A stretch of 64,000 nt of DNA, taken from assembly GCA_023634235.1 (NCBI GenBank), contig JAMKCF010000002.1:15681091-15745090 (forward strand), written 5' to 3'. Positions within the stretch are counted from its first letter, which is position 1; every line of letters begins with the position of its first letter. The notes beneath the pieces were generated by a model. The model was not told the origin of the DNA. It was given only the letters and a program-made list of their open reading frames with translations, and did not search any database. This DNA comes from Pisaster brevispinus. Lineage: Eukaryota; Echinodermata; Asteroidea; Forcipulatida; Asteriidae. Both the position numbers and the translations under genes were made by a program. Below, in pieces: positions 1-64,000 of the stretch.

Positions 1-1017
1 GAACTTTTCGTTACGTCCTTTTACCGGGCACACGACGCAGGTTGATACTGATATGGGGAATAATTTTTTTTCATGAAAGATTATTTTGAAAAGGTTTTGA
101 CTTCTGACATTCGGTGATAGTTCTGCTTAACGAATATCAATGCAATATATAAATACACAATAATACAATATTTCCGTGTACGAAAATGCAGTTGTTAAAA
201 GTTAAACTTCCATGAAAATTCCCCAATTAAGTTAAGTATGTTCATTATAGCTATGAATAAAGGCGGTGGGGGGGGGGGGGCTTTTTTGTCAGTGGTCGAC
301 TGCATACTGTCAACTTCCGTTATGTGGTCAAGCATTTATGAGAATTTCTTTTAAAGTTGGCAACATTTCGAACGTGAATACTTGACATGTACAGTTTTTT
401 TTTACGTACATCTCAAGAGGCTAGGTTATCCTAAAGTTTGATTTTTGTATGCTTTTACACAGTTGTCAAGTTCAGGGTAGTGACCTCTGTATTATGTACC
501 TTTTTGGGGTAAATCTGCAGGTGCGTAAGGATTAACAATTCCATTGAGTATGTAGTATGTTATATTCTGTTTGTCCTTTTATACACACCTATATCAACAC
601 TGGTTTCAACTACTAGGGTGATACTGAAATGGTGAATCCCATTTTCAGTGCAAGAATGATAAGTTTGAAATGTTTTGACTTCTGGCAATCTGCGATATTT
701 CTGTGAAAAAATAACGATTCAAGAAATATACATATACACAATGCAAAATTAATTGCGAGTGAAGAAATGCGTTTGTTTATCAAAGTAAAACTTCCATGAC
801 AATTTCCAAAAGTAAGTTAAGTATGTTCATCTATGATATTTCGCCTAACTGGTCGCTATTGGTTTGTTGGGAGTCAAGTCTTGACATTTTTAACAGATTG
901 TCACCTTCCGTTACGTGGTCAAGTAATTAAGAGAAAGTCTTGAAAGTTGGCGACATTTCCAACGTGAATTCATGACATGTACAGTTTTCTGAACGTAGAT
1001 CTCAAAGCTAGGTTCTC
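1..1017. repeat. duplicated 3' flank of receptor R1
   Basis: Two related copies of one flanking segment lie in tandem, about 40-470 and 615-1017. Both carry the landmarks GATACTGAPyATGG, a GTTTTGACTTCTG block, AAGTTAAGTATGTTCAT, CTTCCGTTA-GTGGTCAAG and AAAGTTGGC-ACATTTC. The first copy runs into a decayed match (about 420-455) to the last codons of an A-type receptor, then continues as sequence otherwise found upstream of B-type genes. The same arrangement occurs at about 19950-21093, and a single copy at about 12305-12725. A 10-base G run lies near 269-280. No coding potential is seen. Confidence 0.7.
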
Positions 1018-2259
1018 CTACAGTTTGAGTTCTGTGTACACGTCGAGTGTGGGTTCTTGTGGACTGAGCTCCATGTATGGATCTTTCTGTCCCATTACAC
1101 CCGTCTGATTGGAAGGCGTGTTCGTATCCTCGTGTGCCCCTCTATGATTGGAAGTAGAAGGGTTCACATTCGCGTAGTTCTGAAGCTCTGCATTGGTTGT
1201 AGACGAGGTCTGTCTATCTTCCAGTATGGCAGTGGCATAAATATGGGGTGGATTCTGCTGGTTTGGACCCGTGTCTGAGGTGGTATTACTTCTCATTTTA
1301 CGCTGTCTGTTGAGTTCTAGTTCGGTCTGGTTCGGGTCTCTTGACTGTCTTCTCCGGATGGTGCTACCGAAGAAGCCGCCGAAGTTGAGGAGGTATGACT
1401 TTGGTTTGTAGCGGCAGCAGATGGTGTGGATGAGGAGGAGGAGGAGAAGCAGCAGCAAGAATGCACCCACTGCGATGCCGATTATTGCAGTAATTGGAAG
1501 AGCTGGTTCTCCGGTAGGTAGTATCTGAGGCAGTCTGGGCGTGGTTGACGACGTCAAAGGAATGACCGTCAATGGTCCTATCTTGCAGGAAAGAACGGTC
1601 CATTTTTGATTATCTGGTGTTATTGAGAAACAGAAAAATATGACTCCACCATCTGACACTCTGACACTCTTCTGCAACTGTGATCCTGAGTCGTTTACTG
1701 CTAGAGGAGTCTCGACCCAATCTGTCCTTTCTATAGGTTCGCTCGTATCACTGGCCACTGGGGTTCTTTCATCAATGACTGTTCTACATGTCATATGGTT
1801 TCCCTCGTTCACAACTGCCGGACCGTCTGGGAAACAGACTGGAAACTCTTCGGTTGAGTTTACCGTAAGACGACCTTCTCCATTGGTAATTGTAGTTCCA
1901 TTGTCTTCCTCAATAATGACGCACAGGTATGACCCTGCATCAGTAGATGTAAGGTTGGTGATTGTGAGGTTTTGAGAATACAGTTTCACTGTTTCTTCAA
2001 CTAGATCAGCAGCGCTGAAGGAAATTCTCTCATTCGCCATGACTTTAGAGTAAGAAGAACTAACATAACGCTTCCAGGTAAAATTGTGTAAATCCGGGTC
2101 AAAGCCAGAAGTGAAGCAGGTTAGAGTAACAGTGTCGTTCTCGACTGGTTGCTGAGGCGAAATTGTTACGGGTGAGACTGTGACCTGACAATGACCCGTT
2201 GATGGAAGACACAGCCAGAGGAAGACGAAACAACCCCCGATAAAGTAAAGATTGCCCAT
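1018..2259 (-). CDS. R1: single-exon IgSF receptor with ITAM-like tail (subfamily A)
   Basis: A predicted type I membrane receptor of 413 residues. Residues 1-24 form a signal peptide ending at Cys24 before Gln25. Residues 25-133 form a V-set-like Ig domain with Cys48, Trp62 and the D107-A-G-S-Y-L-C113 signature. Residues 134-233 form the four-cysteine second domain (C142, C158, C210, C225, then IGPLTV). A Ser/Thr/Pro stalk leads to a leucine-rich membrane segment at about 254-280, followed by CCRYK. Tail tyrosines are Y341, Y362 (YANV, a YxN Grb2-type site), Y395 (YMEL) and Y408 (YTEL). The last two are 13 residues apart, which fits ITAM-like spacing. Several NxS/T sites suggest glycosylation. 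The ectodomain, stalk and membrane part resemble R2, but the distal tail resembles R4 and R7, so the gene looks mosaic. Ligand and cell type are unknown. Confidence 0.88.
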   Translation of the reverse strand: MGNLYFIGGCFVFLWLCLPSTGHCQVTVSPVTISPQQPVENDTVTLTCFTSGFDPDLHNFTWKRYVSSSYSKVMANERISFSAADLVEETVKLYSQNLTITNLTSTDAGSYLCVIIEEDNGTTITNGEGRLTVNSTEEFPVCFPDGPAVVNEGNHMTCRTVIDERTPVASDTSEPIERTDWVETPLAVNDSGSQLQKSVRVSDGGVIFFCFSITPDNQKWTVLSCKIGPLTVIPLTSSTTPRLPQILPTGEPALPITAIIGIAVGAFLLLLLLLLLIHTICCRYKPKSYLLNFGGFFGSTIRRRQSRDPNQTELELNRQRKMRSNTTSDTGPNQQNPPHIYATAILEDRQTSSTTNAELQNYANVNPSTSNHRGAHEDTNTPSNQTGVMGQKDPYMELSPQEPTLDVYTELKL

Positions 2260-4846
2260 GTTAGAAGGCTGAAACTTTCACGATGTTTTCAATCCACGTC
2301 ACAGTTTTGTGCCAAACAGTAGCAAAAAATCGACTGCGTCTCCGGCACCACAATATAAAACAGTATTGAAGATAATCCAAATGAAATAAGTTGTTTTAAT
2401 TGATTAATGACAAATGATCAAAGGCTTTATGCACAACAGGCAAAATCAATAAATGAACTTATCATCGAAAACCCTGCGTGCAGTTCGAGTGGTTATCAAA
2501 TGAAATCATCCACAAATCACTCACACAAGCAAAACAACTCTCTCCATTTGATAACAAGTATGTGGTCTGCTGGGATCATGTACACTACACCTTTCCTGGA
2601 CGGTCACCTACTTCCTTATGGAACCCACAAGAGCAGTACAAATCACACCAGCAGCACTAGGTCGTCTGGACTGTGGGGTAGCAGTCTGAATTCGAGCAGT
2701 CAGGCTGCACATTAAAACAACAACTGCTATCAAAACATGATTTGAATAAATAGGTTCTTTACAATTTGTGAACTCTGGTGTGATGTGTTCATATCTGCAC
2801 CAACTGGTATGGGAGTTCGGTTATTCGTGTGCTGTGAACCGTGGAAGTAAACTTCATGGTACCAATATTATACTGTGAGAAGTGAGTCCCTGTGTTACAT
2901 TGAAAGGTGTTTTGCTTTTAAATACCACTGAATATGATTCAATATATGACAGCATCATTGCATCTGTCCAAACAGTCTACACAAAGATAACTTCATCTGG
3001 AATGCTGCAACGAAGGAAAGTTGGTATTACAAGATTCCATGAAATCGAGGTTTTTGTGAACTCGGTTTCGTGACGTCTTGCTAAGGAAAACAATCGGCTA
3101 AATTAAATCTCAGTGGTTGGGTGATGACTTATTTGAAAAAAACTTAAATAATTGATATCTTAATCAATGACCTCATCATAAAAACTAGGTCAAATTATTT
3201 TGTATGATACAATTTTGGTTAATTCAAATACAATAATCTGAAACTTAGTTTTAAAATCTCCGTCAGTAAAGCATAAATGAAGGCCATAAAAACTATTATT
3301 ATGTTACAACTTCACTTAATGTATATCACTAAACTAATTATAGTCAAACGCAGACCATCAATTTTAAACGCTCGCCTGCCCACAACCTTCTCTGACGAGT
3401 TTTAAAATGACATCCCTTTAAGTGGATTTAAACGAAAATTGACAAATGTCCAAAACTATTGGTAGCAACATATAGAACTTGAACCAGTTCGGCCAGACAT
3501 TTCAAGAATCCAATCGTATTCATGAGTTGTTACATGAATATTGCAGTGTCATTCATAGCATTCTCTGGACATTTGAAAATACCCGGCAAATTATTACTTG
3601 GTGCTACAGTAAAAAAGAAGAAGACTTATTCTACATCCATCTTCCATCTTTGTAACCAATGGTGACAGACAGCCAATCTTTCATAAACATCTTCTTAGAT
3701 GACCTTTATAATTAACTAAAGATTTGTCATAATTGACTCCATTTCATTGTTTTGGAAGAGTCTGACTTTTAACTCTTTCTAGATCTAGCTGACAATAGAA
3801 CCCAGTACTGATGACGTCATGGTTTGTTTATTGCATTGCTTAAGTGATATAACTGGGTACTGTATTTCCGACAGTTGTGCAGAGACACAATGGGTTCCCA
3901 TTCTTCTGTAAAATAGTGAACAAACTGTGACGTCATCGGTAATAAGGTCTATACACTTCGTACGTTTGGACATGTGAAAGTGCGCGATACAGAGATTAGA
4001 GGAAAACATTCACTTGTTTAGAGCAAGGTAGGCGGGAAACCAATGTTCACGTAAAAAGTGCATGTTTCAACGAATTTTTGTACGGTCATCCACCTCTTGG
4101 AAGACAAAAAAAAAAAAAAAAAAAAAATGCGGCTCAATTAAGAGGAGAGCGAGATTTTTGCACATTTTAAATTTCGTTTTCAGCATTAACGGTGGGTTAA
4201 AGTGTAAACTAGACTCATCGAATGTGCCAGAAAAATCCATACTCCATAAAACTGTTAAGAAAATGAGTTCTAACAATTTCGAATGTTGCATTTAAATAAC
4301 TGATTTAATAGTGGTGTGTAGTTTGACTTATATCATATGTTTAATCCCCTTGTCTGCCTTCAAACTCATGCTTCCAAACCGAGGCTAAGCGTTTGAGTAG
4401 TGTGGTGATATCGATGTGTATTTTATATCTCTGTTACTTACAAGGAACTCGACATGGCCACGATGCATCAAAGCTAAACAAAGTTATATAAAGTTATATA
4501 TCAAATTGAATTAAACAATTTTATGATTATGTGGTGATGAGTATACTAAAAAGCCTACTATAGTAAACGTTACTCCTGAATTTTCACATGTACATGTACG
4601 TCCAGGAAATGGTTTATATATTAAACGCGATACCATTGGTTTTTATAATCTATTCCGATACAACAGTTATAGTCGTAATAATAATACAATCAACAGCAAA
4701 CATATTACCCTTTACTAGGACATCTTTCCATAGTTCCCATTTTCCTTTTTACTTATTTGAAACCATTTTGGGTCTCCTGTAGCAGCACCCCTTGACTACA
4801 AAAACAACAACATTGGGTATTCTTCTGGCAAGTGTCAATTATGGTT
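2260..4846. other. intergenic: 5' flank of R1 and unassigned sequence
   Basis: About 2480-2880 is homologous to about 6295-6660, upstream of R2. Shared blocks include AATGAAATCATCCAC, the CTCCA-TTGAT block and TATTCGTGTGC. This shows that the promoter-side DNA was duplicated with the genes. An A run lies at about 4107-4126. A TATAAA-type sequence is visible near 2353 but is not oriented for R1. Nothing else with coding support is seen, and short frames here lack recognisable domains. Confidence 0.6.
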
Positions 4847-6052
4847 TCAATCACTGAGATTGTCATCGTCACTCACTGCATCAGCTAACTGCTGCTTCAG
4901 GTCCTCGTTCCAGTAAGCATCCTCCTCAGGATCCGTCTCACGTTGAAATGATGTCCCGGGATTCGTTTGAGCCACATAGATGTTCGGCTCGATCTTGACG
5001 ATTGGCAAGACGCTAGGGTTACCGCCGTCGTCAAATGAGAATCTTACCTGATCACCTTGAGCTGGGTAGGGTTCGTCACTGCCGTCGGGGATCTGTCTGT
5101 CGAGTTCTACTTCGGTCTGGTTCGGGTCTCTTGACTGTCTTCTCCGGATGGTGCTACCGAAGAAGCTGCCGAAGTTGAGGAGGTATGACTTTGGTTTGTA
5201 GCGGCAGCAGATGGTGTGGATGAGAAGGAGGAGGAGAATCAGAAGCAAGAATGCACCCACTGCGATACCGATTATTGCAGCAATTGGAAGGGCCAGCCCT
5301 CCGCTAGGTAGAATCTGAGGCAGTCTGGGCGTGGTCGACGACGTCAAAGGAATGACCGTCAATGGTCCTATCTTGCAGGAAAGACTCGTCCAGTTTTGAT
5401 TCTCTGGTATTATTGAGAAACAGAAAAATGTGACTCCATCATCTGAAACTCTGACACTCTTCTGCAACCGTGATCCTGAGTCGTTTACTGCTAGAGGAGT
5501 CTCGACCCAATCTGTCCTTTCTATAGGTTCGCTCGTATCACTGACCACTGGGGTTCTTTCATCAATGACCGTTCTACATGTCAGAATGTCCCCATCGTTC
5601 ACAACTGCCAGAGCGTCTGGGAAACAGACTGGAAACTCTTGGGTTGCGTTTACCGTAAAATCAACTTGTCCATTCGCAATTTTATTTCCATTGTTTTTCA
5701 TAAGAATGACGCACAGGTATAACCCTTCATCTGATTTCGTGAGGTTGGTGATTGTGAGGCTTTGGGAATAAAGTTTTACTATTAAGTCTGCAATTAGGTT
5801 AGGAGGGCTGAAGGAACTTCTGTCATTCTGTGTGACATTAATGAGGTAAGACGAATTATGAAATCTTTCCCAGCTAAACAAATGGGTTTTAGGGTCGAAG
5901 CCAGTAGCCAAGCAGGTTAGAGTAACATTACCGTTCTCGAGTGGTTGCGCAGGGAATTTCTTTACATCGGAGACAGTGACCTGACAGTGACCCAGAGACT
6001 GAAGACAAAGCCAGAGGAAGACGAAGCTCCCGATTAAGTGGATGTTGCCCAT
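4847..6052 (-). CDS. R2: single-exon IgSF receptor with acidic, non-YxxL tail (subfamily A)
   Basis: A predicted type I receptor of 401 residues. The signal peptide is residues 1-23 and the mature chain starts at Gln24. The V-set-like domain has the usual Cys, Trp (SWERF) and D-E-G-L-Y-L-C signature. The second domain carries FPVCFPD, LTCRT, FFCFS and LSCKIGPL. The membrane segment lies at about 251-278, followed by CCRYKPKSYLLNFG and RRRQSRDPNQTE, nearly as in R1. After that point the tail is unlike any other copy: it runs through an SFDDGGNPS stretch and ends in an acidic EEDAYWNEDL...DDDNLSD segment. Its tyrosines are Y329, Y359 (NIYVAQ) and Y380 (YWNE, a YxN Grb2-type context). It has neither the C-terminal YMEL/YTEL pair nor ITIMs. 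It is either a distinct signalling type or a copy whose tail was replaced. Confidence 0.87.
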   Translation of the reverse strand: MGNIHLIGSFVFLWLCLQSLGHCQVTVSDVKKFPAQPLENGNVTLTCLATGFDPKTHLFSWERFHNSSYLINVTQNDRSSFSPPNLIADLIVKLYSQSLTITNLTKSDEGLYLCVILMKNNGNKIANGQVDFTVNATQEFPVCFPDALAVVNDGDILTCRTVIDERTPVVSDTSEPIERTDWVETPLAVNDSGSRLQKSVRVSDDGVTFFCFSIIPENQNWTSLSCKIGPLTVIPLTSSTTPRLPQILPSGGLALPIAAIIGIAVGAFLLLILLLLLIHTICCRYKPKSYLLNFGSFFGSTIRRRQSRDPNQTEVELDRQIPDGSDEPYPAQGDQVRFSFDDGGNPSVLPIVKIEPNIYVAQTNPGTSFQRETDPEEDAYWNEDLKQQLADAVSDDDNLSD

Positions 6053-6880
6053 GTTAGAAGGTCTAAATTCGGACGATGTTTTTGGTCCACCACTCAGTAT
6101 TGTCTAGGAAACAAGGAAACTCAATTGCGTTCAAGCTTCAAGACACAAAACGGTATCCAAGTCACGCCAGTTGTATAAAACACACAATCTCAATAGTCTT
6201 TAAATTTTATCAAATATGATCCATCCAATGTACGTTTTGCAGTACCCGAAGACCCCACCAACATCAGTAACACCGATGTGTAGTTTGATTTGCTATCGAA
6301 TGAAATCATCCACCAATTATTCATACAAGAACACGCAATCGTCTCCACTTGATGTGAAGAATCCGTTATGAAGAATTCTTAGACCAGACCTTGCCTTGAC
6401 TGTGGTATGATCTACTTCCTTGTGGACCTACATGTGAAGTACAACACCACACTAGCTCGGGTGAAGAGCAATATGGCTGCCAGCAACCGGAAAGTTCATT
6501 TGTAAAGCAACGATGCAAAACACAATTTGAATACAAGTAGATTCTTTACAATTTGGTAAAATCTCTTGGATTACGATCTTTTCACCACAACGGGTATACG
6601 GGAGATCGGGTATTCGTGTGCAGTGGACAGTGGAAGTTTACGTCTTGGTACTGAAATAAATTATTATGAAATAGTCCTATTCTAACAATGATATATATTG
6701 AAAGTTAGTTTGAAATGCCATGATGTATTGCATCATTGTTTAATTGTCCTAATTATTGCTTTCCCTTTGTACAACAAAACAGGGTCAGGAATTTGCATTG
6801 GAAGGAATTTTGTTATAACACTATTCCATGAAATCAGTGAGTGAATTGTGCTTTTAAATTCTTTGGTATTCATGTAGTGC

Positions 6881-7386
6881 ACTTAACAAGATCAAAGCGC
6901 TTCACAGCGAGCCTAGAACCTACATTGGTATTAACAGATCCTAACGTTTATAATATTGATAGGGTCACTGTGCCCCAAGTACATTGTTCATGGGGGCACA
7001 TACTTGCCCCCAAGTTTTGTGTGTGTGTGGGCTTGTGTTGCCTAATAATGATAGGGTCAGGTGTGCCCCAAGTTTTGTTTGTGTGGGCATGTGTTGCCTA
7101 ATAATGGTAGGGGTCGGTGTGCCCCAAGTTTTGTATGTGTGGGCATGTGTTGCCTAATAATGATAGGGGTCAGGTGTGCCCCAAAATGTTAATCTTTTCT
7201 AAACCGGGTTACAAACACCATTTTTCGGCACGACATAATTTTTATGAGGTTGTTGATATTATAAACAGCTTTGAATACTTTGGCGCTTACAAGAATGTGT
7301 ATGCTTGTTTCCTTTTTGAGTATTTTGGGTATTTTATACAGCGACTTTAACAAGAGCAAAGCGCTTCACAGCGAGCCTAGAACCCA
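6881..7386. repeat. ~57-bp minisatellite bracketed by ~43-bp direct repeats
   Basis: Three to four copies of a unit of about 56-59 bases (landmark GCCCCAAGTTTTGT...GTGTTGCCTAATAATG) lie at about 6967-7185. GCCCC starts occur at 7006, 7065, 7121 and 7178. Near-identical sequences containing CAAAGCGCTTCACAGCGAGC lie on both sides (6881-6923 and 7344-7386) in the same orientation. The origin is unknown. It could be the inside and ends of a small transposon, or a recombination product. Confidence 0.7.
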
Positions 7387-8619
7387 CTGAAAGGTTTTTG
7401 GGTAACCTTTTGAATATCAAAATTGAAGAAGAGTCTAAAAAAAAATGACACATTGCAAAAAAAGGTCGAACAATGTCAAAAAGATTATCAACTAAGTCTA
7501 TTAATGACGATTGAAGTTGGATGGCAACAGTATAAGTAATAAATATATAAAATAAATCGTCTCTTGGCAGGTTCCTGCAAAAACCTTTATGGCGTCTGCC
7601 ATCTTGGAAATTGCATTTCTACTTAAAAGAAATAGCTAGCAAATTTGTACAAAACACATTGCAAGAAGTATTTCTAACGAGCTTTCATTTCTCTTTCAAA
7701 TAATCCAAAACATTGAGTAAAACATGAAGATAAGATCAAGTCCTAAATAAGTGGCGGGACTCTCGATCGACAAGTCTCATTTCGGAATCTTGGGAAAACA
7801 GCATTACAAATGGCTATAAATCTAATCAAAGGTATACAATAATTGGAAATGAAATGGATTAAAAGTAAATGTTATTAATGACAAAATATAACCTGTGCAC
7901 AATAGTGGTTTAAAAATTGGTAGCTCTCGGTTTGTTGTTAAAATTGTTACTGACTAATTTGCGATGGTTTCTCTTAATAATAATAAAAAATGTCTATACA
8001 GTTTTTCTGTTCTTGCCCGGCCGTGTTCTTCAAATGATACCCAGCATGGATTCCACACGACACCGACCTAACTTCCGTGTTTATTGTTCATTTTTCCAAA
8101 AATGAGACTCCATTATAAAACTAGTCTGGTCTGGAGAATACAAAAATAAGATTTGTTTGATATGTTCTCGATCACCTTGATCTTATGTTGTTCGCCTCGC
8201 ACGCAAGCTTATAAGAAAACTCTAGGGGTAGTCAAATGTAAAGACCTGTCACGATGATTTGTTGATATATTTGTAAGCAAGTTCGCCCCAAACAAGGCTA
8301 AGCCACTCTTAATAAGGGGACGCAATAAGAAAGAATTAGGATGACAATAACTCAGGGGAGCTGAAGGTTGAAATTGAAATTCCTCTTAAAACATTCCTCG
8401 TTGGAGGATGTAGAGACAGTTGCACCAAGCACGGGGTTCCAAAGAGATGCAGTTCGTGGAATAAAACTGTTGGATTGGCCCTTCGTTCGAGAGCAAGCAG
8501 AAAGCCTGGTTTCATGCTTAAACATCCTGATAGGAGGAACCAGGTTGGACACACTGATGGCACATTTACCATTACAATTTATGTGGAAAAGACAAAGGCT
8601 GGCCACAGACTTGTGGTGG

Positions 8620-9380
8620 GAAAGAGGTTGTAACGAGATTGCAGTTCACCACAGTTTTATACCAAATTTATATTGGGTGGTGGGAGGGGGAGGGCGGTAT
8701 GTTAAACAGTGTTTCTTGGCCTTTCACTTCACTGTCAGGTTAGAGTCCTGACTTGAACCAAAACAGGTATCTATAAAGGATGCAAAAAGGGGTAACAAAT
8801 TGGGGTTGGGCGAGGAAGGGTTGGGATACCACTCAGCTTGAATACACTGCCGAAAGCTCAGTTAGGGGAAACGTGACAAATAATACTTGCTGCTTTTTGT
8901 TTAAAACTGTATGCAGACACTTTATTAAAAAAAAGTTACAAGACTTAAAACAAAACAAAACATATTTTACTTATGCAGCTTTCAATAATTTCTTGATTAA
9001 ATTGAATAAATAACATACGCGTTTTAAAAGTTACGTAGTAATATAGTACAATAGGCCCCTTACATTGGCCGCCATCACTGAAGTCAAACAATGGCAACGT
9101 GCACGCTCACACGCGCCACGCCCAACTCCCAGCAATGACTGGTCTTCATTGACCTCAGTGAGGGCGCTGTTCGAGATTGTGACGTCATATGCAAGGGGTC
9201 TACAGATTAATATTTTGTGTGTGCAATGTCACACGAGGCAATTTTTTTGGCAACCGTTCTCAAGAAATTTTTAAGAAAATTATAAATTTCAAATATTTCA
9301 CTTTTTTTCCAGGTTCTCTAAAGTGTGATATATTTTCTTTGGGATTGTCAGACTCCTTGAGAAATGCTTCGATTTAATTG
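8620..9380. repeat. segment X, copy 1 (duplicated intergenic block)
   Basis: The block starts at GGGAAAGAGGTTGTAA and contains GATGCAAAA, a GGGG/GAGGAAGGG stretch, ACTGCCGA-AGCTCAGTTAG and GCAGACACTTTATT. It ends near CAGACTCCTTGAGAAAT. The same order of landmarks is present at about 22860-23430, and the first part at about 14576-14877. It marks the intergenic portion of the duplicated receptor unit. No protein is recognised in it. Confidence 0.7.
9052..9202. mobile_element. MITE-like element, ~150 bp, TA-flanked
   Basis: Ends are complementary: TA-GGCCCCTTACAT on the left and ATGCAAGGGGTC-TA on the right, with TA at both sides as in Tc1/mariner-type insertions. It interrupts segment X, whose copy at 23250-23300 lacks it. 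A related element in the opposite orientation lies at about 23913-24066, sharing GAGGGCGCTGTT and GTGACGTCATATGCA. It is non-coding. Confidence 0.6.
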
Positions 9381-10365
9381 ATTGCCAACTAAGTCGCCTG
9401 TCAAATTAATGGCCTCTGTGACAAAATGCTCTGAGGTTTGACCTTTGCATAATTTGTTCTTATGTTTTAAATTAAACACAAGTAGAATGGTCCCATTGCG
9501 AGGAGTCATTTTGTATTTACTGCATCTGAATAAAGTGTAATTTGCTGCTAGAAGCAAGATTGAAAAAAAAAACACCCAAAAAACAAACAATCAAAACAAA
9601 AAAACAAAAACAAAGCGAAATTACACCAACACTTAAAGTTAAAACAGTCAAAATTCAAACATCCCACAGAAACTAAAATCCTACCGAGCTATTTAAAAAA
9701 CATTGCCGTTACTAATGTAGGCATACAGGTGTGAACCTTAATTTATACACAGTAATATTGTTGTGATGTAAATTCAAATGTATTTCTTTTATAAAGCAAA
9801 ATCAGCAAGCCAATTACACCATGTATTTGTGTGTGTGTACGTCACCTTCTTGTTTGTCTTCTGATAGCGTGACTGAACCCGAACTTTTCGGGGGAACCAC
9901 CAGCTCGCTCCCAGGCTATTTTGATCGTGTTGTTTGTATGAAAGAAATATGTGCAAAACGCATTATGATGTAGTGATATTAAAGTATGTATTGTAATGTT
10001 CATTTAATGTCCAACTCTATTGTGCTGATGCATAACGAGGTGTACAATAACAACAACACCTATCTCTAGGTTAACATGTCTTATAATTCATAAATCTGCT
10101 AAATGCAGAAAATTGTTAAGCACAACATTATTGGTGTTGCAAAGTACCAGCTAATATACAATGCAAATTTACATTAAACGTAACTGTTGCACTACTTCTC
10201 TTTTCGCTTAGCAGATATCTAACCAGCTAAGCGGCTTATATTCGGTTTACAGGAGCTTTATGAACTTGAGTGTTTTAATTAGATTTTACTTTGCAAACTG
10301 TTTGTTTCGTTTTTAGAACAGCTTTATGCTGAAAACGATGAGATATTTTGAGTCCACTTTTAGTT

Positions 10366-11940
10366 CTACACGCGAATATCAGCATAGAGAGTTTCTTGCG
10401 GTTTCCCCACTTGTTTGTTTGTGTTTTGTCCTTCTTTCTCAAAATCTAGGTCTGCATAGACGACTGTCTGGGACGACCCTAACTCCACCTCTTGAGGGAC
10501 CTCGTCACGTCTTGAAAACTTCTTGGGCTTCCTCACCGGCTGCTCAGATTGTCCAGTCGTGCCTGCTATCTGCGAACTGTCTCTATTGGCGTCTGAGTTG
10601 TTTCCATCGCATTTGTTCACCTGAGCGTAAACTTGCGGTGTTTGGTGCGGGGGATCCGGCGCTCTAGCCGGGCCTCTCCGACTATGGTTTTGTTTGGTGG
10701 TTGCAAGGGGGTTGTCGGTGTCATCGTGTGGTTTGTGAGGAATTCCAACGCTGGGCTCATGGTCAGACGGATGTTGACAATCACTGCTGACATTAGCACC
10801 GGCTACTGCAATGTTCAGGTTTAGACGCAGGGCAATGTTCAAGTCTGGTTTGAGGGTAATCCCACTTGATTCTGCGTAGATATTCGACTCACATCTCAAT
10901 CGGCCAGGTTGGGAAACTTCCATTGAGTGCTCTTCCAGAACAGAAGTGTAGGAAGGAGGTATATCATCTCCTTCCCTACCCATCATCACATCAGGAGGAC
11001 TCCTGGAAGTATCTTCACGAGCCTGTGAGGTTTCCCGGGAGCTGCCGCAGTCAATGAGGTAATCTTTTGGGTGAATCCACCGCCTTGGATCGCATCGACA
11101 ACACAGAGTATGTATTGCAATGATAATGATGAGGACGACCACTCCAATGACGATACCGGTGATTTGACCAGCAGACAGACCTGTTTTTACGACTGTTATA
11201 CCGATAGTTGTTACTTTGGGTGATATTGTGGATTCGCTGTCAACAACATTCAAAGGTCCAATAGTGCAAGACAGATTCATGTCGGACGCTGGTATTTTAG
11301 CCACACAGAAGTACGCTTGTGAATTGTCTGAGGTTGTGACATTTTTTAAGAGGTCCGCTCCACCATTCTGACCTGTATAAATTTCCCATTCACCATTTTC
11401 TCCATTAATCGATGGAGTTGCGCTACCAGATGTAGAGCAGGAGATTGAACTTCCAACGGTTAATGCCACCGGACCGTTTGGACTGCAGGACGGGAAGGCG
11501 TCTCTGGGGTACACCGACAAAACTAATTTCTTGTCCAAGACTCCGACAGAAGATGTGTTATCAATTTGATGAATAAGATTGCATACGTATGTACCGTTAT
11601 CAGAAATCTCTGCTTCACTGATTGTTAAATTAAAGGTAGAAATCACATCCTCTGTGAAGCTAACGCGATATCGCTCATCGCTAACAAACAAGTCATTACT
11701 AGTAATAGTAGAGACACCACTTGATATCACGACCCAGGATAGGAAATGAATCGAAGCATTAAAACCAGTCACCTGACAGAGAAGACTGACCGTTGTTCCC
11801 TCCTGCTGCACCGTCATGTTGGGAGAAACTTCAAGAGTCATTGATGGAACTGACTGACAACGAACCGAGAGTATCAGCGAATAAACCATCAATGCTAAAC
11901 ACCAAACACCTTTCCCAATGTCTCTACGCTGATCCTCCAT
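10366..11940 (-). CDS. R3: single-exon IgSF receptor with ITIM/ITSM-like tail (subfamily B)
   Basis: A predicted type I receptor of 524 residues. The signal peptide is residues 1-28. The V-set-like domain has C55, W69 and D114-N-G-T-Y-V-C120. The second domain has C152, C168, C212 and C225 followed by IGPLNV. The membrane segment is about 259-279, followed by LCCRCDPRRW. The long tail of about 245 residues holds Y438 (VYAQV), Y495 (VVYADL, a canonical ITIM pattern with V at -2 and L at +3) and Y519 (TLYADI, ITSM-like TxYxxI). In vertebrates such sites recruit SHP-1, SHP-2 or SAP-type SH2 proteins, so an inhibitory or switch role is inferred. The ectodomain and juxtamembrane region closely match R6, but R6 has a short ITAM-like tail. 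The two form a candidate inhibitory/activating pair. Confidence 0.88.
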   Translation of the reverse strand: MEDQRRDIGKGVWCLALMVYSLILSVRCQSVPSMTLEVSPNMTVQQEGTTVSLLCQVTGFNASIHFLSWVVISSGVSTITSNDLFVSDERYRVSFTEDVISTFNLTISEAEISDNGTYVCNLIHQIDNTSSVGVLDKKLVLSVYPRDAFPSCSPNGPVALTVGSSISCSTSGSATPSINGENGEWEIYTGQNGGADLLKNVTTSDNSQAYFCVAKIPASDMNLSCTIGPLNVVDSESTISPKVTTIGITVVKTGLSAGQITGIVIGVVVLIIIIAIHTLCCRCDPRRWIHPKDYLIDCGSSRETSQAREDTSRSPPDVMMGREGDDIPPSYTSVLEEHSMEVSQPGRLRCESNIYAESSGITLKPDLNIALRLNLNIAVAGANVSSDCQHPSDHEPSVGIPHKPHDDTDNPLATTKQNHSRRGPARAPDPPHQTPQVYAQVNKCDGNNSDANRDSSQIAGTTGQSEQPVRKPKKFSRRDEVPQEVELGSSQTVVYADLDFEKEGQNTNKQVGKPQETLYADIRV

Positions 11941-12725
11941 GGTCGTGTGTTGACTACACCGTGATGTGAATATTCAGTATATGATGGAACACGACTCTAC
12001 TTCTGTGGCCTCAATGTATATGTGTTGTTCACCATGGACTGCTAAAATATTCTTGTGTTTAGCATGCCTACATCAACTTGAAAGTGAATGGGTTGATATC
12101 AACCTCGCAGTCTGGCCCAAGTCTCAAAACTGATTTCTGTACTCTGTCTGCGCACATCAAGTTAGCGCAACATCATTTAAATACGGGTTTAATCAAAGCC
12201 CAGTTTCCTTGTTATGAGCACTTTTACGCAGCTGTCAAGAACAGGGTCGTGACCTCTGTAATATGCACATTTCTGGGGGTAAATCTGTGGTTGCTTTAGA
12301 ATTAAGGATTTTATTGAGTATGTAGTGTGCTGTTCTCGGTTTCTGCTTTCCTACGCACTTATATCAACACTGGTTGATACTGATATGGGGAATACATTTT
12401 TTTTATGAAAGATTATTTTGAAAAGGTTTTGACTTCTGACATTCTGTGCTTAACGAATATCAATTCAATATATAAATACACAATGATACAATATTTCCGT
12501 GTAAGGAAATGCAGTTTTTAAAAGTAAAACTTCCATCCTGACAGTTCCAAAATTAAGTTAAGTATGTTCATTATAGCTATGATTGGTAGTGTAAGGGGAG
12601 TTTTTTCCGTTTTTGTCAATGTTCGATTGCAGATTGTCAAAATCCGTTACGTGTGGTCAAAGTTTTATGAACAAGTTTTGAAAGTTGGCGACATTTCCAA
12701 CGTGAATTCTCAAGGCTAGGTTCTC
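11941..12725. other. R3 5' flank joined to R4 3' flank
   Basis: About 11941-12310 matches the region upstream of R6 (19625-20045), with landmarks TGATGGAACACGACTCTACTTCTG and GCGCACATCAAGTTAGCGCAA. About 12360-12725 matches the 3' flanks of R1 and R7. The segment links the B gene and A gene of the first cassette. No gene is seen. Confidence 0.7.
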
Positions 12726-13871
12726 CTACAGTTTGAGTTCTGTGTACACGTCGAGTGTGGGTTCTTGTGGACTGAGCTCCATGTATGGATCTGTCTGTCT
12801 CATTACATCCTTCTGATTGGATGGCGTGTTCGAGGAAGGTCCTGGGCGGGAGAGATCCTCGTGTGCCCTTCTATGATTGGAAGTAGAAGGGTTCACATTC
12901 GCGTAGTTGTGAAGCTCTGCATTGGCTGAAGAAGAGGGCTGCATATCTTCCAGTATCGCAGTGGCATAAACATGGGATGGATTCTGCTGGTTTGGCCCCG
13001 TGTCTGAGGTGATGTTACTTGTCCTTTTACGTCCGTTTATAAAGTGTAAGACTAGGATGGTAACCAGAACAACAAGAAGGAATACCCAGATTGTTACACC
13101 AAAAATTACACCGTCAGAGAGGCCGGGTTTGGCAAGAGAATATGCTCGATATGTTGCTGGCGTTGGGTACGGGATGACCGTCAATGGTCCTATCTTGCAA
13201 ACAAGAGACGCCCAGTTTTTATTCTCAGGCGTATTTGAAAAACAGAAAAATGTGACTCCATCATCTGAAACTCTGACACTCTTCTGCAATCGTGATCCTG
13301 ATTCGTTTTCTGCAAGAGGAGTTTTGTCCCAATCTATCCTTTCTATATGACTGCTCGTATCACTGACCACTGGGGTTCTTTCCTCAATGACCGTTCTACA
13401 TGTCAGAATGTCTCCCTCGTTCACAACTGCCGGACCGTTTGGGAAACAGACTGGAAACTCGTCGGTTGCGTTTACCGTAAAACCAACTTGTCCATTCCCA
13501 ATTATATTTTCATTGTCTTTCGTAATAATTTCGCACAGGTATAACCCTTCATCTGATTTCGTGAGGTTGGTGATTGTGAGGCGTTGGGAATAACGTGTCA
13601 CTAAGCCTGCAATTAGGTTAGGAGGGCTGAAGGAGATTCTGTCAGTCGGCATGACTTTGACATAAGACGAATTATAAAATCTTTGCCAGCCAAAGAGGTG
13701 AGGGTCGGGGTCAAAGCCAGACGTGACACAGATCAGAGTTACATCACCATTCTCGACTGGCTGCGCAGGGAAGCTGGTTACAGTGGCGACAGTGACCTGA
13801 CAATGACCCGGGGATGGAAGAAAAACGCACAAGAAGACAAAACAGCTACCAGTGATTGAGATGATTCCCAT
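12726..13871 (-). CDS. R4: single-exon IgSF receptor with ITAM-like tail (subfamily A)
   Basis: A predicted type I receptor of 381 residues. The signal peptide is 1-24. The V-set-like domain has C48, W62 and D-E-G-L-Y-L-C. The second domain has FPVCFPN, LTCRT, FFCFS and LVCKIGPL. The stalk and membrane segment (KPGLSDGVIFGVTIWVFLLVV...) differ from R1 and R2 and are shorter, and the membrane-proximal segment is basic (GRKRTSN). Tail sites are HVYATAI, Y323 (YANV, YxN Grb2-type), Y363 (YMEL) and Y376 (YTEL). It is the A member of the first B+A cassette and corresponds to R7 in the second. The start is the only Met directly preceding the hydrophobic leader. Confidence 0.88.
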   Translation of the reverse strand: MGIISITGSCFVFLCVFLPSPGHCQVTVATVTSFPAQPVENGDVTLICVTSGFDPDPHLFGWQRFYNSSYVKVMPTDRISFSPPNLIAGLVTRYSQRLTITNLTKSDEGLYLCEIITKDNENIIGNGQVGFTVNATDEFPVCFPNGPAVVNEGDILTCRTVIEERTPVVSDTSSHIERIDWDKTPLAENESGSRLQKSVRVSDDGVTFFCFSNTPENKNWASLVCKIGPLTVIPYPTPATYRAYSLAKPGLSDGVIFGVTIWVFLLVVLVTILVLHFINGRKRTSNITSDTGPNQQNPSHVYATAILEDMQPSSSANAELHNYANVNPSTSNHRRAHEDLSRPGPSSNTPSNQKDVMRQTDPYMELSPQEPTLDVYTELKL

Positions 13872-14876
13872 GTTGGATTGTTTCTTCCTGGTTCTTAGTC
13901 GCTAGTCCGAACCAAATTAATTCAGAGCAGTTCTGCTAAAGTTTTTCCAGATGAATATGCATAAAAATAGTTACAAAGATTACATGCCTGTAGATCTTCA
14001 AGCACATACATCAAATAAGGTTCTGCTTTGCAAGTTCATCCACAATGTCTAACCACAAACGAAGAAGCAAAACTCGATAAAGACAGTATACAATGTTTCC
14101 AACGCCACTCGTTGATTCTGTTTGCACCAACCAGCACAGGTATTCGAAACGCAGATTCAGACTGGAGACAAACAAGTCCAGCTATTTCAGTTTCCTCAAA
14201 ACTTTCTATGAGTATGTCAGACCAGACTTTTTTTATAACTGCATTTAGGCCTACTGTTAATTTATAAGTAGTTGTCAAAATTGTTTGGTCCGATTTCTAA
14301 TATTGAAAGAAATTCCACAACCCGGAACTAAACTGAAAACTGAAAACCCACTGGCATATTCATGTGTAATAATTGCTTCAGGCATAGACCTAGTCAGTTT
14401 GTTGGTTGGTTGTGGTCATGATACGCTTCCCTCCACCAAATGATTTGAATGAACCATTCATGTGTACCGAACCCTGAAGTCAATAACTGCTTTTATGGTG
14501 ACGCAGTTATATTTTCATCAGTCGTTTTTCGAAACTTCATTTGCATATTACCAGCTTTAGCTGTTCTGTTCATGATGATGGGAAAGAGGTTGTAATGGGA
14601 ATGCTACTCAGCTTTATACCAAAGTAATTTTGGTCGTGAGGGGGGGGGGGGGGGTCGGTCGAACAGTACTCCTTTCACTTCCCTGGATTCAGGTTAGAAT
14701 CACGACTCGGTTAAAGACATGTTTATCCTTTATAGGATGCAAAAGGGTTAAAACATAGGGGTTGGCGAGGAAGGGGTGGGGTGCCATTCTATTTGTTTAC
14801 ACTGCCGACAACTCAGTTAGCAACTCATGTAAAAACAGCTCTACTTTTTGTGCAACATTTTATGCAGACTCTTTAT
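13872..14876. other. R4 5' flank followed by segment X, copy 2 (partial)
   Basis: About 13872-14560 is very close to the R7 upstream DNA (22237-22850), with long near-identical runs such as the stretch before CTGGCATATTCATGTGTAAT. From about 14576 to 14877 the first part of segment X follows. It ends abruptly inside GCAGACTCTTTATTTA, where the R5 membrane-segment coding sequence begins. A G run of about 15 lies near 14640-14654. Confidence 0.7.
13951..13966. promoter_or_regulatory. octamer-like/AT-rich promoter block upstream of R4
   Basis: GAATATGCATAAAAATAG sits about 85 bases upstream of the R4 start codon. It aligns with GAATATGCAAATAAAATAG upstream of R7 and GAATTTGCAAATAAAA upstream of R5. 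The R4 copy is the degenerate one. Whether it binds a POU factor or serves as a TATA-like element is unknown. Confidence 0.25.
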
Positions 14877-15719
14877 TTAAGACGAGGATGGTAACCAGAC
14901 CAACAAGAAGGATCACACAGATTGTTATACCAGCAATTACACCGACAGAGAGGCCAGGTTTGATGATGGGAAAGAGGGAAAATCTGTTTGAAGTGTTGTT
15001 GGCGTGTTGAATGGGTACGGGATGACCGTCAAGGGTCCTATCTTGCAGGAAAGAGACCTCCACTTTTGATTCTCGAACGTGACTGAAAGACAGAAAAATG
15101 TGACCCCATAATCTGAAACTTGTACAATCTTCTGCAACCGTGATCCTGAGTCGTTTACTGCTCTAGGAGTTTTGTCCCAATCTGTCCTCTGTATAGGACT
15201 GCTCGTATCACTGACCACTGGGGTTCTTTCATCAATGACCGTTCTACATGTCAGAATGTCTCCCTCGTTCACAACTGCCGGACCGTCTGGGAGACAGACC
15301 GGAAACTCTTCGGTTGAATTTACCGCAAGACGACCCTCTGCATAGGTAGTTATAGTTCCATTGTCTTTCTCAAAAAAGTCGCACAGGTACGACCCTGCAT
15401 CAGTAGATGTAAGGTTGGTGATTGTAAGGGTTTGAGAATACAGTTTTACTGTTTCTTCAACTAGATAAGCAGGACTGAAGGAAATTCTGTCATCCGCCAT
15501 GACTCCAGGGAAAGAAGAACTAACATAACGCTGCCAGGTAAACATGTGTACATCCAAGTCAAAGCCAGAAGCCAAGCAGGTTAAAGTTAGAGTGCCGTTC
15601 TTGATTGATTGCTGAGGCAAAACTGATACAGGAGAGACAGTGACCTGGCAATGACCCGAGGATGGAAGACAAAGCCAGATGAAGACGAAACAGCTTCCAA
15701 TGATATAGTTGACTCCCAT
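14877..15719 (-). pseudogene. R5: truncated, frameshifted subfamily A receptor (possible soluble form)
   Basis: The open frame from 15719 to 14937 gives 260 residues: signal peptide 1-24, V-set-like domain with the D-A-G-S-Y-L-C signature, and the full second domain to LSCKIGPLTV. It then leaves the family frame in the stalk. Relative to R7 there are about 11 extra bases near 14957-14972, which shift the frame. The membrane segment (PGLSVGVIAGITICVILLVG) continues in another frame and ends at LNKESA-stop near 14860. The cytoplasmic tail is absent, because coding DNA is joined at about 14877 to segment X. The V domain is R1-like, while the stalk and membrane part are R7-like. It is probably a pseudogene. 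If transcribed, it would encode a secreted two-domain protein. Confidence 0.8.
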
Positions 15720-15810
15720 GCTGTATTAGTACTCGCTGGTTCTCTCGTTGTTAGACATCAGTCCAAGTTTTTTACCCCAAAGTTATTACCGCTGTCGTGT
15801 TTTTGTTTGA

Positions 15811-15820
15811 ATTTGCAAAT
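15811..15820. promoter_or_regulatory. ATTTGCAAAT octamer-like palindrome upstream of R5
   Basis: It lies about 92-101 bases upstream of the R5 start, at the same relative place as the ATGCAAAT block of R7. It is a perfect 10-base palindrome. Function is inference only. Confidence 0.25.
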
Positions 15821-17356
15821 AAAAAATTAGTCACAAAGGTATAGGATGCTGCACGGTACAACTCCAAGTATTTGATTTGACACCTATTACTAGGTATTGG
15901 TTTTCCACAATGCACAATGCCTATCTACATAGGAAAGTAATCCTTATGACGCGACACACGCTGTACAAAGTTCTGACGTCACTTGTTGATTCTACGTGCA
16001 CCAACAAGCCAAGATCCTCGAAACGAAAGCTTCAAATTTCTAGAATGGAGACAGCAAACATAATGTCTCTTTAGTTTGCACAATACTCACTATAAGTAAT
16101 GTCAGACATGACTTAATTTAAAACTGCACCAGTGCTCCGTTAACATGAACTGTTTGTTATTTTAAAACTGGAACTAACATCCAAACTGTCTTCAAAAGCT
16201 TTTCCGTCACATACTAATGTTGAAAGAAAACTATTTTCCCACAACCCAAAAACTAAACTGAACACCTACAGAATCATCCGTGTGTAAGAAAATGCGGTTT
16301 GTGTTTTTGTTACGTATATGGTGTATGAGTCAACTTGTTTGTTTTTACAATTCATGTGAGGACGACCCTGAAATACGCCAATGATTTCCGCCATGGCGGC
16401 TTTTTGCGCAGCAATAAGTTGGGATTGGTTGCTTGGAACGTTCCCCCTGTTTTTTCGAAGGTAAAAAAGAAGAAGAAAAGATTACTTGTTAAATCATTCA
16501 CTGGTAACCAAGCAGCTACACTATTCTCTAAGATGGCGGTTCCATTCTCGTTACACTAAGAGAGGATGAGACTCAACTTCCTTTCCCGCTAAGGTTTGGC
16601 AATACTTATTTCGATTTGAAAGAAAACACAAAAACAACGCAACAACATTAATGGTCCTCCTTTAGCCTCGAGGGCGCTGTTTGAGCTCGTGACGTCATCT
16701 ACAAAGGGTCAATTGCTATAGAAATATTACGCCATTGAGAAATGTCTATAGACCGCGCATGTTCAAACGTTGAGAGCCGTTAAAGTGCGCGATTGTATTG
16801 CTTCACACTTTTGAGCCAATATTCGCAGGGGACCCTAGGGTTACCTCCAAAGAGTAAGTCCGGGACTTTCACGGTCTTTGCTCCTATTGAACCAATTCAC
16901 CTGACGTCATCAATAAATCATGCCCGCGCCACTTTGGGAGTCTGACCGCTCGTTTGTTTTAACAGTTTCGTAGGTCTTTATTGGCAATGAGCTTTCAGCT
17001 AGATTCACACCGTATCTTTGCACGCTGTTTGACTCCCAAAATGACAGATCTTGTTGCAAAAAGTGCCCGCGTGTGACGTCAGTGTAATGGGTCTTTACGT
17101 AATTGTGGTCTTTACAATTCAGTAAAGCACCCAGGGTACGACCCATGCAGCGAAGACACTGCACGCCCTCCCACCCTTTGATTACTTGAAACTCATCTAA
17201 AGTTATGTAAAATTATAATTGTACCCGTCTATTTGGTATGTTTTATTTAAGTTCTTTCATTTTGCCCACTTTGATTGTCTCTTCCATTGAGTCCGTCTTA
17301 CTCTGAGATTAAAGATGACAAATGCTAACCTGTTAAAACCATTCTTGAGTGTCATT

Positions 17357-18330
17357 GATCGTTATTACAGAACAAGGTATTTTGTGTGTGTGTTTAACTC
17401 AGAAAATGGATAAAAAATTAAACAGCAGCTTCATATGCAAAACCTCAGAGTATAATTTATTCATTTTCTCTTGGCCTATGCGTCTTGTAAATTTGCTTCA
17501 AAAAGAAAATCTACAATCACCCATGAAACATAAAAAGACCGCCACAATTTACTCAAAGGTAGTTCAGATTTCAAAATATACAATGGTAATGTAAAAGAAG
17601 TTTTGTCATTCTTATCACATCAAACTGGAATACTTGTTATCGTTTAGAACAGAACAAGGCAGTTCTTATTTGTGTTCAATTCAGAAAATTTAAAAACTGA
17701 AACAAAAGCTTCGTTTTCAAAACTTCAAAAGTATTATTTAACCATGTTATATTGCTTTATATATGTCTTGTTAAAATGCTTCATCAAGACAATCTAAAAT
17801 ATCACATATAAAAAGATAAAAAGACCGCCACCTTACTCGTATAGTATTTACAGACTTCCAAATTGGCATTGGTAATACTTTAAAATATGCCGTATAATTT
17901 TTATGACAACAGAAAACAATCTACAATAACAATCACATGAAACATAAGAAGACCTCCACCAATATTGATTCGAAGATATTTCAGATTTCCAATTGTACAT
18001 TTAATTTGTTAATCTACTAAATGTGGTATCATTTTTTTCACATTAAATCCGAATATTGATTTTGTTAACGTTGATCAGTACAAGGCAGGAGTATGCATGG
18101 GTACAATTAAAAACGTTGAAAAACTTAAAACAGAAGCGCCCCATCCAAAACCTCAAGGTATTATTTTACTAATCTATATTGCCTAACATGTCTTGTAAAA
18201 TTGCTTCAAAAAGACAATCTGAAATCACACATAAAACGTAAAAGACCGCCACCAAAATAAACTCATCGTATTTTCAGTTTTCAAAATTTGATGTCGTACC
18301 CTTTTTTGTGACATTAAATCGGAATTTTTG
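17357..18330. repeat. ~270-bp tandem repeat, about 3.5 copies
   Basis: Copies start near 17357, 17632, 17905 (partial) and 18058. Shared landmarks in order are ACAAGGCAG, AAACTTCAAAAGTATTATTTA, GTCTTGTAAAATTGCTTCA, AAGACAATCT, AAAAGACCGCCACC and TTTCAGATTTCCAA. The copies are clearly diverged. The array lies just 3' of R6 (minus strand) and is not seen 3' of its paralog R3. Confidence 0.7.
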
Positions 18331-18463
18331 GTACAAACTAAGTTGCAGCAGCTGGCTATATTGACTTGATAAAACAATGTATCAACGCAAATCACAGTTA
18401 AGGCTAATGCTTTACAGTTTAAGTCCTGTGTACGGTGTAAACCATATCCCAGAGTTTAGTCAG

Positions 18464-19624
18464 CTAAAGTTTAAGTTCTGCATACACAGATGGTTTCTTG
18501 TCTGCGATGTTTAGTTCCATGTAGGGATCTGCTTGCTTAGAGCTGGTAGCTTTCTCTTGTTCAACGGGTGGATTAGAGGGAAGACAAGGCTGGGATTTGC
18601 TGACTGAATTTTCTTCCGGGACTGAACAGTATACATGAGGTACGTCATTTCCTTGCCTACCCATCATCACATCAGAAGGACTCATGGAAGTATCTTCACG
18701 AGCCTGTGAGGTTTCCCGGGAGCTGCCGCAGTCAATGAGGTAATCTTTTGGGTGAATCCACCGCCTTGGATCGCATCGACAACACAGAGTATGTATTGCA
18801 ATGATAATGATGAGGACGACCACTCCAATGACGATACCGGTGATTTGACCAGCAGACAGACCTGTTTTTACGACTGTTATACCGGCAGTTGTTATTTTGG
18901 GTGATATTGTGGGTTCGATGCCAACAATATTCAAAGGTCCAATAGTGCAAGTCAGATTCATGACGGACTCCGGTATTTTAGCCACACAGAAGTACGTTTG
19001 TGAATTGTCCAAGGTTGTGACATTTTTTATGAGGACCGCTCCACCATGCACACCTGAATAGACCATCCATTCATCATTTGTTGCATTAATCAATGGAGTT
19101 GCGATACCAGATGTAGAGCAGGAGATGGGACTCCCAACAGTCAATGTCACCGGACCGTTTGGACTGCAGGACGGGAAGGCATCTCTGGGGTAAACGGACA
19201 AAACTAAATTCTTCAATAACTCCCCCCTAGAAGTTATTTCGTTAATACGAAGAAAAAGATTGCATAAGTATATTCCATTATCAGTTGTCTTTATTTCACT
19301 GAATGTTAAATTGAAGATTGAAATAACATCCTCTGTGAGGCTAACACGATATCGCTCATAGCTTACAGACAAATCCTTACTGTTAGCAATTATGATAACA
19401 CTTGGTTCCTTTCTGACCCAGGATAGGAAATGAGTCGAAGCATTAAAACCAGACACCTGACAGAGAAGACTGACCGTAGTTCCCTCCTGCTGCACCGTCA
19501 TGTTGGGAGAAACTCCAAGAGTCATTGATGGAACTGACTGACAACGAACCGAGACTACCAGCGAATAAAACATCAATGCTAAAAACCAAACACCTTTCCC
19601 AATGGCTCTACGCTGATCCTCCAT
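18464..19624 (-). CDS. R6: single-exon IgSF receptor with ITAM-like tail (subfamily B)
   Basis: A predicted type I receptor of 386 residues. The signal peptide is 1-28. The V-set-like domain has C55, W69 and D-N-G-I-Y-L-C. The second domain has FPSCSPN, ISCST, YFCVA and LTCTIGPL. The membrane segment at about 255-278 and the LCCRCDPRRWIHPKDYLIDCG juxtamembrane sequence are practically those of R3. The tail then diverges: HVYCSV, then a terminal Y368 (YMEL) and Y381 (VYAEL). These are 13 residues apart, exactly as in R1, R4 and R7, and SVYAEL also fits an ITIM with S at -2. So a B-type receptor body carries an A-like terminal module. It is the B member of the second cassette, adjacent to R7. 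Confidence 0.88.
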   Translation of the reverse strand: MEDQRRAIGKGVWFLALMFYSLVVSVRCQSVPSMTLGVSPNMTVQQEGTTVSLLCQVSGFNASTHFLSWVRKEPSVIIIANSKDLSVSYERYRVSLTEDVISIFNLTFSEIKTTDNGIYLCNLFLRINEITSRGELLKNLVLSVYPRDAFPSCSPNGPVTLTVGSPISCSTSGIATPLINATNDEWMVYSGVHGGAVLIKNVTTLDNSQTYFCVAKIPESVMNLTCTIGPLNIVGIEPTISPKITTAGITVVKTGLSAGQITGIVIGVVVLIIIIAIHTLCCRCDPRRWIHPKDYLIDCGSSRETSQAREDTSMSPSDVMMGRQGNDVPHVYCSVPEENSVSKSQPCLPSNPPVEQEKATSSKQADPYMELNIADKKPSVYAELKL

Positions 19625-21093
19625 GGTCGTGTGTTGACTACACTGTGATGTGAATACTCAGTAATTGATGGAACACGACTCTACTTCTGTGTAGCCTCAA
19701 TGAATGGCTAGTTTCTATATCAGTCGTTACTAATTGTATTGTTCACCATGTACTGGTTAAATATTCTTGTATTTACCATGAGTCTATTCCTACAGCAACT
19801 TGAAAGTGAGTGGGTTGATGTCAACTTCGCAGTCTGGTCACAGTATCGAAACTGATCTCGGTACTCTTTCTGCGCACATCAAGTTAGCGCAACCTTATTA
19901 TAACACGGGAGTAGTTGTCACGGTTTAATCAAAGGCAAGTTTCCTTGTTATGAACACTTTCACGCAGTTGTCAAGAACAGGGTCGTGACCTCTGTATTAT
20001 GCACAATTCTGGGGTAAATCTGTGGTTGCTTTAGAATTAAGAGTTTCCTCGAGTATGTAGTGTGCAATATTCGGTGTCTGCTTTCATACACACCTATATC
20101 AACACTGGTATCAACTACTTGGGTGATACTGAAATGGTGAATCAATATATATATATATTTTTAATATATGAAATATTATTTTGAAAAGGTTTTGACATTC
20201 TGTGATAGTTCTGCTTAACGAATATCGATGCAATACATAAATACAAAATGATACAATAATTCCGTGTAAGGAAAGGCAGTTGTTAAAAGTAAAAACTTCC
20301 ACGAAAATTCCCAAATTAAGTAAAGTACGTTCATTATAGCTATGATCAAAGGCGTAGCGGTGCGGGGGAGGGGCTTTTTTGTCAGTGGTCGACTGCATAC
20401 TGTCAACTTCCGTTATGTGGTCAAGCATTTATGAGAATTTCTTTTAAAGTTGGCAACATTTCCAACCTGAATTCATGACATGTACAGTTTTTTTTGTACG
20501 TACATCTCAAGAGGCTAGGTTATCCTAAAGTTTGATGTTTGTGTACATTTACGCAGTTGTCAAGTTCAGGGTCGTGACCTCTGTATTATGCACTTTTTGG
20601 GGGTAAATCTGCGGGTGCGGAAAGACTAACTATTCCATCGAGTATGTAGTATGTTATATTCGGTTTCTGCTTTCATACACACCTATATCAACACTGGTTT
20701 CAACTACTTGGGTGATACTAAAATGGTGAATCCCATTTGAAATGTTTTGACTTCTGGCAATCTGCGATATTTCTGTGAAATAAATGTCGATATAAGACAT
20801 ATATATACATACACATTGCAACATAAATTGCGAGTGAAGAAACGCATTTTTTTTTTCAAAGTAAAACTTTCATGACAATTTCTCAAAGTAAGTTAAGTAT
20901 GTTCATCTATGATGTTTCGCCTAACTGGTCGCTATTGTTTCGTTGGGAGTCAAGGCTTGACATTTTCAACAGATTGTGAACTTCCGTTACGTGGTCGAGC
21001 ATTAACGAAAAAGTCTTGAAAGTTTGCGACATTTCCAACATGAATTCATGACATATACAGTTTTCTGAACGTAGATCTCAAAGCTAGGTTCTC
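19625..21093. repeat. R6 5' flank and tandem-duplicated R7 3' flank
   Basis: About 19625-20045 matches the R3 upstream DNA. Then two tandem copies of a segment of about 590 bases follow (about 19956-20546 and 20546-21093). The first ends in a decayed version of the A-gene stop region (GCTAGGTTATCCTAAAGTTTGA at 20513-20535 against GCTAGGTTCTCCTACAGTTTGA at the true R7 end). This is the same arrangement as 1-1017. No gene is seen. Confidence 0.7.
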
Positions 21094-22236
21094 CTACAGT
21101 TTGAGTTCTGTGTACACGTCGAGTGTGGGTTCTTGTGGACTGAGCTCCATGTATGGATCTGTCTGTCTCATTACATCCTTCTGATTGGAAGGCGTGTTCG
21201 AGGAAGGTCCCGGGTGGGAGAGATCCTCGTGTGCCCCTCTATGATTGGAAGTAGAAGGGTTCACATTCGCGTAGCTGTGTAGCTCTGCGTTGGTTGTAGA
21301 CGAGGGCTGCGTATCTTCCAGTATGGCAGTGGCATAAACATGGGGTGAATTCTGCTGGTTTGGCCCCGTGTCTGAGGTGGTATTACTTGTCATTTTACGT
21401 CGGTATATAGAATATAAAACGACAGTGGTTACCAGACCAACAAGAAGGATCACACATATTGTTATTCCAGCAATAACACCGACAGAGAGGCCAGTTTTGT
21501 CAGTAGAAACTGTTTGAAGTGTTGTTGGCGTGTTGAATGGGTACGGGATGACCGTCAAGGGTCCTATCTTGCAGGAAAGACTCGTCCAGTTTGTATTTTC
21601 CTCTGCAACTGAATAACAGAAAAATGTGACTCCATCATCTGAAACTTTGACACTCTTCCGCAACCGTGATCCCGAGTCGTTTACTGCTAGAGGAGTCTCG
21701 ATCAAATCTGTCCTTTGGAAAGGACTGCTCGTATCACTGACCGCTGGGGTTCTTTCATCAATGACCGTTCTACATGTCAGAATGTCTCCCTCGTTCACAT
21801 CTGCCGGACCGTCTGGGAAACAGACTGGAAACTCTTGGGTTGCGTTTACCGTAAAACCACCTTGTCCATTCACAATTATAGTTTCATTGTCTTTCGTAAG
21901 AATGACGCACAGGTATAACCCTCCATCTGATTTCGTGAGGTTAGTGATTGTGAGGCTTTGGTAATACGTTGTTTCAATTAGATTAACAGGGCTGAAGGAA
22001 ATTCTGTTATTCGGCATGACTTTGACGTAAGAAGAATTATAAAATTTTTGCCAGCCAAAGAGATGAGCGTCGGGGTCAAAGCCAGAAACGAAGCAGGTCA
22101 GAGTAACATCACCATTCTCGACTGGTTGCGCAGGGAAGCTGGTTACGGTGGAGACAGTGACCTGACAATGACCTGGGGATGGAAGACAAAGGCACAAGAA
22201 GACGAACCAGCTACCAATGATTGAGATGACTCCCAT
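21094..22236 (-). CDS. R7: single-exon IgSF receptor with ITAM-like tail (subfamily A)
   Basis: A predicted type I receptor of 380 residues. The signal peptide is 1-24. The V-set-like domain has C48, W62 and D-G-G-L-Y-L-C. The second domain has FPVCFPD, LTCRT, FFCYS and LSCKIGPL. The membrane segment is GVIAGITICVILLVGLVTTVVLY, followed by basic YRRKM. Tail tyrosines are HVYATAI, Y322 (YANV, YxN), Y362 (YMEL) and Y375 (YTEL); the last pair has ITAM-like spacing. It is closest to R4 in body and tail, and its stalk is shared with the broken R5. It is the A member of the second B+A cassette. Confidence 0.88.
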   Translation of the reverse strand: MGVISIIGSWFVFLCLCLPSPGHCQVTVSTVTSFPAQPVENGDVTLTCFVSGFDPDAHLFGWQKFYNSSYVKVMPNNRISFSPVNLIETTYYQSLTITNLTKSDGGLYLCVILTKDNETIIVNGQGGFTVNATQEFPVCFPDGPADVNEGDILTCRTVIDERTPAVSDTSSPFQRTDLIETPLAVNDSGSRLRKSVKVSDDGVTFFCYSVAEENTNWTSLSCKIGPLTVIPYPFNTPTTLQTVSTDKTGLSVGVIAGITICVILLVGLVTTVVLYSIYRRKMTSNTTSDTGPNQQNSPHVYATAILEDTQPSSTTNAELHSYANVNPSTSNHRGAHEDLSHPGPSSNTPSNQKDVMRQTDPYMELSPQEPTLDVYTELKL

Positions 22237-22321
22237 GTTGGATTGCTGCTTCCTGGTTCTAAGTCGCTAGTCCGAACCAAATTAATTCCGAGCAGTTCTG
22301 CTAAAGTTTTTCCAGATGAAT

Positions 22322-22329
22322 ATGCAAAT
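22322..22329. promoter_or_regulatory. ATGCAAAT octamer upstream of R7
   Basis: A perfect octamer motif, known from vertebrate immunoglobulin promoters as an Oct-factor site, lies 86-93 bases upstream of the R7 start inside a block conserved with R4 and R5. An octamer arises often by chance in AT-rich DNA, so function is inference. Confidence 0.3.
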
Positions 22330-22859
22330 AAAATAGTTACAAAGATGCCTGTACACCTTCAAGCACATAAACTAGTATGGTTCTGCTTTGCAAGTTCATC
22401 CGAAAAAGACAGTATGCAATGTTTCCAACGTCACTCGTTGATTCCGTTTGCACCAACCAGCTTAGGTATTCGAAACGCAGATTCAGACTGGAGACAAACA
22501 AGTCCAGATATTTCAGTTTCCACAAAACTTTCTATGAGTATGTCAGACCAGGCTTCTTTTATAACTGCATTTACGCCCGTCTGTTTAGTTATAAGCTGTT
22601 GTCAAAATTGTTTCCGTCGATTTCTAATATTGAAAGAAATTCCACAACCCGGAACTAAACTGAAAACTGAAAACCCACTGGCATATTCATGTGTAATGAT
22701 TGCTTCAGGCATAGACCTAGTCAGTTTGTTCGTTGGTTGTGGTCATGATACGCTTCCCTCCACCAAATGATTCGAATGAACCATTCCCGAGTACCGAACC
22801 CTGAAGTCAATAACTGCTTTTATGGTGACGCAGTTATAATTTTGTCCATTAGTTTTTCA

Positions 22860-23430
22860 CAAAATGGTGGGAAAGAGGTTGTAACAAGAACTTTATTCAT
22901 CACAGTTATACATCATATTAATGTGGGTAGGGGACGAGTCGGTTGATTAGTAATTCAGAGCCGTTCATTGCCCTGTCATCATGTTATGTAGGATGCAAAA
23001 CGGGTTATTCAATGTGGATGGGGAGAGGAAGGGATGGGATGCCATCTTATTTGATTTTACTGCCGATAGGTCAGTTAGAATTAATGTAAAAATAATTCAT
23101 AATTTTTGTTTACCACTGCATGCGGACTCTTTAATTTAAAAAGTACAAGAATCTAAACATGCAAACAATATTGTACTTTGACAGATTAAAATAGTTCGTG
23201 ATGAAATATATACAATGACAAACATTGACAAAAGTACCATACGCGGTGTAAAAGTTACGTGATAATATAGTTCAGAAATATTAAACATTTTCACGTGCGT
23301 TTATGGTGTCACACGTGGACATTTATTGGCATCCGTTTCCTAGAAATTCTATGAAAATAACCACTTTCGAAATATCACGTTTTTTTTGTTTGGAATAGGC
23401 AGACTCTTTGAGAAATTGTTCATTTATAGT
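22860..23430. repeat. segment X, copy 3
   Basis: It has the same landmark order as 8620-9380 (GGGAAAGAGGTTGTAAC, GATGCAAAACGGG, ACTGCCGATAGGTCAGTTAG, GCGGACTCTTTAAT, TTACGTGATAATATAG, CAGACTCTTTGAGAAAT), without the MITE insertion. Confidence 0.7.
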
Positions 23431-23912
23431 TTTGTAGGTTTTAATCATATTAATTTTTTCCTTCTCAAGACATCTTATACGAGTCCACCAAACATCCGCC
23501 ATTGAAGAGATGTGAAACAGACGTAACCCAGACTTCAAACAGGAACATTCTTGTTTGTATTATGAAAGTAGATTCCCATCAATATATAAGTTAGGGGAGT
23601 TAAGGCCAACCTCGTATTCTTGCCCAGGTTTCGTTCATTCTTTCTGCTCGCACAAAGCAACGAGAGTAGCTGTCACACTATTACAAAAATAGCTCATGCT
23701 TTGTTATGCCAACGAATATGCCCATAATCTGAACAGGATGTTGACTATGAAATGTAAATTTTAATTGAATGCCTATTGCATGCTGAGTTGAGACGTGCTC
23801 ATTGAAATGTGTAAATTACATAATGTCCTCACAAGTATGACTTATGATGATAAAAAAGTAAGTTCCTTATGTCCTCCTTAGAAAAAAAATAGTTGTCACT
23901 TGCGTTGCAAAT

Positions 23913-24066
23913 TAGACCCCATGCATATGACGTCACAAGACCAAACAGCGCCCTCACTGAGGTCATTCAAGACGTATCATTGGCTGAGAGTTGCGCGCGG
24001 CGTGCTTACGCGTGCAGTTTCCATTTGTTGACCCCAGCCATGACGGCCAATGCAAGGGGTCTTTAC
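23913..24066. mobile_element. MITE-like element, inverted relative of 9052-9202
   Basis: It starts TTAGACCCCATGCATATGACG and ends GGCCAATGCAAGGGGTCTTTA. Inside are AGCGCCCTCACTGAGGTCA and related blocks of the 9052 element in reverse orientation. It is non-coding. Confidence 0.55.
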
Positions 24067-26354
24067 GTTTTCATGTTCAATGAGCTGAAAGAGAGGCAAC
24101 ATGTTTAAAAGTACTATGAATATTTATTCATCAGTGTTTCCACGTTACTACCATGTAAACACTGCCACTTATTATTTATTGTTGCTGTGTATGTCTTTGT
24201 TGTTACCCTCCACCGGGTACGGGGTACGTTTTTGAATTTAGAATGAAAACAGTCTGTCAATCTGCTGATTCTTGTTTATATAATGCTAGACAGTCGTCAA
24301 ACTTAGGGGTCATAACCTCTATACATTACGTGTACATTTGTAAAGTAACAATCTCTAGTGGGTACTTTTCCATTGGTTATATTTATTCGCTCGACTGGTT
24401 TTCCCAGTAATGTAGGCCTATACAGTACGTAAGTCCACACACGCATCAATAACTATAGGAGATACACATTTCTGCATATTGCTTTGTTTTTCACGACAAG
24501 AAAAGAAAACCCCAGATCAAGCTTGTTTTCCAAATACTTTTATTTATAATATTTTTGTGATTTATGCATTTTTTTTCATTTTGCTATTGTAGTTCCGTTG
24601 TTTCGGGCCATTAGATCTCGACAACTATTACATCTTTACAAGGAGGGTTTTTTTCTTTCACCAAAATCTCAAATTCAAGTCAGTTTTGATTAGATATTAT
24701 TGAAGGTCAGGAATGAATGAAAACATCCCCGTACAAAAATGCAGAGACCCATTTTTTTCTCAGAATGATGTCATCAGATGTTATGTATGGTGACACATTT
24801 TGCTCAGGAAGGGTATCGAATACAATGGCAATTTATACCATTTTAAGTGAGAAATTTTAGTTGGAGTTTTCCCCCATTCACATAATGACTCTATCTATTG
24901 GAAAATGAGTACATCACAAAAAATGAATTGGTCATTTCCCTTCCTCTTTAAATGTATATAGGCCTATGTAAGCTACAGGCGAACCCAAAGTGGTGTTTAT
25001 CATTTAGAGCATTGTGATTTATTAATTGACATCTACTACGCTGCATCCATCTTGAAAAGGCTTACCGTTTGCAATAGAATGTGCCAGAGCTGTGTATTGA
25101 TAAAGTTGCGACATGGAGGGACCAGATCTATTTGGTCACGTGGTTGCTGGATGCCATTTCCAGTCCAAATGTAGCATGACCCCCAAAATGTGCAATCTAG
25201 TTTTGCACCGTATGTGCGCAAATGGCTTCTATTCACAAGTTGTTGCAATTCTCCCAAATACACTGCTCTGCACTATGCATATCTTCCCGATTTTGTTTCA
25301 CTGGCAAGTTAAAGTAATGTTAACAAACCATGGAGGTGTTTCTACATCAATGCAATAACCAAAAGGGCCAATTTCATAGAGCTGCTTAAGCATAAAATAA
25401 TGGTTACGATATCGGCTATGCCCATTTGGCAGGACACCGTCACAAATTGTACCTGTAAATATTGGTATTTTTGGCTGGTTATGTTTGGTTAACAAAATTG
25501 TTTTGTACTTGAGCTACTTTTTGTGCTTCGGAATTCGTTTATGAAAGTGGCGGCCGGCGAATTTTTTTTCCCCAAACGACATTGCAATGATGTCCCATAC
25601 AAACAGATAGGAATTATAGCGGCGTCTACGATGCGTGTACTGTGTATGTATATGTCTGTACTGTGTATGTATGTCGTTTGGGAAAAACAAAATTCGCCCC
25701 CGGTATGCCCAAACACCATGGTTATTTGAGCGTAACACGATACAATCAATGCACAAACATGTATGAAAGAAATGGGTCAGGGTGAAATGGTATCACAGCA
25801 GTAGGAGTGAAGCAACGTCTGCCAAATATGATACAACAATAAGCACTACATACGTAATTTTTTTTGTTGAAAAGCAGGCCCAAGTTCATGGCTCCGCTTA
25901 CCATGGAATTCTATATTATGTTGTCACCACTCCCCGCTTATACGGTTCACGCAGAATTTGTGCGCCAGCCGTGTAAGCGAAGAACACTTATTATTATTAT
26001 GAATTATTATGAATTATAATTATGTATTCATTCAGAAGATTCAAAGTACAAACATGTACATACAAAGTTAGGAATATCATACACCAAGGACAGTCAAGAG
26101 GAAAGATACATTGTATAACAAATAACAATAAAAAGCAGTGTAACTTTTGCACAACAAATGGTAAGAAGTAAATGAAAATGGGGGTAAAGTGCTCCTCGTG
26201 GAAACATTTTACCCATAATGCAACGTGTACCATACATTTGGACAAGGCAAGTCTCAGGCACATATCGTAATCAAAGAACGATGGGTGGACGTCATTCTAA
26301 CGTTGCAGGTCGTTGATGTCTAATGTTCACGGAACCAGAGCTGCCAAAAGGGAA

Positions 26355-26690
26355 TTTTTGTGGAATTTTGAAGGTGCTTAGAATTGTCATGGTTTATAAA
26401 CCATGTTTTAAGACGCCAGAGTTTTTATGGTCTATAAACCATGGTTTGAAAGCCATGATGCTAGAATGTTCATGGTGCATAAACCATGTTTTGAATTTGC
26501 TTAAATTTTAATGGTTATGTTTTGAAGGTGCTTAAAATTTCATGGTTTAAAAAACATGTTTTGAAGGTGCTTAAATTTTTCATGTTTATAAACCATAACT
26601 TCTAAGCTTTGATTGTATATTCATGGTATGTAAACCACACAAAAAATGGCAGCAATTTCTATGGTTTACATCTTATTGTTACAAACCATG
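26355..26690. repeat. ~50-bp array with CATGGTTTATAAACCATG palindromes
   Basis: A perfect 18-base palindrome lies at 26388-26405. Variants recur about every 45-55 bases, separated by TTTTGAAGGTGCTTAAA. It ends near 26690 with a last ACAAACCATGG half-site. Each unit could form a small hairpin. Its nature is unknown. Confidence 0.65.
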
Positions 26691-27189
26691 GTAAAAACAT
26701 GTCCAAAAAACGCTAACCATTTAATGACAAACGGCGCCCCATTGTTGAAGGGGGTAAGGCATTATCTACACCGGAAAGCCTTGGACTGCTACCCTCATTG
26801 ACTTTGCAACACGAAGATTTCGTCACGGGCAGTCTGAACCGTCAATAACAGGTCTGGCAAAACCAACCGGCTCTTTTCAGAGCCAACACTGCTTCAAAGA
26901 AGAGATTGTTCCCTTTCTGCTCGCAAGAATTTTGTTAATGTTCGTTTTCACTACCAAAACCCTATTTTCCGGTCACCTTTACCCCAAGTATATCTGGCTG
27001 TATTATAGTTTTATCAGAAATTGTACGGTACAGTTCAATTCTGTTCGCACAAAAGTGTTTCAGTTGAAAAAAAAAACACCGAGCGATGTGAATGGGTAAC
27101 GTTAGTGTTTCTTTGCTGACCTCCCCCCAATCCTTTTCATGTTGTTGAATCAGAGTTGAATACAAGTGTTAATATACTCTTAGTTTGTA

Positions 27190-27266
27190 CAAAAAACAAA
27201 CAAACAAACAAACACCCCAACACCCCAACAAACAAACAAACAAACAAACAAACACCCCAACAAACA
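27190..27266. repeat. (CAAA)n simple repeat with CACCCCAA interruptions
   Basis: The sequence is a run of CAAA units with CACCCCAA insertions that themselves repeat. Confidence 0.85.
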
Positions 27267-27467
27267 AACAAACAAAACAGCCCTTCCAAAAGGAACACAG
27301 CTAAATGTTAGTAGTTTGTGCACAACAACTGATTTAAAAGCAACACAAGTGAGGAGTAAATTAACTACACAACAGTGCTGAGTAAAGTAATATAACCCAA
27401 TTATTGGGTAAGAAATAACACATCTGGGTAAAATGAGGGTTGGGTAAAGTTTACCCTATTTTGGAGT

Positions 27468-27631
27468 AAAAAGGGAACATGGTCGTCACATGGGTAAACT
27501 TCTTACTCAACAGTGCTGTGCTAAAGATATTGCACATGTTGGTATTAACAATTACACAATAATGGGTACTTTTTTACACTTTGGATGGTGTGCAAGAATT
27601 TTACACAAGTGAAAGACCATGTTCCCTTTTT
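27468..27631. mobile_element. foldback segment with 17-bp perfect inverted repeat
   Basis: AAAAAGGGAACATGGTC at 27468-27484 is exactly complementary to GACCATGTTCCCTTTTT at 27615-27631. The surrounding DNA is rich in TTGGGTAA/TTACCC-type half-sites. It is probably the core of a larger MITE. The ends are not resolved. Confidence 0.45.
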
Positions 27632-27739
27632 AATGCCGAAAAGGTAAGAATGTTGCCCAATGTTGAGCAATTATTTTTTAGAGTGTAAGATGGCCAGGAT
27701 GAACAAAAGTGAAAACACTGTGATTCAAAAGCCTGTAGG

Positions 27740-27900
27740 GTGTGAAGATGACGAGCGGTTAAGACCAACGGACTCAAGCTCTGGTGTTTCCGATCAGCAG
27801 AGTATGGGTTCGAGTCCCAGTTTTGACACTCGTATCCTTATTAAGCAAGACACTAAATCAGTAATATAATGTCAGTGTCCTTTCGGATTGGATTGGTAGT
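27740..27900 (+). mobile_element. tRNA-Leu(CAA)-derived SINE-like sequence
   Basis: The head folds as tRNA-Leu-like: a 5' GTGTGAA pairs with 3' TTGACAC with one mismatch, an A-box-like GACGAGCGGTTA is at 27750-27761, an anticodon-loop region reads ACTCAAGCT, and a B box GGTTCGAGTCC is at 27807-27817. About 70 bases of non-tRNA body follow. Part of the body recurs inverted at 27979-28023. I do not call it a functional tRNA because of stem mismatches and the attached body. Confidence 0.6.
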
Positions 27901-28023
27901 GCACATAAAGCAACCCAGCACACTTATCGTGATAGTCGTTTACCCCAGTGTTTTTGGTTCACATACAATCCGATCAATCCAATCCGAAAGGACACTGGCA
28001 TTAATGATTTAGTGTCTTGCTTA
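27843..28023. repeat. inverted pair of SINE-body fragments
   Basis: AAGCAAGACACTAAATCA ... GTGTCCTTTCGGATTGG (27843-27896) is repeated in reverse complement at 27979-28023 with a few differences, separated by about 80 bases. The pair could form a long hairpin. Confidence 0.7.
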
Positions 28024-28394
28024 GCTTGCAATCTACAGTAATTAAGCTCAATGCTGAGACATTCTTAATTCCATCACCAGAAATAATATATAATAATTGG
28101 AATAATGGTAATTTGAGTATGCACGCACATTCATAAGCAAAATTTACATGCTAACCTATGAAATACGCTTATGGTAAGCATGACATTTTCTGAGAGCTAT
28201 TGGAAACAGTTTTCCGCTCAGTGTGTGCAGAGAGCAATCAAAATAGACCCAGGATTAAATAATGATGATTTCAATTATGCAATAGTACATCATTTTAACC
28301 GACACAGCAGCAATACTACCCTATCAGACTAAATCGATGCTTTTGACACAGTTCAAATGTGGTCCTTGTAAGTTAAATATCAGTTCAGTCTGGA

Positions 28395-30212
28395 CTAAAA
28401 CTTGATTTCTGCGTAAACAGTTTGCGAGTCGTCTGAGGGCGGGCGGCGGAACTCATTATCCCCGGTTTCTGGTAGGTCCAAATCGGCGTAGATTATGACA
28501 GGTTCGGGCTTGGGAGGCATGGATACCTGACCAATGCGATTATGTCCAAACCTTTTGATGTTTTTGATCTTATGCAGCTTGGAAGAACCTTTGCTGTTTT
28601 CTTTGAGAAGTTCCTCGTCGTCTTGAGGAGCCTTGGCATCCATCTGGGCATCAATTGGTTCTGATAAGTCGGTCTCTGGAATCGTTTTATCTACCTGCAC
28701 ATAAACTGCTGGCGGTTTAGGTTCAGTCGGCTTTTTAGAGTCGGTTTCTGGAGTCGTTTGATTTACCTGTGCATAAACTGCAGGTGGTTTAGGTTCAGTC
28801 GACTTTTTAGTGTCGGTTTCTGGAGTCGTTTTATTTACCTGTGCATAAACTGCTGGCGGTTTAGGTTCAGTCGACTTTTTAAAGTCGGTTTCTGGAGTTG
28901 TTTTATTTACCTGCGCATAAACTGCGGGTGGTTTAGGTTCAGTCGGCTTTTTAGAGTCGGTTTCTGGAGTCGTTTTATTTACCTGTGCATAAACTGCTGG
29001 CGGTTTAGGTTCGGTCAGTTTTTTAGAGTCGGTTTCTGGAGTCGTTTTATTTACCTGTGCATAAACTGCTGGAGGCTTAGGTTTAGGATCGGTCGACGTT
29101 AGATGTGGCTGTTCAGATATCAAGTCCTCCGTATCGGACCCATACGTTGCGGTCACAATCCCGTTCTCTGCGGAACCCTGAATGCCGGAGCACAGGTTGC
29201 CCGTCTGTGGTTCAGAGTTTCTCAACTCCACGTCGGGCTGAGTTAACACGTCCCTGTCGCGCTCTATTGTCCGCGTGTTGAAGGGGTATGACTTGGCATA
29301 TAGCCATCGTTTGGGGTTACATCGGCAACAAAGGGTGTGGACAGCGATGATGATGAGGATAAGGGTGACACCGACTACTATACCGGCAATGTCTGCACCG
29401 GAGAGACCGGCACTTTGCTGTTCATCTGGAGCGGTGTAATTCGTAGTAGTATATACGGGGGTCTCTTGGCTTGCAGTGTTAACAACTGTTAATGGTCCAA
29501 TATTGCATGCTGGTCCCATAGCTGAAGTGTAAGGAGTTGAAGCACACTGAAAAGTTTTGCCATGTTCTGATTTAGTTACTGTCTTGATGAATTCTTGTCC
29601 TGGACTACCTCCAGCATGTGTGGGATTTGTTACCCATCCATCATTGGTTGAAATAGGCATTCCCATGTCGGACACTATGGGTGTTCTTGTGTCTGATAAT
29701 GTCTTGCATGAGAGACTATTGCCAATAGTCACTGTAGCTGGACCATCAGGGGTGCACACAGGAAAGTCATCACGACGGTAGACAATCAAATCAATTTCTG
29801 TAGATTTTACTGTCATACTGCTGATATTTACACAACACTGGTAAAAACTCTGATTATCAGATCGCCGGACAGGATAGATGGTTATCTTTTGTGAATAAAG
29901 AGCTGCTGTTGAATTGACAACTTGTAATGGACTTACACTGAGCCGGTTTCCAGCATTTGTAGTAAGACCTTTCTCATCAACAATTATTACTCGATGATGT
30001 AGACTGCTCACTTGTGTCCATTGCACACTATCGGGTCGCTGGATTGATGATATTTTACAATCCAGAGTGACATTGTCTCCTTCACGAGGCTCCGTTGTGT
30101 ATTGAGGTAGAATCGTAATAGTTGCTGTTGGTCCAGTGGTGTCTTCAGAGAAAACCAGAGTAGGCCGTCTAAAAAAAGTCAACAACAAAAACACCCACAG
30201 TACAGAAGTCAT
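28395..30212 (-). CDS. R8: single-exon IgSF receptor with tandem YAQV repeats, ITIM and ITSM (subfamily C)
   Basis: A predicted type I receptor of 605 residues from the Met at 30212, chosen because MTSVLWVFLLLTFF is a clean signal peptide (1-22) shared with R9. The frame is open to an upstream Met at 30353. The V-set-like domain has C52 and W65. The second domain has FPVCTPD, LSCKT, FQCAS and PACNIGPL. The membrane segment is about 270-292, followed by LCCRCNPKRW. Tail residues about 374-520 hold six tandem 24-residue repeats, each with VYAQV or VYVQV. Y575 (IIYADL, ITIM pattern) and Y600 (TVYAEI, ITSM-like) follow near the C-terminus. An inhibitory or switch role with multivalent SH2 docking is inferred. 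Motif classes are known from vertebrate receptors; the binding here is untested. Confidence 0.88.
   Translation of the reverse strand: MTSVLWVFLLLTFFRRPTLVFSEDTTGPTATITILPQYTTEPREGDNVTLDCKISSIQRPDSVQWTQVSSLHHRVIIVDEKGLTTNAGNRLSVSPLQVVNSTAALYSQKITIYPVRRSDNQSFYQCCVNISSMTVKSTEIDLIVYRRDDFPVCTPDGPATVTIGNSLSCKTLSDTRTPIVSDMGMPISTNDGWVTNPTHAGGSPGQEFIKTVTKSEHGKTFQCASTPYTSAMGPACNIGPLTVVNTASQETPVYTTTNYTAPDEQQSAGLSGADIAGIVVGVTLILIIIAVHTLCCRCNPKRWLYAKSYPFNTRTIERDRDVLTQPDVELRNSEPQTGNLCSGIQGSAENGIVTATYGSDTEDLISEQPHLTSTDPKPKPPAVYAQVNKTTPETDSKKLTEPKPPAVYAQVNKTTPETDSKKPTEPKPPAVYAQVNKTTPETDFKKSTEPKPPAVYAQVNKTTPETDTKKSTEPKPPAVYAQVNQTTPETDSKKPTEPKPPAVYVQVDKTIPETDLSEPIDAQMDAKAPQDDEELLKENSKGSSKLHKIKNIKRFGHNRIGQVSMPPKPEPVIIYADLDLPETGDNEFRRPPSDDSQTVYAEIKF
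28650..29090 (-). repeat. 72-bp coding tandem repeat in the R8 tail
   Basis: Six in-frame copies of a 72-base unit encode PKPPAVYAQVNKTTPETD plus a variable KK-x-TE segment. The last copy is the most diverged (VYVQVDK). The corresponding region of R9 has four more diverged copies. Near identity of the middle copies suggests recent expansion by slippage or unequal exchange. Confidence 0.9.
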
Positions 30213-33200
30213 TCTGCATTTAATAACTATTTTGGTTGCATCCATTCCTGTGGATTTCATTCGAAATATCACAAACGTGGAGACAGCATCTTTCTCGGTT
30301 CCCGTGAAAAGATCGACGTGATAAAAAACCCAAAGTCCACAGAAAGTTTGCACCGTCCTCTTCGAAACTTCGAAACAATGTCACATCAGGTGTGGTCTGA
30401 ACTCGACGGTACTAAACGCACGACTACAAGAACCATCGGATGGGGTGTTTCCATCCTAGCTATTTATCTACATACAAAAGGCCCAGTAGAAGGTTATATT
30501 GCACAACACACTCGTCACCTATTTCAAAGATTCGTCTGGCGTCACAATGAGCAATTTGTGGTTTTCAATGAAGACCAGGACTAGCAGGAATTGTTTATAA
30601 TGGCCTTCCGATTGATTGGAGTGGTGTTTTGTAGAGTCTGTTCAACATTCAATGAAGATTGTAGGTCAAGGAATAATAGCAACAATATCAGGTAAACTAT
30701 TGCAATGTAAACTGCAGTAGAGAGCCCCAGTGTTACTTCACTGGTGATAAAAAAAACTATGAAAAAAAAAATAATAAAAGAAGAAATGTCACATGAGTGG
30801 ATGGTACAATACTGTTGTTGAACCGTGCATACGCACAGATCGCATGTTGTTTTTCTTTCGAGAAACTGTTCCAGGTTTGTTTGTTCAAGCTCAGGGTTGA
30901 AGGCGAGCCAGAAGGAACAAGCTGGGGTCGAAACTTCCTGATCACTGGAGAAGAGCTTCCTTTGATTAGATTTTAGTTTTGAGTTTTGTTATTGTTCACT
31001 CAAAATTAAGATTCACTTCCCCCTTATTTTGAATTTGTATTCGTATTGAGGCTAATGTATGATTGCCATTGTCGTAGGTATTGTGGTGCATTGTTGTTGT
31101 ATTGTTTTAATCTGGCTAGTTAACCGGACTTCCCATTGTTGTAGTGGAACTATTTAAACATATTTGAAGAAACGTGAGTCTTGACCTCTGACCTTAACAT
31201 AATGCATGGAGCACAGGTTGTTGTATAAGGAGTGTTATCAATGCATGGATACAGTGAAACGAATAATTTATTGAGTACTTTAGTTGAAATCCAATGGGTC
31301 GGAAAACCAGCAATGCTATTAACTCAGTCCATGTGTCACACAATATTTCATTTCATTTTATTTTATTTTATTTAAAAAAATGTTATGCAAGTATTTAACA
31401 CCTTAAATATTTCTGAAGACGGATAACCAAATAAATGTTCGACTAAATTGTTCAATTCCTTGCTAATTTTATAAAAAAAGACTGAAATACGTTTACATTG
31501 AGCGTGGATGTTTCTTGCGCTTATGGTATTAAGCGGAAGGAACCAAGAAGTGGACCCAGGATGAATGTTCGGTTTCATTTCCGCATTGCGTCGAATTCTT
31601 GTTTTAATAAGTTTTAACGCCATTCAAGAGGTGTTTACGTATACGCAAGCCAACTTAACAGAGTTTTCCCCTAAATGAACAAAACAAACGCTTAACTGTA
31701 CAGAATGGTTGATAATTAATGTCAGTTTCTACACCTTTTTTAGACGAAGGGTTTTAGTATACACACAAATAACGTGTGATGCAAATAGAGTTTCATGGTC
31801 CAACTTCCGCTGGAACAAATTTTGTTACAGACATTTTTCCTCTGAACGACTTTTTACAGATAGTACTGTTTCAAAACGAAAAACAAACGGGCGTTTTCGC
31901 AAATGCAACTGTCAATGGCTGAATTCCTGCAACACGCAAAATTGTTTGTACACGGCTGGTGGACATGAGATAACGTCGGGATTCTGAACAAAAGTTAATT
32001 TTTAGGTTTTTTTTTAAATAGTTATATCTACCACTTATCATTGGCGATTTTTTAAATATCTCAAATGTAAGTTTGAGCTTTGTTCTCAAATCTATGAAGC
32101 AAATATTTTCTTAATAGCACTCTTAACCAAAACAAGGAGGTCCTGTTACAACAGCAAAACATATATAAAAACTGAACAATATCATAAAGGTATAGACTAC
32201 ATCATTTGCAGACATGAAAAATGTACTTCCAAGTTACTACAAAATAGTTTACATGACTGAAAGTACATACTATTCCCAAGTATCCGTGTAGTGAAATTGT
32301 TTCGCCAGGTGTTGCTTCACTTTAGAGAAGAAAAAAAAAATCAATTTTGAAACATGTTAAAGCGCTGGTCGGCAGACCATTGTTTGATCGTTAGATTTTA
32401 CATAACATCTGCAAGACAGTTTAAAAACGTCACCATTTGCTCCCATTTTGCTCGGCAGTCACGGACTGACAAAAACAACAAATGTGAACAGGTCGTTGAA
32501 ACGATATTTCATATTAAATCCTACACCAAAAGTCCCCATTTCCCCCCAAAATACAGCTATTAACAATTATGTAATTTCCCTTTATGATTATACTGAAACG
32601 ACCGATCATGACAGGTATGGCGCGCCCCCAATAGGAAGGGTACACCAAACTTCGGCAATAGCCGATCGTTTCAGCATAACTTTTACCACCCCCCCAAAAA
32701 AAAAAACACCTTTTAAAGACCTAACTGTTTACACATGAAACGGACTGCATAAAAGTAAACTTACTTTGAGAAAAGAAATGTCAGTCTTAAATGACATGAC
32801 ATAGGCAGCTGATGAGGAACTTTAAAAGACATTATAAAATAAAACAGCACAAGTATACAAGTAGCTGGATTAACTTTAGTTATTTAAAATATGTAATACA
32901 ATATTATTACTGTCCCTTGGGCAAGTGTAGATTTATTTGTATTAATTTAAAGCGCTGTCTATAGGGCCTAAACCCTTGTGTATAGACCATTTATGACGGG
33001 AGTATTGTTCACCACACCAAGCATATTGCACGCTTATTCACACATTGTACAATAAAGTGTAGTACGGAACGGTGGTCACAGAACCTCATGCTGCACTGCA
33101 GAGATTTAAATCGACATTTGTGGGTCAAATCGGCAAATGATGTGGACATGACATCTTTAAAGAGAATTTGTTTTAAATCAAATTTCAGAAAAATAAAAAC

Positions 33201-34629
33201 CTCATTCTATATACACCTTATAAAATGCTATAAAATCAATTTCAGTTTCCACCATTTTATATTGGAAACAATACCATAAAAGAAAGGTCAAATCTGGGTA
33301 TTTTATGGTTTCGAATTAAACAAAGTTTATATAATTTTTTGACAAAGGATTTTAGTACATGCACAGTTTGTGAAATGCAACACCTAAAGAAACCGTCTTA
33401 AACAAACAAAAACACCACTTAACTACTTGTACACTTAAGAGAATGGCTTAACATTAATTTCAGTTTCTACCATGTTTTGGGTAAGGTTTTAGAACACGCA
33501 AAGCAGGAAAAAGACATTGACAATGCTGACTTTAAAAATTAAAAATTGAAGCTTGTTTTGTATTTTCCTCGCACGCAGGAACCTTACGGAAAACAAACTT
33601 TAATTTGCTTATTGCTTACTGCTGTGACTGTACATGTATAAGTATTTGTAGGTTACAAACACGCTTGACGATGGAATGTTGTACACTTTGGTAAGATATA
33701 CAAATATTGCATGCATTTGTGAAATGGAAAAAGCCAGATTTCATCGAGTGATAACACTCAGCGAAGATGAATGAACCAAATGCATTCAATATGTGTTTTA
33801 AGTATAGCTCACAAATAGATCCAATTGTTTTTTTAATTAGACACGGAAACTCGTCCACCCCACAATCTGAAAATTACAAAAACCAATCAAAACAGTCTGT
33901 GTGCGCGGTATAAAGACCATGTGGCATGTGACGTCACATGTTTACAACGAGCCACAGAGCCTGGACTTCATATACACACTATTTATACGCTGCTCAATGG
34001 GTGAAAACAATCAATCTTATATTTTATGGAGACTGCACTGTCTGAATTTGTTTATATCAACTTTTGGTATGAAGAAAGGGGGCGCATCTCAAAACTTGTT
34101 CAGCTGTTATTTGTTTACAACTCTTGAATTTATGTGGAAATTATGATACAAAATGTACAATTCCCTAAATGAACAGTATTTTAGCTTGCCTGCCAGAAAG
34201 GAACTGGAATGTGCAATGTCACTCTTTCCGCAAACGAAAGCTACATTGTATGAAAGTACTGCTTTTTGATCCTAACTAATTATCCTAAGTGGTTATTGAC
34301 AGTCATGCTTACTAGTATGATTTTAGTGCATACTGATTTATGTTTGACTCATGCATGTATCTGTTTAATTGCTAAGTATTCCGTTCCAGCTGATACGATA
34401 ACGAGCATTAAAGGTTTTGACATGTGCTCTCCACATAAAAGAAAACATACACAAACAAAAGTCATTTGTTTGGGATTTCAACCGAAGACATTTCTGAGAT
34501 AAAAAATTATGATATATTGACCAGTAGTACACCAACGTAAATATGAAAACAGCAGTTTGACACTGTCGACACACTTTCAATGTGAAACGATAAACGTTAT
34601 TGAACAGATTAAAAGCAGTTGAATCTGGA
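30213..34629. other. intergenic between R8 and R9
   Basis: About 30354-30750 is the R8 5' flank, related to 36460-37030 upstream of R9 (shared GTCACAATGAGCAA block and GTAAACTGCA...ACTGGTGAT). AT-rich simple tracts lie at 30752-30780 and 31345-31380. Weakly similar blocks (AATTTCAGTTTCTACCAT and relatives) recur near 31715, 33240 and 33455. No gene is recognised. Confidence 0.55.
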
Positions 34630-36382
34630 CTAATGTTTGATTACTGCGTAAACAGTTTGCGAGTCGTCTGAGGGCGGGCGGCATACCTCATCATGTCTGT
34701 TTCCCCGTAGGTCCAAATCGGCGTAGATAACGGCAGGTTCATGTTTGGGAGGACTAGACACCTGGCCATTACGATTCTGACCAAACATTTTGATGTTCTT
34801 GACCTTCTGCGGGTAGGAAGAACCTTTGCTGTTTTCTGTGAGATGTTCTGCATCGTCTTGGGAAGCATTTTCATCCATCTGCGAATTAATCTCTGATGGG
34901 TCGGGTTGAGGGTTTATCGGTTCTGATGTGTCGGTTTCTGGAGTCGTTTTAGTTACCTTGGCATAAACTGCTGGTGTATTAGGTTCAATCATTTCTTTTG
35001 TATCGGTTTCTGAGGTCGTTTTATTTATCTGGGCATAGACTGCTGGTGTATCACGTTCAGTCGATTCTTTTGTATCGGTTACTGGAGTTGTTTTATTTAC
35101 CTGGGCATAAACTGCTGGTGGTTTAGGCTCGGTCGGTTCGTCAGTATCGGTTCCAGCGGTCGTTTTTTTCACCTGTGCATAAATCGCTGGTGTTTTAGGT
35201 TTAGGATCGATTGGCTGCGGATCGGGTTGTTCGGATGTCCAGGGGTCAGGGGTCGGTGCTGGTTGAAGGTTTTCAATTGTACCGGAACCAGAGGTTGTTG
35301 TTCCGGTGTAGTACTCCGTTGGAGCCTGCGAACCGGAGTACACGTTGTTCGTTTGTGGTTCGGAGTTTCCTAACTCCGTGTCAGGTTGCGTTCGGGCTGT
35401 GTCACCTCGCTCTCTTGAAAATCCAAAGGAACTTCCCGTGTTGAAGGGGTACGACTTGGCATACAGCCATCGTTTGGCGTTACATCGGCAACAGAGGGTG
35501 TGGACAGCGATGATGATGAGGAGGAGGATGACACCGACTACTATACCAGCAATGTCTGCACCGGAGAGACCGGCACTTTGCTGTTCATCAGTAGCGATGA
35601 AAATTGTGGTAGTATTTACGGTCCCGATAGTCTCGTGAATGGGGCTCTTGGTAGTCTCAGAAACAACTGTTAAGGGTCCAATATTGCATGACACTGCCAT
35701 AGCTGAACCGTTATTTATTGAAAAACACCTAAAGGTTTGTCCATGTTCTGAGTCAGTTACCGTTTTGATGATTTCTTGTCCTGGACTACCTTTAGCATTT
35801 GTGGGACTTGTCACCCATCCATCATTGGTTACATTAGGCATTCCTATGTCAGACACTATGGGTTTTCTTGTATCTATTAACGTCTTGCATGAGAGACTAC
35901 TGCCAATAGTCACTGTAGCTGGACCATCAGGGAAACAAACTGGAAACTCGTCAGGGTGGTGGACACGCAAAAGAATTTCACCAGAACTGGTTATAACAGA
36001 ATTACTTCTATGTACATAACACTGGTAATATCCCTGATCTGATTGCTGTACAGGATCTATGGTCATATTGCGTGAATAAAGAGCTGCCGTTGAATTGACA
36101 ACTTGTAATGGACTTACAGCGAAACGATTGTCAGCTTGTTTAGTAACACCAGTCTCATCTACAATGAATACTTGAGGATCCTGTAAACTGCTCCTTCTTG
36201 TCCATGAGCTGGATCGATGATATTTCACACTGCAGAGTGACACTGTCTCCTTCACGAGGCTCCATTGTGGATTCAGGTAGAATCTTAATAGTTGCGTTCG
36301 GTCCAGTGGTGTCTTGGGAGAACACCACAGCAGATCGTCTTAAAAAAATCAACAACAAAAACACCCACAGTACAGAAGTCAT
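34630..36382 (-). pseudogene. R9: subfamily C receptor broken by a frameshift in the V domain
   Basis: The signal peptide and first part of the V domain (start 36382, MTSVLWVFLLLIFL, through GDSVTLQCEISSIQ) lie in one frame that stops at 36155. The rest of the V domain, second domain (FPVCFPD, LSCKT, FRCFS, VSCNIGPL), membrane segment and tail lie in another frame, open from 36255 to 34630. Compared with R8, about 14 bases are missing between ATCCAG and TGGACA near 36205-36215, just before the core Trp. The downstream frame keeps every family hallmark: four YAQV/YAQI/YAKV-type repeats, a VIYADL ITIM and a terminal TVYAVI ITSM-like site. The break is therefore recent, polymorphic or an assembly error. 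Read from the internal Met at 36255 it would lack a leader. Confidence 0.8.
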
Positions 36383-37322
36383 TCTGCAATTAATAGTCAT
36401 TCTGGTAGCATCCATTTCTGCGGATTTCATTCGAAATAACAAACCTTGACACGGTAGTTATTTAGTTCCTGTACAAAAGGTTTGGGAAATAAACCAATAA
36501 AGTCCACAGAAGGTTTTCCACACTCACTTCATAACTTCAGTCGCAGCCACACAACTGTACAATAGCGTAAACACGACTATACAAGAGCTGCAAGTCTCGG
36601 TTTTGTTGACACCCACGGTGTTTCTTTGCATACAAAATGGTCGGTTGAGGTTATTATACAGGCACTCCAATCAGCCATTTCAAAGCTTTGTCTGACGTCA
36701 CAATGAGCAAAATTCATTTCAATGACGAGCAGAAATTCAGACACAACTGAACAACATGCTGCGACATTCCAGTTGAGTCATTACTGTTTGTTCACAATAG
36801 TGAAACCAACAATGGTAGGTCACGTGGTACTTACAATAATACTTGGTTCTTGGTATTGTAGCTAGATCAAGGCACTTTATAACATTGCTGTTCCTGTTCA
36901 TCAGGTTTACCTGGACCGATTTGTCAACTTTGTTCAACTCCCTGGTGAGCGAGGTGAACTACTGTAGCGGTGTAAACTGCAATACAGACAGGCCCGATAT
37001 TAATCACCCACTGGTGATGAAAAATTTAGGGGGGAAATATAATATAAATGTCGCGTAAGCGGTTGGTACAAAATGTTTCTGGAAGCAGTCGTTAGCACAA
37101 ATAGTACAACTCTCGAGAAACTTTTAACCCCGAAAAACTGGGGGGGGGGGGGGAGAAAACAACACAACAACGCTGCAAACGGTCTCGAGAACACACGTGG
37201 TCAGCTGATTTTTTTCAATAACTTATTTGGATTGAAGTCGAGTGAGAAGAGCACACGCTGACAATTCAATTCAAACTCACATTAAATTCCAGACTTCATG
37301 GAAATTTCAAAATAATACATAA

Positions 37323-37356
<34 letters not shown>

Positions 37357-40300
37357 AAACCCAACAACATAAATTAGTATTATTTTGTTTTACAAGACAG
37401 AAAACAAAATAAGTATGGAGGCCCGTGCTTGTGGTGAGATGCCTGATGGACAGACAAACAAAACATAAGCAAGAAACAAGAACGCACAGACAAACAGATC
37501 ACTAAACTTGGAGCTGAGCTTTCCTACCTTTCAATCAACCACAGTTAGGTGTTTTTTTATAGGTAGGGGCGGATCCAGGTTTTTCAGAAAAGGGGCACAA
37601 CTTTTGTGGGAAAGTTTTTAAGTTGAAAACTTACAGTTATCCTGATATTGTTTTTAAGGTTGGCTGATCACGCTGTTGGGTCCGGGGCCTACTTTTGTGC
37701 CCCAGAAGAACAAAATGTGTACATTAATAAATGCTTCCTAGTGCAATCTAAGGAAATTTCAGAAATGGTATTTTAAAATGTATTTAATGCATTTTTGAAT
37801 AAGAAATAACTTGGTTTAGTTGCTTTTTAGGCTGCCTAAATCTACCACGGTTAGGACACGTGCCACTGTACGCTCAACTGAATCATTCACGTCCTCTCCG
37901 GAATTTGTCTTCTCAGCAGGCTAATTTATTAGGGCGATTTTCATTGGTGTCATTGTTGTTTTGTTAGCCTTGTTGTTTTTTAAAAGAACGGATATCCCGG
38001 TTGCCAATTACTAAATGTTGTAGAGTTACTGAGAAACAATGTGTATTTGTCATGGCGCGATAACTAGAGCACTGTTTAGACAAACGCGAAGGAAGCCCAG
38101 TGTGGCAGGAGATGCTGTCCCCGAAGAATCTGTATCTGTGTCCCCCCCCCCCCCCCCGTTACGGCAAGAAACTGGAAAACTTCGTCTGATGGCGCCCTCT
38201 TTATTAACTTCCCGCAGCCCATGTTAATTTCACGTAGAGGGGGGGGGGAGGGACACAAACACCGATGAACACAATTCCAAATGACAACGGCGATGCTCTG
38301 AAACTACACTTAGAGAGATACATGCGGCATCTTATCTTTTGTGTGTGTGGAAATGTCTTTAAAACGATTTTTTAATTAAACATAGATAGAACGAAACATT
38401 TCAGTCACTTGAAAATTGAGGGCGCTGTTTCTCGGGTTGCAGGCATTCAATCATCTCAAAGGCAGGCAATAGACAGAGACCCCAAAATGAAGTTTCTAAT
38501 TAATTATTTATTATAAACACTCCGGTGCATGTATCATAGATGTTGACAAGAAATGCTGTCACATTTATACTGACTCTACACGAGCAGGATATCAACATCT
38601 TCACTATACCAATATTTCCACTTTTATTACATCAATAATGTTTACTATATTCATAGTTTTCCTTATATTTATCAATATTGTCAAATCTTGTTAGCAGCAT
38701 AAAATAAAAACTGCTCAATGAAGTTCATATGGCTGTACTTGTATACATTGTGTTTCATTTAGAAATTAAAAGATGCATGCCCTTGAATATCATCCGCAAG
38801 CAAATAACTTCCTCTTTTTGAACTGGTTATTCTCCACAGATTATTCTTGAGTATTATCAACGGTTTACAGCCGCGAATTCATTCCCATTCTCCATGGAGA
38901 GTTGCTGCCAATATTAAAGACAGGTGTCAGTCAACTGTCTGGCCACCGCCTCAGGATGGGCAGCAAGTGTGCATTTCTCGCATCATGTTGACTGGCAGTA
39001 GTCTGTTGACGGTGTCTCTTCTCCCCGGACTTGATTTAATAGAGTGGAAGTAAATGTCCTAGATTGGCTACCCCGGGTTGCAATTATACATTACATAAAT
39101 AAAGGTTAAAGAGAGTGGGAATCCTGCAGCTAGCAGGGAGGAAGGTGTACGTAGCCGAACGAGCCTCCGAGCAGTCAGTGTATGTCTCTGTTTTTTTTAT
39201 TGAGAGGAACTGTGTACAAGGTGTTTGGATCGAAAAGTATAAAACAAGTATATTTTTCTTAGAATTGTGTAGATTTTTAGAATATTAAATTTAACTACCG
39301 TCTGCAGATACGATTTCACTATTGTTTTACATTTATTTTTAGAGAGCTCATTCAATGAACTGATATGAGCATGTAAACGCGATCTGCTCGCAGAAACTAT
39401 AAGAAAGAAAGAAAGAAAGAAAAAAGGAAAGAAAGAAAAAAACAAAACCGAGACGAAACAAAGCGAAACGACCCCCCCCCCCAAAAAAAAAAAAAAAACA
39501 AAAAAAAAACAAAAAAAAACCAAACAAGCAAACCAACCAACAACAAAACAAAGGCCTTTCATTTCTTTTGAAAGGCCGCTCATACCTTTGTCAACCAAAA
39601 CTGGAGCCTGTGACGTCACACAAAAAAGGTTTATAAAATAATATTTTATACGCACGGAAAGCGAGCACTTTACACACAGAAAACTAGGTCCGCCATTTGC
39701 TGTCCTATCAAATTCCTTTGACACTATAAAACCAACAAATAGAGAGAGAGAAAAAAGAAGAAGCAAACAACAAAAAGTGAAAACAAGTTGACTGAAGTCC
39801 TGGGCGATTATTACCATTCACACGTGTGAGGTGCTCCGGGGCCTGCCCTTGTTTTACAGTACCTTATATTAGATCATCTAGAAAAAGAAGACAGCATGTA
39901 ACAGAATAAGGGAGAAGCGGATGCTGAAAATAAGGTGACAGCTATTGGATCTATACAAATGACATAACTTGCTTCACAACATTGACTTGCCGTGCATTTT
40001 CTTTCAATTCCAGTTTTAAAAAAAAGCAAGCAAATTGCTTTTCTCCTTGGATGTTTGTCAGCTTCTGGCCTTGCAAAGGACCTCCAATAGACGATTGGGA
40101 AACGCAAGGACGTGTTTTAACAAAGATATAAATACATTTATTTGATTGAATTTGAAGAGTTCCCTTGCCTCCCACGACAACAATGCCACGGTAAGATGTT
40201 GTAATACATAAATTTTGTGCATTCAAGGATTAAGGCCTATGCAGGTTTTCGTCGGTCAATGGAGACGAATATATTTAGCCAGAGTGGGACCATGTTAAAG

Positions 40301-43300
40301 GAGAAAGCATATCCAAACTAAATTAGCAGCTTTGGTGAAAAAATGTTAATATTACAGCGAAATGCTCAGCAGTTACAATGGAATAAATTTATATCTAGAA
40401 ACATTTTATTTATTTATTTTTTAGTTTACAAACCCTTCCTTAAAACGAAGATTTTGTCAATTTTCCCATTAATTTGTTCTACTTTGAATCTGTTTGCTCT
40501 CAAAGAAACAATTACAACCCTAAATTAATTACAACCCTTTAAAAAATGAAAGGCATATGATTGAATGGTAATCTTGAAAGGAACAGTCCTTTCCTTATTA
40601 AAACAAATATTGTAAAAATGATTCGTTTAGTGAAAAAAAATACGATTACGTATTTTGAATCTGTTTGGGTTTTACAGAAGTAATTACAAGCAGAAATTCA
40701 TTACAACTTCTTAAAGACAACTGAGCTGTCTTGTGGTATCATTTCTGGATTAATTAACCTATATAGTAAGGGGGCGCTTTCGGTAACATCTTGCAAACCA
40801 ACGGGTGGACTCTAATGAACTCCGTTTCGACTGGAAATTAGTATGACCAAAGCCATGGCATCCCCAGCCTCCGAGCTATGTGCACGCTAAATTTGACACG
40901 ACCCCAATTAGGGTCTGGATGAGAAGTGGCATCTACTCGTGGAAGCCAGCCTTCCCGATGACTAAATCCAGGTGCACGATTGTTTCAATGGGGACGAAGA
41001 GAAGTGGCAAATAATACCTGTCCACATGTCTTACAATTCCTCGCTGGATACACTTGTCTTCCCTCTGTTAGGTGTGTGTGTATAGAGGGCGTTTTCAAAT
41101 GGACATGGCGAGGGGGTCCGCTGCCGCTGGATAAACCAATTAATTACCGAGAGAATTGGGTAATTACAGGTGGAGAGTTCCGTACGGGATCTGTCGGTAC
41201 ATCAATGATAGAGCAATCATGATGAAAATGAAAGGATTATTAGGTTCACTATAAATGCAGGACACAGAGGCATTGCAGCCAATTGGAATTCAATCTTAAT
41301 AAATAAAATGGAGTTCAAATACTTCACTGTCAGATCCAAATTCCATGGTCTCTGACCCATACTGGGCCATGATGACCTGGAACTTGTGTCAAAATTACCA
41401 AAATAGGATCAAACTGACGCAGAAATCTGAGTTAAAATCGCACATTTTTAAAACCAACTTCCGGGTCCGCCTGACCTTGTCATTGGTTGCGCTCCCAGGG
41501 ACCCGGAATTTGGCCCAATTATGACCAGGAGGTTTTAGAGTGCAGATACAAAAATCTACAAAAAACCATCTCCGAAAAGAAGATGCTCCGACGGATCATT
41601 GAACGTCTGATTAAAAGGTAAAGACGCTCATTGTTTAGTGCCAATTGACCTTTATCATGGTGCGGCCATCTTGTTTTTCTCCCATTAAAATCAGTGTAAC
41701 CAAACCGAGGCTGGAAGAAGAAATAGTCTGGTTCCTTTTTGTACAATGAATATTGGCATTCATTACCATTAATGGATCCAAGGAATATGACCAAGATGGT
41801 GACTGCATGATAATGGTCTATAGAGTGTTCCGAGTTCGATACTTTGGGTCCAGTTTAAAACCTCTAACCATAGTAAAAGGATGGTGATACACGGACACGA
41901 AACAGAACCATCAGAAAACGTGTCGAGTCGTTAACATTATACACTACGCACATTACTCATGGTGAGCACTTATAAATGAAGTCAGAACATCAACAGAAAC
42001 CGCCTTTAACGAAGACTAACAACATTTCTCATTCTGGACGACCTTTCACACATTTCCCTGAGAACTGTGCGACTCAAATGATCTGTGATCTGTACTATGG
42101 GTACAGCAGTAACACGATTACACGCATCAGGGTGGTCTGAAAACCTGTTAAACCTCTTGTTCAAGATTTAAATTCATGAATATTGTGGCCGACTTGAAGA
42201 TGAGTTATCTCGATTGAATTAAATGCGATGCGACCGAAAGTCCTCATGAGAAAGTACTGAACGGTTATCTTGAAGCAGCTAAGCTATCAAAGAAACATGT
42301 GTCCTCATGCAGTCACATGTTATAACTGTTAACATTTTTCGAATAATGTTGGAAATCGTCCCTTTAAAAAAAACTGCAACCGATTTTTCTTTCCTCTTGT
42401 CACTGTTTAAAATATGACAGGTCGTCCTTTTACGAAACTGTTACCTCCATAGTCACACATACTGAGTGCTATCAAACGGTGTGGTGATTTTTTACGGATC
42501 GATTCACTATTATTAAAGAGGGGCTTAAAGGTCAAACTCATTTTGGTGATCCACTCATTTTTCCAATAGATAGAGTCTCTAACCTCGGGTAAAAACAGCG
42601 TGAAATGCCACTGTGTTTGATACCCTTCAAGTAATTTTTTTTTCCAAATCAAATTTTTTTTTTCAATGACGTTCACTTTTCAAATAATTATATGGTCAGC
42701 ACATTTTTGTACATAATTTCTTTTAGCTCATTCCTGAATTTCGATGATATTCAATAAAAATGGTATTGGATTTAACCTTTGAACTGGCTCAAACATTTCT
42801 CTTTAGAATGTACAAACCCACTGGTTTTTGAAATCTGATGAAGTCACGTTTCAAATTTCGCTCTGAATGAGTGTCAAATAAAATGAAATTTTTACACCAT
42901 TTTAACGTGAGGTTAAAGACCTGTACATTTTCCACCACTTTCACGAAGGCTCTATCTATGGGAAAATGGTTGCATCACAAAACTGATTGTTTTTTAAAAC
43001 CCTGAAACCACTCTTTAAAGCCCGCGGTCAACACCGGCGTTTGTCAAAGACCCGTATCCGCACTTCCTGCCTGTTAAATTACAAACCTGTAAAAGCTTGA
43101 TCGATCATTGGACTCGTAAGAGAATAGTGGAAAACCCCCAACTGTATTCACTGTTTTCAGATCATCGGATTTCGGTCTCGCGAGATCAGAACTAAAGCTG
43201 TTTACTTATTTCTAAACAAATATAGCGTCTCAAGCAAACACATTTCAAGGGAAGATTTCTTCCATAACCATCTTAATACTATGTTAGTTATGCGTACATA

Positions 43301-44558
43301 ATGTGTACATGTTAATTTAATTCCTACCAATGTTATGCATATACTTCAAATGTTTATATTCCTTTGCCATTCTCCCTTGTCAAAAAAGAGGGAAATGGTT
43401 ATACCATGTTGATATTCATGTTCAAATTATACTCATATAAACGAGTATAACAGCATACACCACCAAAACTACCCTCACAGACTCGGTTGGGTTGCACTGT
43501 GTTAGAAAAACAAGATGGCCGCACCATGTCGCCATACGATCTGATTATCTGATTTATTTGCAGAGATTGTAACTAGTGGTCAAGCTACACGCGCTTGAGT
43601 AGCGGATGAATACGACATGAAACAGCCACCGGGAGGAACTGAACTGGAATTGAGGTATGAGTGATATTAATATCAACTTCATCGCATTATGACGAGAGTT
43701 GGATCAAAGAGATTAGTCAACGAGGTTTGTACCGTAATTGGAAAAAGAAACAGCACAATATTATGCTACACGGTTTCTGATTACTGAAGTACACTAAGTT
43801 TAAAGTGCACGTTTCTGAATTACTGAATGAGTAATCCTGAAATCCTTTGAAATACAATGAATCACCAGTTGAGATTAACTCACTTTGATAAGCTTTTCCA
43901 TGCTTAAAATTTACTTAAGCTCAAGAAACTTCCAATAAAAGCCAACGACTAGACGGGAAAAAATGCTTTAGGTCTTAATGTAGTGCCATAGGTTGGTTTT
44001 TGTCAATGTAGTGCTGATTTATAGGCATTATTATGAAAAAAGATACAATAATAGTCACCTGTGAAAGATTCAGCTGAATTTTCTTGCTGAGAAAACAGCA
44101 TTCAACTGTATTTTCATAAGAATGTGGAATTCATTCATGTTTAGTGACTGGTGACAGAGGTACCAGCCGCATGTCTGGCCGCAGTATTCCCGAATGGTCA
44201 CCAACCCTCAGTTTCTTACATTGAAATGTTTTTGAGTGAAACATTTTCCAAACCATATTACTTCAAATGGAATCCTTTCTCAAAACAGTTTATTCTATCA
44301 ACCGCTGCAGTGCTTCTCACCAAGTAAGTTTTTGTGGTCATTTTTAAAACCTTGGAGTGTTTACCAATCTAGGACCCATACCTTTAAATGATAATCTGTA
44401 ATGTTTCTTGTCTATAAGGTAAGAGAAAAAAGAACCAATTACTAATTTGTACAGCTGTTGTCAAAGGTAAAAATGTTCAAGAATTGTTTAGGAAAACAAA
44501 ACAAACAAACAAAAACAAAAACCCCAAACACATTACATTTTCTTCAGCGTCCAAAACC

Positions 44559-44707
44559 GGGGTGTTAACTTGATTCATGTTGGTATCTATATTATGACAA
44601 CACTGACACGGTGTTAGTTTTACCGACGATATAGTAACGGGGATAGTTAACACCGTGTCGGTGTTGTCATCTATATATATATCAAGAGAGAATCAATTCA
44701 ACACCCC
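44559..44707. mobile_element. MITE-like foldback element, ~150 bp
   Basis: The ends are inverted repeats: GGGGTGTTAACTTGATTC at 44559-44576 and GAATCAATTCAACACCCC at 44690-44707. Nested inside is a 23-base inverted repeat with one mismatch (44594-44616 and 44648-44670, core GACACGGTGTTA/TAACACCGTGTC). It is non-coding. Confidence 0.65.
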
Positions 44708-47700
44708 CAGTTGTTGCAGTGTTGTCTCCAAAGCGTTATTGGTTTAGAGATGACCAGATTACACCATTAACAACGTCGAGACTCTGCTCCGGCTCTCAGA
44801 ACCAGCACTTCCCCAAACTACATTAAATCCACGCGACTTTTTATCCGTAAACAAACCCAGTTCTTACTTCCAACACTCAAAGCTCCTTATCTTACATTGG
44901 TTGAATAGTAATTCGAGTCATGTGATATAAGATATGTTTTATCATCACTGACGCCAAGCCTGATGGAAGTAGAAAGTACAAAAAAGCAATCCCGTATTCA
45001 CTTAAAACCGAAGTCAGATACTGCTTTCCTATTCTCCGTTAGTGAGTGACACTTGATAGGATTCTGTTAGTTGTGATGAGACAGAGATTCTATGAGACGA
45101 AAATAGAAAAGAGACTTGCGAAGTGATGGAGGCAGATGGTGATAGAAGGTCAAAACGAGAGAACCAGAGTTCATGCAAAAAATATAAATAAAAATGTAAT
45201 CACATCATATCATATGGCTGAAGGTTGGTTTCATACAGGCGTGATATGATATTATTGCAGTTTTAAAGCCGCACACCTTTTGAGTGGGTCACAAATACAA
45301 AACTAAGTGACATGGACGCTTCTTTTAAACTGGTCCCAGTCGCCTTGAGAAAACGCTCCTTCTGAAATACAGCCATCTTCAGAAAACGATTTGAATAAAT
45401 TGATGTATTAATGAATACCAATAAATGATACCCAAGGCACGAAAACAACATCATCATCAACAACAACAACCACAAACATAAGAAGAAACCAAAACACCAT
45501 TAACGATGCTTGCAATAACATGTTCATTAGAAACGTACAATTCAACAGCTGTCTCATCCGTAAAGTTTCAAACGATTGCAAAAAAAAAGAGGAAGAAGAA
45601 GAAGAAGAAAAGATCAGTGGGTTTGAAATCTAAACTGTGAATACTCCCTTTAAAAACTGTGGTATGACATTATATCTTTCCCCTTGGGCAGCATGCACTG
45701 TACTGCCTGGCAAAATGTGGTGTATTGTAGACGACACTTTTTAATAATTTGATGCGATTCCATTGCAACGGAATGAAAGGGTATAGGGCGTGATGGGACA
45801 GGCCGTGATGCGATTTGATGACACGGGGGTCCACGGGATTGATTGGGATGAAACGCAATGCCGGGCCTTTCACGGGGAGTATGGCTTACTTAACAGGGCG
45901 GTGTTCACAGACCAATTTTAATAGTGAAAATAATTCCCAGTCCCTGCGGCAGTTTTAAAGGATTGCGTGAAATACTTTTTGCTGTTGTGACACGACTTAA
46001 CAGTTGTCTCTGCGTCTTGATGATAGTAAAAGCAAGGTAATGGTTGTTACTGGACTGGTACCCTGTCTCAAATATTCAAGAATATGGATAATCACAAGCT
46101 TTTGTTTAATAGACAGGTAGTTGGACTGGATGAAAAGCTAGGTTATGGTTTATTACATTGGACTGGTACCCTGTCTCAAACATTCAAGGATATGGATAAA
46201 CGCATGCTTGTTTTTAATAGGCAGGTGGACGCGATTAAATAAACGCACACTACTAACAACCCAATTCCAAATACAGTTGCTATTTCCACTTTATTTTGTT
46301 CAACTAGTGGTAAATACTAATCAAAGTACAAACCTCAATTGTTATTTATTTCAGTACAAAAAGAGGTGGCAATTCCGATACCTTGCCAGTAATACAACAC
46401 ACCGAAAACCAAAACTGCGACTACGGGACTAACACATGAGGTAGAATTAAACACCAGCGCTTATTATAACGCGTCTTCCCCATCATCGTATGAGGTTCAT
46501 TAACGAACATGGGCAGCGTTTGTGGTAAATGAAACAACACCACTTTGGATTTCTACTGAATGATGGAAGGTACACGGCTCGATTCAGCTGAATAAATAAT
46601 GACATTGTTTAGTTTCGTAATGGATATTGTTTCACATAATGAATAAAACATCGTCCTAGGCCACCATGAATATCATTACAAGCGTATAGAACAAACTATA
46701 AATCGATTACGACACTGAAATTGTTCTTAACGATTATGTTACATGCATGATAAACTATCAATACGTTTTTACGAATAAAAAAGAAACACACTCTCTCTCT
46801 GTTATATAGTTTAAATTTGGAATAAGTATAATGTTGAATAAGTCAATATTTGATCTTTACCCGAATAAGTGCAAATACTTGAGTTGATAATTCATAATAT
46901 ACCTGGACACGCTGACACAAAATGGGTTCAAGGTTGAGAAATGATACCCTGACAGAAATTGTCAAGCGGCGTTAACCGCATTAACATGCAGGACTGTGCC
47001 TACTCATATCGCGATGTTTGCCAACATTTCGGATACTGTAGAGAACTAATTTCCGGCTAAATAGCTTTTTTCTGAAACTGGGCCATGGTTAGAGCAATGG
47101 AGGTAGAACCTGGCAGTAATAATCAATAAAGACGGAGGGAAAATGTATTACATATTCTTTATAACAGTGAAGAAATGTCTGGAAGGTAGAGGAATATTAC
47201 CAAAGTACCGAGCAGCCATTTTGTTTTTCTCCTACACTTTGATTGTTTCGAAACCGAGGCTGGTATGAATCTGGCCTCGGTTGTATGCAATGATAGCGGA
47301 TGTATTGCGTCAGTTCATCCCAGGAGAGCCCGAGATACCTTAACGACTGTATGGAAGCACACGAAATATCAAGCCGTGATATTTTCTTCGCTGATGTACG
47401 AGCCCGTTAGCAATGGTAACAAAACTATAAAACCAGCCAGTCCAAGTTGCCTCCAGGCCAAGGGTTGTTTGTGACGTGGTCTTGTTTGGAAGTCAAACAA
47501 AACTGGCTGCTGCCACAATGGTTTAAGCTTTACCAATGTAAAACATAGGTCATATTACGTATGACAAACACGTTTCAGAAAAAGGGGGGAAAAACAGCTC
47601 CTGTGATGGATGGTGGGAAGCGACCAGTCATACGCGGTTCGTGTGCGTGTTTCTATTGACGGAGGGATCCGGCGAGAAAAAGCGGGATCAATTAGTATTA

Positions 47701-48989
47701 AACGAGATTGGAGTTGCTAGGGTGATTGTGATTGCGACGCCAGAGTGAACTGACGACTTGAAATGAACTGATTAGTGGCGGTTCTGGTTTTGAGGGAGCT
47801 GTTTGCTTCTCGATCTCTTGTGACGGTTGCTATTAAGTGCTGTGTTCTCTTTGGGATCGCAACTTAATCTCTAGTTATTGGATAATAACATTCGGAAGAA
47901 GGTTTTCACCTCAAAACTCTCGACAGGTTTTTTTTCTGAGTGGAAGTCTCTGCGTGTAGTTCGGATTCCGCATCACGACTACTCATCGTCTTAAGTTGTA
48001 CACGGAATTGAGCCGGATTCCGGTTGGGGGGGGGGCCTGAACAATTTCTGGGTCGAGCTGACCCGGTAAATGAACTTTTTAGAAAAAAAAACCATATAAT
48101 AATAAATAAAATGGGACTTTGACTGGGACTCTACGCCTGCTTGACACAGTTTAGGGTCAGTGTGACAGATTCAGAGTCATACTGGTTGGGTCGGACCCAT
48201 GTGATTCTGAGTTCGGATATTTTTTAGATCCGTTTATGTAGAGAGGTACGGTGGTAGTGGTGGTGGTGGTAGGAGGGGGGGGGCATGGTCTAAATTAATT
48301 CATTGTAATTTAATTTTAATAATTAATATGGAAATTATTTCAGTAAAGGCTGTGAAGACGAAGTGAATGTACACTTAAACATACGCCTAAATAATAATAA
48401 ACCACCATTAACTTAGCAATACAATACAGGCCTTTCAGGCTGAGTCCATGGCAAATTTTTGAATAATTTGTTTACCTTTTGCAAATAACAAATTTATATA
48501 TTTGGAAAAGTTATTACGAAGAGTTATTACGAAGTTATTAATGTTAAAAGAAACAACAAATGTATTACACAGTTCCAATTATAACGAACAGTTCGATTAT
48601 GTAACACAAATCTTTTTTCGTGGTATATGGTCATGACAAGAAAAAAATTCTTACAACAAATCGGGCAAGCTGTAAACTCGAAACAGACATTAAACGGCCG
48701 TCTGTAAATTAAACGGGAAATTAGAAAAAATACTCCAAAGCTTGTAAACAACTGTGGCAGAACATTTCCATGTAATGCAATTGGGAAATTGATGAACGTA
48801 TAGAAGACGATTTTATTAAATTTATTTCAGAGGCAGATTAAAATTGTCTACACCCAGCCAGCAAGAGATGAAACATTTTGACATTTAAGTTTTGTATCTG
48901 GGTTTGTGACTCTACTCTGCATGCATCGTTCAGATATCAATTTGAAAAAAGACCCCGTTGAAGTGCTTTTGCTTCGAACAAATAGTTCT

Positions 48990-49050
48990 GTGTGCTCCTT
49001 AAATAGCCGACGTTTCGACCCGGAGGCAGCCATTAAACTTTCATCAGGTA
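48990..49050. mobile_element. possible retroelement-end fragment
   Basis: GCCGACGTTTCGACCCGGAG followed by a CTTTCATCAGG stretch resembles a terminal motif that recurs in many animal retroelement repeats. No reverse transcriptase or nuclease domain is visible nearby. The assignment is weak. Confidence 0.25.
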
Positions 49051-52000
49051 TATCTGTCTTCATAACCACAGTGAACAATTTTCCCGGATATCTTGTTAGT
49101 CTTGTCAAAGAGATATTGGTTCAAAAATGTCATGGGCGATAATCTAATAAAATTTCTCCTACACTGTGGGTGGCATTCAGGCTCAACTAATAGGCACTGT
49201 TTGTATTGTAGCTACCTCGCATGTGTTCCAAAAATAACTCCTTCACTAGCAGAGAGGCGGCAGTGGTAAAAAAAAAACCACGTCAAATACACTATTTTTT
49301 GAGTGAAATTAATAACAACACGCGAAACGTGTTTCCTACTTCAACACGCGGTACCAATGGAAAAAGACACTGGGGGAAAAGCAATATACATTGGTAGTGT
49401 TCAAGTGTCAATTAAAGACTACGAGCGTGGGGTCTGATACAAAACCAAATATCAAAATATGAAGTTACTCAATGGAAGATTGTGCCACTGACTGGACTTA
49501 GGAGGATACCATGGAATGTTTGTGGGTGGATTTGTCCTGCAAAGCTATTGTTGATAGCAAACTGAGTATAGCTTTATAAAATACACTTATACAGCTTCAC
49601 TTATAAAATGAGGTAAAACATTAACAAAATCATTACACATTCTATCACACGGATGATGCGATACATCAAAAGGTTACACTAATTATGATAGCTGTTAGAT
49701 GTTTTGACTAATAGTAAACTGTACAAGCGACAAGCGTAGGCTTTTGGGGGAAAACACCACACAGGAGCAACATCAAAACATCAAATAACAGGAAATAAGG
49801 TTTACCGTAGCCCAACATGACCACTTCTCTAAATCATTACACGCATGTCCGGCATTGAAACATGTGGCTCTATTTAAGGAAATGCCTTAATCATAATAAC
49901 CACTTTCACATTCATTACAGATACCGCTAAACACCGTTATGCGTTGCATGTAAAATACAACAAAATCATCCGCCAAACGTATACAACCGTAAAACTGGCA
50001 CGGCTAAAATGACACACGTCCGTCACTCGAAATCACAGCATGGAATTATAAAATCTGATGAACTTGGCACACTGCACACAACTCTACCCTGATCGCACAA
50101 TATATTACACATTTGTTTTACAGAAAAACTATACCACATTAAAATATATATATTTCTCTCATTTTATAGTAAACTATCTGTTTCATTGAAATATTACGTT
50201 GCAGACCAGTACAGACTCTATCAAATATATCGAACTATATTAAAAAGTGCAACAACACAACTGTACCTATGGTAATACCTGTTTACACATTATGCAAATT
50301 TATACAATAGGAATGCGCGTTTTCTCTGTGTGGAGGAGTTAAAAACAGTCATATTTAAATTAATCCTGAACAAGGCTAACAAAGCTGCACAGGGTTTATG
50401 CAAATCAACATTAATTTATGCAACGAAGAAATACCCCGACACTTTTCGCTTGTTTCCCCGCTCTAGTAAAAAAAAAAAAAAAATAAAAAAATAAAAAATA
50501 AAAATAAAAATGAATAACTAATAACAATGATTAAATTTGGATGTTGTCATTGTGGAAATTTCATAAGCTTTGATCAATCAATCTTCGTAAAATTCATAAA
50601 TACATCACAGGTGAGATATTAGCTGTACTGCTACAATCGTTAGGCCTACATGAATTTGTTCCGACAAACAAATCGTATGGCCACATTTCACCTCAGAAAA
50701 GTATTCTTTTGTTTACACAGTGGAAACACGAGTCAGATGGAAAAACATTCCAGTCTGAACATTTGCCAGTTGGTGACTGCTTTACTTCGTCCAAGAATAT
50801 GTCAAGGCTCTAGGGGTTTAAAAAAATCCATAAATCAAGAAAACAAATTCAAATGTCTTACAATTATTGTTTTTCAATATTCCTCTGCGTCTCAGAAAAG
50901 TGTAGGCCTTCTAGATCGGTGGTTGATTTGCTAAAGTGGCATAACCGCACAAAAAAAATACCCGTAAAAACATAAATCATTACAGGTAGCAATTAGTTCT
51001 CTTTAAAAAAAAAATATTTAAACAAGTTTCATGATGATTTTGAAAAATTATAAAAGGAATGAATAAACTATTCTTAAAACAGTTGATACAACGTTTCCTT
51101 AACGCAATTAAACGTCTTAACAATTATTTCCAGGAATAATTTTCCGTGATTATTAATTAGTAGACGCTTTGCCGATTACACCGTTATTTTGGATGATGAT
51201 GTTCAATCAAGTTTTAGCCCAACTGCAAAGCTCCCTAATAATTATTTAAACGAAGGACAAACTTTACACAACCTTGATATATGTATGATCTGTACGTTTA
51301 TCCAATTTGACTACTGCCCACATTCCCTTCCCGGTTTGCCCGCAGGGAATTTGTGCAGCGAGAAGCGCGCACTTCCCTTTTCAGTTGCAATATTGATTAT
51401 TATTTTCAGTCCAAGTGAATGTTATTGCGCATTATGAATTTTACGCTCACTCCGGTTATGATTGTATAACCACACAGCATCAACATAAACGGCATTTGAC
51501 ACCATGTGTTCAAACACCGACCGGAGCAATTCGAGATGAATCCAACCGAGGTTTAACATTTTAGACTTTTTACATATAAACGACTATCAGTGTCGTAAGG
51601 TTTTTACCATTTCGGGTTCACGGAAGAAATTTAATGTCTCTACAATCCCATTAACATATACCTTGTCTTTCTCGAGAGATCGCACAAAGAGTCGCTTTAC
51701 AGATCGTGTTTTGTTATCTCTTGTGGTTTTAAAATATCGATGTTACAATTTCTCTTTATTGCGATACATGATCCATTGTCTAATCGATTAGTTTCCTAAT
51801 GGATTCTCTCCCCTCCACGACATGAGCTGAATCAAGATCAAATTTCCGCTCCCCCCTCACCAAGGCTACTCACCAATTAGTCAGAATGAAAGTGTACCTT
51901 GGAAAAAAACAAAAACATTCCAGAGCACTTAAGATATATGAAGTTTTACCTTCAAATTGATACGCTGGAATTTTCAGTGGACGCATACTCTTGAGACCCT

Positions 52001-53888
52001 CTTGGCGATTATTCTGGGATGAAAATTATAAGCATCATGCAGGTTTCCGTCCGACACCTGCTGCCCGGGGGCGAATTGTGTACACGGAATTAAGCAGAAG
52101 CCAGAACAACCCCACATCCGATTAGCAGAGGAATTAAACAATTTACAAGACACTGGAAGAAAAAAAAATCACCTCGTTCTCTTTTGAGGACGAGCAATTT
52201 GTGGTAAAGCTGAAAGGAATTGTAGAAAAAAAGAACCAAAAAAAAAAAAACAAACCAACAAAACCTGAGCAGTTCATTTCCAAACATCCGGGTTTGAGTG
52301 AGCAGCCAAGGGAAATCAAATTAACGCCAATTTGTTTGTTCAGGTTCTCTGCACCTGCAACTTACTCAGAAATAACATCAACAAAATTGTTTGTTGGCAC
52401 TTCATCTATCACAAAATCAATCGGTAATAGTCAATTGAGTGTTCTACTATAATATATGAATTATGGTACAGTGTGAACGCAACTTGAAGTGTAGATTTGC
52501 ATCTTGAAGACTTAAGACATTTATTTGGCAAAGTTAACCCTGAAAAACCCTTCTCTCTGTTGAACACTGGCAAGTCAATGAACCCAAAATTCGCGTTCAT
52601 ACCTCGTAAGTAACAATCGCAAATAGCATTCATAAAACCACAAATCACGGAGATTTTGCTTACCTGAACGTTACAATATATTTCAATGATTTATTTGGAA
52701 CAGGTAAGTTTTCAAATAATAACAATGAACCGAGAGTTCCAATTTCAAAGCTATTTTCCACGCCTCTTTAATCAGTTATGGATCAGCGTCCACTGTGAAT
52801 AACTACGGGCAAAATCATCGACTTCACTTTGCGTGACACAGGGGAAATTACAAAAGGTGTATCACCGGGGATAACCCTGCCTATTTTCACGCCTCTTGAA
52901 ATTGATAAAAGGCAAGAAATTTCTACAATATTTTGGTAACGGCTTCGAGGTATTCTGTGTTGACAATAACGTAAAGAAGTCAATGAAAAATGGGTAGAAG
53001 ACATAATATGAGGGCATGGTAGGCTTGAGCTAATAGCAGTGCACGTTCCTTAAAGTCAACATAAAATAAATTACACACTGATGTGATGCAGTTGATGGAG
53101 ACAATGTGGCGGTCATATGAAAAATATTTTGCTCGCCATTTATAAAGGTAACACAAAGGGAATGTTTTAGTGTACAAAACACGCGTGAACATCTGCAAGC
53201 GACCCATTGATCGCAGAATGACAATTATAAAATATCACCACTACGATTACTCTTGCACGACCGCTCTACGTTAATACCACGTTGCTATGGAAACAATCAG
53301 CACTTCTGCTGTACAACTGACCCTAAAAAATGTAGGACATAAATTATGTCAGATGTTATTTTCACATAACAAAATTACTAAAAGCTACATGTCATAGATG
53401 CTTGAAAGTGAGAAAGCTATAAAATATTACTTCTGTTTTTTTCAAGCAATAAATCTTTCAAACCATTCGGAGAATAAATTTTAGAAAGAGTTAATCTCGA
53501 CTCAATCATCTAAAGTAGCCGGCTCAGTTCAAAAACGCGACCCGCGGTAATTCCGTCGATTTCACTCCTTTCCGGTCTTTTACCATCTCCAAAACTGCTT
53601 TCGGTCACGTAAACGCCGTGACGTCATATCTACAGATTCACAATCTTAAAAAAAAAATACATTATCAACATCAAATTCAGCAGTTCCCTTTTGAATCGTT
53701 AGCTTTTCCCTTTGGACTTAACGTCAAAACGAGGAAGGAGAGCCACCCTAAGACTGTAATTGAATCGGCACGCTCAGGTGCAAAAACACCTTGCTCTAAA
53801 AGCAGGCCACAAAGGCTACCTGTCGGAGTAATTCTAGTTGCACCCGAGGTTTTTTATTTGCCTTTCCGTCAAGAAGAACCAAAAATGA

Positions 53889-53889
53889 A

Positions 53890-53921
<32 letters not shown>

Positions 53922-53929
53922 GGGGGGGG
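53889..53929. repeat. (GA)n followed by poly-G
   Basis: About 11 GA units run directly into about 19 G bases, forming a purine-only tract. Confidence 0.9.
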
Positions 53930-56006
53930 CAGAGAGGGAGAACGAGTTGAATGTCGCGGGACAAACACGTCAAACTGCACAGAAATACAGTCCGGGAACC
54001 GAGCTGTATAAAAAAAAACGTTTGACGATATAACCCTTGAATTCCGAGATGACATTTAAAAAATACTATTTTGTCTAATATGAAAACGATTAAACTCAAT
54101 TCCAGCCTGGATGACGAGTGACATTCCTGAGAGTCTATGTTATTTTCTCCACTCAACGAGGACTGAAATACTGATGGCAAAACTGACAATCTTACCCGAC
54201 AGTTCCATGTTTAGAATGATCTGTGTGTAAAGGCCATGGAGGAATAGAGCCGCAAAAACAAGGCGGTGTTTTTTTCTGTCCCATGCATGACCTATAATTT
54301 GGTTAAAACGAGATTTTTACGCCTGCCTTATCTCGGGATGACTCAATACTCAATAATTTGAGTAACATGGTAAACAAAAAACAGTCAACCTAAATATTTA
54401 CGATTTGACGTTACGGGATGTAAAACTGGGATTATCTGAGATGTTACACGTCGACTGACGACTTGTGACAAGACTAGGCGTGGCACGCTACAGCGATAAA
54501 GCGATACCAGATTTGAATATTTTCGAATTACCGCGCAGTTCGCCGGGCTCGCTTTTCTCAATGGCCAAAAACCCCACAGCGCAGTGCTTAATACATTCAC
54601 TACAATTTCTTTCCTTTTTTCTCTCGTTTTGATGTTGGCCTTACGGTGATCCATCCAATCGATGTTCCGGAGAGAGTAAATTACTTTCAGTTCACCGAAT
54701 CCACGGGAAAATGTAGCCACCGTCAGGCGACGTTATATTGGCACTGTAATGGCAAGATCTACTGACCGGCAGATTCATGCTAGCCTCGCCATCAAGCCGC
54801 GTATATCATGAAAATTGAAAGAAAATATTTCAAGACCATAACATACCTAAGACCCGAGTGGATAGTATTTACCTTGGGTTAGAAGTATTAAAAGCACCCG
54901 CATCATTCCCAGCTTCCCCCAATTTTTTGAAGTTGAGATACGAATAATTCACTGAGGCCTAAGTATTCAGCGTTAAGTATAAAAAAACCCAATAATAACT
55001 CTTGAGGATTTATTAAGAGATAGAAAGAAGAAATATAGCGAGGAAAAAAAGGAAATCAAATATCGAATAATAAAAAGGATTGATTTGAGTGAATCAACTC
55101 ATACAATCTGTAAAGGGTACAATATTACAGGAAAAAAAATGATTAGACCAATTTATAAATCAAACTGAACGTACGAAAGATTAATCTTTTCAAATTCCAA
55201 TCAGGAAGTATTGAAAGAATCGTACATCACTTTGTTGCCATTTTGTTGAAGCTGAGACATTTAAAGTAGGCAAGGAATTGAAGCGTTTTTTACCGCGTAA
55301 TTTGCCCCACCAACCTTTTAAAAATTCCGCCAGTACAAAACAATTTTCTCTCATCATTACCAAATTACCGAAACGGCTTCCAGGCTGAATTAAAAAAAAA
55401 TCAAATTTACGAGCCACGACGGTCGTGAATGACAATGACCGAGATTAACTTAGGTCGCCAACGGCCCGGCTAATTCATGAAAGCGACAGTCACGTGTTAG
55501 TGTTGATCACCCCCCCCCCCCCCATCTTTGCGCGCATCCATAACACATCATTAACATCTCGTCAGCGACTAAAATGTTGCTGGAATAACAATAACAATAT
55601 ATAATAATAATACTAATTTAATTAATAACAGTAACAATAAAAATACAAATAAAATATTAGAATCTCTAGATGCGCTCACAAATAGATTCCACTTTTTAGA
55701 AAACTAACATCTATGTTTAACACTCTTCAAAATCTGGATCTATCTAAAATATAGTAAAAATTCTATCTAGAAAAAGCTGTAGAAAACACTCCTGGAAAGA
55801 GTTTTCGAACTGTCGAAACACGAACATTTTCAATAATTTGTTTTCATCCTGATATCAACATTTGGTTCTAGTTTCCCTGAACGTAAATGTCGATATTAGA
55901 TTCAAGGATTTCTATTTGCATAATTATGTGTGTTTTTGAATGAGAAAATACAATTTGGCATTTTTACGATTCGGTTTTACAAAAATAGTTCCCACGTAAT
56001 TTGATG

Positions 56007-56271
56007 CACTCTAAAAACACCCTGGTCAGAATTCATCCGGATTTCAGGTAGCCTGACCCATTCTGAATCAGGCCAACCCACTATGGATCAGGCTGACCCA
56101 TTCTGGATCAGGCTGACCGGGAAACTGGTTAAACATTTGTTTTTTAACTCTAATTCTATGTCAGTTTGACCCATTTACAGGTCATTTTGACATTGATTAC
56201 ATGTCACACTGACACAGAAATGCCCTGTGACCTGGGACCGGGTCAATTCTGACCAGGGAGTTTTAAGGGTG
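56007..56271. mobile_element. MITE-like element with ~27-bp terminal inverted repeats
   Basis: The left end, 56007-56033 (CACTCTAAAAACACCCTGG then TCAGAATT), is the near reverse complement of the right end, 56245-56271 (AATTCTGACCAGGGAG then TTTTAAGGGTG). Inside, at 56053-56112, is a threefold 20-base repeat (CTGACCCATTCTGRATCAGG type). Diverged relatives may lie near 41340-41545. It is non-coding. Confidence 0.7.
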
Positions 56272-57153
56272 TACTTCTACTGGAGCCGACCTGTGTAAAT
56301 AGGTTGGTTGGGGACAATTTTGGGGAACTCTTTACGGGTCACAATTGTTGTGCATATATAGACCTTCTGTCATGATAGACCTTTTACCTTGGCGCTGACA
56401 TTTTCATTGCATGAAACCAAGGTGACGAAACCGAGGTTGAGGGATAAATAGTCAGGCCCATCTATTGTGTAAATGGATACAGGGTACCAATCTACCATGA
56501 TTGAAGGCCTATAGTGCATGCTCGCTACAGGTCATTACGGAAGGTTCCTCAGCCCAAATTCATAATCAGTCAGGCTATCCGAAGTAGCTTGACATGATTG
56601 AATGACATGATGATATCTTGGGCGGCGTCTCTCCTCCCCGCACAACATTAGTGGATTAAAGCAATTAACGCGATCCACTACCCTCTATTCTGTTTCCCGA
56701 AAGACACCGGCAGGTGCGTGCGGTGACTCACAGGGTCTTGTTACCGATCGCTTGGATGTACACATCTCAAAGGGGGAGTCAATTGATGAGCAATACGTAA
56801 CTCTCTCCAACTTTATTTCCCAGCTTGGTGATTTCCATTTACTTCTGACAAAACTGATTCCTATGAACACAGATAAAAGACGTTTGATGAGCATCATGAC
56901 CTCGACTACCTTAAACTGGTTCAAACTAGAACTTGATCATATCGCAGGCCATCTTCTTTTTTTTTTTGGTTCGGTTGTTATTTTGCAACACATTTCTCTG
57001 ACGATCTTAAACGAGGCGTTCCTCCACATTAGGCTGGTTGCTTTGAAGTAGGCGATATTCTTCGCTGAGGTATAAACCCAGCCCACAGGGAACTAGACGA
57101 TGACGGCCGAACGTGAAAAGGCTCCAGTACTGAACAACAGGTCGCGTACCCAA

Positions 57154-58053
57154 TCATCCCTGTTCAGAACACAATAAGCAAATTATTACAAGGGTGAGAA
57201 GACCGGCTGTGCTGACTTTCACGAGAGGAACCCCATCAGCTGTAAGGGGCCCGATCACGCACGTGAAGGGGTTCCCGTTTTCTGCGTTTGTGGGGATAGA
57301 CCAGCAGTCGAATGTTAGCCCCACATCATCAATTGTCACGGACTTCTTCATTTCGGATCCCGCTCCACCGTCTCTCCGAAGCCCCATGCTCCATGCATCA
57401 TCTGCCACGGTGATGGCGCCTCTCTGATTGACTACAGGGTACCTGTCCTTCGCCAGGGTGCCGCAGAAGATGTTGTCCCCCTCCACCAACGGAGCGGCAC
57501 CGTTCGGGAAGCACACTGGAAACAACTCCGGGAGGTACACCGTCAGGAAGGCCTCCCCGTACGCAACCGTCTTGGATTTGGGGTCCGAGGTGCTGTCCGT
57601 GTTGTTGGTGCTGATCAGTTGACATCGGTAGACGCTCTCGTCTCGCTCCTCAACTGGGTTGATCACCAAACGCTGCACAAAGGCTGAGGTGACTGCAGCT
57701 ACCTCCTCGCTGTGCTTCTGCACCAGGAGGTGAATCCGACTGATAAACAGACGGTGATCAACAGACTTGTGAAGTGCACCATTCGAAGCAATCACTGTCT
57801 CACTCACCGACCCCTTGTAGAATCGCGTCCATCTGACTGTGTGGAAGGCCTCCGAGTAGCCTACGATATCGCAGCGGAGAATCACCATATCTCCTTCCCT
57901 GGGCTCCGGGGTGCTCTCGGGCACGATGGAGAGGGATACGGTGGGCACAGCCGCCTCGGCGAGTAGGGGTCCTATGATCGGCATAGGTACAGCTGAACCG
58001 AGTATCACGGCCGTGCAGAGGAGAACGATGCTGACCATGGTTTCGCCGCACAT
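57154..58053 (-). CDS. R10: IgSF protein with probable GPI anchor (subfamily D)
   Basis: 299 residues. A hydrophobic leader covers about 1-22; Met1 and Met6 are both possible starts. The V-set-like domain has C61, W75 and E-x-D-E-S-V-Y-R-C144. The second domain has FPVCFPN, IFCGT, FDCWS and FTCVIGPLT. The chain ends about 20 residues later: a short hydrophobic segment (VSTAGLLTLVIICLLC) and only four residues after it. With small residues (ADG) just before, this fits a GPI-anchor signal; a single-pass protein with a stub tail is the alternative. There is no signalling tail. PREGD before the first Cys links it to subfamily C. It lies about 20.8 kb from R9 and is visibly GC-richer than the others. 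It could be a decoy, co-receptor or ligand-type member. Confidence 0.82.
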   Translation of the reverse strand: MCGETMVSIVLLCTAVILGSAVPMPIIGPLLAEAAVPTVSLSIVPESTPEPREGDMVILRCDIVGYSEAFHTVRWTRFYKGSVSETVIASNGALHKSVDHRLFISRIHLLVQKHSEEVAAVTSAFVQRLVINPVEERDESVYRCQLISTNNTDSTSDPKSKTVAYGEAFLTVYLPELFPVCFPNGAAPLVEGDNIFCGTLAKDRYPVVNQRGAITVADDAWSMGLRRDGGAGSEMKKSVTIDDVGLTFDCWSIPTNAENGNPFTCVIGPLTADGVPLVKVSTAGLLTLVIICLLCSEQG

Positions 58054-60832
58054 CAGTCCACTACTACCGTCTCTTCATCAGAATGCATCCAAGTGTTGTC
58101 CGATACAGTTGTCAGGGATGGAGATTATCTGCTCATCAACCGCTGTTTGTTTCCTCTTCACGGCTCAAGTACAGACGCGAACGAGACCAGGTGTATCCTT
58201 GGCACAGCATCAGGCCGCACACTCTCCCATCGATGTGTTTATAAACCAGAACAAGCAGTGACACTGAGCACAGCGTACACGCAAAACAACACTCACTCGC
58301 TGGCACACACAGCGTCCAACAAAATTACAAGATCCACATCTCGCCTTAATGTGGGCGTACATTGACGCGCAGATCACTACGGGCACCAGCTAGAAGGACC
58401 GAGCTTGAGTTACCAGCGACGGCCAATGAGTCACACACGTCCGCGGTGTACCCGTGCATGAATGCAACCAAGCCCCACAGGGTAAAAAAAAAAAACCAGC
58501 CCGTATATCAACCAATAATAACTCGAATAATAAGCCTAGCTTTCCGCTGATTTCTCGCTCTGCATCTTGTGACATCCATTCACAAAATAACCGCTCTCAC
58601 AATGAACGTAAAGATTCCCCCGAGTGATTCACCAGAGCTTCCTATTAAACTACCTACATAATTTCATAACCTTAGAAACTCATGCATAAATAATAAACAC
58701 TGCTATCTTTGTAGCAATAATCACAACCCTAGATATGAAAAAACGCCCACATTTCTGCCAGGCATCATTTTTATTTAATAAGTTGGTCTGGAACACATCG
58801 ATAAATCCACGGCGATTGAAGTTTAATTCAAACTCCTTGCATAGCACAATCGTATCTCGACGAGAAAAGAAAAACAGAATAAGAAGAAGAAGAAAAAAAA
58901 TTGACGAAAAAAACACACGCACTGAAAAAAAGAAATATCTGAAAATCCCGCGGTACAACGGTGTAGGATTTCAGCTGGCCCGTGTCATCATTATTATGCT
59001 AGCGTATGAGGAGCCGCTCGTGTAGATGCATGCGGATTTATTAAATGACAATCTCCCCCCCCCCCCCCGTGATCCCAATGACACCGGTTTGTTTGTCCCT
59101 CTCTTTTCGAGTACGAAGAATTATGATAATTTATTCGAACTGAACTCTCCAGTAGCATTAACACAGATCACAGCGCGCTGGGCACCCAACACCTCCCATA
59201 TAGCGTGCATTGTCATAGAGATATGCACTGTGTGGAGGGCTCCACGTTGATCATCTTTAGCATCACTCAATGCTCTTGAGCAGTCCTTCTATCTCGCAGG
59301 TTATGTTCAAACCAAAAACAGGTAATTTGATAATGAAGTGTGTTTTATGCCTTAATCAGATTCCTCCGAAAGGTCAACTCGACTGTCCAGCGTTCCTATG
59401 GGAACATCCAGTCAATACATTCACGATAAACACAAAACCCGAAGTGTGTTTGACTCTTTTCAAATCACTGTTTTTAAAACGGGAAGCGGGGGTTCAATGG
59501 CCCAGGGTAACACCCGAAGATTTTATTTATGTATTTATTTTGTTTGTTTTGAGAAACTCATTTGAATTCAAATTTACCTGAAACGTTTGAATCCCCTTAG
59601 GGGCCTCGATTCTACAACAGTAAATGAAATTTCAAAGATTGATTTGGAATCCGTTGTCTTCTGAAAAGGCAAACTGCAGTGGATGGTTGAAAAAGCAAAT
59701 TCAAACAATTTTTTTAAACTTTGACGAGAGGAACAAGAATATTTCGTACCTGTATAATTTTTCCAAAGATATGTTGTTCACGTTTTTCTTCATTTCAGGA
59801 TAAACACATCCTTTGACACAAATCTGAAATGTGAAAATATTTAAAATTGTAAATTTGTTTTCAATAGGTTTTGTTTAATACAATATTTTTACAAATAGTA
59901 TTCAGACATGACTGTTTAATCCAACAATGAAAGTACATATCACAATTATTAATATTATTGGTACTAGTATTATCTATTTCTGGTTATGAAACCAATGATA
60001 CCTCATAAGTGAACTTAATCACTGTAGCTAGCAGGCCTGAGGAAACGTGTATTAACTGAGGTTGCTTGTCATGTGAACCAGAAACACCAGGGTTACCCCC
60101 TACTCTTCCACGATACAAGTGTTCTGGGTTCTTTTACGTGCACGACCAATTTGCAATACAAATATACCGCTACCATTGTCACTACACTTCATCATTGCAT
60201 TTATATACAGGTGTAACATTAAAAACACTCTAATAGTATCCAATACATCAAGTTGACCATAGTATACAGAAATCAGCCAAAGAGAAAATGAAACAAACAT
60301 GTGCATAAGACATGCTCTTTCATCCCTCCTTTGCCACCAACAGAGAAAGGGACAAATCACTAGAGACCTGCTGCAAAAGCACACTTAACTTCTTGGAAAG
60401 GGACCATTTCAATATGCAATGCTTCTTTTGGCTGTATAGCTCAGTCGGGGCTTAGATCATCAATCAGAAGACACGGTCTCTTCTATTTGAGGCACATGTG
60501 TGAGCGACCTCTAAACCCGAGTGGGAACTAAATGGCTTTTTGGCGAGCTTCCTACGCAAGATTATTGTTGTGTCCAGGCGCCTGGTGATCTTTCATGCGA
60601 TGCTAGATATCGAAGAAATGGATGTTCGCATTTAAAGGGGACAGTGCATCGTATTGCGGTCTAAATTCAGAAAATAATATCAAAATTGAAGCTCCACCAA
60701 GTGATGAAAGTGAGACAGTTTGGCAATTGTATAATGTGCGTTAGAAGCGTGTCTAATCCAGCAAACATTGATCATTCTGGGAAGTTCATACCCTTATTTT
60801 TTGACCTTGTTGATTGAGCGTGACAACCTAAA

Positions 60833-60968
60833 GCCTTTTCAAAACTACAGCTTCAGATTCCAGCTTAGGCTCCGTCTGCATCTTTTCGTAATAGGCTTCA
60901 ACTTGGCAAACGGAGCCTAAGCCGTAGCCTAAGCCGGAGCCAAAGTCGAAGCCGTGGTTTCGAAAAGG
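60833..60968. mobile_element. foldback element with AGCCTAAGC-type arms
   Basis: The left arm (CTTTTCAAAACTACAGC ... CAGCTTAGGCTCCGT) and right arm (ACGGAGCCTAAGCCG ... GTGGTTTCGAAAAG) are imperfect reverse complements that meet around a short loop near 60880. It is non-coding and MITE-like. Confidence 0.6.
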
Positions 60969-61046
60969 GGCTAACACTTTTTGATAAACTGACAATAATT
61001 ACCAAAGCCATAATGGTCTGAACGACGAATATGGTGATTGTGGTTT

Positions 61047-61160
61047 ATCCAGACTTATGGCTACGGCTTAATCGCTGTCCGCCTGTTTGAAGCCCCGTAA
61101 CGAAAGCACACATTTGTCAAAATATCTGACATAGCCAAAGCCGTAGCCTGAGCCGAGTTA
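61047..61160. mobile_element. related foldback fragment
   Basis: ATGGCTACGGCTTA near 61057 and TAGCCAAAGCCGTAGCC near 61132-61149 are opposed, like the arms of the 60833 and 62667 elements. Confidence 0.45.
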
Positions 61161-61825
61161 ATTTTATATGCGTTTAGAGAATACAGTGACTTTGTCATTA
61201 ATGACAACCTCAATCCCAGAGGATGGATACACATGTCCGATTTGGACACGATGATGCCACAAAGTGGTACATTAGCTGTTAAAATCTGTCAACCTCGATC
61301 AGTTTCCTCCCCTCTTATTACATATTAATTTACCCAGAGAGATTCGCCACAGAGCAGGGAATGGTTCTATATTCCAGTGAGGAACTGTGCTGTTCAGGAC
61401 GACGAACTCTCTCCGTATAGGTAGCCCGTAAAAAAATAAGCCCGTTTCGATCTAAACACACGAAGGAATTGCGCCCGTTCTTCTGGTTCGTTTTACTCCA
61501 ACGTACACTGTTTTTGATTTCCAGCCCTTGTACAATTTTATTTCCCGTATGTGTTTATGTTATGCGCTAATACATTATGCGAAAAAGTGCACGCAGTGTT
61601 TTTGAAAACCATGAAGCAAGATCATTAATATTTTCCAACTGTTTTCCATTGAAGATGAATAATCAACATTTAATACATGCTGCAATAGGAAGACTAAAAT
61701 ATTGAGTGAAATCGTCAACCGGAAATTATTGAACCTCACTTAAGATACTCAGTTACCTTCCTAAGAAAATTGATGACTTTAGTACTAGATCCACTCAACT
61801 GTAACATGTTTAATAATAACCTTAG

Positions 61826-62085
61826 GCATCAAGTTGGCTCGGTAGTTTCTTTCCATGCATTTCACCCCTATGGAACCCGGTTCGAATCCCACCTCAGACT
61901 GGAGCCTTGCATGTGCATTGTGTTTTCAGTCCCTCCCTGATTGCGTGAGTTTCCCCATTTGATGCTTTCCTTAAACATGTACAACTGAAAATTGTTTCTT
62001 GTTTTCTATTCCCCGTTCTGTTAATGACGATTGCGCTGTTGGATGCGTAATGAACTAAATAAACAGATAGATAAATACAACTATA
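61826..62085 (+). mobile_element. tRNA-derived SINE-like sequence
   Basis: An A-box-like TTGGCTCGGTAGT is at about 61834-61846 and a perfect B box GGTTCGAATCC at 61879-61889, with a non-tRNA body and an A-rich terminus (AAATAAACAGATAGATAAAT) near 62057-62080. It is not a functional tRNA, because the acceptor ends do not pair. Confidence 0.55.
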
Positions 62086-62666
62086 GTGTGATCCATATGA
62101 TTATGATTCACCACTTTTTACAAAATGTTCTACAATTTGCTTTGTCTGTTCTCAATGATCTGTACTGTATTTAAAGGTCAATTGTTCCATACAAACGCGA
62201 TAAGATATTATTGTTGGCTAGACTCCATTCAAGGCTTGCACTTCTTGAACACAAGACGCCACTGAGTCGCATTCCTGTCACACAGTGACAACAAAATGAT
62301 TGAAAAACCGCCTATAGGCGAACCATGGTCCACACACTGCAAGCCCAGGCTATTCAATGCGGTAATATGATAATGCTTTGTATAGTATGATATCACTTGG
62401 ATTGCAATTCACTGCAGCCGCAACATTTGCAGATTTAGAGGTTTGCCCGAAAGGTCTTTTGGATGCATACCTTTGTAATGATCCATCTTAAATTCCAGGC
62501 GGTATCCAATTTCCCTCGAACACATTGGCGTTGGACAATAGAATTTATAATGACGCCGCCATCTCTGTCGTGTTCCCTGTGTGCCAAAGTGATACAAAAT
62601 GATGATTACCATTGTACCTAAAACGAGACCATTGTGTTTTGCTGGTCATGCCTCTGTGTCCGAACT

Positions 62667-62773
62667 GGCGGCTGCGGCTACGGCTACGGCTACGTCATTA
62701 TGCGTTGAATGAATGGACGTCCTTAGCAACACCCTTAGCAACATTCGCAGCCGTAGCCGTAGCCGTAGCCGCC
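62667..62773. mobile_element. 107-bp foldback element with GGCTAC-repeat arms
   Basis: The 28-base arms at 62667-62694 and 62746-62773 are perfect or near-perfect reverse complements built from GGCTAC/GTAGCC units. The 51-base centre contains CCTTAGCAACACCCTTAGCAACA, itself a short direct repeat. Confidence 0.75.
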
Positions 62774-62984
62774 CATTCGAATACGTACGTTGGTTTGCGT
62801 GGAAGAACTTTAAGATGGCTGCCGACTGACTATATAAATCACACAGAAGGGATGTAAACCATAATGGTGTTAAACTTGATGGCCGACATATCTCGAGACA
62901 GAGCAGCAAGGGGAAAAGGCAAAACAAAACAACAAGAACTAAACAAAACAAAAAGCAACTTGTGGCCGCTTGCACAGAAGCTGA

Positions 62985-63240
62985 ATGATGATGATGATGA
63001 TGATGATGATGAAGGGGATGATGACACGTGGAAGAGGAAGGGTAAAGAAAATGAAGGGGGTAGGGATGATGACGATGGCAAAGGGGGGTTGGAGAGAAGA
63101 TGACGATGACGATGATGGGAGGGGGCGATGGCAGTGGCAATGGAGGGGATGGGAAGAATGTGATGATAGGGAAGGGGCGATGACGATGACAATGGATGAG
63201 GGGGGGGGGGGTGATGATGATGATGATGATTTCAGAGAGA
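62985..63240. repeat. GAT/GA-rich microsatellite tract
   Basis: (GATGAT)n at 62985-63013 leads into purine-rich imperfect GATGAC/GGGG sequence and a second GAT run near 63212-63230. Apparent long Ser/Pro/His-rich frames on the minus strand, and the poly-Met or Asp frames on the plus strand, are products of this composition. Confidence 0.85.
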
Positions 63241-64000
63241 AAACCACACGTTACGGCTGTATGACGATCATCTCTCTGTTTAGACAAGAATATACTGTTA
63301 CAACCTGAAAAGGCACTGAAATGGCAAAAAGGAAGAAGAAAACAAAACATCTCTTAAAATTTGTTCAGAACAAAGAACACTCAGTCTTCGAGAAAACAAA
63401 GTTACAAAAATATCATCTTTCGTTACCGATACGGATTTTTACTGGCATTACATTAAAGCCCAATGAAGTTGCCCTCCCACGCACTGCCAAGAATAAGTAT
63501 AAAACCACTGCCTTCTATACAGACAACCGCTCCACTGGATGTTTTAGGTTCACCACATTGTTTTTGACCAAGCCCTTCGCCGTGAAAAACAAAATTTGAA
63601 GTAATAAACTTTAACAGCGGAACTCTGTAAAAAAAAAAATAAAAAAAAAAAAGTTTGAATGCGAGACTCACTTGACTTTCTAAACGGCGACAAAAATCGA
63701 CAATCAAGCGGCGGCACAAAATGCAGCTACTGCTACAAGTGGCCTGTCCACCACTTCGGCAATTTTTTTCTCTGATAAAAGTCGACAGAGAAAAAAAACA
63801 CACATTTTAGTCGGTTATTTAAACACCAAGTAAACATATCTGACGATGTTACACCATTAAACTCACTCAATTTATCAGGTGATTCCTGAATATTTGCACA
63901 ACTAAAAATAAAATTCGCACGAATTCCACTAACCCGACGACTGTTTAATATATTTCGTGTAAACTGAAGACCATTTCAATGACGTTGATGTCATATGTAC
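63241..64000. other. unassigned end of window
   Basis: An A-rich tract lies at about 63628-63652. The remaining sequence is AT-rich with short frames only, and no domain is recognised. Confidence 0.4.

Follow-up and report, generated by a model that had tools for sequence, protein, structure and literature searches.

A one-strand array of single-exon immunoglobulin-type receptor genes with mosaic heads and tails in Pisaster brevispinus

Organization of the array

The window analyzed here, a 64,000-nucleotide stretch of the P. brevispinus genome, contains ten receptor genes (R1–R10), all on the minus strand and each confined to one exon that runs from signal peptide to stop within one frame, with R5 and R9 frameshifted. 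The initial annotation described a one-strand cluster of ten related genes with a common ancestry, and both the homology of the genes and their clustering in an array bear this out. The array continues past the window to a total of 32 family frames over approximately 0.2 Mb, exclusively on the minus strand, within a contig of 32 Mb. The genes and the duplicated segments of the window are as follows.

1018..2259, minus strand: R1; head A, TM1, alpha tail (ITAM-like); single open frame
4847..6052, minus strand: R2; head A, TM1, gamma tail (acidic, YxN, without Yxx[ILV])
10366..11940, minus strand: R3; head B, TM1, beta tail with VYAQV, VVYADL and TLYADI, the last two 24 apart
12726..13871, minus strand: R4; head A, TM2, alpha tail
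14860..15719, minus strand: R5; head A, frameshift upstream of TM2; secreted form or pseudogene
18464..19624, minus strand: R6; head B, TM1, alpha2 tail (ITAM-like)
21094..22236, minus strand: R7; head A, TM2, alpha tail
28395..30260, minus strand: R8; head C, TM1, long beta-type tail
34630..36430, minus strand: R9; relative of R8, frameshift inside the V domain, four VYAxV-type repeats
57154..58053, minus strand: R10; head D, with a C-terminus that is short, hydrophobic and, by eye, GPI-like
73..1302, minus strand: R1 tail and 3' flank, common to R7 (20168-21399), 88%
10956..14530, minus strand: R3-R4 block, duplicate of R6-R7; three BLASTN segments of 83.5, 87.7 and 92.8%
18637..22858, minus strand: R6-R7 block, BLASTN partner of 10956-14530

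Elsewhere in the window, no Pfam family was found at E 0.01 on either strand of 37.0-56.6 kb, nor on the minus strand, the only one searched, of 6.2-10.2, 22.6-28.3, 30.5-34.6 and 58.3-64.0 kb; ten further ORFs had no match above cut-off.

Extracellular heads and membrane segment

The first domain, originally called V-set-like, is matched above cut-off by the Pfam V-set/Ig model and is predicted to adopt a V fold; a non-Ig outcome was not seen. The second, “four-cysteine” domain (D2) is predicted to be Ig-like as well. Its nearest relative among the matches listed is D2 of Rst, a fly adhesion protein. It may also resemble the four-cysteine domain of CD2/SLAM; no such chain occurs among the 50 matches listed. 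In none of the eight genes having both a TM segment and a tail does the best 19-residue TM stretch contain a charged residue.

Head and tail mosaics

Several tail classes (alpha, alpha2, beta, gamma and a short GPI-like end) are joined to related heads, as first proposed, and the combinations recur across the array: A-TM1-gamma in five genes, A-TM1-alpha in two, B-beta in six and B-alpha2 in three. V domains up to 99% identical are found on genes with unrelated tails, a stronger result than the paired-receptor claim made at the outset. R1 and a gene 90 kb away (C2:15592155) are identical at 1475 of 1489 upstream bases (99% over 1.5 kb) and at 924 of the 957 bases of the head (97%). Past coding base 957, similarity is lost (563/1376 identical) and the tail differs; this base, equivalent to window position 1302/1303, is the best change point. 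The tail and 3' flank of R1 are instead near-identical to those of C2:15666507 and R7. Likewise, an edge of the duplicated R3-R4 block falls within the R3 gene, at the border of head and tail.

Phylogenetic analysis also describes these genes as mosaics of heads and tails. Tail class is not clustered on V-domain trees: among 14 head-A genes, the tail/TM label required 8 changes on the V tree against a shuffled mean of 7.5, and a single clade of gamma V domains was rejected (p 5.5e-6). D2, in contrast, clusters by tail, with 4 changes on the head-A tree, a number reached or undercut in 1 of 200 shuffles. Only 2/9 head-B genes have their nearest V domain on the other tail class. R3 and R6 share 103 codons without a synonymous difference (0/5000 permutations), and MaxChi on R1, R2 and R5 returned 0/2000. 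The most recent swaps are those of alpha joined to gamma and, because the gamma tail has no Yxx[ILV], the swapped genes form no plain on/off pair.

No significant excess of dN over dS was detected, with omega at 0.50-0.91 in V and at 0.55-1.21 in D2, where changes are few; values above 1 are confined to D2 of R1/R2 (1.21) and R1/R7 (1.06). Residues 1-66 of R3/R6 have a pN/pS of 2.4 (Fisher p 0.69), and V variation was not enriched in CDR-like loops (p 0.47).

Copies elsewhere in the genome

The 550 Mb genome holds at least 150 scored V-set matches, mostly in long open frames. Two of these, L005 and L006, come from separate small contigs and do not differ across the residues compared; haplotigs are thus likely among the 150. 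A second family, with similar heads and two tails, repeats the pattern and goes beyond what had been claimed. Its members L044 and L043 are 82-100% alike up to approximately base 1020 and near 45% thereafter, and a single clade of its ITIM-like group was rejected on V (p 0.0077). The L044 tail, which we take to resemble that of SIRP-alpha, gave 13 weak matches in a PDB sequence search, all to other proteins. When viral and prokaryote contigs were scanned with A1, 15 and 24 pattern matches, respectively, were obtained, with no relatives among them.

The likely haplotigs, along with several array copies that are frameshifted or cut short as R5 and R9 are, would be in keeping with a decaying or misassembled array, in which the mosaics are assembly chimeras, remnants of pseudogenes or tandemly placed haplotypes. 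We consider this improbable, given that most array frames are open (380-660 aa), that every head/tail combination recurs, that the array sits on a 32 Mb contig and that the R8/R9 tails are under purifying selection (p 1e-8).

Tails and tyrosine motifs

The alpha and alpha2 tails (R1, R4, R6 and R7) contain two YxxL motifs 13 apart. The ITAM is classically Yxx[LI] x6-8 Yxx[LI], with spacings up to x12 in broad use; the x9 of these tails fits the broad form and not the classical one. R3, R8 and R9 each have one [SIVL]xYxx[ILV] and one TxYxx[VI], 24-25 apart; in R8, the tail comprises six 24-residue VYAQV/VYVQV repeats followed by IIYADL...TVYAEI, 25 apart. Taken singly, ITIM counts are near chance. 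The last two tyrosines are 24-26 apart in 11 of 51 tails and 13 apart in 8, many of these being copies, and of 23 tails sampled beyond the array, 5 again show the 24-26 spacing.

These spacings bear on two other readings. YxxL is also compatible with YxxPhi sorting signals, and D2 is nearest to an adhesion protein, as would be expected of kirrelL-like adhesion or cell-fusion proteins, intronless and developmental, with tail tyrosines that serve endocytosis or adaptor binding and not immune signaling. Echinoderm kirrelL is such an intronless Ig transmembrane gene, required in cell fusion (PMC8903837). The paired spacing of the tyrosines, together with the large tandem family and its exchanged tails, makes this reading unlikely. 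There is still less to recommend a paired architecture with one sign for all tails, in which alpha would also recruit phosphatases, or beta kinases. The second alpha2 site, SVYAEL, also matches an ITIM, a similar terminal YxxL/I motif closes alpha, alpha2 and beta tails, and the x9 spacing of alpha is non-classical, but the two spacings are distinct and the longer one is found again outside the array.

Proposed mechanism and significance

The probable explanation, in our assessment, is that the array encodes germline single-exon, single-pass receptors of the paired immune type, in which unequal recombination and gene conversion reassort heads and tails; the products are most likely receptors of immune cells. 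In this inferred role, the V domain would bind ligand, the second Ig-like domain would serve as a stem and the tail would set the output. Alpha tails, once phosphorylated, would recruit a Syk-type tandem-SH2 kinase, and beta tails, with two ITIM/ITSM-like sites, an SHP-type tandem-SH2 phosphatase. The gamma, secreted and GPI-like forms may act as competitors for ligand or signal in other ways. Because the genes are tandem, on one strand and without introns, unequal crossover and gene conversion within the open frame could move a head to another tail and spread V domains over the tail classes.

The means by which diverse recognition is linked to opposite outputs in animals that lack rearranging receptors is a general question, and one route can be read here in the DNA, where the same upstream region and head are followed by different tails with a switch point resolved to the base. 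Since introns are absent, heads and tails are not exchanged by exon shuffling or splicing but by recombination within the open frame. The mosaic array thereby provides a testable model for the origin of paired receptors, for which the second family of this genome serves as a replicate. More tentatively, the large, scattered and intronless V-set repertoire may constitute a germline combinatorial system of interchangeable V cassettes and tails, in which in-frame recombination between tandem copies couples any new specificity to either output, and the spacing of the last two tyrosines (13-16 or 24-26) may be the main determinant of whether the output is of the kinase or the phosphatase type.

Comparison with known systems

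Among the titles and abstract openings listed in a literature search of partial coverage, none describes an intronless array of paired Ig receptors with head/tail mosaics. The sea urchin Sp185/333 genes are, to our knowledge, not Ig receptors with signaling tails. They resemble the array as clustered immune genes, said to be diversified by gene conversion, duplication and deletion (PMC5103432). Intronless structure is the sole feature shared with kirrelL, an already known example of an Ig gene without introns, for which retroposition has been proposed as origin; the portion of that account available describes a single developmental gene, without array or tail exchange (PMC8903837). Oyster CgIgIT2, an invertebrate Ig receptor that carries an ITAM and is said to recognize microbes, has five Ig domains, and neither array nor tail exchange is described in the excerpted source (PMC11999971).

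In Botryllus, an invertebrate, the FcoR Ig receptors are clustered and combine a variable-type Ig domain with ITIM or hemITAM tails, and either output is possible from one locus (PMC12065747). FcoR has sushi and two C2 domains, whereas the array proteins have a V and one Ig-like domain, and a Pfam search at E 1 gave no sushi match; motifs are swapped by alternative splicing in FcoR and between separate intronless genes in the array.

Hydractinia Alr genes are multi-exon and function in allorecognition, whereas those of the array are single-exon. The likeness is that of an invertebrate IgSF gene complex, with 41 members reported for Alr, bearing ITIM/ITAM-type motifs (PMC11999971, PMC12065747).

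Among the features of paired receptors, near-identical extracellular regions, different tails and clustering are present in the array; opposite signaling and expression on immune cells, two further ones, would be expected of it. KIR, LILR and SIRP similarly combine like extracellular regions with different TM segments and tails, birth-and-death evolution and intergenic recombination. Vertebrate paired receptors are, however, encoded by multi-exon genes subject to exon shuffling, and a charged TM residue links many of their activating forms to adaptors, in contrast to the one exon and uncharged TM of the eight array genes. Of the KIR/LILR- or Alr-type organization initially expected, the clustered heads with different tails held, but the one-exon-per-Ig-domain structure of KIR/LILR did not, and no KIR/LILR homolog occurs among the best 60 of 6543 PDB matches. 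Membership in any of these families is unsupported; by analogy, the array may work like Botryllus FcoR, Hydractinia Alr and the vertebrate paired receptors, including Xenopus XFL, described as having similar extracellular regions, different TM segments and tails, birth-and-death evolution and intergenic recombination (PMC2413239).

Ten related genes on one strand

Ten related genes or pseudogenes on one strand had been proposed in the initial annotation, and ten minus-strand frames (R1–R10) of the 64,000-base window (G+C 39.7% from base counts) do code for related proteins, with frameshifts in R5 and R9. From N to C terminus, each comprises a hydrophobic N-terminus, two extracellular domains (a V-set Ig domain, V, and a second, predicted Ig-like domain, D2), a C-terminal part and a stop, with no intron. 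An in-frame stop lies 9–123 bases 5' of the chosen first methionine in each of the ten. Searches with all ten proteins as queries (tblastn, E 0.01) revealed no extra family copies in the window. Nor did the window yield a tRNA or, at gathering score, an Rfam family, and no Pfam domains were found in the scanned parts of the remaining space, some of these on the minus strand only. A 56-base tandem repeat (3.1 copies, 7008–7184) lies between R2 and R3. The minus-strand ORF at 8352–8645 resembles by eye the end of a non-LTR retrotransposon, with no Pfam match, and the adjoining 8614–8865 matches 14576–14820 at 74%.

An array of modular receptors

The window corresponds to positions 15681091–15745090 of contig C2 in a 549.7 Mb assembly of 512 contigs. 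Within 235 kb fetched around it (15.550–15.785 Mb; frames of at least 150 aa, family match at E 1e-4), 32 family frames occupy 15.5697–15.7749 Mb, all on the minus strand; none was found at E 1e-4 in 20 kb at 16.035–16.055 Mb. A B-beta gene adjoins R1 on the left, consistent with the block order of the window.

Module map of the array (heads, the extracellular parts, A–C; transmembrane segments TM1 and TM2; tails alpha and alpha2, ITAM-like, beta, ITIM/ITSM-like, and gamma, acidic with YxN)
A-TM1-gamma: 5 genes
A-TM1-alpha: 2 genes
A-TM2-alpha: 7 genes, one with just a 45-residue head piece, some tails broken
A, TM match absent, a 60% alpha tail: 1 gene
A-TM2, tail absent: 1 gene (R5)
B-TM1-beta: 6 genes
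B-TM1-alpha2: 3 genes
C-TM1-beta: 2 genes (R8, R9)
R10-like: 3; distant: 3
Loose head fragments without TM or tail: 3
C2:15569674–15583786, minus strand: the three distant Ig-type frames (L027, L024, L023), 23–32% identical to window genes, forming the array's left end

Two R10-like genes at C2:15770599–15774869 (L020) end in a TM segment, not a short hydrophobic terminus.

Heads joined to different tails

The cleanest swap case comes from comparing R1 with C2:15592155, a gamma-tailed gene: the two are identical at 1475/1489 upstream bases (99.1%) and 924/957 head bases (96.6%), and at only 563/1376 (40.9%) beyond, with the best change point at coding base 957. R1 also resembles the alpha gene at C2:15666507 (96.8, 93.2 and 89.5%), the likeness ending about 2217 bases from the start. 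Similarly, gamma C2:15595947 and alpha C2:15603858 share 659/690 head bases (95.5%), then 44.7%, and beta C2:15678778 and alpha2 R6 are 89.7% alike over 1000 head bases, then 43.7%. The gamma tail contains no Yxx[ILV]; thus, the latest swaps join a tyrosine tail to something else.

Within the window, R1 tracks R2 down to position 1303 and R7 below that point, and 73–1302 is 88% identical to 20168–21399, reaching 0.9 kb beyond the stop. By MaxChi, the R1 head is R5-like on its left side and R2-like on its right (0/2000; nine further triplets, 0–64 of 2000). The two-gene block R3-R4 has a duplicate in R6-R7, the block edge lying inside the R3/R6 gene, and R3 and R6 lack any synonymous difference over 103 consecutive codons (residues 218–320; 0/5000 permutations), the same test giving 15, 83, 251 and 1049 of 5000 for four other pairs.

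On the V tree of 14 head-A genes, the tail/TM label changes 8 times (shuffled mean 7.5; as low in 181/200), vs 4 times on the D2 tree (as low in 1/200). For nine head-B genes the figures are 2 changes on V (shuffled 2.7; as low in 165/500) and 1 on D2 (as low in 14/500). A single clade was rejected on V for gamma (p 5.5e-6) and alpha (p 2e-51), and for gamma on D2 also (p 6e-5), with a smaller loss on D2 (26 vs 299 log units); C2:15638948, left out of the label-change trees by a motif filter, was included in these tests. The nearest V lies on another tail class in 9/14 head-A and 2/9 head-B genes. Going by the trees and nearest-V counts, exchange is recent in head A and older in head B, and D2 goes along with the tail more than V does.

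Among 15 genes V varies more than D2 does (mean entropy 0.78 vs 0.38, p 2e-6), with no excess in loops over strands (p 0.47) and no significant dN excess found.

Tails and tyrosine motifs

The ITAM-like endings claimed for R1, R4, R6 and R7, and the ITIM/ITSM-like endings of R3, R8 and R9, correspond to tyrosine motif patterns in the predicted tails. The alpha tail is common to R1, R4 and R7, and that of R6 (alpha2) is a diverged copy (shuffle z 8.9 vs R1, 9.7 vs R7; 0/500); both carry two YxxL sites 13 apart, a pattern arising in 0.4–1.3% of shuffled tails. Beta tails (R3, R8, R9) end in ITIM-like and ITSM-like sites spaced 24–25 apart. Their Yxx[ILV] counts exceed shuffles (R3, 0.0067; R8 and R9, 0/3000 each), with broad ITIM counts at 0.03–0.09 and strict ITIM at 0.20–0.25. 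The R3 tail is weakly like those of R8 (z 3.3, 1/500), R9 (z 2.6, 8/500) and R6 (z 3.2, 2/500). That of R2 shows no likeness to R1, R7 or R6 in the shuffle test, and is weakly like R8 and R9 (z 2.6; 14/500 and 8/500). The R8/R9 tails are under purifying selection (pN/pS 0.49, p 1e-8); three alpha pairs give 0.51–0.87, none significant. In R8 and R9, the VYAQV units of 24 residues are encoded by 72-base tandem repeats (28667–29083 and 34927–35201).

Across 51 tails (28/32 array proteins and 23/28 sampled elsewhere), many of them copies, the spacing of the last two Yxx[ILV] is 24–26 in 11 tails and 13 in 8. Spacings of 13, 16 or 24–26, a set picked post hoc, occur in 20/51 tails, many being copies (shuffled mean 0.53, maximum 3). 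The 24–26 spacing, already seen in the window, recurs in 5/23 sampled tails.

A second family and the wider repertoire

A V-set search of the genome, with 732 candidates, gave at least 150 scored matches, and none in 14 control genomes; ten of the matches listed have open frames below 250 aa (hand count). The matches, mostly long open frames, are scattered over contigs C7 (2.7–3.5 and 15.2–17.8 Mb), C11, C51, C92 and many small contigs; because the latter may be haplotigs, copy numbers are rough. The intronless Ig receptor repertoire (loci L001–L008, L029–L048) exceeds that of the window.

Of 28 places fetched outside the array, 24 yielded a frame with a TM-like segment. Fourteen of these are alike in V and the C2 domain, and 13 entered the trees, L006 (one of an identical pair) being omitted. 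Six of the 13 have an ITIM-like end (four with YA[DE]L to YAEI at 24–25, two at 27 and 39); among the other seven, six carry YTxL-x12-YQxL and L005 lacks the middle site. Counted from the start codon, roughly the first 1020 bases of L044 and L043 are 82–100% alike per 60-base stretch; beyond that the likeness falls to about 45%. The V tree shows no clustering by tail class (4 changes, vs about 4.5 in shuffles), and a single clade for the ITIM-like group is rejected on it (p 0.0077); the C2-domain tree has 3 label changes (p 0.017). V-set scores are well over the Pfam cut-off in L044 and the more distant L033.

The tails of L044, L029–L031 and L033 end in YADLDL-x19-YAEI or near variants. The L044 tail looks like that of SIRP-alpha; no such likeness emerged from a PDB sequence search. 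A further V-set family (L003, L007, L036, L046) has another N-terminus (MASP..LCW) and frames of at most 986 aa; the two sequences inspected, L003 and L007, have a Thr/Ser-rich stalk.

Comparison with known systems

The predicted anatomy, one recognition head with alternative outputs in a tandem array, fits that of paired receptors. Clustered Sp185/333 immune genes have been described as undergoing gene conversion and duplication (PMC5103432). Echinoderm kirrelL is likewise an intronless Ig gene, for which an origin by retroposition is proposed (PMC8903837); by analogy, a retroposed founder would be a natural guess for the array. The distinguishing feature of these sequences is a single exon for the whole receptor, with the alternatives encoded as separate genes, apparently produced by recombination. 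In Botryllus FcoR, alternative splicing is described as swapping the motif (PMC12065747), and in Xenopus XFL, recombination of exons is proposed (PMC2413239), whereas here the array consists of separate, single-exon genes.
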